From NCBI GenBank assembly GCA_021292105.1, contig CM037871.1, positions 20,518,057-20,582,056 on the forward strand: DNA of 64,000 nucleotides, given 5' to 3'. The notes under the pieces are model-generated. The model had not been told where the DNA came from. It made no database searches and worked only from the letters and a program-made list of their open reading frames with translations. The first letter of the stretch is position 1; each line of letters begins with the position of its first letter. The stretch comes from Anadara kagoshimensis. Its lineage: Eukaryota; Mollusca; Bivalvia; Arcoida; Arcidae. A program made the translations under genes and the position numbers. Below are positions 1 through 64,000 of the stretch, in pieces.

Positions 1-172
1 AAATCCCTCCCAGAAACATACTAGTGTGAGAAGGTTTGTCAATCCGTTTCTGGAAGGTTTTCTCCAGGCACTCTGGTTTCCTCTACCATTTCAGAACTGA
101 CCTCACAATTCCTTGATGTACATGTTAAGTTAAAAAATGTTAAATGTGATGTTAAACACCATTTCTCTACTT
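1..172 (+). mobile_element. SINE-B copy (5' end outside window)
   Basis: This is a copy of a dispersed repeat that I call SINE-B. It reads AGAAGGTTTGTCAATC, then TTTTCTCCAGGCACTCTGG, then TTTCCTCTACCATTTCAGAA, then CTGAC, and ends near TGTTAAACACCATT. The same order of blocks recurs at 9945, 18405, 33780, 35995, 38520 and 41310 (plus) and at 6230, 14935, 30890, 34300 and 36912 (minus). The better copies start with a tRNA B-box-like GGTTCGAATCC, which points to a tRNA-derived SINE. The family name is mine. Confidence 0.7.
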
Positions 173-857
173 AATCCACTTTTCTTACCAGTTTCAAAAT
201 TTTAAAACCTTTTCATTTTTCAAGGATCCTGCATTGTTATATCTCAAAATATCAATTATCTGGTCTGATTTATGTATGAAGACAATAAATGTGAAAAAAA
301 CACTTTATTTTCCTTTATTTATGCTTATACACCATGTAAATTTTAATCTCATACTTTAAAAGATCTGACTTTGTTACACATATATTTCTCTATTTTTGGT
401 TAAATTTGTTTCTGTTAATTGTCTTTCTTTTTTTTCTTTAATATTTTTTTTTCTCTTTTTGCGATGTTATGCCTTACCTATTGCAGTGTAAAAAAAAAAT
501 AACACCAACTTATTCCAGGCATTTTACAATAGATTGTTTTTTAATTTCCTTTTAGGGAGACTATTCTACTTCTTTTGATGGTCTTTATCTATGAGTATAC
601 ATGCAAAAAAAAAAGAGAATGGAGTTATTTGTTTAAAAAAAATCAAGTTTGTTAAAATGTATTTGAAGATAAACAGTCTCAACCAATATTTGTTTCATTA
701 TTGTTAATTCATTGTCATTGACCAACTAACTAAGAAATTTTAGAAATGATTTTTGACGTGGATTTATGATTTGTGTTGATTTTGTTTGCTTGTTTGTTTG
801 AATTTGTTAAAATTGTATTTAAATCATGATTTAATATACAGATGGTAATTTTTGATT
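173..857. other. AT-rich DNA, no gene seen
   Basis: This stretch is very AT-rich with many A and T runs. I see no open frame, splice pattern or recognisable repeat in it. Confidence 0.6.
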
Positions 858-965
858 CATGTTGTTTGCTTATTCTTTGGTCACCTGCCATAACTGCCTA
901 TATGGCTTAGTAGTAGATTCTAACCCCAGCTGGGCCATACTTAAGACTTTAAATTTTTAAATTTG
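858..965 (+). repeat. Degenerate dispersed repeat, copy 1 of 2 here
   Basis: Positions 858-965 and 1585-1690 share TTGTTTGCTTATTCTT, GGTCACC, GCCATAACT, CCTA and ATTCTAACCCC, followed by a block close to CTGGGCCATAC. The last part resembles the end of the tRNA-like head of SINE-A (GGTTTGAAC...GGCTGGGTCTGAC at 24350), so both are probably old SINE-A heads. Confidence 0.45.
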
Positions 966-970
966 AGATT

Positions 971-1129
971 AATAGAATCTATTATGAGTATCCATGTAGG
1001 ATAGGGAAATCTCACCCGAGGGGTTGAGTATTTCAGTCAGAGACGAGGCTTGCCAAGTCTCTGACCGAAATATTCAACCCCGAGGGTGAGATTTCCCTAT
1101 CCTACATGGATAAACTCATTATTGATTCT
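971..1129. repeat. Foldback palindrome with 75-bp arms
   Basis: The left arm (971 to about 1044) is the near-perfect reverse complement of the right arm (about 1057 to 1129). The blocks ATCCATGTAGGATAGGGAAA and TCTCACCC are repeated inverted around a loop of about 12 bp (GAGGCTTGCCAA). It could form a long hairpin. A similar structure with a related loop sits at 59809-59967. Confidence 0.85.
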
Positions 1130-1955
1130 TTTTCTCTCATTTTGATGACAATTTTTGGCTTCAAATAGAAGATACATCGACATCAACGCCATCTTTGAAA
1201 ATCTAACTTTGTTATTTTAAGTTTTACATAAAAATAAATATGACCATCGGACAGAATGTACCTGATTTTGGTTTTTACAAAATGTATAAGCTATTTATTC
1301 TAATCTCTCAGAATAAACATTTGAAACGCAATGAAAATTTCTAAATTTTTTATACTCGGATGTCATTTTCCTGCAAGAGAACAACATGTCCCCATAGAAT
1401 GGTGTCATTCAATTGTCCTTTGATTGTTATGTCACTGAAAATCATGTGATGAAAGACAACAAAACCACGTTATGAAAGACAGAAATATTCCAAATGACTT
1501 TCCTACACTGGATACTTCGATCTTTCATATTTAGAGATGGGAGAGACATATACCGTTTCCTCTCCAGGTACTCAGCATTAAAAAGCTGTTGTTTGCTTAT
1601 TCTTAGGTCACCTATGCCATAACTACCTAGATGATAAAGTAGCAAGGTGTGCATTCTAACCCCTTCTGGGTCATACATAAGACATTAAAAGGTTAAGATA
1701 CTGCTTCCTCGCTTGGCGCTTGGTATAAAGAGGACAAGGTATTAATTGGTTCGCCTAATGTCAGTATAATTTGATTTCATAAGTGGTATGCTTCGTCTGC
1801 AGAAAATGCCTCTTTATGCTAGCACCTTATAGTCGTCCTGAGCAGATCATACATACATCACACATCTCACGAACACTCCAACCTGTTCTTAAATTAATCC
1901 TTTTGAGAATAATAAACTTGATCTAAAAAATTGCTGATGCCATATTTAGCAACAA
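1130..1955. other. Intergenic DNA, only a SINE-like relic
   Basis: No supported gene. Positions 1585-1690 repeat the degenerate element seen at 858-965. The open frames here are short and lack splice sites or recognisable protein motifs. Confidence 0.55.
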
Positions 1956-1959
1956 CAGC

Positions 1960-3950
1960 AGCCTATGCTATAGGCTCAGATGAGCCATTGTGATTTTCAG
2001 CATTGGGCAATGTGATATAGGCTCAGATGAGCCATTGTGATTTTCAGTATTGGGCCATGTGATATAGGCTCAGATGAGTTATTAGGATTGTCAGTATTGG
2101 GCCATGTGATATAGGCACAAATAAGCTATTGTGATTGACAGTATTGTGCCATACGGTATAGGCACAATTGAGCTACTGTTATTGTCAGTATTGGGTCATG
2201 TGGTATAGGCTCAGATGAGCCAATATAATTCCCAGTATTGGGCCATGTGGTATAGGCTCAGATGAGTCATTGTAATTGTCAGTATTGGGCCATGTGGTAT
2301 AGGCACAAATAAGCTATCGTGATTTCCAGTATTGGGCCATGTGGTATTGGCACAAATAAGCCACTGTGATTGTCAGTATTGTGTCATGTGGTATAGGCTC
2401 AGATGAGCCAATATAATTCCCAGTATTGGGCCATGTGGTATAGGCACAAATGGGCTTTTGTGATTCCAAGTATTGGGCCATATGGTATAGGCTCAGATGA
2501 GCCTTGTGATTTTCAGTATTGGGCAATGTGATATAGGCTTAGAGGAGCCATTGTGATTGTCACTATTGGGCCATATGGTATAGGCTCAGATGAGCCATTG
2601 TAATTGTCAGTATTTGACCATGTGGTATAGGCACAAATAAGCTATCCTGATTGCCAGTATTGGGTCATGTGGTATAGGCACAAATGAGCCACTATGATTG
2701 TCAGTATTGGGTCATGTGGTATAGGCTCAGATGAGCCATTGTAATTCCCAGTATTGGGCCATGTGGTATAAGCACAAATGAGCTATTGTGATTCCCAGTG
2801 TTGGGTCATATGTTCTAGGCACAAATGAGCTATTGCGATTTCCAGTATTGGGCCATGCGGTAAAGGCATAAATGAGCTATTGTGATTCACAGTATTGGGC
2901 CATGTGGTAAAGGCATAAATGAGCTATTGTGATTCACAGTATTGGGCCATGCGGTAAAGGCATAAATGAGCTATTGTGATTCACAGTATTGGGCCATGTG
3001 GTAAAGGCATAAATGAGCTATTGATTCACAGTATTGGGCTATGTGGTTACGGCATAAATGAGCTATTGTGATTCACAGTATTGGGCCATGCGGTAAAGGC
3101 ATAAATGAGCTATTGTGATTCACAGTATTGGGCCATGTAGTAAAGGCATAAATGAGCAATTGTGTTTCACAGTATTGGGCCATGCGGTAAAGGCATAAAT
3201 GAGCTGTTGTGATTCACAGTATTGGGCCATGTGGTTACGGCATAAATGAGCAATTGTGTTTCACAGTATTGGGCCATGCGGTAAAGGCATAAATGAGCTA
3301 TTGTGATTCACAATATTGGGCCATGTGGTTACGGCATAAATGAGCTATTGTGATTCACAATATTGGGCCATGTGGTAAAGGCTAAATTAGCTATTGTGAT
3401 TCACAGTATTTGGCCATGCGGTAAAGGCATAAATGAGCTATTGCGATTCACAATATTGGGCCATGTGGTAAAGGAATAATGAGCTATTGTGATTCACAGT
3501 ATTGGGCCATGTGGTTACGGCATAAATGAGCTATTGTGATTCACAGTATTGGGCCATGTGGTTACGGCATAAATGAGCTATTGTCATTCACAGTATTGGG
3601 CCATGCGGTTACGGCATAAATGAGCTATTGTGATTCACAATATTGGGCCATGTGGTAAAGGCATAAATGAGCTATTGTGATTCACAATATTGGGCCATGT
3701 GGTAAAGGCATAAATAAGCTATTGTGATTCACAGTATTGGGCCATGTGGTTACGGCATAAATGAGCTATTGTCATTCACAGTATTGGGCCATGCGGTTAC
3801 GGCATAAATGAGCTATTGTGATTCACAATATTGGGCCATGTGGTAAAGGCATAAATGAGCTATTGTGATTCACAATATTGGGCCATGTGGTAAAGGCATA
3901 AATAAGCTATTGTGATTCACAGTATTGGGCCATGTGGTTACGGCATAAAT
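1960..3950 (+). repeat. 47-bp minisatellite/satellite array, about 40 units
   Basis: The unit is about 47 bp with core CAGTATTGGGCCATGTGGTA followed by AAGGCATAAATGAGCTATTG. The first kilobase (1960 to about 2800) holds diverged units with GGCTCAGATGAGCC or GGCACAAATGAGC. The second kilobase is much more uniform and alternates GTAAAGGCATAA and GTTACGGCATAA units. The rare variant TTGTCATTCA occurs at 3581 and 3769, exactly 188 bp (four units) apart, so a tetrameric higher-order repeat is present near the 3' end. The unit length is not a multiple of three, so the short frames through it are accidental. Confidence 0.93.
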
Positions 3951-4255
3951 AAAGGAAATGTATTCCGAAACGGCCGTCTAGTGCTGTTAAATTGGCATAA
4001 TATGTAATTTATATACATGTATACCCTTGGAATTTATTAACGTCTTTATAATGAATTTGGTCCCAGCTGAAAATTGCATCTGAAACATGATTATGTACAT
4101 GGCAAATATAAAAGACACTTGATATTTTATGCAAGATCTTTATTAGTATATGCCTAATTACCTGCCTTGACGATGGAACTAGTAGCAATATGAAAAAGTA
4201 ATTTACCATCGTTTAGGCAGATAGTTCGACATTCTTTATTAGAAGTATGAGGACG

Positions 4256-6928
4256 TTATCTAGAGCAGACGACACACGTTATCTCTCTGCCGTTGACGTA
4301 GGGTGGACAAGGCAATGATCCACATCTACCTTCCACTTCGAAAAACAAAACCCCATCTTGATTGTCATGCCCGGAGTCCATTTTCTCGGGAGCCTCGTCA
4401 ATACAGGTGTATTGTATCCCAGATAAATATTCCCCTCTGTTTGCAGCCAGGTAACCATGGTATTCCTCCTTCCAGTCTCCATAACATTTATTTCTTCCTG
4501 GTATCATCAAAGTCGTTACAGCGTTTGGGGACCAGCAAACAGCACACGGGACATTTTCATTTATCAAACTTCTTTCGATTTCTTGGAATTCATACTCGGC
4601 CCCGTACATGTATGCAGCATGTGTGTCCAAATGGTCGTTGTATTGACCCCACAAAGGGTCCGGTGACAGACATACTGGATTACTTCCGGACCCATGACTG
4701 TTATACCACGGCCCTCCAACGTAACCTGAAATTGAGCAATGACGCTTTAATTCAGCAGGTTTTTAATGTGCTTGTGATGAAACCACTTACTGTAAAATAA
4801 GTAGGTGCGAAACGTTTCATTGTGATATACTGTATCACTGCTTTTAGACCCCCCCCCACCACCCCACCCCCCCCCCCCCACCCCATACATTAAAGTTGTT
4901 ATTTCTAAGATTTGGACTTTTGGTTTTGATTTTTGACCTTTGCAACTATGTTTGGTATGCGACCAAACTGGTTTACATTTGTTCCAAGTTTGCTTAAAAG
5001 CAACCATAGACATGAAAGTTACATGTATATAGGGGCACGATACCGGGGCATACAGATTAGTCCAAGAGATCATGCATAAAAACCGGGTGAACGAGGCCAA
5101 AAGGTTGATTCTTGTAGGAAAATGTCCCTAGTTACTGAAAACCAATTTCTTACGCGTCAAATTGTCGGTTTTATTTTTATTTTTTACCTTGCATTTTGCA
5201 TTTGGGATTGGGATTTGGACAGGTGTGTTTGTTTTTAATTGTATCATTTAAAAAAACATACAAGTGCTGTATAAAAATATAATAGTCGTGACTTTTTTAC
5301 CTGAATACACGAGTTCAGATCCATTATTACATTGTCTCCTTCCCCATCTGGTATACACAGCACCTACAATGAAATACATAGATAACTCTTAAACCATCAG
5401 CTAACTTTACCGAATGAATGTTCCAAATTTCGAAGATCCATATATGTGTTGGATATGTTTTGGTCTTCGAGAGGGCCAAGCTATGTAACAGAAGTGACAA
5501 AAAAGCGTACATTGCATGGAAATCTCTGATGAAAACCTTGAATAGCACGGAAACTATGGAGTGGAAGTCGAGATTATTTCACTTATATCGAGGCGGTCAG
5601 TTTTGTAATGGCGGATGAAACAGGGGTGTACAGAGAAAAACTACAGACGGATCAAGAATGAAAAAACAATATGAGAAACAAGACAAACACGCGTTGAGAA
5701 TACTAAAGTATATTATTATAAAAACTCCCGACTTTGGACAGACATCGAATATGATTGACATATACAGTATGTGGTTCATGTAAGTATAGTACGTAGACCT
5801 GCCGAAAGTTTAACATCGAGCCATCAAAACGAGGCGAAGATCTGCTACTAATATATTTGTGGACGAAAGGCTGCCGAGAGATAGACAGTGACTGTCGAAA
5901 AACTGTCAAGATATCGGTAACGGGTGATCGAGATGAGTTGACGATTCGGTGCCAATTCGTTGGCTCAATGTTAAAGTTTCGACGTGTCTGTCCTGTACCT
6001 CTAGAAAGAGAACTGAGTCCTGAAAAAATGAGCCGTGGAGAACGTGTAAAAAATCGACCAAAACCTTTATCATCTCGATTTTGATTTGACATGTTCATAT
6101 CTAGTCGTCACGATAATTGAAGTCTTCGGTTATGGCACAAAGTGGCCTTCGTCACAAGTGAATCTATCTCGATTTGGTTCGAACCGCACACCAAGTGTAG
6201 TTTACATACACTGAACGGACATTTTACGAACTGGGAATTGAGTACGCCCCAGTCACGATCGACGCGGTCAGTTCATGGATGGTGGAGAAAACCGGAATGT
6301 CCGGAGAAAAACACTTAAATGTATCTTCGGTAAGAGAATTGACTGACAACTTTTCTCACACTAGAATCTGTCCCGAGAGGGATTCGAATCTAGGCAGTGA
6401 TCAGAGACATATCCGTTAGACTTCAGACCACTCGGTCCCTGAGCTCCATTTTTACCAACTGGAATATTGATCCATACTTGCTAAAGAATAATCAATCCTG
6501 TCCCTAAGGTCACCTCTATTATAAGAATCACCTGGTTTAAAAGGTCATTTAAATTTTATCAAGATTGCTTTTTATTCATGTCATTCAAACTTGTATATGG
6601 GCCATCTGACCTTAATTGTCATTTTACCGGTTCCTTTTTTATGGCTTTATAGATAGGTCTGGCTGTGGACCCAAGTCTAAGTAAAAAAAATTGTACCTTT
6701 ATTTCCATTGTTTATTTCATTTCTCAAAGCCGAATTTTCAGACGTTAGAGCATCAATCTGAGCTTGTTGTCCCTGAAGCATTGACTGTAACTTATCAAGT
6801 TGTTGCTGTACAAAACTCTGGTCATCAAGCAAGATCCGTTTCTCGTGCTCTTTATCCTTGGAACTAGCGCTTATTATCAGAACATGTGACATAAAAACAC
6901 ACAAACTGAATAAAACAACGGCATACAT
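4256..6928 (-). CDS. Secreted coiled-coil protein with short-chain collagen C4-like domain (3 exons)
   Basis: This is a minus-strand gene with exons at 6697-6928, 5301-5363 and 4256-4725. All junctions are GT-AG and the phases agree, giving 254 aa. Exon 1 starts at ATG 6928 with a hydrophobic signal peptide (MYAVVLFSLCVFMSHVLII) and then a glutamine/leucine-rich coiled coil (about residues 30-75). Upstream in-frame codons come from a TATG microsatellite, so this start is preferred. Exon 2 encodes AVYTRWGRRQC and ELVYS, and exon 3 begins GYVGGPWYNSHGSGSN. It continues with YMYGAEYEF, VPCAVCW, LMIPGRNKC and Y.GYLAANR, and ends CPPYVNGREITCVVCSR. From memory, this order (RWGR..C, YVGG, YGAEYE, VPCAVC, MIP, CPPY, TCVVC) matches the domain annotated 'short-chain collagen C4-like' in many mollusc proteins. 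No collagen Gly-X-Y stretch is present. The conserved Cys pairs suggest disulfides in an extracellular protein. The ligand and role are unknown. A short extra exon could have been missed. Confidence 0.85.
4848..4883 (+). repeat. C-rich low-complexity tract
   Basis: Runs of C broken by ACCACCCCACC lie in the last intron of the C4-like gene. The complementary G-runs could form a G-quadruplex. Confidence 0.8.
5788..5995. mobile_element. MITE-1 copy (TIR GTAGACCTG...)
   Basis: The left end carries AGACCTGCCGAAAGTTTAAC, and the right end carries GTTAAAGTTTCGACGTGTCT in inverted orientation. The same termini bound 29510-29722 and 40492-40721, where they read CAGTAYAGACCTGTC and are flanked by TA. 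It lies in intron 1 of the C4-like gene. It is probably a non-autonomous Tc1/mariner-type element. Confidence 0.65.
6230..6455 (-). mobile_element. SINE-B copy, inverted
   Basis: Read on the minus strand, this has a B-box-like GGATTCGAATCC at its head (GGATTCGAATCT on the plus strand near 6380), then the SINE-B body with TTTCTCCGGACATTCCGG. It ends near GACTGGGGCGTACTC. It lies in intron 1 of the C4-like gene. Confidence 0.65.
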
Positions 6929-6935
6929 TTTAGTA

Positions 6936-6960
6936 TATGTATGTATGTATGTATGTATGT
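6936..6960 (+). repeat. (TATG)n microsatellite
   Basis: About six TATG repeats lie directly upstream of the C4-like gene start codon on the minus strand, so this may be in its 5' UTR or core promoter. Confidence 0.85.
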
Positions 6961-7107
6961 CCGGTTTTACCAAATTAGATTTTGATAGTCGCTATCTTTA
7001 ACCTCATCTTATCAGTAAATATTTATCATAGATCTTATGGCACTGACTTTAATTTTGTCTTAGCACAGTTGTCGATAGCACCGTACCATGTCAATTCGTC
7101 TAAAAAT

Positions 7108-7195
7108 GTAGCGGCCATGCTGGGACTTGAACCCAGGACCTTCCCAAAACTTGGCAGATGCTCTACCGACTGAGGTACCCAGCTATCTATCGAGA
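7108..7195 (-). mobile_element. tRNA-like SINE head
   Basis: On the minus strand there is an A-box-like GTACCTCAGTCGGTAGAGC and a B-box-like GGGTTCAAGTCC at tRNA-like spacing. Arm pairing is incomplete and the 3' side runs into unrelated sequence. A SINE head or tRNA pseudogene is more likely than a working tRNA gene. Confidence 0.5.
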
Positions 7196-7239
7196 CCAGT
7201 CCCCCACATTCCCCCTTCCTTTTTTCAATTCAATAACCT

Positions 7240-8110
7240 CGGATCATCACCATCATCGTCGTTATTGTTGCTGTTGCTGCTGTCGTTATCATCATCGTCA
7301 TCACTGAGTCCGATCATCGTCATCGTCGTTATTGATGCTGCTTTCGTCATCATCATCATCATCATTATCATTATCATCATCATCATCATCGTCGTCGTCG
7401 TTGTTGCTACTGTCGTCAGTAATCTTCAACGTCATCATCATCATCGTCGTCGTCGTCGTCGTCATCATCATCATCATCACTATCCGCATTATCATCGTCA
7501 TTATCATTATGATATTATCATCAAGACAGAAATTATGATATTCATCATCATCATCGTTATCTGATCATAGTCATCATCATTATCACCATCATCATCTGAT
7601 CATAGTCATCATCATCATCGTCGTCGTCGTCGTTAACGTTAATTATTCACGGTTGCTGCTGTCGTTATCATCATCGTCATCGCTGAGTCATCATCGTCAT
7701 CGTCGTTACTGATGCTGCTTTCGTCATTATTGGCGTCGTTATTGTTTTTGTTGTTCCTTTCATCATCTTCATCATCGTCGTCGTCGTTGTCGTCATCATC
7801 ATCATCACCATGATCACTATCACTTATCATCGTCATCATCATTATGATATTATCATCATCATCAGAGACATATATATATAGATAGAGAGACATCATCAAG
7901 ACAGTAATATTCAATTAAATCATCATCATCATCATCAATCATCTGATCATCATCATCATCATCATCATGTATGACATTTAAAACATGATAACTGATCAAA
8001 TATCCAATAAAACATCATCGTCCTCTTCGTCGCCATCACCATGATTATCATCATTATCGCGACATTGGCGTATATAACTGATTGCATACTTAAATCATCA
8101 ATGTCCTTAT
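7240..8110 (+). repeat. Degenerate ATC/GTC trinucleotide repeat region
   Basis: Imperfect arrays of CAT/CGT triplets (TCATCATCATCGTCGTCGTC and similar) run for about 850 bp. They include an internal duplication of CTGCTGTCGTTATCATCATC at about 7278 and 7655. Every frame through it gives homopolymer-like Ser/Ile/Asp or His strings, so it is not coding. Confidence 0.9.
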
Positions 8111-8354
8111 CATCACGTGATATATCATCACGTTGATGATCACCGATGAAAAAAACACGTTTTTTATAGTTTGTTTCGAAAAATATTCAAGGAAGTACTT
8201 TTTCTTTGGAACGGGCTATAGGGAAACCCCGAGCATGCGTAATGGATATTCCGCCATGATCCTTGTATCATAACATTGACACGGGAGTCTATTTTCTGTT
8301 TGAGGATGAGTGATAACTTTGTTGAATTATTTTTGTGACCAATGAAATTTAAAA

Positions 8355-11300
8355 ATGGCTTGTTTAGCAACTTTGAAAAATGATATAAAATTGTTAGAAA
8401 GTTCGTTTACCAGAGAAAACGAGCGGTTTCAGATTCTTTCTGCCTCAGTTGATGAACTTTCCTGTCGATTCATTGGTAAAAACGGTGACAAACACGACAT
8501 CCATGTAAATATTACGGTGAGGACAAAATCATGAAGTATTAATATCCGGTCTTTAAGTTATAACATGGCTTTTTACACAGGGAATTTATAAATTACTTTT
8601 GGTATATCTTGGTTTTACCAAGTTGTGACGTATGACTCATTCCTTACCCCATTGTTTATTTGTCTACTTTGCTTATGTCATTTTCTTATTGATTGTTAAA
8701 ACACGTTTTTTTGTCTGAAGTGTTTGAGGTTTGGGTTTGGTTAAAGGATTTACTTATATCCTGTTTCAACCACTAGTTACAGAGAATTAGTTTCCTAAAA
8801 TTTAATGAGAAAGATTTCAGTTTTCTTTCCACAAATGAATTGCCATAATTTTACTTGATCAGCTGTTTTTTATAATTTCCTTGTTCTACTGAGTCTACGT
8901 GTTTATTATCAATATGACCATGTACTCATCATTATCGTTTAAAGCACAAGCTTGACACATTTTGCTAAGCCCCCAAAAGTATTTTTATACTTAGAAATTT
9001 GGGTTGATAGGCAATCTATTTCAATGTTTTAAATATCTGTCGTTACATTGACCATATGGGACAAGGATACTAACTTAAACAGTGATTTGCCAAAATATTG
9101 TCATTAAAAGGATAGGAAAGGCATAAAAATCCAGCCTAAGTGTGGGTCGGAATGTATGACAGACAACTCCAGTCCCAAAGCATATGGTTATATTTCTACT
9201 CTGAAATTTATTGGAACATTTTTCCCTGATAGTTCTGTGGAATGGGATGTCATGGCCAGTATACCGCATGAGCACTCCTAACATTTGAGTAGAACAATAT
9301 ATTTCCATTGGATATGAAATCATGTTTCCTGTAAAAACAACAATATTGCAGTAATTTGTGATGTAAATCTTTTCCCATACAAACATCAAGTAGTATTGAT
9401 CCTGTTGCTAGGTTTCCATAAATTTAAAATAATTAGTAGCCAAATTTCAAAAATTTGTGAAAATATAGTCCTTTTTAAAGTATTTTTCCACAAATTTGCA
9501 AAAAAAAGGGTTTCTTTTTGAAAGAATTCCTCAGAAAATAGTAGCCAATGGTGATTTTGGCTACCAGGAATGGAAACATAGCTGTAGTACAGCAAAATAA
9601 TAATAATAATTTTGTTCATTGAACTGTATATTGTTAACTATTTTATAGTGTCATTTAGTCATTTTTTGCTATTGATGTTACATGTACATGTATATTAAAA
9701 TTAATATATTTCAGGAATCATATCCACATGATCCACCCATATGGTTTATTGATGATGAAGACCCAGCTATTAGTGCTGCTATTGAAAGACTTTCAGAAAC
9801 TTCACCAGATAAATTTGATGTAAGGCTACCGATACATGCTTTTCTGATAAATTTGCAGTAAACTTTATCACACATTTTCTTGGGAAAGTTAACTTTTTTG
9901 TTAAATATATAGTTTTATGTCTTAATATATATCTCACATATAGGTTCAAATCCATGTTTGAGCAGATTCTAGTATGAAGAAGTTTGTCAGTTGGCTTACC
10001 GAAGGTCATTGGTTTTCTTTGGGCATTTGGGCCTCTTCTTCCATCCCAGAACTGACCCTCTCAGTATTTAGTGAAATATTCTTGACTTAGATTTAAACCT
10101 GGGTTCGTTCAATCAATCATTCTTGACTAAAGTGGAAAACACAATTGTAGTACTTCACTGCATCATACTCCTTTAAAGACATGTGTGAAAGTGGTTAGGA
10201 CTGTAGACATGGTATCAAGGTCTGTTGGGTTTGATCCCTAGCTAATTCAATTTCACATTGCTCCATTTACCCAAGCTGCCAAATGCGCACTGGCATATAT
10301 GAAGTGGTGTTAACCTTGCAGTACATTGGTTTTCCAACTAAGTTCAAAGTAAAACATTTCACTGATCATGTACCTCAATAGAACAAGTTTCAATATCTAT
10401 CACCTTATAGATATGTTGTAGTTCTACGTTTCTTACCAAACTTGACTTACTTGACTTAATTCAATTTCTCCTGGTGGAGAATTGGGCCAGTTATCTTTCC
10501 TATCCAGTCATCCCTATTACTCCCTAGTGTAGCTGCCTCTCCCCATGCTTTATTCCTAGATCTTTTCATTTCCCTTTCTATTGCCCCATGCCTTGGATGT
10601 TCGATATTATTCATCTGCAATACATGGCTCAACCATCTTAATCTTTGAACTTTTACTTGCATACTTATTGTACCGTTAGTTGCTGTTTGTTTCCTATCTC
10701 TTTATTTGTAACTCTCATTGGTCAATGTTTTTAAGGATCAAAACTACCTCCTAGTAAAACAGTACACTGTAACTAATCTCAACTTTTGTATGTTTCAGAT
10801 TATTCACCAGATAAAAATGTTATTAACAGATTTATGTCGGATTAATGATGTACCACTACCTAAACAGATGAGTGGAATTGATAAAGTTTTAGCCGAAAGG
10901 GTATGATTATTTCAAAACAATTAATGTATATCATTGTGACAAAGAATTTTTGTTTCACCTCAATAATTTAAGGAGAGAAGAAAAGAAAAATAAATTCATG
11001 ATTATTCCCGATAATCATTTATTTTATTCAGAATTCCTCAAGAAAGAATGGATTCATTTGTACATTTTTCATAGTTTTATACTTATAGTCTGTATTGACT
11101 GCTGTAAGTAGTCTAAAAATGGTTTATTTTTGTTATCAACCCTGAAAAATATTTATTATATGTAATTGGTCTTTTTCTGATGTGCATTTCATGTCAATGG
11201 TATTACGAAAAAAAAGTCGCGGTTCTTTCGGATGGGTCCTTTGTCATGGTGGTTTGACTAGGACGTTAAACACCATTACTAAACTCAACTCACTGCATGT

Positions 11301-14300
11301 AAACGTTTGGTTGTTAACAATCCAGAGGCCATAATTTTCAGCCAATCTACATCAAATTTGTCTAAACTGATCCTGACAAAAGCTAGTTCAAGTTTGTATA
11401 TGGGTCATGGTGGGTTAATAAGTACATGTAGGTCACTAGGTCAAATTAAAAAACCCTGTGAACATGCTTGAAGCTACAATTGTCATCAGACTTGCTCAGA
11501 ATGATTTTGATTACAAAAGCTAGTTCAAGTTTATATATGGGGAAATAATAGGAAAAACCTTGTTTTAATATACCAGTTTTCACAACTTTAGTCTATTCAA
11601 ACCCAGACCAGGCATGACTTAATACTTAAAAGTGGGTAGTGAATGTTCTTTGGTCAAGCATTTGGTCTTAGGAAATGAAAGTCAGTCTTTTGGATGGGAA
11701 CTTAAAATAAACAATGTCCTGTATCACGGTAGGCTGCGTAGGCATGGCACAATAAAGAACCCTGCTGTATAATGCCATCAGTGCAACACGCAGACAAAAT
11801 TTCTGCACCTTTTGTCTATTATATAGCTGGCAACATCTTGAAATAAGTGAAATATTCCTAAGTGGACCGTTAAACACCATTACTTAACTCAACTCTTAAA
11901 AGTTGCTCAGAATGGTCATTTTGACAAAGCTAATTTAAGCTCATGTATTGGGTAATGTTGAGTCAATATGTAGGTCACTAGATCAAATCATGGGAAATCT
12001 TTGGTAACATGATAAATGTCATTTTCAGTTCAATATTTTTCAAATTTGCTCAAAATTGATCGTTTGGCTAAAAATTAAATCAAGTTCATACATTGGTTAT
12101 GTTGGGTCAATAGAAACTACTTGTCAATGTTCGCAATGATCCAATAATAATCTTGTGATCCATTTTAGGATCAATGCTCTGACACTGACCGACAAATGAT
12201 AGTAGGCGATAATCATGATATCACTACCAAGACCAGTACCTATTAAGGGTGTGACAGTCAAAGGCAAAAGCTTATTTTATTATTTGAATTATTTCCAGGG
12301 TATGGTTGTTGGTGAAGATGATGAAGATTATATTGATATGGAAGAGGATCCTCCAAAGTAAACACTTTATGAATAATTATAGTGGTTTGGTGACATATAA
12401 AATAAAAAACTTAGAAATTTATTTTACATCTAAAGGTTTTAGTGGTATTTGAAAATTCATTTCACATGTATAAATTTTAGTGGTATTTGAAAATTCATTT
12501 TACATGTATATATTTTAGTAGTATTTGGATGATAAAAGAATTGAAAACTATGGCAAAAATTTCTCAGAAATAACTTGATTTTAATCTCCAAAGATAACAT
12601 TAAAATGATCTAATCACATTAAAAAAAGATTTAAAATTGAATAATTGTTTTGAATGTTTAAATCTCAAACCAAATTTTCATGAATTCCCTATTTTGACAG
12701 TAAAAGCATTTATTTATCAGTAAAAATAAAAAGTTGTCAAGCCTGTACATTACAAGATTCAAGTCTCTTTCAGATTACAAAATTCAAGTCTCTTTCACAT
12801 TACAAAATTCAAATCTCTTTCACATTCTTTCACATTACAAAATTCAAGTCTCTTTTTACTTCTCAAACTCACATTCCTTGATTTATGACACCACAACCTT
12901 AACCACTAGCCAGGTATCTCTTCAAATCTGCTAAATTGCTTAAAAAATTTCAAATTATTAGTTGCAGTAAAATCTTGATTTATTTCCAACATTTCTTCAG
13001 ACAAATTTTGGCTTTATCAAGGGATTTGGCAATAAATCAAGAGAGACTTGTATAAAAACCAGAATAAATTGATTTTTGGATCTCAAAAATACTGTGGTGA
13101 AAGGAGAGGTGGCTGGCGAATTTATTGAACAGCATTATAACATGCTTTAACAGAACATGTTAGTAAGATTATTATGTTTGTTGCTTGGTGTGCAATTAAT
13201 TTTAAATCACGGAATAATTTTCATTTGTTTATGATATCTTTGTTTTAATTTCTAGTGAGAAGAAAACAGAAGAGGATGTACGGGACATAGATACTGATAA
13301 TCTTATTATACTGGAACGGTTAAAACAAAATCAAAGACAGGATTATTTAAAGGTAGTATGATACTTTTATACTGTAATCTGAAACTTTAGAACCATTACT
13401 ATCATTGCTTAGTTGGTATGGCGCTTGCTTCATTTGTGAGGTCAGGGTTTGAGCCCTGGCCAGGTCTGACCAGATTTAAGTAGTGGCTGTTTTTTCGTCA
13501 AGCACAAAGCATTTAGAATTGAAAGTCACATGGTCTTTGGGAAGATACATTAAAAACCAATGCCTTGTGTGACAGCTGGCATGGCAAAAAAGCACCCTCC
13601 CTGCAAATTGGCCCAAGTGAACTGTAAAGGTAAAAATTAATGTAACTTCACCTAAAGCTGGTGACCTCTTGATACAAGTGAGATATTCTTGACTGTGATT
13701 TGAAACCTCATTCAGTCCATCAATCTAGGACTAGGTAACTATGGTATCATCTCTTACCATTAAAAAACCTAGAAAAGTGGTCATGTGCTACATATGTGTC
13801 ACCTGTCAAGATATTGGGGTGAGAATTAAAATGTGCACTTAGACATGTGACATTATGGGTCTCATCTCAAGAGCTACTCTAGTTAAAACCTTTTTATGAT
13901 CCTTGAAAATCATATTTGATCTCTTGAGTCCAGAAAAGATTTGAATGCAGTCCTTGACTTCTGAAGCTGGTAGAAATACCACTTGCCATTCTTGTTTATG
14001 AATTAAATAGCATATAAAACCACATGGCAAATTGTAATATGATGTAGCATGATGTACTGTACACCAACTTTTATTCGCAGATATTAATTTTCGCGATTTT
14101 CCTTCCAAAACCATTTCACAACTATCAGTTTTCGCAATATGGACTTAAGCTGAATATTTGGTATAAATAAAACCATTTTCGGAAACAAATTTGCGACGAA
14201 TAACTTTCGCAATTAGTTTGTCCTTGAGAAACATGTGAAAGTTAATCGCACGGGAATAAAAGTTGGTTTACAGTAATATAATGCAGTTGCTAATTTGAAA

Positions 14301-17300
14301 GAAACTTCTTTGCACTTAACCTAGATTTTAATGTAATATTTTGCTATATTTCAGGGTTCTGTATCAGGATCTGTACAAGCCACTGATAGATTAATGAAAG
14401 AACTAAGAGATATATACAGGTCCGATAGCTTTAAAAAAGGTGAGTTTCATGATAAATAGAAAATAGAGTAATCTCCCCTTACAGTGTATTGCACATACTA
14501 TTTAAACTTAACTGCTGAATAAATTATAAAACCAATTGTAAATTCAATTATCAATTACAGATTATAAATTTAGGGGAGTAGTCAGTATACATGTAATTTA
14601 ATTAGTAAACTTGAAAGCCATTACAAGTATTTAAAAATACCAATTGTTAATCCTGGGCTTCTAAGAAAATTGGAGTCATATTTTCAAGGGGGTTCAATAT
14701 TATAACTGCACATTTCATTTAAAAAAAATAAAAATCAGTTTTGAAGTTTGCTTTTCATACAATCGCATATTTATTCAAATGGAATACAGAATGAACGTGG
14801 TCTTGAAAAATTGTCTGGAGTAATGAAATTGAACTTTATTGATTTTTTTTCAGGAATATATTCAGTAGATCTAGTCAATGAAAGTTTATATGAATGGAAT
14901 ATAAGATTAAAAAAGTAAGTTATAAATAACAGTGTTAGGAGTGGAGTAATGGAGTTTTACACCCAGTCGATATCCTTTCACTTATATTGAGATGGTCAGT
15001 TCAAGGAAGGGGAAGGAAACCGGAGACAAACTTCCGCTTACTAGAAATACTAAGTGGGATCTGGATCTAGGTGGTTAACAGTGTTATGACTTTATCATGT
15101 ATATATATCAAAAGTGATAAATGCTTTTGATAGTGCAGTTCATTATTTCAGATTGTTGTTGGGGTGGAGGGGGCATTGCCCCATGATAACTGAAAAAAGG
15201 CCCCATATCAAATCCCTCTCACAGAATAAGGGATATGACTATGGCAGTACCGTAACTATCTATGAGGCAACCGAGGCAACTGCCTCGGTAAAATTTAACC
15301 AAGTACTTTTTTTCACACTGAATGATATTTATTTTGACAGACTGGGAAAGAGAGAGAGAGAGAGAAATCTGACGGTCGTCATTATTTTTCCGGGATGTTA
15401 TATAGATTGATATTCAATTCTATCTTGCCTCGGTTTATTTAAGGTCCTAGTTACGGTACTGTATGGGGGTTATATTATCAAAAAAAGAAGTCAATGTAGC
15501 ATAAATCGTACTGGCTTATTTGAAGAAATCTGTGTAATTGTAATTCATGTAGAATTTGATTCTAGATGGCAAGTCACTATGATGTTAAATGATATTTCTA
15601 ATAAGAAAGAAATTCTCCATAGATTTACACTGTAAATTTAAACTTAGTTTAGTTAATATAAACAGTTTTACATGAATTTTTGCTCGATTCATTCGTTAAT
15701 AGATTATTTTACACATGTATGTTTTCAATTTTTAGAGTTGATGAAGATAGTTCGTTACATAAAGACCTACAGACTTTTAAAGAAAAAGAAGGCAGAGATC
15801 ATATATTGTTAAATTTTACTTTCAAGGTATAAAGAGTTTTTGTTGCATTTCTCTCTAATTTCATCCCTTCTTTAGCATTTAGCGTGTGTATGTGTGTGCG
15901 TCATTAACACCTATTTTCAACTTCTCCTCTGAAACTACTCGACAGATTTCAATGAAACTGGGTCAGAAGTATATATGGGCCTGTGCAATTCAGATTCGTT
16001 CGTGGCATTGCCATGGCTACCATAACTAGGTCAAGGTGACCTAGGGATGCAGAAATCTTAAAAAATCTTCTTCTCTGAAACCGATGATTGGAGAAAAAAT
16101 CTAATGCGATATTTGGCTTCTCTAGTTTGTCAGATATATTGAAACTTAATAGGAATGGTCCATTGTAAAGTTTACTCCAATCATTACTCTCATAACCTAT
16201 TATTTAATGACAAAGGGGAATGAAGCAATGAAAAATTAAATACAGTATCTTGCTCTATGACATACCACACAGTTCAACAGGAGTTAAATCCATGATCTGT
16301 AAAATGTAGCCTTTGTTGCTGTAACTCACTCTTGCATGTTTTCCCACAATTGGTTACTGAAATAACCCATATGTTTTTTTCAAAAAAATCGAATAAAATT
16401 CAATGATTTATTTTTTCTTCCTTTTTTCTCAGGATAACTTTCCATATGAACCACCATTTGTGCGAGTTATTAATCCAGTATTACAAGGTGGCTATGTTCT
16501 TGGAGGAGGTGCTATATGTATGGAATTATTAACAAATCAGGTAGGCTTATACCACCTTAATGTTATTGAACAGTTCATGTAAGAGTTGATAAGTCTGTTG
16601 ATCCAGTCAACAGTGTCATTAGTTGTACAGATTTTTGGCAGGAAACATAAATCTTTTACAGGGTACATGGGATTTGTAACCTGCCAAAAACCTACATAAC
16701 ATTTTTGTCATCCTTCAAAGTGGCACTAGTTTGACCTTCTTATATCCCTAATAAATTGGTTGAAGTTTTACATGTAATAATTGCTTTCAATTTGGGGGAA
16801 ATTTTGACATAAATTTGCCTGTTGAAACTACTGTTATAAGAAAGTATTTTTTAGGCAAACAAAATCTCTTCCAAAATCCCACACAATATCTTATTTTTTC
16901 TTTATGGTGGAGTTACTTCTCTGGTGACAGCACTATGGTAGTTCCTTTGGTAGAGTGTTTTGCATTTGCTTTGTAAGTGAAAGGTTGGGTTGGATTCAAA
17001 TCCCATGTTGGGTCTGACTTGGACTTGGAAAAAGGTAGTGACTGTTTTGCCAAACATCTGACAGTCACTAGTTCTTCATATGTTACACTGAAATGTACAT
17101 TTCCCTTAAAACACTACAAAGTGCATAATTTCTGCTATTTCACCTATTGCTGGTGATGACACAGAAGTAAAGCCTTGTATAATTAATCTTCCAAATGGCT
17201 TATAGTTCAAATCATAGAACTGTATCTTAAAATACATATAGAAGGAATTGCTTATTGTGTAGACAAAGGGAAATAATCTTGTGTAATGTTTATACACTTA

Positions 17301-19032
17301 CATTTAAAAATTCTTTTTACTTGTAGGGGTGGAATGTAGCTTACAGTTTGGAGAATGTTATATTACAAATTGCTGCAACTTTAGTGAAAGGAAAAGCAAG
17401 AATACAGTTTGGATCGTCAAAGGTTTTATATAATATAGATTTACTGCTAGAAATATTTTATTAGTCATTTGAAAATGTTTGAATACATGTACGTAGGTTA
17501 TCAGAAACTGAAAAGAAATAATTTTGTACAATAACGAGAATTATTTGTTTAGACTAGACAGGCATTCACAGGTTAATTTTGTAAACCATTTTAATGGTAT
17601 TTCATGAAAAAGAAGTTCAGTTTTCAGGTGTTTGGAGTTATTTTGGGTCCTGTTTTCCAAGGTTTCATATGGAATGTGTAATTGAAAAAAGTAAACATTA
17701 TTATAATTACAGGTCATTTTAAAGACATATATTGAGAACACTGACTATATAACAACCAGCTTTGGAGATTATGTCCAATGGTGTGTTATATTGTGCTATT
17801 GAATGACTCCTAAACTCCTAAATTCACACATTCATTCAATTTATTGCACTAAAAACTACTAAAATATCATATTAAAAACTATCAGTAAAAAAGTCTTATC
17901 ATATTGTCCATTTTAAAGGCATAGTATGTATAGGCATGTATACACATGTATGTTATTGTATTTAGGGTATTAGAAATTATAGTACTATTTTCTCTTTACA
18001 GAGTCAATACAGTTTAGTTCGAGCCCAGCAGTCTTTCAAATCTTTAGTGCAAATACATGAGAAAAATGGTGAGTATATGTACATGTATAGTACTGAATAG
18101 TTTTAAATTGTTTATTTCAATCAGACCAATCTCTATTTTATTTTAAGACATAAAAATCACCACAATAATGAATAGTCCATCTTTGGTTGTGCATCATGTG
18201 TAAGCATAATATTTCAATATGTTTGTCACACTGAAATTGCAATTAAAGAGAGAGAAGGATTTCATTAACTCTTATGTCTTAAACAAACTTAAAAATGTAG
18301 GTACTTGTATTAAAAAGAAATAATATTAAATTTTGAAAATTTAAAAAGAAAAAGAAAAGAAAGACATGATTCAATTTCCACTCACAAATCTCAATCACAG
18401 TACCTATCACTGCCTAGGTTTAAATCCAACTCGGGCAGATTCCAGTATGAAAATGCTTATCTGTTGATTTCCAAAGGTTGGTGTTTTTCATTGGGTATTC
18501 CTCCCAAAACTGACTGCCTCAATATGAGTGAAAGGAGCTTGGCTGGAGCATAAAACACCATTTCTCAGTCATTCCATTCCACGTTTATTATCAACTAATA
18601 TATACAACACAAACATATCAGTCCATGTCCAAAACACAGTCCCAAAAAGCAAAGTAAAAGCTTTAAAAGCACATTAGGATAAACGTGTGAACTTCCACCA
18701 GGGAAATGAGACCAAATGTTCTGAAAGAATAAGCACTTCCTGTATATCTGATACCATACAGGATGTACATTTATATTACTGTTAACATATTTATTTTCCA
18801 GTGTATTAATTTTTACTTATTTCACAGTCGTTTGTTTTGTGTGAAAATTATATCATGGTTATTGTGTTTTAGTGAAAATTTTAAAAAATGTGAAAATTAA
18901 ACTCTGCAGATATGTCTAAATTTACTATACTGCTAAAATTAAATATGTTTACAGTATACGTTAATTTAAATATAATTTGATGTTTTATTTTATTTGTTAG
19001 GATGGTTTACTCCTCCAAAGGAAGATGGATAG
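8355..19032 (+). CDS. UBE2Q: UBE2Q-family E2 ubiquitin-conjugating enzyme (12 exons)
   Basis: The coding exons are 8355-8516, 9715-9819, 10799-10900, 12299-12357, 13256-13352, 14355-14439, 14854-14914, 15736-15826, 16433-16540, 17327-17422, 18002-18068 and 19001-19032. All junctions are GT-AG and in phase, giving 354 aa. The N-terminus ([37 protein letters not shown]) is the UBE2Q RWD-like region. An acidic linker ([14 protein letters not shown]) follows, then the block [20 protein letters not shown] and the UBC fold. The catalytic cysteine is Cys283 in [15 protein letters not shown], followed by [18 protein letters not shown] and WFTPPKEDG at the C-terminus. These blocks match vertebrate UBE2Q1/Q2, which lack the usual HPN motif before the cysteine. 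As an E2 it would take ubiquitin from E1 as a Cys thioester and pass it to substrates or E3s in cytosol or nucleus. An out-of-frame ATG at 8342 opens a 13-codon frame that overlaps the start and may dampen translation. Nothing looks broken. Confidence 0.95.
9945..10130 (+). mobile_element. SINE-B copy in UBE2Q intron 2
   Basis: The SINE-B blocks appear in order: GGTTCAAATCC, GAAGTTTGTCAGTTGGCTTA, a GGTTTTCTTTGGGCA-like stretch, AGAACTGACC, and an end near CTTGACTTAG. Confidence 0.65.
10456..10690 (-). pseudogene. LINE reverse-transcriptase C-terminal relic
   Basis: The minus-strand frame reads [16 protein letters not shown], then ARHGAIE-like residues ([15 protein letters not shown]) and a Trp/Gly-rich tail. 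The (R)xLRW.GHV.RM pattern is typical of the region after the polymerase domain of non-LTR retrotransposons (endonuclease-reverse transcriptase proteins). Only about 70 residues remain and no polymerase motifs are nearby. It is an old 5'-truncated insertion in UBE2Q intron 2. Confidence 0.6.
11205..11290 (+). mobile_element. SINE-A 3' fragment
   Basis: GCGGTTCTTTCGGATGGG followed by GACGTTAAACACCATTACT is the SINE-A body and tail with the middle deleted. It lies in UBE2Q intron 3. Confidence 0.55.
11330..12150. repeat. Diverged duplicate segments plus a SINE-A insertion
   Basis: Segments at about 11340-11540 and 11900-12120 share AAAGCTAGTTCAAGTT-type blocks, TATGGGTCATG..GGGT and TAGGTCACTAGGTCAAAT. 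They are two or three diverged copies of one repeat, and a SINE-A (11585-11895) sits between them. All of it lies in UBE2Q intron 3. Confidence 0.5.
11585..11895 (+). mobile_element. SINE-A copy, head degraded
   Basis: The SINE-A body (AAAAGTGGGTAGTGAATGTT, GATGGGAACTTAAAAT, AACCCTGCTGTATAATGCCA, GCTGGCAACATCTTGA) ends with TAAGTGAAATATTCC and CGTTAAACACCATTACT. The tRNA-like head is barely recognisable. Confidence 0.75.
12420..12525 (+). repeat. 50-bp tandem repeat, about 2-3 units
   Basis: TTTTAGTGGTATTTGAAAAT followed by TCATTT.ACATGTATA is repeated head to tail in UBE2Q intron 4. Confidence 0.75.
12755..12860 (+). repeat. 27-bp tandem repeat, 4 imperfect units
   Basis: The unit ACAAAATTCAAGTCTCTTTC plus ACATT recurs with small changes in UBE2Q intron 4. 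Confidence 0.8.
13400..13735 (+). mobile_element. SINE-A copy in UBE2Q intron 5
   Basis: The head TTAGTTGGTATGGCGCTTGC with GGGTTTGAGCCC resembles tRNA A and B boxes. The body has GGCCAGGTCTGACC and a degraded CTTGACTGTGATTTGAAACC tail. Confidence 0.65.
14057..14273. mobile_element. MITE with TIR CTGTACACCAACTTTTATTC
   Basis: The left end CTGTACACCAACTTTTATTC matches the inverted right end GAATAAAAGTTGGTTTACAG. TA flanks both sides (14055-56 and 14274-75). The length is 217 bp with no coding capacity. The TA duplication fits a Tc1/mariner-mobilised non-autonomous element. Confidence 0.85.
14935..15085 (-). mobile_element. SINE-B copy, inverted
   Basis: On the minus strand, SINE-B blocks run from a degraded head to CATCTCAATATAAGTGAAAG and GACTGGGTGTAAAACTCC. 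It lies in UBE2Q intron 7. Confidence 0.6.
15245..15461. mobile_element. Short hAT-like element with 5-bp TSD TATGG
   Basis: The termini CAGTACCGTAACTA and TAGTTACGGTACTG are inverted repeats. TATGG is duplicated at 15240-15244 and 15462-15466. Subterminal GAGGCAACTGCCTCGGTAAA on the left and TGCCTCGGTTTA on the right are shared with the larger element at 25634-28311. It is 217 bp long, non-coding, and lies in UBE2Q intron 7. Confidence 0.85.
15880..16130. repeat. Probable dispersed repeat of the CTTCTCCTCTGAAACTACT type
   Basis: The text ACTTCTCCTCTGAAACTACT, CAGATTTCAATGAAACTGG, CCATGGC and AGGTCAAGGTGACCTAGG has the look of a repeat common in bivalve introns. No second copy is clear in this window, so this rests on memory only. 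Confidence 0.35.
16935..17180 (+). mobile_element. SINE-A copy, 3' truncated
   Basis: The tRNA-like head (TAGTTCCTTTGGTAGAGTG, GGATTCAAATCCC) is followed by GTTGGGTCTGACTTGGACTT and GGTAGTGACTGTT. The tail decays after 17150. It lies in UBE2Q intron 9. Confidence 0.65.
18405..18590 (+). mobile_element. SINE-B copy in UBE2Q intron 11
   Basis: GGTTTAAATCCAACTCGGGC is followed by the SINE-B body (CCAGTATGAAAATGCTTATC, AACTGACTGCCTCAATATGA) and the tail GCATAAAACACCATTTCTC. Confidence 0.7.
18600..18725 (-). repeat. Repeat family C copy, inverted
   Basis: TCAGTCCATGTCCAAAACAC, AAGCAAAGTAAAAGCTTT, GTGTGAACTTCCACCAGGGA and AATGAGACCAAATG are the reverse complement of the family-C core seen best at 54375-54650. 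Confidence 0.65.
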
Positions 19033-19609
19033 TTGACCCAGATAAACAGAATATTTGTGATTATTTGTCATCATCAAACATGGACATTTTGCCATTTTTG
19101 CCTGTACATGTTGTTTGGAGTCATCGAGCATTGCCATACCTAACATGTTGATACGATATCTTATATATATAGCAGGTATATTACATTTTGAGCAAATGCT
19201 AGTACTAGGATACGATCATGTCCATTCATCTTGTCGTCATGGTATTCAAAATACTATAGCGCTGGTTAGCTAGCGTACCAGAGACCTATTTTTATAACAT
19301 TTGGATGACGGATATGTGATATATAGAATGAAAGACAAAGTGATATGCTTTATATCAATAAGAATGGTAACAAAAGTTAAAGCATGCAAGTTGTTGTATC
19401 GAAATTTATTATCATCATTAGTAGTAAACGTGTGTGACTGATTGGCTGACTGAGGTGAAAGTATTTCTTATATACCTGTACTGTTTAGTATGAAGGTACT
19501 ATAATGTATTAGTCATTATTTATTGTTACTACCGGTATAATAGTAGGACAGTTTTATTACATAACCACTCTCTGATGTACTAAGCATTTATCTAGTGTTT
19601 TCGTCATGA

Positions 19610-20190
19610 ATATAATATTCTTGGTGTTGATACTGGCTCTGAAACAAGCACTTATTTAGTTTTATCATGGTCATACTACTATTTTTGCTGGTGATACTGA
19701 CTCTTAACTAAGCACTTAATTCATTATCATATATGTACCACTGTTCGCTGTGGTGATACTGACTCTTAACTGAGCACTTAATTCATTATCATATATGTAC
19801 CACTGTTCTCTGTGGTGATACTGGCTCTGAACTAAACATTGAATGTCTCATAGATTTTACTACTTTTTTGGTGGTGATACTGGCCATGAAACAAGCACTT
19901 ACTTAGTGTCATCATGGGTATACTACTATTTTTGGTGGTGCTACTGGCTCTTAAACTAAGCACTTAATTCATTATCATTTATATACCACTGCTCGACTCT
20001 GAAGTAAACATTGAATGTCTCATGGATTTTACTACTTTTTTGGGGGTGATACTGGCCATGAAACAAGCAGTTGTTTAGTGTCTTCATCATCTATGCACCA
20101 CTATTCTTGGTGATTAAACTGGCTCTGAAACAAGCACTTATTTAATGTACTATTTTTGACGATGATACTGGCTCGGAACTAGACATTCAG
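19610..20190 (+). repeat. About 60-bp tandem repeat in the UBE2Q 3' region
   Basis: Units starting GGTGATACTGGCTCTGAA or GGTGATACTGACTCTTAA continue with AAGCACTTAATTCATTATCA and a TACCACT block. They recur at about 19622, 19690, 19753, 19813 and 19873 and further on to 20165. Two unit types alternate, so longer duplications have occurred. Confidence 0.85.
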
Positions 20191-21788
20191 TGTTATTATG
20201 GATTATGGGTTGATTTTCTATTTACCTGTACATGCTGTTGTTCCTGGTGACATTTCCATTTTGTTTGTATTATCAGTAAATGTTTTACACAAGCATAACT
20301 GCCATGTTTTGATTATTTACCCTTGCCAAAACTCAGAATCTTTTTTTGCCCAAAAACAATCTAGATATTCCCAATTTTTGTGTGATCTTATCGACCTATT
20401 TCAAAGGCATAGAAAACAAGGAATTGGAATAATATAAAGGTACAAGTTAGTTTAGTTTTAATGTTGTTTTTATTCAAATTTTTACATTATCCATATATTC
20501 CCAGGTATTCAGAATTTAAACTGTAGGGTTGTTATACACCAAAACCAGTGATTTTGTTACATTATTTTTGAAACACTACCTTCTATCTTATAAATGAGGA
20601 AAATTCTAAAAGTTCTGAATTCAGCAAACTGAATTATGACATGCTTGCAGTAGCTTACATGTAGGATCCTCAATACAAAGATGTTAAAACTGTTAAAAAC
20701 TTGCAACATTTTGTAGATAAGGACAACTACATGTAAATCAAATTTGGTAGTATATTACTGTTGTTATGGGAAATTTGATGGTGAAATTGGAAAATTTTAG
20801 TTATTTTTTCCCATGGGAAAAATACCTTTATTCAGTTGTAATTTTAAGCAAAATCAGAAAACCTATGGAGGGGATCACATTATAAATACCAAATATTGCC
20901 AAAATGCATGTAAGCTGTAAGTAAATTGGGAATGTATTCTGATAATATTGATAAAACTTTAAACAAAAAAATATTGTATGTTTTATTAGAATCATGGGCT
21001 ATATTTCTGACGTGGGGAAAATCTTGCATAATCACTGCTTCCATAGAAATTGTGTTGACATGCCTTGTCATATACTGGTACTTCCAATGCATCACTGTAT
21101 ACATATTAATTTAAGTAGTGTACAGATTTTAGCGAATTTCAAAATGATACTTATTTAAATCCATTGCCAAAATATAATATGATCAAAGTTCACAAGGTGA
21201 TCCACAATGAGATTTTTGCTAATTGAAGTCCATGTGAATTTACCCAAATTATAATTTGCGCTAAAATTTGTATACACTAATATTAATACATTTACAGAAG
21301 TTTAATCATTTTTTTATCATATTTGTTTAAATTTTTTTTTAAATTTCAAGTAAAGGTCACAGACTGAAGTATTTTTGATTTTTTATGCTGCCTTTTAAAG
21401 GTCCACTTTAATACTTAACTTGGTAATAATCATATATGTCAGGTACTTTGCAAGCTCATTTGTATCAAATAATAATGGGTGTATCTGTTTCATAAAAATT
21501 CCATTTTCAAGTCTTTTGAGCTTTATGTCTACGTAATTTCCGTTGCCACATGTAATATTGGAAGCAATTACTTAAAATAATGATATAAATATAAAAATAA
21601 AAGATTAAGTTATGAAATAGAATTTACTAAAATTTGTTTTTGATTCAAACCTTACAGAATTGTTAATAACCTTAATTCAAATTACCAATGACCATTACTA
21701 ATCAAATCTTGAAGTATTAATTTCTTTTAAAACTAAAAGCACTCGCTAAATCTTCTTCACAACTTTTTCTTCTCATAGAAGTTAATAA

Positions 21789-21992
21789 TGGGGTTTGCCG
21801 TTGTACCGGGTGATTAATACATACCTCTTAATGGTGTGTTGAACATTTTGGAAAATGTTTAAATTGTGAATCCTGAAATAACATTGTTTATACAAGAAAA
21901 TGTATCTTATGCAATTCCACACTCATTGGAAATAAATAAGTGTTCTGCACTGGGGTATCATGTGATACAGTGGTAAACCCTATTTTAGTATG
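21789..21992. mobile_element. Old copy of the GGGGTTCGCC MITE
   Basis: TGGGGTTTGCCGTTGTACC at the left and GGTATCATGTGATACAGTGG with TAAACCCTA at the right are the decayed ends of the element that is nearly intact at 50351-50533. The shared interior includes AACATTTTGGAAAA. Confidence 0.7.
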
Positions 21993-24120
21993 ACCTGTCA
22001 ATCTGTCCATTTCTGATGATGCTGTATATCTTTGGTTTTACAAGGATGACTAATTCATTATTTAGTATTAATCATTAAGACATGCTGTATCACATTATAA
22101 ATTGTCGTATGTTGCAATTTTACCACAAGTTATCTCCCTTTGACAGTTCATCATCATTCATGTATTGGTTCATGTTGAATCATGATTATGTGATCATGTC
22201 TGCTACATTTCATGTTTTGTGATTGTACACAGTACATGTAAGTCTTTTTCATGATTTATGTTGAATTCTGTTGATCATAGTTTTCAATAAATTTCAAGTT
22301 TGCTAAAATATAAAGAGACATATTAGTTGGTAATGTGAATGGACTAAATGCAAATATTTTCTAACTACTGTAAATAGATAAATTTTTCTTTTTTGTTTTT
22401 TTTTTTCCGCATAAATTTACTAGATGCAAAAGTAAAAAAAATATGAATAAACATAGCTCTCTTTCACTTTTGGGAATGGAGCTGGGGCTCTTGTGAAAAT
22501 AAGCATTATAATGGTCAAAATTGTGAAGAAGAAAAAGTGATAAGAGAACTCAAAAACACTGTTTTTAAAGCTGAAATTTCCAAAATTGTGAAAATTGACC
22601 ATAATGATTGTGAAAAAACCCATAAGATTATGAATTGTGAATGGCCCCAAAAATTTCCATGTAGAAGAACTGATAAAACTTTCACCAATATTTAATTTAG
22701 ATATAAGTTCTGTGCAGTTAAATACTGATTATTTCACCTGATGAGGCTAAAATTCAAGTTTGCAAATAACTTGAAATGTCAATTCTCATGAAAAAATTAC
22801 TAACATGAAAATTTCCTAATTTACAGTATTGATACACAGAACAGAAAAGCTTGCGCCAAGGATACAAGTGGACATGACAACCAAAGTCCAAGGTTAAGTT
22901 AAAGTTTTTCCAGGGAAAACTTTCTCTGTTTTTCTTGCAGTTTTTTTCCATCTTCCAGTGCTGCCTTTCGGTAGGTTTTGAATTAGTTTGACCAATGTTT
23001 CTCTGCAACTTTGTGCCTTATATTTAAATTAATGTTTTACCATTTTATTTATTTCATCATCATGTTTTGAGTGGTTCTTGTGTTGTAGAGAGCAAAAAAG
23101 CAGCATATTTAAAGAAAAAGTCTGAAAATACAGAAAATGTTCATCAATCCTCACAATCCTCAAATTTTGGTGTTAAAAAGGGGTTTGGTAATAAATCAAG
23201 AGAAGAGGGCAAATAACAAAAACAAAACAAAATAATGTAACTAGATTTTAGTGCTTCAAATTAGTGTGGCGATAAAGGAGGTGACATACAAATTTTTTGT
23301 TAATCATCTTTTGAATTGCCATTCCTTACCTTAAATTTTCCAGCATTATCCGTTTCACATCAATAAAATTCAAACATAAAGTAGTTGATACAATGGGACA
23401 AAGAAAATGAAAGCTTTTATAGGTCATTTCACTTTCAATTTATTCCTAACCATAAATAAAAATACACATTGGAAGCTAGAATGTTGTGGTAGGTTTCATT
23501 TCAGAATCAAGTCGCACTTTATTTAGCTCACCTGAGCTAAAAAAATTTGAAATGACATCCCATTATCATTATAACTTGTTTTGAATGTCTTTATATGCAG
23601 AAACTGATCATTGTCCATAGTTATCAACAGGTGTATGTTTGTAATGTTCCTTCAGAACATACTGAAGTTATGTGGTATTTTGTACATTAGCCATATTTTC
23701 AACACCTAGAGTCAACTTGTTCAACAGGACACATGGTTTACCTAAATTACAGGCGTGAGTTGTGCGACAGGTTTAAGATACTGAGGGGAAGTGGTCTTTT
23801 GTATATCCCACACAGCTGTCAACATCTAGAATTGATTTATATAACAATGTACCCTATGTCATGGTGAGACTTGTGTGATAGGTGTAAGAGATCATATTCA
23901 CATTTTATAATAAAAGAAATTATTAGTAGGTAGTGAAAGTATAAGCCATGATAGTATGTTGATTTTCAGTTACTTTTGGTTGATCATTCGTGTTCACAAG
24001 CATAATGATTAAGATATCTTGAATTGCTGTAGTAGTATTTGATATGAGAGGGTTATATAAGCTATATTTTTGGTGTTATTATTTGAAAATCATTTACATT
24101 TTCATTCTGTATTATGCCAA

Positions 24121-24126
24121 AATAAA
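24121..24126 (+). terminator. Candidate AATAAA polyadenylation signal
   Basis: AATAAA lies at the end of the AU-rich region after UBE2Q and is followed by T-rich sequence within 30 bp. An earlier AATAAA at 22286 is an alternative. Confidence 0.35.
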
Positions 24127-24280
24127 AGTTTGGTAATAAATTTGTGTCTTTTATATTGTATATAATGTAAATCAACACTTATGGGTTTTAATTATCTAAA
24201 TTAACACTTTGGGTTCTACCAATAGAACAAAATAGCATAAACTTAAGTGCTCTCTCTCTCACTCTCCCCTTTCTACCACT

Positions 24281-24605
24281 GCGGTAGCTCAGTTGGTAGA
24301 GTGCTCGGTCTGTAAGTAGAAGGTTGTGGGTTTGAACAATGGCTGGGTCTGACCCAAGACTTGAAAGTGGGTAGTGACTGTTCTTTCTCCAAGCACTCTG
24401 CATTTTGAAATGAAAGTAGCGGTTCTTTCAGATGGGAACTCAAAATATACGAGGCCCAGTGTCGCGGTGGGCTTGGCACGATAAAAAACCCTGCTGTATA
24501 ATGCCATCAGCGCAACGCGCAGGCAAAATTTTTGCACTTTCGGCTATAGCTGGCGACGTCTCAATATAAGTGAAATATTCTTGACTGGGACGTTAAACAC
24601 CAATA
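24281..24605 (+). mobile_element. SINE-A, full-length reference copy
   Basis: The tRNA-like head has an A-box region GCGGTAGCTCAGTTGGTAGA and a B-box region GTGGGTTTGAACAATGG. The body reads TCTGACCCAAGACTTGAAAG, GGTAGTGACTGTTCTTTC, GATGGGAACTCAAAATA, CCCTGCTGTATAATGCCATC and GGCTATAGCTGGCGACGTCT. The end is ATATAAGTGAAATATTCTTG plus ACTGGGACGTTAAACACC. Inverted copies are at 53583 and 58704. The head plus long conserved body and tail fits tRNA-derived SINEs of molluscs. Confidence 0.88.
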
Positions 24606-25114
24606 TTCTCATCTCTCTCCCCCTTTTCTGTCTCACACACATTCACACACACATACACACATACATACACACATGATGCTGAACACAGAAGAGATGTATG
24701 TGATTACTAGTATAATGTCCCCTAAACCAGGGGAAGAAGAAAGTGTTTACTCTATTTCTTCTACCAACTTTATGAAACTTTACAGTAGCAATCTGTGGGT
24801 GGAGTAGATTACTTTTGGTTATTCATATTTTGATCAATATACTAGTAGTATAGTTGGAGTTCAAAGGGTTACGATTCGTTTTGGGGACACTTGAAATGGC
24901 ATCTCAGTTCAATTATAAAGATGTTGAAGTAGATATTGGCCAAGTCTCTGTATCTATAGTTGTAATATAAGAACTTCATACTGAACATCAGCAGCATGTT
25001 GTAATCATTCTGTCAGTGTTCCGGAATTCGGCGTTCCAGTAAAGAGATTTAGAATTATGCGTTTTGATCAAACCATTATTACAATTATTACAAAATTTAG
25101 CGTGGTGATGATAT

Positions 25115-25285
25115 ATACACACGACGGTCACCAAAGGGAACCACTAGAAGTGGCCCTTAATTAGTAGGTGGTCTTTATATACAGGTTCAAATAATATGAA
25201 TAAAGAAAAATTCGGATAAAATTCTAATGGCCTTTATAAGCAGATGGTCCTAATATAGAGGTGGCCTTTAAGGCAGGTAGGACTG
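25115..25285 (+). mobile_element. MITE-D copy
   Basis: CACCAAAGGGAACCACT, GTGGTCTTTATATACAGGTT, CAAATAATATGAATAAAGAA and GAGGTGGCCTTTAAGGCAGG end in GGACTG followed by TA. The best copy is 61586-61764 and an inverted one is 31488-31658. The left end here is degraded. Confidence 0.75.
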
Positions 25286-25354
25286 TACAATTTCCTAGGA
25301 TCTCGTGAGGATCTGCTCTGCTTGCAAATGAATTGTTGACCCAGGAATATTGCA

Positions 25355-25612
25355 AGCCTAGGTTTATCAAGGCCCTCGAAAGGTTTTATGACCGTCATCA
25401 CAGTATTTGTTGATAAATTTGATGTCTATGTGTCCATGATTGCCCTGGATATAGTTCCTTTCACGCAATTTTGATTACACACGTGGTGGGTGTAGCTAGC
25501 TAAACTGGAGGTGCTTACCCTTCCGGCCTCACTTCCCTGGTCTAACCTAACTTGTCAGTTCCAAAGTTTTTACTTTGCTTCTGGATTGTTTGTTTTGATT
25601 ACCAAGTCAAAA
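25355..25612 (+). repeat. Repeat family C copy
   Basis: GGTTTTATGACCGTCATCAC, GATTGCCCTGGAT, GTGTAGCTAGCTAAACTGGA, GGTGCTTACCCTTCCGG, CCTCACTTCCCTGGT and CCAAAGTTTTTACTTTGCTT appear in the same order as at 54360-54650. I do not recognise the class. Confidence 0.8.
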
Positions 25613-26984
25613 TGTCTCTTATTCCTTTGATGTCAGGGGCGTAGCTTACTATGAGGCAACTGAGGCAACTGCCTCGGTAAAAATCAGTCGTATTATATTT
25701 TTTTCACAGAAACACGAAAAAATAGAAAAGGATAAAAATAATTAATACTCAAAATATGAAATTATTATGTTAAAGGTACCAAAGAGTTACTCACTTGTTG
25801 TAAAAGGAGTTTTGGTGTCACATTGAAGAATTAGTTTTGAATTTCCCATGCAATTTCGTATATTTCATTTCAAAGGTACCACTACATTTTGTACGCATGT
25901 CCGACCGTAAACCATTGATGCGTTAAGACGTCTCATCACCTGTATTAAGTCACCTGTGCGATCGCCAGCCCGTTAAGTTACAATGGGAACTAGATATACC
26001 CGATTTTCAAATTTAAATTTCACCAATAACAATATTATTTTCTGAAAATGTCTGGTTCTCAGTGAAAAATACATACTGTCACAAATATTCAAATATAAAA
26101 ATGATTAAAATATCTTGAAAAAAATCCATTCCACTTTTTGATTTAAAATATGGTGACATTTTACTTAATTTCCCTATGAAACTCATTAGAAAGTGCACAG
26201 CACTGTTTTTATAAACAGCTTTTTTCTTATTAAAGATATAGAAAAGTGAAAATGTCTGGTTTTCATGATAAAGTTCACATCGTGATGAAAATTCAGTTAT
26301 AAAAATCTTTGTGGTATCTTTAAAAAAATCCATTCCACTTTTAATTTGAAATTTAGGTGGTACAATATTTGTATCAATATTTCAGTCAGTGGAATAGACT
26401 ACCGGTATGTATATACTATGGATATGTATAGACTATCATGGTCAAATACTAACCTACTGGATCTAATACAACATTGTGCCCTTTTCTATTTAAAATATTA
26501 TTAAAGAATTAAATCAAGTGCGAAAAAATAAGAAGTAATGAAACGTGCACATTTTTATTTTCCGTTTTATTATAATTCTTATTTATTTAACTAATAGAGT
26601 ATGAGACGTTAAAATAACAAAAGTTCAGAAAAAATATGCACATTTTTATTTATTATATTTTATTTAACTAATAATAATAATATTAATAATAATAATATCT
26701 ATTTTATTCAAGTTTCAAAAGTAATCAATGCCATAAAACATTTAACCCTAAATGAAATACAACATGATTATTCCCAGCCATGTTATTATTATTAGGAAAC
26801 AACATTGAAGATGACTTAGTTAAAATTAGCATGTACATTTAAATAATTGTCTATTGAACGGATTTAAAATTGTTTTAATTATACTCAAATAAACAAAACA
26901 GAGTGACGAAAAATAAATTTATAACTAATATTTATTAGATTTTCAAACGGTTCGTGATAAAATTATCATTCAAATACATCACAT

Positions 26985-27001
26985 TGAATAATAATAATAA
27001 T

Positions 27002-27046
<45 letters not shown>

Positions 27047-27075
27047 TATAATAATAATAATAATAAATAATAATA
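26985..27075 (+). repeat. (AAT)n microsatellite
   Basis: A long AATAATAAT run lies inside the hAT-like element. Confidence 0.95.
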
Positions 27076-27413
27076 ACACCACGCAGTCACTACCTCTAAT
27101 TTAAAGAAAGCCGCGATGTTAATTGCCTGCCATGACACAAATAACATGATCTAGGTAAAGTGATGGGTTAGGTTCGATTTTTTGTTGATTGGGAAATTAA
27201 TTAATGAATGAAACAAGTAGGTAAACCGTCACGCTTGAGTCCCTACTGTTCAATAGAAACGTTATGTTCAGATTTTTTTAAGTTCTCGTGAACTTTCAGA
27301 ATATTATATTGCATTTTGACCATGTCCCAATCATGTCCCGATTGTTAAAATAAAAAGTATATTATTGTATATTGATCATATTTATTGAACAATATTTGTG
27401 ACTTGAGAGTGAT

Positions 27414-27417
<4 letters not shown>

Positions 27418-27456
<39 letters not shown>

Positions 27457-27470
27457 AACTATTCAGCATT

Positions 27471-27506
<36 letters not shown>

Positions 27507-27520
27507 AACTATTCAGCATT
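27418..27520 (+). repeat. (CT)n microsatellite, duplicated
   Basis: Two CT runs are each followed by CAGTTAACTATTCAGCATTG, so the microsatellite and its flank have been tandemly duplicated. Confidence 0.9.
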
Positions 27521-27694
27521 GGATTTGTCGGTTCAATTAGATGAATATCAAATCATCTAGTTATAAAAAATAAACATAAGAAAAATCATAGTATTTATTT
27601 ATTTATTTATAATCAAGTTAAAATGAAATGTTTTAAAAAACGAAGATTTATTATTTAAATCTCTGCTAGATTGCATTGTTGATGCTGAGAAAAC

Positions 27695-27697
27695 ATC

Positions 27698-27757
<60 letters not shown>

Positions 27758-27760
27758 TTT
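27695..27760 (+). repeat. (TTTA)n microsatellite
   Basis: About 16 TTTA repeats lie inside the hAT-like element. Confidence 0.95.
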
Positions 27761-28736
27761 TCATTTAAACTTGGAGTAAGCATATAAGACCCCGACAAAA
27801 CGTATTTAAAACATTTATAAAATTATGATTTCGTGCAAATATTCCATAAGCTAGTACATATGCATGTTAATTTTTTTTTCATCATTTCATTACGATATGC
27901 ATTCAGGTCATTAGTGTCTAAATACTGATTATAATCCGTCTGCGTTTAGCCAGAGACATAAAACCCCGATTGGATTTTTGTTGATCTATAATCACTTATC
28001 GCTCTCCCAAATATTGGAATTATCTAACAGGTCACGCTCGACTGAACTATCTTTATAACTGTAAAGTATATCACACCTGAGATGGTCAGTATAGGACTTC
28101 TAATGAAGGGGCAGATAACCCTTCAGATCGGGCCTCGATTTCTGCGTATGTTAGTCACTGTTAATAAACTGCTGTCTTTTCGACGACTGACTCAATAAAA
28201 ATGAGTTACTAAGTTGTTTTATTTGTTTTTCGGGGGAGCTCCTTGGTTTGAAACGCTTTCGAAGCTTCTAATTTTTGCCTCGGTTATAATTGGTTCCTAT
28301 CTACGCCCCTGGATGTTGTGACACAAGTCGAAAATTTTACTCTAATCTAGTATCTCCATTATTGTACATTTCAAACTAGAACTACACTAGACCTCTGCAA
28401 TACATAGGTAAAGTCAGCTACAAGTAGCCAAGTTTTTTTTTTACAGAATTACACCCCAAGTAACCGGCTAATAGTTCTCGCTACAAGTAGCCAGTTACTA
28501 ATACTCTTTGCAATACTATATATTTGTACAAATTTAGAATGTTTCCCATCTTTCTCGAAAATAAAAGACAACCTGTTTTGACTTTAAACTTTAATTTTAT
28601 TTATTATTAACATTAAACAAATTGATAATTATTAAAATAATTATTTATTTGACATAATTGAATTTCAAATTAAAATTACTCTACACAAGTATTATGAGTA
28701 TGGGCATGGATCAGGTTACCAAGGGATGCTCGCAAC

Positions 28737-28816
28737 CACAGGCACTTGTTTCTGACATAACACGTTACTTTAGGTATAAGTGTTATTTTTTTTAATATCA
28801 GAAACAAGTGCCTGTG
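28737..28816. repeat. Inverted repeat with 19-bp perfect arms
   Basis: CACAGGCACTTGTTTCTGA at 28737-28755 is the exact reverse complement of 28798-28816, with a loop of 42 bp. It could be a short foldback element or a stem-loop transcript. No neighbouring gene explains it. Confidence 0.85.
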
Positions 28817-28889
28817 CTCACAACATTTTGTCTTGGGGATTATGCTCGCTTAAATTTGATAACCACAAAAATTTTTGAACTAGCTATAT

Positions 28890-29015
28890 GTTACGGTTCC
28901 AGCAACTCTGTTCAAAGTATGATCTACATGACATTCCGGTTTCCTCCACCATTCTTGAACTGACTGCCTTAATATTAGTGAAAGAATCTTGACTTCGTAA
29001 AACACCATCATTCAA
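28890..29015 (+). mobile_element. SINE-B 3' fragment
   Basis: ATTCCGGTTTCCTCCACCAT, TCTTGAACTGACTGCCTTAA, TATTAGTGAAAGAATCTTGA and AAAACACCATCATTC form the SINE-B 3' half. Confidence 0.6.
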
Positions 29016-29194
29016 ATCGACTTTTTATATGCGTATTGGTCTGTTTAATTTTCAGTTTAATTCAACGAATATTAAATAATCACAATTATAGCGAAATAAT
29101 GTAATCTTATAATCGACAATTAAGCCTCGTGATATTAAACAATGAATGGTGCAACACATTACAGCAATATACTTGTACATACTTACTATGACAT

Positions 29195-29500
29195 CATTTA
29201 CTTTCGTGTTGACCCCATTTTTTCGTGGAAACTGACCCACGAATTTACATGACAACGAAATAGTTTATATAACAATCGTGCCGTATTATAATATTAATCA
29301 CTAATCCCGAATTTATCACCACACAAAATTGTTGTTTTTTTAACAATAGCGAAAATCGGACATCACAAAAATAAATAATTTGACAGCATTTTTCATGCTT
29401 ACATAGAGTCATATACAAATTTACCCCCACGAAACGGTCGGTTTTTTATAGAGACGCGAAAATTGGACACCCGAAAATAAATGTTTCTCAGCAATTTTTC
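29195..29500. repeat. Diverged ATTTTCGC/GCGAAAAT MITE relative
   Basis: The blocks TTTCGTGTTGACCCC..TTTTTTCGTGG and ACGCGAAAATTGGACACCCG with AAAATAAATGTTTCTCAGCA resemble the two halves of the element at 31284-31475. The ends are not clear. Confidence 0.4.
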
Positions 29501-29509
29501 CTGCTTATA

Positions 29510-29722
29510 CAGTACAGACCAGTCGAAAGTTTAACACTACGCTAACGAAATTGACCGAACTTGGCTGGCAAGTTGTCGAGAAATGGATACGAAGTAGCCG
29601 AAAAGGTGCCGAGAGATAGATAGCAGCTGCCGAAAAGATATACCTTACGAGGGGGCGAGCTGAGCTTCCGATACCATACGAATTCGTTATCTGAGTGTAT
29701 AACTCTCGACAGGTCTGTACTG
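29510..29722. mobile_element. MITE-1 copy
   Basis: The left CAGTACAGACCAGTCGAAAG plus TTTAACACTACGCTAA matches the inverted right end TTATCTGAGTGTATAACTCT plus CGACAGGTCTGTACTG. It is 213 bp with TA on the left and AA on the right, so one flank has mutated. No coding capacity. Confidence 0.82.
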
Positions 29723-30475
29723 AATATCTATGGTTTATATCATTTGTTTAATGTTTTTGCCTTATAACAAAGCTGATACAACACATAAAGGGACACAATC
29801 AGTTCCTATTTGAATGCCACACTATCAGAATAACGTTACTAGCACCATCAACTATTTATAGTAACATTTAGTCGTTTGTAATGTATATTTTAGGCTTTAT
29901 AAAGTTTCTGTTTCACATGCGTAGAATGAAAATGTTCCAAAATCATGACGAGTGCAAGATCCAATTTCCACATTGAAATTGTTTTCCAATTGAAATGTCG
30001 GACTCGAGGAAACCATACCCGGTAACGAATTAACTAACTAGTCGTGACAACACTAGGCCGAACTACCTATCTTTACAATAGAAAGTTATCAATATCATGA
30101 ATCAAATTTACTGAATTAGTATCCCCCGCCAGTAATTTTTTTAAAATAATATGAACTTGTGTTTAAAGGGTCATAACTCCCAGGAAAACAACCAACTTTG
30201 GCTTGGATTAGATATATGCGTACATGTATATCCAATCAATGTTAATGCTTTAAATCAAGTTTCGAAAAATAGTGCTCCATAGTTTTGGAGAATTATTCTG
30301 GGCAAGAAGCGAAAGATGGGGAATAAAAAATAATTTATCATTGTAAAGGTAGATAGTTCGGCCTATGATAACACATTTTAATAGATACCTCCAATAAATA
30401 CTAGTGTCAGTTACGTCATACTTTGACGTCATGTACTAATACTGAACATGCAATTATTGCACAACGGTAAAGTCA

Positions 30476-31969
30476 TTACAGAAGACTGTATTTATGAAAG
30501 TCTGTCGTGGATTTGTGTCTATACCTTAACCAATCGACAAACTCCGATTTCCACTCTGGCATTATAAAATGTCTATGCTTGGATTCCTTCTGGAGCTCCG
30601 AGGTTAATGTTGTATTTGAACGGTAAAACATTGTATTTGGCGTCATATGTGTTCCTTTAATTGGCTCTCTACTCTTCTGTGTTGGAAGCTTGATATGTAC
30701 AACGAACTTCGGGCGGTGTGTTATATCTCTGGAAAATATAAGACAAACTTGTTGCTGAAAAACATGTATTTGACGATAGCAAAGACACCAGTACAAAAAA
30801 CGAGTGAAATCAGAAAACAAGACAATGTAAACACATATTTAGACAACTGATTCAATAAATCTCCCGACTTTGAACTGGTATATTTTATTTGGAGTGGAGT
30901 TATATAGTGTTTTATGCCCCAGTCAAGATTATTCCTCTTATATTGATGCAGTCAGTTCTTCAATGGTTGAGGAAGCAGGGGTTTTGAAAAAAACTCACCT
31001 AACTTTGGCTGGATCCAGAGTCCGTAACAAAACTTAAATCACAAAATGAAAGTTTAATTATTTTAGTTGTATTTAGAGTAACCAAGGCAACGACAAAACG
31101 TACCAAAAAAAAAAACTAGTATATAAAAACACAAAGTAATCTTGCAGTGAAATTTCTAATTATTACACTGCTAACTTTGGTTAAAAATATAATTAAAGGG
31201 ACTTAATTCATTAATTGTCTCCCTTTAATTATATTTTTGTGCTTAATTTACTTTTTCACCCTTTGCATACTTAAAGATGTATGCTGTAAAATCATGAATT
31301 TTCGCGGTATCCCAATTTTCGCTGTTTTCGTGGACGAATTTATATATGAACGAAATAGTGTATTAATAATAAACGTATAGCAAAGTATTGAGTATATGGT
31401 GTGTACTTAAACCACGAAATTTTTTTTTCTAAGAAACACGAAAATTTGACGCCACGAAAATAAGTGTTTTCACAGTATTATCATATAGAGTCAAACCTGG
31501 TCACCTTTAAATAATGGCCAACTGCCTATAAAGGCCAGTAGAACTGTATCCCAATTGTTCTTTATTCTTACTATTTGAACCTGTATATAAAGGTTACCTG
31601 CCCATAAAGACAATTTTTACCGGTTTCCATGGGCGGCCTTTATAGACAGGTTTGACTGTATTAGAAATATAGAGACAATCGATAAAAGTACAAGTACTTG
31701 AGTATAAACGTGAAAAAGTACAAAAATAACTTACTTTTTTACGACCTCGTGTTTCCATTCTCTTTCAAAGTCTTTGTCACACTGGATGGTTCTCCGTGGT
31801 GTTAGAAGTCCATCAGCGGCACTGGTAACTCGTTTAGGTCTACAAACATGACTCCGTTCTGTCCTCCTCTTTAACATCTGTACTGGAAGCTTCATAATAC
31901 TTAACTGGTGACCTCTGACCTCCGGTAAGGCTTTACTTTTTATCCACTCCTCCCTTAAGTTTGATGTAG
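30476..31969 (-). CDS. Unrecognised protein, last two coding exons (minus-strand gene)
   Basis: The penultimate exon 31735-31969 encodes TSNLREEWIKSKALPEVRG, LSIMKLPVQMLKRRT and PRRTIQCDKDFEREWKHE. It ends at a strong donor (AAAAAA|GTAAGT) in phase 2. The last exon, 30476-30728, follows acceptor TTTTCCAG, completes a Lys codon, and encodes DITHRPKFVVHIKLPTQKS, then GTHMTPNTMFYRSNTTLTSE, PEWKSEFVDWLRYRHK and a TAA stop. The join preserves frame. The product is basic and rich in Trp, Pro, Arg and His, with no signal peptide, membrane segment or known domain that I recognise. The 31969 boundary uses TGTCTTCAG after a long T tract. An ATG at 31979 is an alternative start if this is a first exon. 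Basic, Trp/Pro-rich proteins of this look occur among axonemal microtubule-lining proteins, but that is only an impression. Confidence 0.72.
30890..31030 (-). mobile_element. SINE-B fragment, inverted
   Basis: Minus strand: TGCATCAATATAAGAGGAAT and GACTGGGGCATAAAACAC form the SINE-B tail. The body is shortened. It lies in the last intron of the unknown minus-strand gene. Confidence 0.6.
31284..31475. mobile_element. MITE-E (TIR CTGTAAAATCATGAATTTTC)
   Basis: CTGTAAAATCATGAATTTTC near the left end and GAAAATTTGACGCC..GTTTTCACAG at the right are imperfect inverted repeats, with TA just outside the right end. A relative is at 62843-63083. It directly abuts a MITE-D copy. Confidence 0.65.
31488..31658 (-). 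mobile_element. MITE-D copy
   Basis: GAGTCAAACCTGGTCACC and GGCCTTTATAGACAGGTTTG plus ACTG are inverted termini flanked by TA. The interior TTGTTCTTTATTCTTACTAT and TTGAACCTGTATATAAAGG is the reverse complement of the 61586 copy. Confidence 0.82.
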
Positions 31970-32684
31970 CTGAAGACATTTTCAAAAAAAAATGAAAAAA
32001 TTCAAGTCAAATTTGAAAAAAATCTCATATGTCGGAGATTCAAACTTATCACAACTTGTCTGTAAAACGTATCTTCGTTTTTAATTAAAAGACTTGTCGC
32101 TACTCATCAAATGCATTAAAAATTGTCAAATGCGCCGACTAAAATTTCTATATTATGTTGGCACAAATTCTAAAATCGTTAATTTTGAAGGTCTTGTTGC
32201 TACTCAAAAAAATTAAAAAACTTAAATTCATTGAAACAAGTGTTACAAAAAATTAAAATTCATTCATTTTGAAGGACTTGTCCTTACTTGAGAAGATCAA
32301 AAATGCACAACTATAGTGATAAGCAGTCTTTATAATGAAAATCTAATCTAATCTAATCTAACACAGCGTTCGATTATAAATTTAAAGGGGTTGTTCTATT
32401 GTATGGTCGTTTTATTTGTTAACGATATTGCTCATGCATCGAATATTAATTGCAAATGAATTTATATGTTGTATTATTCTCTGAAAAATAATTATCTATC
32501 AGTAACATGAGAAATGCTTTAAAGTGTTTAAAGCTTAACCGTGTGATAAAAAAATTCGATACTAATTTAATTCTCCTAAATTGAAGACATTTATTTATTA
32601 TCCGTCAGGCGTATCCGAGAGAAGACCAACGATCTAAAATCGTAATTTTTCAATAAGTATAGATAGAATAATACAGTATAGAAA

Positions 32685-32913
32685 TCTACGGCGGCACAGA
32701 GATGTGATATATTTAGATTGCGGACTAACGCGAAAGTCACTGGGTGCTCACGCGAAAGCTTTCGCTTGTTCACGTAACAGTTATCGTACAAGAGCACGCA
32801 ATGTTATCAGTTTTGAGTGAGCACGGGATAGCTTTCACGTGGGCAATAGTTTTTCTTGTGCACCCAATATAAAAATAATTTTCATGTCACGTAACGGTAT
32901 GTGCCGCCGTAGA
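32685..32913. mobile_element. MITE with TIR TCTACGGCGGCACA
   Basis: TCTACGGCGGCACA (32685-32698) is the exact inverse of 32900-32913. The interior has inverted GTGAGCAC/GTGCTCAC and GCGAAAGCTTTCGC blocks. It is 229 bp with AAAT flanking both sides if the element is trimmed to CTACGG..CCGTAG. It is non-coding and GC-richer than its surroundings. Confidence 0.8.
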
Positions 32914-33109
32914 AATCGACTTCGAAAATAATACTCCAAAATCAAAGTTTTGTTGGAAATATTTTTTCAGAATATTTGATCTTTAAATCCGATCTGATTG
33001 ATCGCATGAAAGGATAAACTGACTGCCAGTCCTCTATAATTTTATATTGTGCAACAAATGAGAAAGGGGTTTTCCTTGCCGCGGGCCCCTACATTTTATA
33101 ATTCCCCCA

Positions 33110-33330
33110 GACGAAGTTTAGATGGATATACAATGTATAGGAACCATTGTGTCTGTCTGCACGTCAATCACAATATCGTGTCCGCTCCAAACCTCCCATG
33201 TCATTGGATGGATTTGAATCAAACTTGTAACAACTGTCAACTATTATGAGACGATGCACCGCATACCAAATTTAGGTGCATAAGCAAAGGGCCATGACCT
33301 TTTAACAAACTATGCAAGTTCTAGTTTTTT
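33110..33330 (+). repeat. Dispersed repeat with a TTTGAATCAAACTTG core
   Basis: TGTCTGTCTGCACGTCAATC, GGATGGATTTGAATCAAACT and GCATAAGCAAAGGGCCATGA resemble 37640-37800 (TGTCTGTCTGTCCGATCGTC, GATGGATTTTGATCAAACTT, ACATAGGCCAAG). I do not know the class. Confidence 0.5.
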
Positions 33331-33779
33331 AAGTACTCATGTTTAGTGTCAGTAAAATTAAATGGTTCTGATGGTTCAGCCTAGATTTGTTAGTTAGAGA
33401 AATAAAAGGGAAATCATGAATCATTCAATTAAAGTAAACTGGAACGTAAAGTATTACCTTTTCGTCTTAATGGACATGCTAACTCTCTGTTTGGTGTGTC
33501 ATATCTCAGGGTTGGTGGATGTAACCCGGGAGGGGCGGACATCACCTAAAATAATATCAAAATCAAAATCAACCAAAGAAATAATAATAATACTAGAAAA
33601 GTTTCTCTTTTCTCTTCCAGGATTCCAGGATAGTGACTGAAACGGCCATGTAGACACATTTTAATTGCTTGGAAATCAACATCATTCCATTTATATGAAG
33701 ATGTTGCCAGTTACAGACAAAATTCCAGTTTATAATTGCTTATCAAGGCATGCCTGTTGTGACACGGTAGGCCTCGGTT

Positions 33780-33990
33780 GTCGCGTGGTTTGAAGCGCGC
33801 ACTTACGGATCACAGCGCCTCTCACCGCCTAGGTTCGAATCCCACTTAGGTGAGAAAGTTTGTCAGTTCGCTTGCAGAAGGTAGTTGGTATTCTCCGGGC
33901 ACTCCGATTTCCTCCGTCTTCCCTGAACCTACAGCTTCGATATAAGTAATTTCGATATAACTAAAGCAACAGACCCCCACTCGGCTCCTA
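33780..33990 (+). mobile_element. SINE-B, well-preserved copy
   Basis: The head CGCGTGGTTTGAAGCGCGC and CCTAGGTTCGAATCCCACTT have A- and B-box character. The body is GTGAGAAAGTTTGTCAGTTC, TATTCTCCGGGCACTCCGAT and TTCCTCCGTCTTCCCTGAAC, then TTCGATATAAGT. The tail after 33960 is degraded. Confidence 0.8.
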
Positions 33991-34299
33991 CAGCAGCACG
34001 GTTTAAGCAAATTTGCTGGATTGCCAGGTCTAACAACAATGCAGGGTTGCATTAACCTAGTTCTCCTCTACTGGTTGGCTCGCTTAAAGCGTCGTGGAAC
34101 TGAATGATGTTAATGCTTATAGAGTGAGATAACGAATATGCAGTACTAGAATCGGGTGAAAGTTTGTTCTAAAAAATAAAGTCTGACAATAATCGTGAAT
34201 GTGATGTTTAACAACATGTAACCAATCTATACACCAAGCTTTTACGCTCCAAAACCATACATTACATTACCATTTCATTGCATTTATGTAAAGCCAGTT

Positions 34300-34490
34300 T
34301 CGGAATGGTAAAGAAAACCGGGGAATCGGATTAAACACGCTATTTTTTTTTTTTTTTTGGTAATGATGTTGTCGGAGAAAATCGCCTACCTTTGGCAGGC
34401 AAACTGACTAACTTTTTGGGACAAGAACCCAAGCCACAAGTGCGAGCTTTAGACCACTTGGTCACAGATCGCGAAGATCCGTCTAGCTAC
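34300..34490 (-). mobile_element. SINE-B copy, inverted
   Basis: The minus strand has a head with GGTTCTTGTCCC in the B-box position and GTCAGTTTGCCTGCCAAAGG, then the body GCGATTTTCTCCGACAACAT. A T-run at 34340 interrupts it. Confidence 0.6.
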
Positions 34491-35650
34491 CAGTGTAATT
34501 CATGATCGTCGCTGTGATCGGTAATCAATCGATCAGATGGCCACTTAGGCCCCACAATAAAGAAAGTGCAGAATCATACTAAATTGTTCCAAGGACGGGC
34601 GGCGCTCTGTGAGTTAAACCGTGAAAATTAAATAATCCCGAAGTTCTATCTAATGTACATGTATAAACAAAACCATCGTAATTTGATTCCGGATTACAAC
34701 TTACTTTCAAAAACAAAGATACCAACGTTTTACTATGTAATTAGATATAGCTTAAATCCACAGCAGATTTTTGTCTCTATAGTGTAGATCACATTATACA
34801 AGGTTGGTTAGATTTCAATGCCGACTTTTATTTCATTATTGCTTTATACCATGGTATTGTTTTTCTTTCGTTCTGTGAATCGAATGACTTCTTTTGTACG
34901 TACGTATCGAATATTGATATTGATTTCATGAATTCGTTTAGTACTTCCATGTCACTGAATTTTCTGTAAGGCTAAATTACATAAATGTTTGGTTTTCGGC
35001 CTCAATCACCCCTCGGCTTCGAACCCCTTCCCCGTATATTAATATTGTGATTGAAAGCTTACATGTGTGTCATCTGTAAAGCTTATTAGGTAAAATCAAA
35101 ATAACCTTTTCATTGATATCTTTTATAAATTCGTGTCACTGAATTTTCAGACTAAATTAAATAAATGTTTGGTTCTTAAGCCCCACCGTTTAACCCACCC
35201 TCGGTTTCGCCCCACACACCCTTCCCGTATGCTATTTTGTAATTTAAAGCTTATGTCATTTGGAAAAATAATAATGATGTTTTTAAAATTGATTTGGCAA
35301 AAATAAAAAATAAATAACCCACCTCGTGGCTGTTTTTGAAAGAAATCTGCAGAATATGAAAGCCCTGGAGTGCCAGAAAGATTAAAACATTTAAATATTT
35401 TCTTATCTTATATATATACGTAATCTCATAATCCCTTGACTTCGTAACTGTTAACATTGTTATATCACTAATAACCACATGAAACAATATTATTTCATAA
35501 TTTCTGACAATGTATTGAAAATGGTTAAACATGCCAAAATAAAAACATCAATAAGATTTCAATTGGATCACGGAATGAATACCGAGTTCCGAAAAGTGCA
35601 AGCACAAGCCTAACGTTAAAAAATATTCTGATTTGTTTTGATGATATTTT
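34491..35650. other. Intron or intergenic DNA, no gene seen
   Basis: Two related segments occur near 34965-35060 and 35135-35250: TTTTCTGTAAGGCTAAATTA / TTTTCAGACTAAATTAAATA, each followed by AAATGTTTGGTT and a CCCTTCCCGTAT block. This indicates a diverged tandem duplication of about 170 bp. No coding sequence seen. Confidence 0.5.
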
Positions 35651-35651
35651 A

Positions 35652-35674
35652 AAACAAATAAATAAATAAATGAA

Positions 35675-35709
<35 letters not shown>

Positions 35710-35962
35710 ATATAATAAATAAATAAATAAACGGAACGATCACTCATTTTCAAAGAGTGCAACAACACGCCTTTAATGTTAAAACTCTTGATCATGAAAT
35801 GTTGTGATACTATATATATGTTAAAATATTGCGATTTTGACAATCAACAAACAAACAAATAAATGAATGGATGGATAAATAAATAAATAAATAAATAATA
35901 AATAAATAAATAAATAATAAATAAATAAATATAAATAAATAAATAAATAAATAAATAAATGG
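35652..35962 (+). repeat. (AAAT)n microsatellites
   Basis: Two AAATAAATAAAT arrays (35652-35735 and 35858-35960) are separated by about 120 bp of unique sequence. Frames such as repeated YLFI on the minus strand are artefacts. Confidence 0.95.
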
Positions 35963-35994
35963 TTTAAAACCACACCAACAAGTCGTATACAGGT

Positions 35995-36205
35995 GTCTCG
36001 GTGGCCGAGTGATCACAACTCTTCTCATTGCCTATAGTGTTCGAATCCGACTCAGGAAAATCCCAGTGTTAGAAAGTCTGTCAGTTAACCTATTGAGGGT
36101 AGGTGGTTTTCTCTGGGAATTCTGATTTCCTCTGTCATCCTAGAACTGACCGTCTCTATATAAATCAAATAATATTGACAGGGCGTAAAACATCATTACT
36201 CCGGG
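35995..36205 (+). mobile_element. SINE-B, well-preserved copy
   Basis: The head has TCTCGGTGGCCGAGTGATC (A-box-like) and GTTCGAATCCGACTCAGG (B box). The body is AGAAAGTCTGTCAGTTAACC, GGTGGTTTTCTCTGGGAATT and CTAGAACTGACCGTCTCTAT. The tail is GACAGGGCGTAAAACATCAT. Confidence 0.82.
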
Positions 36206-36264
36206 TCACTCCCATAGATATAATTTCCTAAAAAGGACGTAAAATGAAAAATAAATTTTGTTAC

Positions 36265-36324
36265 CCTCAAATCTTCACTTGTATCTGGTGCTTTAATCCA
36301 CGACATAGCTGGTCGGCACTGTGA
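36265..36324 (-). CDS. Candidate upstream exon of the unknown minus-strand gene
   Basis: A 60-bp open segment follows acceptor CTTTCGCAG and encodes SQCRPAMSWIKAPDTSEDLR. It can end at AGG|GTAACA (phase 0) or, 14 bp earlier, at CAA|GTGAAG (phase 1, exon 36279-36324). Only the earlier donor joins in frame to the 31969 acceptor. The later one would need another exon between. Its start phase (0) fits the end of the exon at 56626-56755. Being so short, it could be coincidental. Confidence 0.45.
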
Positions 36325-36822
36325 CTGCGAAAGGAAAAAATAAGACAGAAATATTGAATATGGATATTCATAATCAAATCACATATTGTGTCTACGTGCA
36401 AACAACATCCCACTTAATAATACCAACTTAATAACAAAACATCGAAATATTGAACATTAGCGACACGCTTAAGTTGTAAACAGGTTAAAAGGATTTTTTT
36501 ATTTAAAAAAATAAAATGAAAACCCATTAAAACGGTGACGGTATAGAAAACAAGACTTTAACATTTGATCATGATTGATTTTAAATTACTACATTCAAGG
36601 TTTTGTATGTAAATTGAAGTTCGGAAACAATTCTAATGTGTTTAATGGTTTGTATACTGAATTGTTTGGGTTAGAGGGATGGTCGATGGATCATAAATTA
36701 TATCCATCATGAGATGCAAGTATAATTAGTTCTCATTTTTAATTGAGGTTAATGGAAGCTTTGTTAACTGCTTTTATAGAAAATGATTCCCACATATACT
36801 GTGTATGAGAAATATTGATATG

Positions 36823-36912
<90 letters not shown>
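36823..36912 (+). repeat. (GT)n(GA)n compound microsatellite
   Basis: About 25 GT followed by about 20 GA repeats. It directly abuts the tail of an inverted SINE-B, a common place for microsatellite birth. Confidence 0.95.
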
Positions 36913-36916
<4 letters not shown>

Positions 36917-37094
36917 TTAACACCCCAGTCAAAATTACTTAATCGAGACGATCAATTTTGGGTTGGGGAAACCGGAGTGCCAGGAGAATTTCACAGGCAG
37001 CCGAACTGATAATCTTTCTCGTGCTTGTCGTGCTAGGACCTCTCCCGAAGAGATTCTAATACAAGTGAGATGCTTGCTTTAGGCACTAGATCAC

Positions 37095-37100
<6 letters not shown>
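36912..37100 (-). mobile_element. SINE-B copy, inverted, between GA microsatellites
   Basis: The minus strand head is GTATTAGAATCTCTTCGGGA with the body TTCTCCTGGCACTCCGGTTT, and the tail is TTTTGACTGGGGTGTTAAAC. GA repeats lie on both sides (36872-36911 and 37098-37142), so a microsatellite was probably duplicated or interrupted at insertion. Confidence 0.75.

Positions 37101-37142
<42 letters not shown>
37098..37142 (+). repeat. (GA)n microsatellite
   Basis: A GAGAGA run of about 44 bp. Confidence 0.95.
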
Positions 37143-37147
<5 letters not shown>

Positions 37148-38399
37148 ATAAAACAATTATAATCATGCATATTGCTAGTTGTAGTTCATTTCAAATTTCA
37201 TTTTCTTACCGGTAAAGAGTAAATGACAAATAATTCACATAACTGACGTACATGTATTTTTGGTGTCAAAGTTTTAATTAATTTAAATTAGACCTTTTAA
37301 CCAATTCAAATTACACCTCTTTAGATCCTTAGTTCCCAGAGATAAAGACACAACACATTGATAGATCTTTTAACATAGGTATTTCAATAGAATTTTTTAA
37401 ATTATAATCACTGTGGAATTTATACATAGTATTTGCATTCATTTTTCAAGCGTGTTTATAATTGTTCGACATTCAAATTTTTTTTTTAAATCAACAACAA
37501 ATAATTTATTATGTTAACCTTAAGTTTAGTCTTAAAATATATAACACTGACTTTTTAAAAAGTAATAAATTATTTCAAAAATATGTGAGGTGACCTCTTC
37601 TACTCAAGCAATGGAGTTTTAGTGGGTACATGTAGGAATCGGCATGTCTGTCCTTCTACACGGTATGTCTGTCTGTCCGATCGTCCGAATATTGTGTTCA
37701 CCTCCTAACTTTCGTGTCTATTGATGGATTTTGATCAAACTTGACACAAATGTAAAACAACACGACACTCTGTGTCAATTAACAAATTAAGATACATAGG
37801 CCAAGCCCCCCCCCCAAAAAAAAATGCGGTGGTGGGGTATAAGTGTGCTTAACTGACGGTTCTAGTTATTTTGATTATCTATTGAACACCTTAAGTTCTG
37901 GTGACTAAGTTGAACATGTTGAAATAAACAAGGTGATCTATTTCAATCTATTGATTACCAAAACATGACATTTGACATAACGAAATCAATATCATATACA
38001 TATGTATACAGTTTATTCTGTCTTATCAGATTAACTTTACCCACTGTTTTCGAGTATTATTGTTGTATAGTTTTGTCTCTGGGATACCCCTAACTCCAAA
38101 ATAAATAAAGGCAGGAACTTGTCAATAACACGCATTTTAAATGTTAAATGTAAAACATGCTTTTTCTCTTTCGTGTAGACAGAGAAAATAAAATTAAATC
38201 ATATATTATAACTGAAGATTCAATGTATGAAATAGTATTACAAGATAATCTCTCTCTCTCTCTCATATAACATATATGCGTTTTGACAACGCAAACTTCG
38301 ATCAGGAAATAATAGAAATAAACAAAAACATCTCTCTCTCCTCGAATATAATATATGGATTTTAACGAAAACTTCGATCAGGAAACAATAGAAATCCAC

Positions 38400-38430
38400 A
38401 AAATCTCTCTCTCTCTCTCTCTCTCCTTCT

Positions 38431-38465
<35 letters not shown>

Positions 38466-38466
38466 G
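38400..38466 (+). repeat. (CT)n microsatellite
   Basis: CT repeats with single interruptions. Smaller CT tracts at 38250 and 38332 are each followed by a related GACAACGCAAACTTCGATCA or AACGAAAACTTCGATCAGGA segment, so the region is a diverged tandem duplication with a CT tract per unit. Confidence 0.85.
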
Positions 38467-38519
38467 TTTACTCACTTTCTTCCGTTCTTGTTAATATGAT
38501 TTACATGTAAACGCATCAC

Positions 38520-38705
38520 AGGACCTCTCACCGCCTAAATTGAAATCCCAATCGGGCAAATCTTGTGTGTGATTTTTTTCAGGTTGCTTGTCCCAGTTTG
38601 GCAGTTTTCTCTGGGTACTCTGGTTTCCTCTACCTTCTCAGAATTGACCCCCTCGGTATAGTGAAAGAACTATGATTGGCCTGTGCGTAAGACACCATTA
38701 CTTCC
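38520..38705 (+). mobile_element. SINE-B copy
   Basis: The head is TTGAAATCCCAATCGGGC, the body is GCAGTTTTCTCTGGGTACTC, TGGTTTCCTCTACCTTCTCA and GAATTGACCCCCTCGGTATA, and the tail is GTAAGACACCATTACT. Confidence 0.75.
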
Positions 38706-38849
38706 CTCTTCTTTAACGTTCACATGGCAATATGGAGAGAGAAAGTGTACAATAATTTTGTTTTTAAAAAGTAAACGAAACAGAATTTGTAATATATTAA
38801 AAAACTAATGATGCTAAAGTTCTCTGGAACTTCATGTACAGAAATCGAG

Positions 38850-40085
38850 GTCCGACCGTAAACCATTGATGCGTTTAAGACGATGGTCTCATCACCTGTA
38901 TTAAGTCACCTGTTCGATCGCCAACCCGTTAAGTTACAATGGGAACTAGATATACCCGATTTTCAAATTTAAATTTCACCAATAACAATATTATTTTCTG
39001 AAAATGTCTGGTTCTCAGTGAAAAATACATACTGTCACGAATATTCAAATATAAAAATGATTAAAATATCTTGAAAAAAATCCATTCCACTTTTTGATTT
39101 AAAATATGATGACATTTTACTTAATTTCCCTATGAAACTCATTAGAAAGTGCACAGCACTGTTTTTATAAACAGTTTTTTTCTTATTAAAGATATAAAAA
39201 AGTGAAAATGTCTGGTTTTCATGATAAAGTTCACATCGTGATGAAAATTCAGTTATAAAAAACTTTGTGGTACCTTTAAAAAAATCCATTCCACTTTTAA
39301 TTTGAAATTTAGGTGGTACAATATTTGTATCAATATTTCAGTCAGTTGATAAGGGCCAATATGATAGACTACCGGCAGCGGCGTACCGTGACCTGATTAT
39401 ATGTGTATGCAAACTTGGAGCGCCAAAGGCGCGACCACGATAGGGGGGGGGGTCCGGGGGCATGTTCCCCCGGAATTTTTTTAAAATCTATATGCTTTAA
39501 AATGCATTTTGAGACAGATATACAATACCTTCTCGTGTTAAATTTTTGATACAAATTGGAGATTAATTACAAATTTAAAATATGCGGATCCTACTGATCC
39601 TTGGGAGTGGAAGGTTGAGTACCAGGTTTAATCACACATGTTCTCTCTGCGTTTGTATCATAGATTCCCCATTCCTGAACTGACTGCCTCGGGATAAGTG
39701 AAATATTCTTGAATTGGGATAAAACACCATTCAATCTTATCCAATCCAGTCTATGTTTTGTGCGAATATTTGAGACGAAAAAAAAATCCAAAGTGACTGG
39801 GACACTGGCCATTGTCTACGGAATAACCCTCAAACTACAGACTGTTTACTGAAACTTTTAAGTTTAAGATTATGAGTGTAAACCGATAGCGGCTCCATGC
39901 AAACTAGCCGGAAAATTTGGAAAACACACGCACGCACACCCACACACACACACGCTCTCATACTCTTTTTTATTTTAAAATAGTTTTTGTGACCAATTTA
40001 TGTGTACGCACTTGCGTTTTTGCGTATAGGGCGGTACGCCACTGACCGGTATGTATATACTATGGATATGATCAATGAAAATAGC
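38850..40085. mobile_element. Partial second copy of the 25.6-kb hAT-like element, with an insertion
   Basis: 38850-39375 is nearly identical to about 25895-26400 (for example GGGAACTAGATATACCCGAT and GTCTGGTTCTCAGTGAAAAA). The match resumes at 40045 with ACCGGTATGTATATACTATG and stops near 40070. Between them lies a separate element (39376-40044). The outer termini of the larger element are missing, so this is a fragment. Confidence 0.85.
39376..40044. mobile_element. 669-bp hAT-like element, 5-bp TSD ACCGG, empty site known
   Basis: The termini CAGCGGCGTACCG and CGGTACGCCACTG are near-perfect inverted repeats. ACCGG is duplicated at 39371-39375 and 40045-40049. The paralogous segment at 26396-26425 has a single ACCGG and no insert, which fixes both boundaries. 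The subterminal GTCCGGGGGCATGTTCCCCC palindrome is characteristic of many hAT-type elements in aquatic animals. It has no transposase frame and contains a SINE-B 3' fragment near 39660-39740. Confidence 0.92.
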
Positions 40086-40491
40086 ATTAAACAAAACCAT
40101 CTCTTTCATCATAACCATGTTTCATTATAATCACAAAATACAAATGGTAAAAGAAAAATTGCAGAAAAACACCTAAAAACAAATAAATGATTAAAAGAAT
40201 TACCTGAATATGTGACATTTCATCCGCGCACGTACATGTGCACGTTATTATATATCCATTGATTTGCACTTATCAGAACCAAGGTGATATGAACATAACG
40301 GTCTCTAAGTCACTTTACCAATGTGTCAACAATTTTGTCACAAATTAATGTTGGCGAAAAATCAATTTTAAATTTTCAATGTTTATATAGTTCCCGTATA
40401 TCCCAGTTTTACAGAAGTTTAACAATATACCCAGTGGAATTCATCAATATATACAGAATTCTAATGAATATGTATATAACATATAGACATA

Positions 40492-40721
40492 CAGTATAGA
40501 CCTGTCAAAAGTTTAACACTGAGCTAATAAAAAGGGTCTAAGCTCGGCTATCGGGTCACCGAGATATGGATGGCTAGTGACCGCAAAGCTGTCGAAAGAT
40601 ACCTACATTTTATAGATAACAGCTGCCAAAGAGATATCGAATTGTAGAGCTCTAACGAGGGGTCGAGATAAACGACACTAATTCATTAGTTAAATATTAA
40701 ACTTTTGACAGGTCTGTACTG
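40492..40721. mobile_element. MITE-1 reference copy, TA target duplication
   Basis: The left CAGTATAGACCTGTCAAAAG plus TTTAACACTGAGCTAA matches the inverted right end TTAGTTAAATATTAAACTTT plus TGACAGGTCTGTACTG. TA is on both sides (40490-91 and 40722-23). It is 230 bp and non-coding. It is probably mobilised by a Tc1/mariner-type transposase, as judged by CAGT ends and TA. Confidence 0.88.
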
Positions 40722-41309
40722 TATATACGAATGGACAATACGAGATCAGAGAATACAACCCTGGGGTTTTATAAATACATTATTTCTATATCTTATTAGA
40801 CGCGTTTAAAAATATTTTTATAAAGCTAGATTTTAATTAAATATTCGTTTACTCGAAATTATCCCACTGTTTAATATTCCGGGGTTATTGTTATCAATTA
40901 TGAATTGGGATTACTTATCCAAAATCACAATGGGGATAAAATATTTAATGGAATCTTATTTCAAATCGATCATTGTACATATATCGATATACGTCTTTGG
41001 TTTTGTATTTTATCTGATCCAATTAATTAACCAATCAAATTGTTTCAAATTTGATATAATGACACGAGGGTCGCAGATCGTATTTTATTGGTTAGTTCCT
41101 TTAAACTGTTTAAATTTTAATTTATGAGATAATATTTCATCGATATGATATTTTGATTTATGCTTTTATAAACGTTTCTTAAGAAATAAAAACAGTTTGA
41201 CATTTTTATGACGTCTAAACATGTCCGTTGATTCGATATGTCAAATGTTTTATGAGATATGAGATCGGAGACCAATTACACATTTTTATGTACACGTGCG
41301 CCTTGGTGA

Positions 41310-41545
41310 CAAAGTCAATAGAGCTTAAAGTGCCAGTTTACGGATCAAAATATCTCTCATTGCCTACTCTACGTTCGAAGTTCGAAGCCCACTGAAGTAA
41401 ACTTGAGCGAGAAAGATTAATCTAGTTTGTGTTGCAGTTTATTTTTCCTGCATTCCAGTTTCCTCTGTCATTTAAGAACATATCGATCGTCTTTTATTCA
41501 AATGAAATGACACTGTGAAGGCGTAAAAACCATTTGACAGTCAAA
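41310..41545 (+). mobile_element. SINE-B copy
   Basis: The head has GTGACAAAGTCAATAGAGC (weak A box) and a duplicated GTTCGAAGTTCGAAGCCCAC. The body has GCAGTTTATTTTTCCTGCAT and TTCCTCTGTCATTTAAGAAC, and the tail is GGCGTAAAAACCATT. Confidence 0.65.
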
Positions 41546-41689
41546 GTATACACGTTTAGCACTATTGCTGAAAATTACTGAGCAATACTATTGAGTTAAG
41601 ATATTATAAAATAAAAGGCAATATTAAAATTACATCACAAAAATAAAAGCAAAGTAAAAAAAAAAAACTTTAAAATTGGAAAATTATGA

Positions 41690-41775
41690 CAAACACTTCA
41701 ACCAGGGAAGAAAGGCCGGATGTCTGAGTAAAGCAAGCACATCCTTATAGCTACATACACCCCCGGGCCACCTGT
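41690..41775 (-). repeat. Repeat family C fragment, inverted
   Basis: ACTTCAACCAGGGAAGAAAG, GCCGGATGTCTGAGTAAAGC and CTATAGCTACATACACCCC are the inverted central part of family C. Confidence 0.55.
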
Positions 41776-41811
41776 TAAATCAAAATTGACGTAGCGGACC
41801 GGGTTCGATGG

Positions 41812-41895
41812 GCGACCTTGTATCTCAGTCGGTAGATGGTAGAGTGTCCCGCTAGTATTGGGAGTAGATCGCGGGTTTGGGGACCCGGGTTACGC
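41812..41895 (+). mobile_element. tRNA-like SINE head
   Basis: GTATCTCAGTCGGTAGATGG resembles an A box with an insertion, and GCGGGTTTGGGGACCCGGGT sits where a B box would be. It is not a valid tRNA cloverleaf as it stands. Confidence 0.4.
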
Positions 41896-42289
41896 CACTG
41901 CATTTTTCCTTTCTTGTTACACTACAATAGGGGGTGACCGATAGGAATGGTTTACCTGGTGATTTCGATTCAAGGCAATGAAATAAAAAAGGAAGCGGGG
42001 ATGTTGCAGATCGAACTTGATCGGATGTAGGGTATCTCACTGAGTCGGTATCTAGCTAAGGTAGTGTTAGAGTCCGGGTTTTGCACATACACTTCCCCTA
42101 TATCCTAGCCGTGACATTCAGCTGGGACTCCGACTCGGGCTCTATGAGTTATTTCTCTCTCTCCTGAATGTGCACGAGACTCATGAAATGGCGCATACAA
42201 ACTCTAATGTAGTAGTCTATCGTGATCTATTGCTCCTGACCTACTTTTTTTTTTTACTGTACAGTAGTTTTATTCCTATTTTTAAAGCG

Positions 42290-42444
42290 GCCAGTTCAGT
42301 TTTATTTATGGCTTGTGAGGGAGAAATATCGCAGACAAAAAAGATCCTAACACTAATTGGTCAATTATTCGTGATTGTTAATCTCCTTCGCATGTCTTTT
42401 GTTAAAAGCAACTTTAAAGTCAGAATCCTGTATTTCTGTATCAG
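42290..42444 (+). other. Candidate 5' non-coding exon for the KNOP1 gene
   Basis: A strong donor (TATCAG|GTGAGC at 42445) ends an otherwise unexplained segment 1.1 kb upstream of an acceptor (TATTGACAG at about 43540) just before the KNOP1 start codon. If joined, the upstream frame that starts MACEGEISQTKK stops before the KNOP1 ATG, so it would act as an upstream ORF. No other evidence supports it. Confidence 0.3.
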
Positions 42445-42716
42445 GTGAGCGAAAAGCCCAATGAGTTTTTCCTTTATGCATTGTCTCTCTTGAAATTAAA
42501 ACGGAAACCCGACAGGTGGCGTATTGATAACCACTTCCGAAACAAATCAAAACACGTGGGAGAATGAATAAGGTAAACAAAACTCGCACAGCAACATGAA
42601 TAAGGTGAAAACAATTATTCTTTCATAAAAAATATTTATGTTACACATAAATCATGTTTTAAAGGTTTTTGTGTCCAGGGTCATGAATGAACAATTAGCT
42701 GTTGTACATGTTGTAA

Positions 42717-42737
42717 GGGGGGGGGGGGGGGGGGGGG
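42717..42737 (+). repeat. G21 homopolymer
   Basis: An uninterrupted run of about 21 G. It has strong G-quadruplex potential and its length may be unreliable from sequencing. Confidence 0.9.
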
Positions 42738-43074
42738 TGTAGATAAGACTTCCATTCTCATGCTGGAAATAACAACTGATAATTTATATTTATAAACTTT
42801 ATTATTTTAATCAAACTAAAAAGGGAACATGCTATAATGTGGCTATACTGTATACAGTGCCATTGTCAGATTCCGGAACTATAAGGATTATATAGTCCAA
42901 ATTATGTGCCTTGGGTTCCAATCCTGTCAAATGCATATGTTGTACATATGTGTAATTTAGACGAGTCATTTCATTTCTAACTGCTGACAAAATGCCCAGG
43001 CAAACGGCCCAGTGGGACAGCAACTATCTTAAAGTCATTTATCAAGCCTAGCACATATAAACCCTTTAATTTGT

Positions 43075-43440
43075 GCACTCTAGCTCAATCTTGTCAGTAT
43101 CTAGAGTGCTAACTTCATATATGGGAGGTAGTTGGTTCTAACACAGGTCTGACTAAAACTCACTTGAAAACAGGTAGTGACTGTTCTTTTACCAAACACT
43201 CAGCATTTAAAAATAAAATTAGTCATGGGGGTACTTCTGAAGAGACCTTAAAAACTGGTGCCCCATGTTAAGGCAGGTGTGGTACATTAAAGAAACCTTG
43301 CACCACATTGCCCTGAGCATACCGCAAAGGTAAAAATTTTTGCCACTTCAGCTATTTAGCTGGTGATGACTTGATATAAATGAAAATTTCTTGATTTGAA
43401 TATAAAACCCCATTCAATTAATCAATCAATCAATATAAAT
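43075..43440 (+). mobile_element. SINE-A copy upstream of KNOP1
   Basis: The head is degraded (CTAGCTCAATCTTGTCAGTA). The body is ACAGGTCTGACTAAAACTCA, GGTAGTGACTGTTCTTTTAC, TTAAAGAAACCTTGCACCAC and TTTAGCTGGTGATGACTTGA. The tail is TATAAAACCCCATTCAA followed by an (ATCA)n tract. Confidence 0.72.
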
Positions 43441-43587
43441 TTTCTTAGATAGACCAGACTTGTAACTTTTCTGATAATAAAATGGGGAAGTTCTTTGATT
43501 ATACCAGTATTAATTTTTGTTTGTACTTTTTATTGACAGGGTTAGTTGCCCGGACCTTGACTAAGTCATTTAGTATAAAGTGAAAAG

Positions 43588-44697
43588 ATGTCCGATGAAC
43601 TGAAAAAGACGAAAAAGAAGAAAAACAAGAAAGAAAAGATAGATGAGGCAGAGGACGAGAGCACAGAGATAGATAAAGATAGAAGTTTATGTAGAAAGAA
43701 AAAGAAAAAAGAAAAATTACGACAAGAAGATATAGTTACTGAAGACAAAAGCAGTGATTTAAGTGAAAGTCTAGAAAATGTATCTGAAAAACACAAGAAG
43801 AAAAAGAAGAAAAAACATAAAAATGAACTCCAAGACAAACCATCAGATGAAGAAACTGACTTAAAAGAGTCAAGTGAAATAAGCAAGAAGAAAAAGAAAA
43901 AAGCAAAAGAAAAAGCTGCATGTACAGAGGAAAATAGCAGTGATGTAAATGAAGATATAAAAGAGAAACATAGCAAGAAAAAGAAGAAAAAGGATAAGAG
44001 AGAAAAGCAGGATGCTGAGTCAGACAGTGAAGAAAAAACAGGATCAAATGAAGAGAATGGTCCTAGTAAAAATAAGAAGAAAAAAGTAACATCCGAAAAT
44101 GACACTAGCAATGAGTTGTGTAATATTGACAGCCCATCAAAAAAGAAAAAGAAGAAACACAAAAAACAAATTGATACAGAAGAACAAGAAAGCAAGGAGA
44201 AAAAGAAAAAGAAGAGAAAACATGAGGAAAAAGAAAAAGACGAGGATAACAGTAATTCTGACACATCTCCGAATAAAAAGAAAAAGACCAAACATGAAAA
44301 TACAAATTATGAAAACAAAACAAATGAATTGGATAATTCAAAGAATAAAAATTCAGAAAATGTTGTTGTTGGACAGTGGGGCTCAGCTTCTCTAGGGAGC
44401 CAAGAGAGACAGAATAAATTTTTGAGACTTCTTGGAGGATTTAAAAAATCTGAAGATTCAGAAAATGGAAAAACTAAATCGTTGTTTGGAAAATTAGGTT
44501 CAAAGGGAGGTAATTATGCCATGAATAAACAACAGGAAGACATTTATAAAACAAATATGGAGAATCAGTTTGAAAAAGCTGTTTCCTTGAAATTTCAGCG
44601 AGGGATCGGACTTGGTTTTGAAGCTCCGCCGGATGCAGGGAAAAAATTCTACATTGATACAAACAAGTCAAAATCTATTAAATTTGATGATGATTAA
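43588..44697 (+). CDS. KNOP1: Lysine-rich nucleolar protein 1 homologue
   Basis: One open frame of 369 aa starts at the first ATG after a likely acceptor (TATTGACAG at about 43540). Residues 1-258 alternate lysine blocks (KKKKKKHK-like) with acidic, serine-rich spacers (SDSEEKTGSNEENG), which is typical of nucleolar proteins and gives many basic localisation signals. The C-terminal domain (from about residue 259) is diagnostic: GQWGSASLGSQERQNKFLRL then LGGFKK, FEKAVSLKFQRGIGLGFEAP, and the end KKFYIDTNKSKSIKFDDD. These blocks match the C-terminus of vertebrate KNOP1 (FLRLMGGFK, RGxGLGF, KxFYIDxNxSKSxKxED), a region related to the SMAP small acidic protein family. The vertebrate protein is nucleolar and longer (about 450 aa), with the extra length in the repeat region. 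Its molecular role is unclear. The gene sits in the largest intron of the unknown minus-strand gene. Confidence 0.92.
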   Translation: MSDELKKTKKKKNKKEKIDEAEDESTEIDKDRSLCRKKKKKEKLRQEDIVTEDKSSDLSESLENVSEKHKKKKKKKHKNELQDKPSDEETDLKESSEISKKKKKKAKEKAACTEENSSDVNEDIKEKHSKKKKKKDKREKQDAESDSEEKTGSNEENGPSKNKKKKVTSENDTSNELCNIDSPSKKKKKKHKKQIDTEEQESKEKKKKKRKHEEKEKDEDNSNSDTSPNKKKKTKHENTNYENKTNELDNSKNKNSENVVVGQWGSASLGSQERQNKFLRLLGGFKKSEDSENGKTKSLFGKLGSKGGNYAMNKQQEDIYKTNMENQFEKAVSLKFQRGIGLGFEAPPDAGKKFYIDTNKSKSIKFDDD

Positions 44698-45104
44698 TAT
44701 TTGATTTTTGTAAATTTTATTTATTTACTTACTTGTTTACTTGATTACTCACTCACTCGCCTGTCAGAGTTGAGTAATTGTGTTAATGTTCCAGTCAAGA
44801 ATATTTCACTTATATCAATACCTATATTTTTGGACACCAAAAAGTGGAAGGACTCCTGCTTTCTGCTTATGTTTGAATCTTGTCAGGTTTGAACCCCTGG
44901 TCTCCAATTTATTGAACCTGCACTCAGCAACTATTGTATTTAGACTGCTGTATGGACATTATGAATGTTCTTGTTCCTATATTGTTTTATATAGTCAGTA
45001 TGCTGCTACCATGTAACCGAGTTTGGTTGCAAAACACAGTATGCTGTTGCATTTCAGATGTAGCTTGCAGCAACAGTCAAGATTGCTGTAACTTGGCAGA
45101 TGTT

Positions 45105-46275
45105 GCTTATAAAAGTATGTTGTCACCTTGCAGATGTTGGTTGGAAAAGTATTTTGTTACTTGCAGATATTAGTATGAAAAGTATGTTGTCACCCGGCAG
45201 ATATTAGTATGAAAAGTATGTTGTCGCCAGAAAGATGTTTGTTGGAAAAGTATGTTGTCACCAGGCATATGTTGGTTGGAAAAGTCTGTTGTCACAAGAC
45301 AGGCGTTGTTTGGAAAAGTATGTTATCACCTGGCAGATGTTGGTTGCAAAAGTATGTTGTCACTTGCAGATATTGGTGAGAAAAGTATGCCGTCACCTAG
45401 CAGATGTTCCTGGGGAAAATATGTTGTCACCTGGCAGCTATTAGTATGAAAAGTTCGTTGTTACCGGAAGATGTTGGTTAGAAAAGTATGTTGTCACCTG
45501 GCAGATGTTGGTTTGAAAAGTATGTTGTCACTGTCAGATATTGGTTAAGAAATTAAAGTATGTTGTCAACTGGCAGATGTTGGTTGGAAAAGTATGTTGT
45601 CACTTGCAGATATTGGTTAGAAAAGTATGCTGTCATCTTGCAGATGTTGGAAAAATTTGTTGTTACCTGGCAGATATTGGTTGAAAACGTATGTTGTCAC
45701 CTTGAAGATGTTGGTTAGAAAAGTATGTTGTCACCCAGCAGATGTTGGTTGGAAAAGTATGTTGTCACTTGGAAAATGTTGGATGGAAAAGTATGTTGTC
45801 ACCTAGCAGATGTTGGTTGGAAAAGTATGTTCCACCCGGCAGATGTTGGTTGGAAAAGTATGTTGTCACCCGGCAGATGGTTGGAAAAGTATGTTGTCAT
45901 CCGGCAGATAGTTGGAAAAGTATGTTGTCACCCAGCAGATGTTGGTTGGAAAAGTATGTTGTCACCCAGCAGATGTTGGTTGGAAAAGTATGCTGTCACC
46001 TGGCAGATGTTGGTTGGAAAAGTATGTTCCACCCGGCAGATGTTGGTTGGAAAAGTATGTTGTCACCCGGCAGATGGTTGGAAAAGTATGTTGTCACCCG
46101 GCAGATGGTTGGAAAAGTATGTTGTCACCTGGCAGATGTTGGTTGGAAAAGTATATTGTCATTGGCAGATGTTGGTTGGAAAAGTATGTTGTCACCCAGC
46201 AGATGTTGGTTGGAAAATAATGTTGTCACCTGGCAAATGTTGTTCGGAAGAGTATGTTGTCACCTGGTAGATGGT
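45105..46275 (+). repeat. 34-bp minisatellite, about 30 units
   Basis: The unit is GTTGGTTGGAAAAGTATGTT plus GTCACCTGGCAGAT. The best units lie at 45700-46240. Within it, a block of several units is itself duplicated: CCACCCGGCAGATGTTGG occurs at about 45832 and 46030 with the same neighbours, about 198 bp apart. Long frames of about 180 aa run through it in more than one frame because the period is not a multiple of three. They are not genes. Confidence 0.93.
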
Positions 46276-47620
46276 ACTTACAAAATATAGTGTGGATGTT
46301 TCTTGGAAGTATTATGTCATTTCATAAATATTCTTGCAAATCAGCAAATGTGCTGTCACCTGACAGATGTTAGTTTAAAAAAAACAACACCGATTTATTA
46401 TTCAGATGTTGGCTTGCAGAATGCAGCATGTTCTCGCCTTGTACATGTTGCTTACAAAACATTTTAGTATTATGTAACTGGCAGATGTTGGTTGAAAAAG
46501 CATTCTGTCACCTGGCAGATCACAGTATAGCTGTTCTTCTATCATTCAAAAGTTCTTTCCAACACAACAACACAATATGCTGTCTTCAGACAAATGTCGT
46601 GTGCTTGGCACAACTAATGTTTTTATTGACACTTGACATATATTTTGTATTTGCAAAACATCTTATGTTCTTACCTGGCAGACGGTTCTGCTAAACCGTT
46701 CAGTTACCAGACAGATCAGCGTACGTGAGTGCGTAAACCTGTAAGAATCTACCAGGATAACTTGAAACTTTTGTATAAATCATAGCAGCATCCGAGATGG
46801 TCGCTATTACTTTAAATAGAAAAACTAAAATATCGCTGATATGGTATAATGTATTTAACCATTCGGCTTACTAGTATACTGAAAATTTGAAATCTGCATA
46901 ATTGCGATGTGCAATAATTTGATATTGTTAATAAAATTGGACAGATATATATCGCAAGAGTTGTCTCGCTTGAAGTATCACTGGTTGATTGGTGAAAGAT
47001 TATTTCACTTGCATGGTTATCGTGGCGACCAGTTTTTGAATCGTAGAGGAAACCAGAGTACCAATAGAAACTTGACCACCGAGTGTGATTTGAAGCTATT
47101 CGTTGCTAGGCATATTTGTCGAAAAGAATATCTAAGAATAATCCATATCAATGAAGAATTTGACTGGGACGTACACAAAGTTTTTTTACCGCCAATATAG
47201 CAAAAAATAGCTAGACGCGAAAAAATCCCTTCTTATGGTAAAAAAGAAAAGAATCAGTCCGAACTAGTAGTTTAGTTCAAATTTAGTTGTAAGTACAAAT
47301 GAGCAAATGAGTTACTTAAAATGATTTGTTTGGAAAGGCCGTATATCGACTCATCATGAAAATGGTTTTGTGTACTCCCGGTATTTATAAAATGCCGACT
47401 TATTCATTGAGGCAATAAAGAGGCCGTAATATAATATAATGAGATATTATAAAATTCAGGAAAATCAAATGTTTGCACAGACAATAGTTCCATGTATTTG
47501 TATGATTATATACTCGGTAGAACTGTTTGAATTAAGAACGTTATTACACATTGTTTTTATGTACAATTATGTAAAATTCATGTACTCTTGGTTTTTTCTC
47601 TCCAAGTAACTACAGTTTTA
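46276..47620. other. Repeat-derived and unassigned DNA
   Basis: 46276-46700 contains decaying relatives of the 34-bp unit (TGGCAGATGTTGGTTGAAAA at 46470). 46975-47090 looks like an inverted SINE-B fragment (TTATTTCACTTGCATGGTTA, GGAAACCAGAGTACC). I see no gene. Confidence 0.45.
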
Positions 47621-47689
47621 AATAATGTCATTATACCAATTGTTACTTTTACAAAACGTATTCAATGATCAGTACTTTGACATCGTCTT

Positions 47690-47905
47690 GTGTCATATCT
47701 GTCTCAGATTTATGCTGAATTTAAATTCATTAGTGAAAATTTTGAAATTCCAATTAAGAAAAAATGGAATTGTGTTATACGCCAATGTCAAGATTCCTAC
47801 ATTTATATAGAGGCGACCATTTTTTTCGACGGCGTTTTAGAACATTTGGCTTCCGATGCCCCTATCGAAACTAAACAACGTTCCATAATTATGTCTCCAT
47901 CCTAA
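47690..47905 (+). other. Protein-like open segment after a splice-acceptor-like site
   Basis: ATATCTGTCTCAG at 47694-47706 is a plausible acceptor. The frame behind it reads IYAEFKFISENFEIPIKKKW, then NCVIRQCQDSYIYIEATIFF and a stop at 47905. The composition looks protein-like rather than like a repeat. I recognise no family and no matching upstream exon. It could be a terminal exon, a gene relic or chance. Confidence 0.25.
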
Positions 47906-48044
47906 ATTTTCACAATGGTAACATTAGTTAACAAATGCTTCTTGATAGCCTACAACAAAAATAGACTGGGTTCCATATTTATGTATTTTTGTATAAGATA
48001 ACGCGTTTATTTCTTAATTTATTACCCGGATGTAAAATATTGCC

Positions 48045-48925
48045 TTGAATTTGACGTCAGAGAACAACGTTAAGTACTATGGGTTGCAAAAACATAATTA
48101 TGACATGGCGTCATTTGACGCGGTTGCTAATAACGCCGAAATATCACGCATTTAAGTCGGTTACATTTCGAGACTTGCAGATGCCTAAGTTGCAGAACCT
48201 ATTGCATCGTTTTGGAAAATAACGTCGATCTTTTAAAAGTATTGATTTGCAATACAACTATGTTCAAAATCTCTGGTATCCGGAAACCGCAAATTCACGT
48301 CGGTTATATTACGAGACTTGCAGGTGCCTAGATTGCAGAACCTACTGTATCAGTTTTGGAAAATAACGTCGATCTTTTTAAAGTATTGATTTGCAATACT
48401 ACTATGTTTACAATCTCGGAAGAACTCTACCGCGCTGAGCTTAAAACTTAATATAAAAACAGTCAAACACAATCACCACTTAATATAAAAACAACCACAC
48501 GCAATCACCGGAAGAACTGGACCATGCTCAACTCAAAACTTAATATCAAGTCAGTCAAACACAATTATCAAATCCAATAATATTATTACATAAATCTAGC
48601 GTATATGTACATTATAAATCTCAAAGGTCAAATTGTCAACAATAATTAACAGACATGAACTAATATGTTTAATTTTGCATCGGCAAATTTTGATGTCATA
48701 AATTGTAAGTTACAGGGAATTTAAATACTAGTAAACATTATTAGAATGAACTATTCTTGAAACGGAGGGTTTGATTTACAATAACAGTTTTCTACCACAG
48801 AGTAAAGTGTGCAAAATTATAATAAATACATTGTTTCGACTTCTGTTTTAGTACGTACGTTTAATGTATCTTTGGCCCTTCAATTAAATAGAACGTGAAT
48901 ATTTGATTATCATTGCTATTCTTAC
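48045..48925 (+). repeat. Duplicated segment X, copies 1 and 2 (decayed coding repeat)
   Basis: 48170-48275 and 48308-48420 are tandem relatives (GAGACTTGCAG, TTTTGGAAAATAACGTCGAT, TTGATTTGCAATAC), and a third copy is at 51505-51610. In one frame all three encode VLENNVDL.KVLICNTTMF or a close variant, but stops interrupt copies 1 and 2. The downstream flank (ATTAACAGACATGAACTAAT, GATGTCATAAATTGTAAGTT) is also shared with 51740-51800. Confidence 0.7.
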
Positions 48926-49142
48926 CTTGTTTCGTTCATTTGTTCTTAGAAGTTGTCGGTATACTATGTACATGTACGTAAAAAGGTTTAATATTTCGTT
49001 TTGAACAATGGGACAAATGAAATGTAGCCGTGCTGTTTAAGAATATTGCCATTGAATACCACATCTATCAAGTGCGTGCGCGTGTTTAGCACCACCGCAA
49101 AATTATCAGGATGGTTGGGCCCTCCAAAAGAGCTTAAACAAC

Positions 49143-49530
49143 ACAGGGTTCGTACAGACATTTGAATCCAAATTTAAGGACTTTTTAGGGTCTTTCCAGG
49201 GTCTTATTTGCAAAGTTAAGGCCTAACCAGAGGGACCATTTTAGCAAAAAATATTGATGTAAAGACAATTAAATCAATAAAACAATTACTTATGTGTCCA
49301 TAGATGATAGTGACGACACTTGAAGTGGAGGTTGAAGTTTGGCGTTTGGTTGCCGGGGCCAGGTACCTTTAAATTGCCCATTTCAACGTAACTTATTAAT
49401 TGATTGATTTATTTATTTATATCAGTCTATTTGCAACCACTTAATATCAAAATACAGACACCCAACTGGCCAAATGCAAGAGCTTTTTAGGGCCCCCAGG
49501 ATAAATTCAAGGGCTTTTTAGGGTCAGACT
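49143..49530. repeat. Possible hAT-like element remnant (CAGGGTTCGTAC)
   Basis: The text CAGGGTTCGTACAGACATTT, AAGGACTTTTTAGGGTC and later AAGGGCTTTTTAGGGTC resembles hAT-type subterminal sequence. A clear right terminus or target duplication is not visible. Confidence 0.4.
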
Positions 49531-49624
49531 TGTTTAATACATGCATAATAATCTCAATACTGGTATATGATTTTCTTGGCTTTTTCCTGTGCATTTATTC
49601 TTTGTTGCATTGGTTGTCGCCAGT

Positions 49625-49715
49625 ATAACACTAGTACACATGTCTTCATACAGAATGTCAATGCTTACCCTTTCGGAGTACCCGCACTCACTTGAATGGA
49701 AGTCTCATGAAATTT
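49625..49715 (+). repeat. Repeat family C fragment
   Basis: GCTTACCCTTTCGGAGTACC and CGCACTCACTTGAATGGAAG match the centre of family C. Confidence 0.5.
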
Positions 49716-50289
49716 TTTTTCTGAGTATAACATCCGATATGTTCCTCAAGAAACGTATATAACAAGCATCGACGGAGAAATATATCAAGATTATTACTTA
49801 CGTAATGAACTAAAACATGCACAACTGAAGGAAATGCGAGTTAACGCTCAAATAGTAAAATTGTTGATGGACGTTAAAAACAATTTTTCGTGAATGGTCC
49901 ACACAGTCAGAAATAGTTCAAAAAGTACAATACGTTCAATTTTATGTTCAATTTTCGAACTAAACATTTAAAATTAGATCCATAAGATCTTTAAGTTGAA
50001 CACATTTCTTACTGGATCACTGCTTAAAGGCATGAAATGTCCTTGCATCCATTAACAATAATAGGTAACTTCTCGGGGAATTATAATTTCCTCCACAGTT
50101 TTTAAAACTAATTGCCTCCGCACATATGCCTTAATCTTCACTTGGGCGTAAAACATTTTTCATACCCAGCTGATGCAATGTTTATGACCCTGTGCATTAT
50201 TTGAAAATAGCACATAGGAAGTGTCATTTTCATGAATGAATAACAAATGGGTTAGAGCAAGTTTTTATGCATAAAACCAAACTTGAATA

Positions 50290-53200
50290 TTTCATTTTTA
50301 GATTACACAAAATGAAATCATGTTAGATTTCAGACTAAACATGCTTTCAATGGGGTTCGCCGCTGTACCACGTGGTCAATACCTCTTAACGTTTGTGCGG
50401 AACATTTTGGAAAACGTCAACGTCACAAATTCCCGGAATAACGTCGTTTTTACGGGAAAACGTCATATTGTGCGGAAACAAGCGTTTCGCAGACACGTTA
50501 GAAGGTATCACGTGGTACAGCGGCGAACCCCATTCACGGAAGTAAAGGTGATTGAACCAACAAATGTCCCGGATGAATTAGCCGTAATATGCTTGTCAGA
50601 AACAAATGGAAAGGATTCATTTGCATTCAGTGATATTTAAATATCCCCTGTCATTGTAATAACCACTTCGTGTCAGTTCTGCATTGTTGTTCTTTATTGG
50701 CCTTGTTTATAATTGCAGATTCCTATGCACATCGCTTCTCTGGTCGTGTCACCGAGTCTTTAGTGGTACCATCCTAGATCCTCATTTTCAGACTAAACAT
50801 GCTTTCAATTTACGATATTTAGGATGATTAAATCAACTTTATTGTTAAAACCTCCCAGATGTATTGGCTTTAAAATGCCTGTCACTACCAAATGAATATC
50901 ATTTGCTTATTCATTGATAAGATGTGTTAAAGGTTCCTTGTCATTTGTGATTACTACTGCATGTCACAATGTCATGTAGCTCTTTATTGAACCTGCTAAA
51001 AATTGCAGATCCACTTCCTTCTGACTGACCTTGTCTTATCACCGCGCATTTAGGGAACGTTTCTATCTGGTCATAAAGATAACCATACGACCATATTACA
51101 AAATAAGAAAATAAAGCACTTTGATGTTTAAAATATGTATTAAGCAATATTCAATGCAAATCAAAAAAAGAAGAGAAAATACAATCGAAAGAAACGAAAC
51201 ACCAAAATTAAAATAACGCTAACTATAGATAGTCTAGGGTATCTGTCTTTGTACTAGATTAACGTAAAGGTAACATTAGCATAAAGATTTTTAGATGGCC
51301 TTCACAAAAAGAGTTTTTACAGTACGTTTATTATTGAGTCTCAAAATAATACTTTGAACTAGAATGTAATAATGTTCCCCGCAATTTGACGTGAGAGAAA
51401 CGCCAACGTTAACGTTAACAACTTAATTGTTACGCGACACCGTTTAGCACTTTGGCTAATCACGCAAAATGTTCTTTACACCGAATTTACAAACACGTTG
51501 GTCACAAAACGAGACTTGCAGAACCTATTGTATCGGTTTTGGAAAATAATGTCGATCTTTTTGAAATATTGATTTGCAATACAACTATGTTCACAATCTC
51601 CGGAAGAACTGGACCGTGTTCAAAACTTAATATAAAAACAGCCTCACGCAATCCATTCCAATGATATTATATAAATGTAGAGTATATTTGATCATCAATC
51701 CCAAAGGTTTAATTGTCTCCAACAATTAACAGACATGAACTAATGTGTTTAATTTTGTATTAGCGAATTTTGATGTCATAAATTGTAAGTTACAGGAAAT
51801 TTAGATTTCGGAAATTATTTTTAAATATGGTGAATTGTTTTAGAATTTGATCGACAATAATGGTTTGCTATGAGTAAAATTCCTTTGCAAAATTAAAACA
51901 AATACATTTATTCGTCTTCTTTGTTTTAAATATTTGTTTTGGTTCATTAAACAAACAATTATTATTTTGTTTCTCCAAGTATTATTTATAGAAAACATTG
52001 GTGGAGAAAAATCGAGCAAAATCATTTGTCGCTCAACGAATTCAGAACTGTAACGCAGTAAACCGAATTTCTTCGAATGGCGACAATATCGAATTCAGAA
52101 TGAAAGTGAACATCTATTACGAGGAACGTCATCACAGTCCTATATGGTTCTAGTGGAACCGAATCAATTAAATTTTCAAATAATACATGTATTTTGAGAT
52201 CTGTATAATTTGATTTGCAACATGTTTTGAGATTTCTCTATGTTGAACAGAATTCGTGCTGGTCGACCGTTGCTAAAACTCATTTAATATCCTTAGTTTA
52301 CCATCTCGCTTCCCATTTTCCAGGAACTAAAATTCCTCTACAATTTCAAAAGTAGTTGTCTTTAAATGTATATAATTGATTGGTACATTAAACATCTTTC
52401 CATCCACCCTATGTTCACATGTTTAGGCTTTCTGTGCATTAATTGGAAGATCGTGCATTTCAGATGCAATTTTATATGTTGTTAATGAATAGATGAAAAA
52501 ACATTTTAACAAGTTTTTATTCTTAACATCTAACTTAAACATTTCATATTAAGATTAAACTAAAAGAAATTATATAGGATTTTACCCATGCTTTTAATTT
52601 ACGGTATTTAGAATGATAAAATCAACTTTACTGTTAACAATCTTCTAGGTGTATTGGCTGTAAAATGCTTGTCACTACCAAGTGATAATAATTTAGATTT
52701 TTGTATTCATAGATAAGATGTGTTAAAGGTTTCTTGACATAAGCGATTACTCATGCATGTCACAATGACATGTAGCTCTTTAATGAACCTGCTAATTCTT
52801 TAAGACCCACTTCCTTCTGACTGACCTTGTCTTAGCACCGTGTCTTTAGGGAACTTCTCCATCTAGTCATAAAGATAACCAAATGATCTTATTACAAAAT
52901 CAGGAAATAAGGCACTTTGCAGTTCAACATATATGTATGAAGCAATATTATCCTTTAAGCCATAGTTCTGACTGAGACGTTAAACACCTTACATGTTTAA
53001 TATTTTTATGCATTTATTGGAAAATGGAACATTTCAATTGTATTTCAAAGCATGTGAATGAATGGATGACAATTGCTTCTTAGCAAGTTTTTGTTCATAG
53101 AATCAAACTTTCATGTTCAGATTAAACCAAAAAGAAATCATTTCAGATTTTTATATCAATGCTTCCAATTTACGGTATTTAAGATGATTAAATCAATTTT

Positions 53201-53460
53201 GCTGTTAACAATCTCCCGGGTGAATTGGCTGTAAAATGCTTGTCACTACCAAATGGAAATCATTTAAAGATTTTTTGTATTCTGTTATAAAATGATACTC
53301 AGTGTAAAAGATGTACTCAAAAGTCCCTTGTCATTTGTGAATACTATTGCATGTCACAATACCATGTTTGTTGTCAACACTTGCAGACCTATTTACACAT
53401 GACTTGTCTGGTCTTGTCACCGGGCCTTTAGGGGATGTTTAACGTAGGAAACGTCGTCTC
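50290..53460 (+). repeat. Duplicated segment Y, four units, plus segment X copy 3
   Basis: Y units lie at about 50290-50770, 50795-51075, 52540-52870 and 53100-53440. Shared marks are GATGATTAAATCAA, TTGGCTGTAAAATGCTTGTC, ACTACCAAATG, GTCATTTGTGATTACTACTG and CTTGTCTTATCACCG. Unit 1 is interrupted by a MITE (50351-50533) and has an open frame (EVKVIEPTNVPDELAVICLS) that ends at 50640. The other units are not open. Segment X copy 3 (51385-51930) lies between units 2 and 3. The function is unknown. Confidence 0.7.
50351..50533. mobile_element. MITE with TIR GGGGTTCGCCGCTGTACCAC
   Basis: GGGGTTCGCCGCTGTACCAC is repeated inverted as GTGGTACAGCGGCGAACCCC. The next bases (GTGGTCAATACCT against AGGTATCAC) are also related. 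Comparison with the empty paralogue at 50804-50820 (GCTTTCAATTTACG) suggests a 2-bp AT duplication. The interior is GC-rich with many ACGTC/GACGT steps. An older copy is at 21789-21992. Confidence 0.88.
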
Positions 53461-53582
53461 CATTGGTTACAGAGGGGGACCGTACAACAAGAAGTCGCAT
53501 ATATTCCAATATAGAAAATTAACAATGTATTTTCTTATTAGTTTGATATTTTAAAACAAAGTATTATCGGTGTCTAAAGTAG

Positions 53583-53886
53583 AGTAATGGTGTTTAACGT
53601 CCAAGTCAAAAATATTTCACTTATATCGAGACGTCGTCAGCTATAGGCGAAGGTGCAGTAATGACTTTTGTCTTTGCGTTGCGCTTATGGCATTATACAA
53701 CAGGGTTCTTTAACATGCCAAGCCCACCATGACTTTCATTTCGTAATTCCGACTGCTTGACGAAAGAACAACCACTCAGTCACTACCCACTTTTAAGTCT
53801 TCGGTCAGACCCGGTTGGGGTTCGAACCTACGACCTCCGACTTACGAAGAGAGCACTCTAACAACCGAGCTACCTCAGTGGTACAA
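53583..53886 (-). mobile_element. SINE-A, complete, with target duplication
   Basis: Inverted SINE-A: the minus-strand head is TGAGGTAGCTCGGTTGTTAG with GTAGGTTCGAACCCC. The body and tail end at GACTTGGACGTTAAACACCA. GGTGTCTAAAG lies on both sides (53569-53579 and 53889-53899), an apparent target-site duplication consistent with LINE-driven retroposition. Confidence 0.88.
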
Positions 53887-54359
53887 TAGGTGTCTAAAGC
53901 ATAGAAGATAAATATAGAGGCAGAATAAAATATGTATATATTTTACCTGTTTTTAAGTTAAGTATAATATGTTAGTATTTGTTTTTAAACTTTATCATAT
54001 ATTGTTTAGAAAGTTTTTAAAGAAACACTGAATCTTCATTTGTATTTCAAACAAATCACCTGGTTCACATTTGTTTCATGACTTGTGCATGCTATCGAGT
54101 TGTACATTTGTGATACAAAAGTCAAACATTTTTAAAACCAATTAATGTAATTCCTTTAATTTACAAGGTGTCCCCTAATGATTTGATTATTTGCTAATTG
54201 AATGAATCTTCTTGTAGCTGAAATTAAGAAAAACCCAATAAGACCAAAACACTAACAAGAGAATGAAAAGAATTTTTTTTTGAAGTTGTAATGTGCTTTT
54301 ATTCTATGGAATTCACAAACCTCCCGATGATATGCATGAGCTAATTTAAATTTAATTAA

Positions 54360-54655
54360 ATTTAACTCAAAAAGTTTTATGGCCGTCATCACAGTATTGT
54401 TGATAAGTTTGATGTCTGTGTGTCCAGGATTGCCCTGGATTTATTTGACGTCTCATAGTTCCATGTTCCTTTCACACAATTTTGATTACACACGTGGCGG
54501 GTGTAGCTAGCTAAACAGGAGGTGCTTACCCTTCCGGAGCACCCGGCCTCACTTCCCTGGTGGAAGTTCACGTGTCTAACCTAGCTTGTCAGTTCCAAAG
54601 TTTTTACTTTGCTTCTGGGTTGTGATTCGGACATGGATTAGTATGTTTGTTTTTG
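54360..54655 (+). repeat. Repeat family C, reference copy
   Basis: The order is TTTTATGGCCGTCATCACAG, TTGATAAGTTTGATGTCTGT, AGGATTGCCCTGGAT, ACACACGTGGCGGGTGTAGC, TAGCTAAACAGGAGGTGCTT, ACCCTTCCGGAGCACCCGGC, CTCACTTCCCTGGTGGAAGT, GTCAGTTCCAAAGTTTTTAC and TTGTGATTCGGACATGGATT. At least nine other copies or fragments occur in this window. The class is unknown. The minus-strand frame of 60 aa through it is not a gene. Confidence 0.82.
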
Positions 54656-55177
54656 ATTATGTTATAACACAGTATAATAAATACATAATATATTACAATA
54701 TGGTTATATCATACAATCAATAAATACATTCTATAGAAGTATGCGCGCGCGTGTATGTGTGCTTTGAGGGTGATTGTAGCTAGAGAGTGTTCATGTATAT
54801 AACCTCGGAGATCGGAAAACGAAGAGAGAAAACCATTTTGTGACGACAAACGTATATTTATCTACAATATCTAAGACAGTAAGACTTATTTCTATTCACG
54901 ATGAAGTACCTTTCAATCAATTGATTGAGACCTAACTGTGATTCAGGGAAGGATAATTTATAGGTTGTAATGTAACCAGTTATTAAAGTCGCGGAGTAAT
55001 ACATTATTGGCACTATTTATCTTCCGGTGTTCATTATTACTTAATAAAACCGGTAATTTTAACCATTTTAGGCACGAAAACAATAGGTTATCTTCATTAT
55101 TCCATTTTCTGTAATCGTATATAGAGATTTTCTCTCTACAGGAATGCATCTTTAACATGATTGTATAAATCTATATA

Positions 55178-55400
55178 CGGTACAGACCCGTCCATAGTTA
55201 CACACTCAGCTAACTAAAGAGCCGAATCGACAGGCAGTTAATCTAGGACTATTGTTAGCTATATCTCTACAGCTTTTCGGCAGCTGCAATCAATCTTTCG
55301 ACATGTTTTCTGTCACTAGCTATCAACATCTCTCGACTACCCTGTACTGCGCTTCGGTTTCGTTTCGTCAGCCCGGTGTTTTACTTTCTTCATATCTGAA
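55178..55400. mobile_element. Degraded MITE-1 copy
   Basis: CGGTACAGACCCGTCCATAG and CACACTCAGCTAACTAAAGA form the left end, and CTTTTCGGCAGCTGCAATC is interior. The right end is not clear. Confidence 0.5.
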
Positions 55401-55844
55401 TGATAGATTTTTTACGTCTTGCATTAAGCATTGGGCAAACGTGTTCACTGAGATTAGAAAATATTAACGTTCAGTATACACACACAATATGAGAAAATAT
55501 AGTGTAAAAATGTTTGCCTTAAGGTCTTAGAATTTAATTGGTTTCTTTAAATTTATTGACAAATATGAAGCCGTTTAAATAAAATAGAGAATAGTCTTAT
55601 ATTGGCACTATTCTCTACGTCATTAGTTGTCTTGACGCTGCTTTGATATCGCGATGGCGGCCAGTGTCGGAACATAAAAAGCATGGTCGGTCTAAAATAC
55701 TTTAGTCCATTATTAAACCCACGATCTACGCGTATGGTATTAAATTTAGAATTAGTTTTCTTCTTTTTCCTTTTTGCTCCAAAGATTCTGTGGTTTTTGA
55801 AATCCAGATGATTAAATATCTTTTCATGTTCCTTAGACTACACG

Positions 55845-56060
55845 CATGTCTAGTCTAGATAGCTCAACAGGAGATGCTTGTCCTTACGAAGCACCCGGCC
55901 TCACTTACCTTGTGTTTAACTTGGTAAGTCAATTTAAAAGTTTTACTCGGATTGTGATTTGGACATGGAATGGTATGCGTGTTTTTACTTTGCTTTGGGA
56001 TTGTGATTTCAACATGTTTATTTTTTACTTTGATTGTTGGATTGTTATCTGGACATAAAT
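55845..56060 (+). repeat. Repeat family C, 3' part with internal duplication
   Basis: GATAGCTCAACAGGAGATGC, CCTTACGAAGCACCCGGCCT, CACTTACCTTGTGTTTAACT and then three versions of GGATTGTGATTTGGACATGG follow one another, so the tail is amplified in tandem. Confidence 0.65.
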
Positions 56061-56625
56061 CGTTGTGTTTATTTTACGATGCTTTGGGATTTTTTTTTTT
56101 TTTTTGGGGGGGGGGAGTGGGGGATCGGTATATTTATTTTTGATTTACTATTTTTTTGAGCAAACTATATTTGTGTTCTAAACAATACACACAAAATGCT
56201 ATACATATATAAGGCGAAAAATAAGAACATAACTTTTCACGAGTCACTTACATTACGCATTTTATAGAACAAAAGAGTTCCATTAAAGGGAAATAATAAC
56301 GGCGCAACATTGTAATCTCTTCTAATGAAAACGTGCATCAATTGCAGGATGACAATGGTGTTTCATACAACACGACAAAAATAAAATAAATAGATTTGTC
56401 GATAATATATATTAACTTTTACTTAATAACTGTCTGCAAAAATCCTAGAAAAATGTCAAAAACTGAAAGTAAATGCACTTAAAATATGGAGTAAATCATA
56501 TCAAATTCAATAAATGATATTCCCTCGAGTAATTCACAACACTACGGATTGCCAATATATTTTCATAATTTGATTTTAAATGCTTACCATGTCATTCTAA
56601 ATCATCTGAAGGTATCAACGATTAC

Positions 56626-56755
56626 CTGGACTTGACCGCTGTTTCTTGGTTTAGTTGGCTGGTAAATAGTGCATTTTGTTTTAGAACCCGCTAAATGACC
56701 ACTTATAAACACTTTGTTTGGTACTAAATCGCCATAATTTTCGATGCTGTCATCT
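56626..56755 (-). CDS. Candidate upstream exon of the unknown minus-strand gene
   Basis: This 130-bp minus-strand exon follows acceptor TTTTACAAG and ends at CAG|GTAATC. It encodes DDSIENYGDLVPNKVFISGH and LAGSKTKCTIYQPTKPRNSG plus QVQ. It is open in one frame only. Its first base completes a Gly codon left by the exon at 62661-62733, giving RDIKI-G-DDSIENYG, and its end phase (0) fits the exon at 36265-36324. The composition looks like real protein, but I know no family for it. The linkage to the 30.5-kb exons is inferred from phase and strand only. Confidence 0.55.
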
Positions 56756-57164
56756 CTTGTAAAATAAATGTTATGTTAATAAGCAGGGACTGAATGATTT
56801 AGAGATTTGAACGATGAATGGACCATTATTACAGGCACTACGTTTTATTTCTTTAGGGTTTTGCTTTTGTATTCATATTCCACTTTTAAGAACGCAAAAC
56901 AGAGAAACTTGAATCAAATTTAGAGAAAACATTAACCGACATTCACATGCAATACAAACCCATCGGTCCATGTTTAAATAACATTGAAAAAGCAGACAAA
57001 AAACTCTGAAAATCACAAATTAGGGGAAGTGAGGTCGTGTGCTTCGGAAGGGTAGGCAACTCCTGTCTGACTATCTACATCCGCTTAGTGTGAAATCAAA
57101 AAACTGAGAATGAAAGAGACATGCAACTGCAGCGCGTTATAATTTTTTTCGAATTTTATTTTAA

Positions 57165-57990
57165 TCAGATATACTGATGATTTGACCTTAAGATTCAACA
57201 CACTGCAAACATACAACTCGTCGAATAACTCCTAACTTTGGAAGAACACTTGATAAAACTAAAAGTTTTCCTGCGACCTTGACCTTTCCGATATGACCTT
57301 TGTTCAAGGTCATGACACACCTTTGGACCATGAAGATTATTCATGTGAAGTTTTAGGACTAGTCTAAAGCAATGATGAGGTATGGCCCGGACACGATTTT
57401 ACACGAACAGACAGGCATGGTGATTCCTATATACCCCCTCAAACTAGTTTGCGGGGATATACTAAAATCCGTATCCAACCGGCGATTTTTAGTTTTCCGA
57501 GATCAAACAGATATTGGTATCCATAAATCGATATACTGACGATTTGACCTTAAGAATTTACCATATAGAGCAAAATAAAACTTATTGAATAACTCCCGAC
57601 TTTGGAAGGACACTTGCTAAATTAAAAATAATGTCCAATCAAATTCATTTTAATTTACAACGTTATGAGGCATCACATGGCACGAATGCGAACTCTATTG
57701 ATGAATAATGCCGATATACTGACGATTTGACCTTAATAATGTAACATATAATATGACGCAAAATACAACTGATTGAACAACTCCAAACTTTAAAAGGACA
57801 CTTGGCAAAAAAAAAATGTCCAATCAAAAACATTTTATTTAACAACTTTATGAGGCATCACGTGGTACTAATGCGAACTCTATTAATGAAATTTTGTAGT
57901 GTTCTAAGATCAAACAGATATTGGTATCCGTAAACCGATATATTGACGATTTGACCTTTAAGATTTTCATATATAGCACATAACTTTGAT
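57165..57990 (+). repeat. About 180-220-bp tandem repeat, 4 diverged units
   Basis: Units begin GATATACTGACGATTTGACC near 57169, 57530, 57713 and 57937. Shared later blocks include GAATAACTCC.ACTTTGGAAG, GACACTTG, ATGTCCAATCAAA and TTATGAGGCATCAC. A segment ATCAAACAGATATTGGTATC occurs at 57504 and 57911. Confidence 0.82.
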
Positions 57991-58703
57991 TTATAGTGAA
58001 ATCTTAACAATAGGATGATCAAAAGGAATTCAGACCATACTTCATCACAATGGGTCAGATCTCAAAGAGTTTATATCGGTATCTAATATCCATTTTAGTT
58101 CCAAGAATCTGATTTTGGGGTTTTATTGGACTAAATGCATCAATCCCCCAGCTTGAACTAATTTCCTTAAGAGGAATAAAACCACAAAGTAAACAAGAAG
58201 CAATTAAAAGTAAACAAAAACAAATCTGTACAAATCAGATTAAATGAATATGGTTTATTTTGTCGATTGTTAGGCGATTTTCTTTAACGATTTTTATTTA
58301 TGAGAGCCATTATTGGACTTATTTAAGCGCGGCTAAATGTAACAAATGTTAGAGGCTTACATTTGTAGTTCAAAATGGCATTAAGAAATTGTTGTTGAAG
58401 ATATGTACTTGAATATGAGCCAGTGAAACCAGGTCCCGGATTTTCCTTAACTTAAATTTAGCAAATTTTGGTAATTCTTACTTATGATACTGATGAATAT
58501 TTTTTTCAAAACTTAATGCAAATGTTTGAATCTATAAGTAATCTTAAAAATGACACCTTAAATTCCTGAAAATTTTGAAAATTAACGAATTTATAAAGAT
58601 TTGAAATGCAAGATTCAGGTTAAGGAAAAGCTTAGCTAAGGAAGGATTGTGAAACCGGGGTCAGGAACACTCAAGAACATACGAACAAATAAAGACAAGA
58701 AGA

Positions 58704-59025
58704 GTGAGTGAGTAATGGTGTTTAACGTTCCAGTCAAGAATATTTCACTTGTATCGAGACGTCGCCAGCTATAGGCGAAGGTGCAGAAATTTTGTTCTGA
58801 GCGTTGCAGGGTTCTTTAACGTGCCAAGCCCACCATGACACGGGACCTCGATTATTTTTAAGTTCCCATCCGAAAGGTCCGCGACTTTCATTTCGTAATG
58901 CCGATTGCTTGACGAAAGAACAGTCACTACCCACTTTCAAGTCTTGGGTCAGACCCGGCCGGGGTTTGAACCCACAATCTCCCACTTACGGAGCGAGCAC
59001 TCTACCAACTGAGCTACCGCAGTGA
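58704..59025 (-). mobile_element. SINE-A, complete, with target duplication
   Basis: Inverted SINE-A: the minus-strand head is TGCGGTAGCTCAGTTGGTAG with GTGGGTTCAAACCCC, then the full body and a tail ending at GACTGGAACGTTAAACACCA. ACAAGAAGA is present on both sides (about 58695 and 59029), an apparent target-site duplication. Confidence 0.87.
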
Positions 59026-59159
59026 AAACAAGAAGAAGTCTCCAGGGAGACAAATAAATCTGAGTTGTATCTAAGATTTGGCCTTGTAACCTAGACCCTT
59101 GACCTATGCGTCTCAACTTTGTATGCAACATGTCGTCTCACGTTGGTTTTTAAAATCTA

Positions 59160-59265
59160 TTCATAGCATGAAAGCACGAGGCTAAAAGATACTGGGGCGG
59201 ATGGGAAGACGGACAGACAGGGTGATTCCTATATACCCTCTAACCTTCGTTTGCAGGGTTATAAT
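59160..59265 (+). repeat. Dispersed repeat fragment (GGACAGACAGGGTGATTCCT)
   Basis: GGACAGACAGGGTGATTCCTA followed by a TATACCC block also occurs near 57405-57435 in the form AACAGACAGGCATGGTGATT, CCTATATACCCCCTC. The class is unknown. Confidence 0.5.
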
Positions 59266-59808
59266 GATAGCATTTTAAAATCTTCTGACTTGATATTTGG
59301 TCCATTGTCAGAATTTCGTTCAGTTAAAGTTTGCTTAACATCACATTTATTTTAAAACAAATGGTCCTTAGTACATATTATCGGAATATTATTATATAAT
59401 CTACTCAATAATCCATGTAATACGGTCATACAATAAAAATCGTATTGAATGAGTGTGACGTCATAAAAGCATACAAGTCATTCCAGAGTGACGTCACACG
59501 ATTGACCTAGTTCACAGATGTTTGTTTCATTTGACACTGTTTGTTGATTCTAATTTAAGCTGATACTTTTGTACTTTTCTTCTAAAAAGAAGATACATTG
59601 TATTTAAATTGAAAATGTTTGTTTTGTTTTTGTATCCTGCGGACAGACTATTGTTTACTTATAATATTTCAGCAGGATTACTTTTGGCGCATGTACACAG
59701 TTACGTGAATTCGAACTTGTTGTGTTTCGGTCAATCAGCTGTTTTCTTATAATGAGAAGACAAGTTTTAAATCTACGAAAAACCAGTTTTTATGGGATTA
59801 TATAATAA

Positions 59809-59967
59809 ATAGAATCTTGCATTCGTGTTTATGCAATATTGAATTTATTAAACTCGTTGAATAAAGTTTTATGCAACTCGCCAAGGCTCGTTGCATAAAA
59901 AATTATTCAACTCGTTTAATAAATTCAATATTACATAAACACTCATGCAAGATCCTCTATTTATTCA
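59809..59967. repeat. Foldback palindrome with 70-bp arms
   Basis: The left arm (AATCTTGCATTCGTGTTTAT, GCAATATTGAATTTATTAAA, CTCGTTGAATAA) is inverted on the right (TTATTCAACTCGTTTAATAA, ATTCAATATTACATAAACAC, TCATGCAAGAT) around CGCCAAGGCTCG. It is the same architecture as 971-1129, whose loop GAGGCTTGCC is similar when inverted. Confidence 0.85.
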
Positions 59968-60344
59968 ACTTAAATATTTTTTCACGAAAAGTTATGTCAA
60001 AATAAACAGAGGAATTGTTGATTCATCGCTTGGGAAAATATGGATTCATTTTAAATTTAAATTTTAATGTGCGTATAGAAGTGTCACATACTAGTACTTT
60101 TTTTAAAATTTAATCATAAAATACATTCAAAAAATGGTATATGACAGAAGATCCAAAAAAATAAGTGGGATCCCTTGTTTTTATTGTAAATACCGTTAAA
60201 CCTAGATTCATAGTCACCATTTGTTCATTAAAATTTTGGCATTTTAAACATGTTTGGCAATACATCAATGGCAAACGCATCAGAAAAGGATTTTTGAAGA
60301 CTTCAAAATACCGTGACGAAAAGCGAGTTTGCTAATCAAAAACA

Positions 60345-60505
60345 AATATACTAATCCATGTCCGAATCACACTCCAGAAGCAAAGTAAAAACTTTGGAAC
60401 TGACAAGTAAGGTTACACACGTGTGAACTTCCACCAGGGAAGTGAGGCCAGGTGCTTCGGAAGGGTTAGCACCTCCTGTTTAGCTAGCTACATACCCGCC
60501 ACGCT
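60345..60505 (-). repeat. Repeat family C copy, inverted
   Basis: TAATCCATGTCCGAATCACA, GAAGCAAAGTAAAAACTTTG, GAACTTCCACCAGGGAAGTG, AGGCCAGGTGCTTCGGAAGG and TAGCTAGCTACATACCCGCC form the inverted family-C core. A second inverted fragment is at about 57025-57080. Confidence 0.8.
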
Positions 60506-61029
60506 TAGTTATCGAAATGGATTTAAACCAGGCTTAACTGTAAGTTTAATTTGACAAATAAATGAAAATTAATATCTGGGATTTGATCTGCCTTTTATCA
60601 GCTTTTGGAATACTTTGATGTATACAAGAACTAATATTACAAATAAACATCACATACTGAAGATTAATTAAATGACGGAGGAAAAAAATCCTCACTTTTT
60701 AAAATAAAATCCGATTACCGCCCTGTCGTTTAAATGCTGGCTAAAACGATTCAAATTCTCATATCTCAAGCTCTGAATTATTGATGATTAATTTGAGTGG
60801 TAAGATATTTGACACGGTAACTAAGTTAAACAATGCTTGGTGAAGGTTACTTGTCATAAGCATGGGGATACACAGGGAGAGAAATGTCAAAAATGTTTAA
60901 ATGAATTAGATACCGACTATGTAAAGTGATAAATATCCAAAATAACAAGCAGATAAGATCTGGGGAAAATATTATATAATTTTGCGTAATATCTGTGCAT
61001 TGTGACTAAACCCTCTTAACAGAATCACT

Positions 61030-61033
61030 GAAT

Positions 61034-61072
<39 letters not shown>

Positions 61073-61075
61073 CTT
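61030..61075 (+). repeat. (TTTA)n microsatellite
   Basis: About eleven TTTA/ATTT repeats. Confidence 0.95.
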
Positions 61076-61585
61076 ACTTCCTTATTCATTTTGTGGGGAA
61101 CTGCAAGCAAAAGGGACATTAAATAAAAAAAAAATAAAATAAAAAATAAGAAGGGGGGCAATAAAGTATGTTATTGGTCCGAAACGAACATCCAAAAGGG
61201 TAATAAAATAAATTCTCATTTGGCAACAAAACATTTAAACACCTAATTGGAGGACAATACACCGATCCACAATATCGGTTTGGGTGTCGATTGTCAAGAT
61301 CACAATATTGTTGACAAGTATGATGTCTTTGTATCCAAAATTATCCAAAGTTCCATCTCAATTTTTATTTTAATTCATTGTGATTATAGCTAGCTAGACA
61401 GTAGGGCCTTATAGGCAAACAGTATTGACCTGTCCACTTGACCTTTTATTGGGAATATTCATATAGAAGAATCAACCAAATACATATGTAGTTTTAGGAT
61501 TTGCAGATATTAAATGCACACTGTACATGATGAGTGGTCTCATTATGAAAATGAAATCGACACGTGTTATCCCTTTTCATAAATA

Positions 61586-61764
61586 CAGTCAAACCTGTCT
61601 ATAAAGGCCACCCAAGGGAACCAGTGAAAGTGGCCTTAAAGGGCAGGTGGCCTTTATATACAGGTTCAAATAATATGAATAAAGAACAATTGGGATACAA
61701 TTCAACTGGCCTTTATAAGCAGGTGACCCTTATATAGAGGTGGCCTTTAAAGCAGGTTGGACTG
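61586..61764 (+). mobile_element. MITE-D reference copy, TA target duplication
   Basis: The left CAGTCAAACCTGTCTATAAA plus GGCCACC matches the inverted right end GGTGGCCTTTAAAGCAGGTT plus GGACTG. TA lies on both sides (61584-85 and 61765-66). It is 179 bp with no coding frame. The ends and TA fit the Tc1/mariner/pogo group. Confidence 0.88.
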
Positions 61765-62605
61765 TATTTAAAATAAAGGTCAAACAGGCAGGTCAATGTT
61801 TTTTCATACATTTCCGGAGTCCTCGACCGAAGTTAACGTGTAGTGAACGTTGAACGTATCTGGACAGTTTTCAAAGTTTTGCCTTTGATGTTTGCATTGA
61901 TTTGGACATTTACTGGTATGTCTGTTTTTGATTGTTTCTTCTTTATGGAATACTGGATACAGTACATGTAATTTTTAGGTTCAAACTTTGTGACGTCTTG
62001 TGGATATTCAAAGCTGTAATGAGAAAAAAAATTGGAAATTTTTTCTTTCTATTTTCTGCTCTAAAAATCATTTTAATTATTTATTATATCAAAGGAAAGA
62101 GAAAGAGCCAAGAGTTTATAATGGAAGAATTTCTTTTCCCATTTTCCCACGATGATGGATTAACTATGATCTAATGATTATATACTAGTATTATGTAGTT
62201 AAATGTCATATAATTTACTTTTTAAATTTCTTCAAAATTATTGGATTGATCGTGTCCAGTAAACACGATGTAGATTTTGATGTATTCATCTTTTCTGATG
62301 CACCTCGTTAGACAGATGATTGTTTTCTTTCGTTTCTCTTACACACACTGCAAACATAATTTGCTATCAAGAATAATTTTTTTCTTTATCTGTAGAGTTA
62401 AACCTGTTACATTTTTAAACCTATCATCGTACCACCATAACCTTTTCCCAATAAATTAAAGTAGTTTTGGCATTGGAATCCGCCTAGTGGAACTTTTCAA
62501 CTGATAGTTTTTACATGTTCAAGTGGCGCTTTAAATATATTGACCCAGCGAGCGAATCAATGCCATATTTGCATGTCAAGTAAAATGGAATCCAATATAC
62601 ATCAC

Positions 62606-62642
62606 CATCGTTATCATTATTATTATTATTATTATTATCATT
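62606..62642 (+). repeat. (TTA)n microsatellite
   Basis: A TTATTATTATT run directly downstream (in minus orientation) of the 62661-62733 exon donor. Confidence 0.9.
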
Positions 62643-62660
62643 AAGTCAACACTTACTCAC

Positions 62661-62733
62661 CCAATTTTGATATCACGAGTTCGAAAAAGAGTAGGCCACG
62701 TGTTGTTGCTTTTGAGGACACGATTGAAACGGA
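62661..62733 (-). CDS. Candidate upstream exon of the unknown minus-strand gene
   Basis: This 73-bp minus-strand exon has a strong acceptor (CTTGCTTTGCTCAG) and a consensus donor (TTGG|GTGAGT). Its single open frame reads RFNRVLKSNNTWPTLFRTRD then IKI, ending in phase 2, which the exon at 56755 completes in frame. The start phase shows that at least one exon lies further upstream, probably outside the window. The family is unknown. Confidence 0.5.
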
Positions 62734-62842
62734 CTGAGCAAAGCAAGGGAAGAGAAAGTAGAACAGAGACAGCGTTACAAGTTAACGTTCTGTATTACTG
62801 TTTATTGTATGAATTAGAAGTTATTCGAATAAATGTATAATA

Positions 62843-63083
62843 CTGTAAAATCACTAATATTCGGGGTAGTGGGGTGGGTGGGCGGGTTAAAATTTCGTTG
62901 TTTTGAAATTTAAAAATATTTATTGGGAGAAAAGTTGGTGGAATTATGTCGTTTAAAGATAAATCCCATAAGGGGCCTTGCCGCAGTAGTAATTAAATAT
63001 TTTCGTTGGGATTAAATTTCGACGTATTCACTTGCCCATGAAAATAGCGAAATTAAATCCCCACGAACATTTGTGATTTTACA
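62843..63083. mobile_element. MITE-E relative
   Basis: CTGTAAAATCACTAATATTC at the left and GAACATTTGTGATTTTACA at the right are inverted ends, with TA on the left. The interior has AATTTCG and CGAAATTAAATCCCCACGAA. It is related to 31284-31475. Confidence 0.72.
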
Positions 63084-63511
63084 TGAATTTGTAGCTAAAC
63101 TGTGTACTTTACAATAGCCAATGCACCCAAGAAAATCTCGAGAAAAAGTAGATAAAATTCATCACGGAAGACTTTGTGTGAGAATAAGTTCGATTAGTTG
63201 TGTCCTTATCAACGGTTATATGACTGTATTCCCGTTTTCCCGGGTTTAGGCAAATAACAAAATATTCTGGTTCTTACATTAATAATTCATTTCTCCTTTG
63301 TTTCCAGCATTTTGATTGGTCATATTTTTCTGTTACGTTTGCAAGAATGGATTGGCTATTAGTGATGTCATCTTATTATGATGACGCACAGTGACATTTG
63401 AATTCCTACGCCATACCAAAGCTATTTTTTTATTTGCTACGGCAATGTTGTTTTTTAACTTGTTGATTTGTTGTTGAAATTATTCTTCAAATTGAATTAT
63501 AAAAAACGAAG

Positions 63512-63640
63512 TTAATTTTTCTTCTCATGGAAGTATGAAAGAATTGTACATTGTACACGTAACATAATTCTCCAAGCGAATTATTCAGTGTGCAAAATGT
63601 CCAATTCTTTCATACTTCCATAGCAAAAAGAAAAATTAAT
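63512..63640. repeat. Foldback palindrome
   Basis: TTAATTTTTCTTCTCATGGA, AGTATGAAAGAATTGTACAT is inverted as ATGTCCAATTCTTTCATACT, TCCATAGCAAAAAGAAAAAT. The centre is about 10-30 bp near ATTCTCCAAGCGAATTATTC. Confidence 0.8.
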
Positions 63641-63899
63641 TTCATCCCTATACTGTAAAATCTACTATCAAGTTGTAAGTTCAATGAGCTGAAATGGTAT
63701 ATACCAAGAAACACCGACCGCCAACTTCACCAACCTATCTGCCATTGGCGTCTGTTGTTAGAAATCTCGATATTTATTGTCTTATCAACGGCTATGGGAC
63801 TGTATTAGAGGTTTCTTTTCTCCGAGCTTTATTGAAATAAATAAATAAAAAAGGTACATAATTAACTAGAAGTTTTAGTTTTTAAAGCCTGCTATCAAG

Positions 63900-64000
63900 T
63901 TATAAGTTGTGAGTTCCAAAGTTTTTACTTTGCTTCTGGATTGTGATTCAGACATGGAATGTTTGTTTTTGATTAAATGAGCCGAAGTGGTATATTTCAG
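63900..64000 (+). repeat. Repeat family C 3' end
   Basis: GTGAGTTCCAAAGTTTTTAC, TTTGCTTCTGGATTGTGATT and CAGACATGGAATGTTTGTTT match the end of family C. The sequence runs to the window edge. Confidence 0.65.

Follow-up and report, generated by a model that had tools for sequence, protein, structure and literature searches.

In vertebrates, IQCK and KNOP1 form a head-to-head pair. A further arrangement for comparison is that of genes nested in the introns of other genes; in human, the opposite-strand share among nested genes is put at ~63% (PMC3192792). Within the literature on KNOP1 together with IQCK, no title concerned the question of a host gene, and a search for work linking KNOP1 to molluscs found none.

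In the window, the whole 64,000-nt stretch of Anadara kagoshimensis DNA that was analysed, an earlier note had proposed a minus-strand gene of more than 32 kb with five exons (segments 1 to 5 below) and with KNOP1 inside one of its introns. Only the last two of these exons bear clear signs of being real. They would belong to a minus-strand protein-coding gene of ~1.5 kb, with two coding exons, a 1006-nt intron and a product of 165 amino acids. This gene and KNOP1 are arranged head-to-head, their predicted start codons 11.6 kb apart; its neighbour on the other side is a UBE2Q-like gene, placed tail-to-tail. This small two-exon gene, whether its first exon begins at ATG 31979 or at the acceptor at 31969, is very probably the best explanation of the locus. 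The features are as follows, with changes counted against a second copy of the region described below.

62661–62733, minus strand: segment 1, good splice scores; in the copy, a 14-nt insertion and the loss of 1 nt.
56626–56755, minus strand: segment 2, four synonymous and four nonsynonymous changes (constraint P 0.13).
43590–44697, plus strand: KNOP1-like coding sequence, Lys-rich with a C-terminal SMAP domain, single coding exon.
36265–36324, minus strand: segment 3, two substitutions, one synonymous and one nonsynonymous.
31735–31979, minus strand: predicted coding exon 1 (segment 4, earlier given as 31735–31969), ATG at 31979–31977, donor AAAAAA/GTAAGT; 9/9 substitutions third-position and synonymous, no indel.
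30729–31734, minus strand: predicted intron, 1006 nt, phase 2, GT..AG, donor score 3.3, acceptor score 5.9.
30476–30728, minus strand: predicted coding exon 2 (segment 5), TAA at 30478–30476; 13 substitutions, two amino-acid changes, no indel.

The plus-strand Lys-rich frame, on the opposite strand as the earlier note had it, matches PF15477 (SMAP) at residues 267–346 of 372 with an E-value of 6.6e-14, the domain standing behind the Lys-rich region as in KNOP1. We take this gene to be KNOP1 from its Lys-rich part, as a PF15477 match by itself could equally mark the small acidic protein. Its coding sequence shows no indel relative to the copy, and an acceptor at 43540 (score 6.9) ahead of it suggests at least one 5′ untranslated KNOP1 exon upstream. 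Four joined exons of the UBE2Q-like neighbour contain the E2-Q core sequence and match PDB entries 1zuo (E 1.4e-36) and 2qgx (UBE2Q1; E 2.3e-35). The locus resembles the vertebrate IQCK–KNOP1 pair in having a gene divergent from KNOP1, but differs in lacking IQCK-like sequence: a tblastn search of the window with a human IQCK query yielded a best E-value of 1.5, nothing above chance, and IQCK was rejected as the identity of the gene.

Most of the window is present a second time on the same contig, 1.1 Mb away and in direct orientation, with 51,745 of 64,000 bases aligned at 89.6% identity. The two regions of the contig (C15) fall at 19.40–19.49 Mb and 20.52–20.60 Mb. This second copy made a coding test possible within the genome itself, independent of other species. 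Searching the entire assembly (1.1 Gb) with the exons of the small gene gave four exon hits, corresponding to the two copies. These may be allelic instead of paralogous, which would leave the codon pattern as strong as before. We relied on the comparison with the copy because TESTCODE and amino-acid make-up failed to discriminate, and in part disfavoured the small gene while favouring segments 1 to 3. By TESTCODE, the small-gene frame scored 0.63 (non-coding), KNOP1 1.10 and segments 1 to 3 joined 0.90 (segment 1 alone 1.22, segment 2 alone 0.95). Judged against random open segments, the amino-acid make-up of exon 1 was protein-like (top 4%), that of exon 2 unremarkable (38%) and that of segment 3 within the top 3%.

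The small-gene exons differ from their copy by 22 substitutions, of which 20 fall in third positions, with no indel and two amino-acid changes (I>V and R>K; dN 0.0063, dS 0.221). When 22 changes were placed randomly, a mean of 16.3 amino-acid changes resulted, and a count of two or fewer never occurred in 20,000 draws. This is the synonymous excess without frame-breaking indels looked for in a coding gene. Joined, 31979–31735 and 30728–30476 give a complete frame of 165 amino acids, and the copy retains the start codon, both splice sites (donor and acceptor) and the stop codon. The exons are 96.3% and 94.9% identical, compared with 81% over the 643 of 1006 intron bases that could be aligned; the intron includes a repeat also present at 61582–61745. 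A poly(A)-like ATTAAA at 30382 is absent from the copy. When all six frames of the window were scanned blind, the two exons, picked up as 31734–31979 (exon 1) and 30479–30721 (exon 2), took the second and third ranks. The comparison with the copy shows these two exons and their frame, and strong purifying selection preserves the small gene in each copy of the large duplicated block. A real gene ending at 30476 and encoding a basic protein of no recognised domain, as described before, is supported by these results.

Simulated sequences provided the chance expectation. With both strands scanned, segments 4 and 5 formed the only two-exon model of such size and quality. Comparable models arose in 0/60 and 0/150 simulations under strict cut-offs, which were placed near the observed values of these segments, and in 3/60 and 5/150 under looser ones; the two segments together are beyond chance. 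Candidate exons numbered 176 on the minus and 257 on the plus strand under cut-offs loose enough to let in segments 2 and 3, with a simulated mean of 161 (range 124–212, n = 30 sequences). Between segments 1 and 4, 233 in-phase two-exon bridges were found, 29 of them scoring at least as high as the proposed pair. Segment 1 alone, as a splice-site pair, is beyond chance: its class had one member on the minus and two on the plus strand, at a simulated mean of 0.0 and a maximum of one in any of 30 sequences.

For the start of the small gene, ATG 31979 is favoured over the acceptor at 31969. The ATG and seven further bases are identical in the two copies, compared with 61% identity over the 31 nt upstream (31980–32010), and the coding segment scored in the blind scan starts at 31979. 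The low identity of this leader would suit the fast-changing end of an intron, and an AG with a T-rich tract stands in both copies; the acceptor score is 2.0 in the window but 5.3 in the copy, so that the first three residues may instead be encoded by a coding exon further upstream. Exon 31735–31969 would then be internal to the same small gene, and a short upstream coding exon with one base over would supply the start, an arrangement that we consider rather unlikely. Over 32–64 kb of the minus strand, the blind scan turned up no strong constrained frame, but the scan cannot detect exons without substitutions (the UBE2Q exons were missed), and therefore an upstream coding exon that is very short or lies in a little-changed stretch could have escaped it, which slightly lowers our confidence in the small-gene model.

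A long 5′ untranslated part may extend beyond KNOP1. It is improbable that this happens through distant non-coding 5′ exons, perhaps 62661–62733, in which case the transcript and not the protein would span KNOP1. Among open candidate exons of the minus strand, this segment (acceptor 6.8, donor 5.6) ranks first by summed splice scores. The copy has its donor, GTGAGT, and the 3′ portion of the segment nearly unchanged. The near-identity is not exon-specific, however, because it runs on beyond the donor, and nothing binds the segment to the small gene over another gene. With its frame-breaking indels in the copy, 62661–62733 is ruled against as a conserved coding exon and would be at most a non-coding one. 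Slightly more improbable still is a transcript that starts tens of kilobases upstream from such non-coding exons, with KNOP1 transcribed within its intron; if true, the gene hosting KNOP1 in its intron would be unrecognised and strongly conserved, and its protein family previously undescribed. Oppositely oriented intron-nested genes share with this locus the opposite strands and the adjoining position, but KNOP1 probably lies outside any intron of the small gene on present evidence.

Several features given for the proposed 32-kb gene are confirmed. An AG precedes all five segments, a GT follows segments 1 to 4, the last ends in TAA, each contains at least one open frame, and the junctions 62661/56755, 56626/36324 and 31735/30728 are in phase as claimed. 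One frame is common to segments 1 to 3, which speaks for the proposed gene, as does the splice-score sum of segment 1. The junction 36265/31969, passed over earlier, is out of phase because segment 3 finishes with a complete codon and the acceptor at 31969 requires one carried base. This break is fatal for one simple five-exon chain, and the five named exons do not join in one frame throughout. A linking exon between segments 3 and 4 could mend the phase, but the three candidates all score weakly. Segment 1 (frame 0) joined straight to 31969 is in phase here; this was dropped, as the phase is broken in the copy, where segment 1 measures 86 nt instead of 73 (13 nt longer). The acceptor of segment 2 is very poor (−3.7) and the donor of segment 3 poor (0.5); for comparison, splice-score sums in the adjoining UBE2Q-like gene were 10.4–19.1 in 5/5 fully scored exons.

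Segment 2, with constraint short of significance, is 93.8% identical to the copy (adjoining 200 nt: 98.5% at the 3′ side, 78% at the 5′ side) and is not supported as a coding exon by this comparison. Segment 3 (96.7%; flanks 96.5% and 99.0%) offers little test power because of its just two substitutions, and is not supported as an exon of the small gene. KNOP1 is best read as a head-to-head neighbour, since segments 1 to 3 have no coding support in the copy and the blind scan returned no strong frame there. The proposed gene spanning over 32 kb, with segments 1 to 3 coding and KNOP1 in its intron, can, given the mismatched phase and the unsupported far-side exons, be set aside as highly implausible.

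The 165-amino-acid protein has a pI of 10.2. It had been called rich in Trp and Pro, which is fair for Trp (four residues, 2.4%) and not for Pro (nine, 5.5%, an ordinary content). Its best Pfam match (E 0.095) was under the family cut-off, NCBIfam gave no match up to E 1 and PDB none up to E 10; the two exons searched separately in the same databases had no credible relative. Nor had segments 1 to 3 joined, with four PDB matches to EZH2-type chains at E 0.83–1. For ten of 191 minus-strand open frames, Pfam returned one match (36199–36378, E 0.25), far below the cut-off. Searches for the 165-amino-acid protein in viral and prokaryotic contigs came up empty; one of them gave seven peptide-pattern stretches, none of them a relative. 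In all these collections, no relative from beyond this genome appeared. Because the protein is short, strongly basic, Trp-bearing and without a known domain, it most likely acts by lining an acidic surface, for which nucleic acid and the lattice of ciliary or sperm microtubules are candidates. A putative role at ciliary or sperm microtubules in particular is a tentative suggestion.

The small gene appears to be an ordinary orphan gene, like uncharacterised orphan genes in being short, with few exons, without a domain match and with a conserved coding frame. The gene model is corrected from a probable phantom host gene of 32 kb to a compact two-exon gene under plain protection by selection. Its predicted product, a small and still unplaced protein that evolves slowly, makes a sensible if routine annotation target.

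The earlier note had proposed a single minus-strand gene spanning over 32 kb and made of five exons (segments 1–5: 62661-62733, 56626-56755, 36265-36324, 31735-31969 and 30476-30728) and with KNOP1 in the intron between segments 2 and 3. Its local observations stood: the segment borders carry AG/GT, segment 5 ends in TAA, each segment has at least one open frame, and the junctions 62661/56755, 56626/36324 and 31735/30728 are in phase. The single gene fails at the junction of segments 3 and 4 (36265/31969), on which the note was silent. It is out of phase: the last codon of segment 3 is complete, and acceptor 31969 requires one carried base. In the concatenated segments, 1–3 are jointly open in frame 2 only and 4–5 in frame 1 only; segment 1 taken alone has a second open frame. 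An in-frame ATG (31979-31977) lies ten bases upstream of acceptor 31969, and segments 4 and 5 alone therefore form a complete frame, here called the small gene. KNOP1 is divergent from this gene and probably not nested in it, and the order in the window is UBE2Q-like (plus), small gene (minus), KNOP1 (plus). The small gene may have non-coding 5′ exons far upstream.

8449-19029, plus strand: UBE2Q-like ubiquitin-conjugating enzyme gene, several exons
31979-30476, minus strand: small gene, from ATG 31979-31977 to the TAA at 30476
43590-44697, plus strand: KNOP1, 372-codon open stretch with start codon at 43590
1894-about 4000: tandem array, period 47 nt
45070-46285: tandem array, period 34 nt, downstream of KNOP1
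24277-24618, 53582-53880, 11596-11896, 13445-13695 and 43094-43414: relatives of the repeat at 58.9 kb

At the level of sequence, comparison with a second copy of the block decides between the small gene and the 32-kb model. In the assembly (1.115 Gb, 36 contigs; window at C15:20518057-20582056), C15:19403825-19469165 matches most of the window in the same orientation, a direct repeat about 1.1 Mb apart on the same contig. The small-gene exons differ from the copy by 22 substitutions in 498 nt, 20 of them at third positions, with no indel and only two amino-acid changes (I>V, R>K; dN 0.0063, dS 0.221). Random placement of 22 changes gave a mean of 16.3 amino-acid changes, and two or fewer in 0 of 20,000 draws. 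The exons are 96.3% and 94.9% identical; the intron aligns over 643 of 1006 bases at 81%.

Within segment 1, the copy has an insertion of 14 nt and lacks 1 nt. Segment 2, without indels, has four synonymous and four nonsynonymous changes (D>N, V>E, K>I, N>H), no significant departure from random changes (P 0.13); its identity of 93.8% falls between that of the neighbouring sequence 3′ of it (98.5%) and 5′ of it (78%). Segment 3 does not stand out from its flanks in conservation, and its one synonymous and one nonsynonymous change are too few for a test. We also scanned the window blindly in six frames for synonymous excess, a measure that depends on substitutions and misses invariant exons. 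The three highest scores, all on the minus strand, were 4259-4729 (13.6) and the two small-gene exons, 30479-30721 (13.4) and 31734-31979 (13.2), followed by the C-terminal part of KNOP1 (44236-44694, plus, 11.0) and 6695-6868 (minus, 9.1); ranks 6 and 7 (plus strand, 8.3 and 6.9) reflect the small-gene signal in antisense. Background reached about 6.4. On the minus strand from 32 to 64 kb no score exceeded 5.3, although an invariant upstream exon would escape, as the UBE2Q exons do, being nearly invariant.

Splice sites were scored with simple matrices not trained on this genome. As a positive control within the window, all five fully scored UBE2Q-like exons summed to 10.4–19.1 (the sixth, at 17327, has an acceptor of 2.3 and no assignable donor). 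Segment 1 scores well (acceptor 6.8, donor 5.6) and by itself is an unusual splice-site pair: candidates of this strength number one on the minus and two on the plus strand, against a simulated mean of 0.0. The acceptor of segment 2 scores -3.7 and the donor of segment 3 0.5; cut-offs loose enough for both admit 176 minus-strand and 257 plus-strand candidate exons (simulated mean 161, 30 sequences), and, of the 233 two-exon paths that connect segments 1 and 4 in phase, 29 score at least as high as the proposed pair. No other model on either strand matches the two-exon model (31979-31735 and 30728-30476) in size and quality. With strict cut-offs, set near the observed values of this model, none of 60 first-order and none of 150 third-order one-strand simulations gave such a model; loose cut-offs gave one in 3 of 60 and 5 of 150.

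Composition measures disfavour the small gene and in part favour segments 1–3: TESTCODE gives the small gene 0.63, segments 1–3 joined 0.90 and segment 1 alone 1.22 (95th percentile of random open segments of 129–250 nt, about 1.2), and the amino-acid make-up of small-gene exon 2 is unremarkable, that of segment 3 in the top 3%. As they are noisy at such lengths, we consider them outweighed by the codon pattern.

The KNOP1 stretch contains the SMAP domain (PF15477, E 6.6e-14). Its promoter probably lies further upstream, because a good acceptor at 43540 precedes the start codon. Against the copy it shows 5 synonymous and 16 nonsynonymous changes, a high dN/dS that may be expected for a Lys-rich low-complexity protein. 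Four joined UBE2Q-like exons match PDB 1zuo (E 1.4e-36); the exon at 8449, nearly all outside the aligned part, is a putative member of the same gene.

Elsewhere, 4259-4729 and 6695-6868 (minus) show coding-type conservation against the copy; the former presumably resembles molluscan ‘short-chain collagen C4-like’ proteins, and the open frame 4256-4762 had no Pfam match. A minus-strand match to the Rfam tRNA model (58956-59019, 30.4 bits) belongs to a dispersed repeat family, probably a tRNA-derived SINE, one member of which lies directly upstream of KNOP1. Long open frames in the 45070-46285 array are probably spurious.

To the right of the window, matches to the copy run on for at least about 12 kb, so that the second block as a whole covers C15:19403825-19485000. 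Within the window 51,745 of 64,000 bases align and are 89.6% identical when gaps in the copy are scored as differences; blocks of at least 300 nt are 79–96% identical. The second block may be a large segmental duplication; otherwise it is an alternate haplotype retained in the assembly. Divergence is very uneven, with dS 0.22 for the small gene against 0.026 for KNOP1, and two substitutions in six UBE2Q exons (485 nt; 8449-18068); gene conversion or mixed haplotypes may account for this.

For the exon start, the sequence leads us to favour ATG 31979 over acceptor 31969 as the likelier choice. The ATG is identical in both copies, the 31 nt upstream only 61% identical; the acceptor has AG and a T-rich tract in both, scoring 2.0 in the window and 5.3 in the copy. 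The product of the small gene has 165 amino acids, a pI of 10.2 and 34 Lys+Arg vs 18 Asp+Glu, with no credible match in Pfam, NCBIfam or PDB. Its spread was searched in its own assembly, where four exon hits make up the two copies. Its basic charge and short length suggest that it rests on an acidic surface, and our best guess, a tentative one reached by inference, is a microtubule-lining ciliary or sperm protein.
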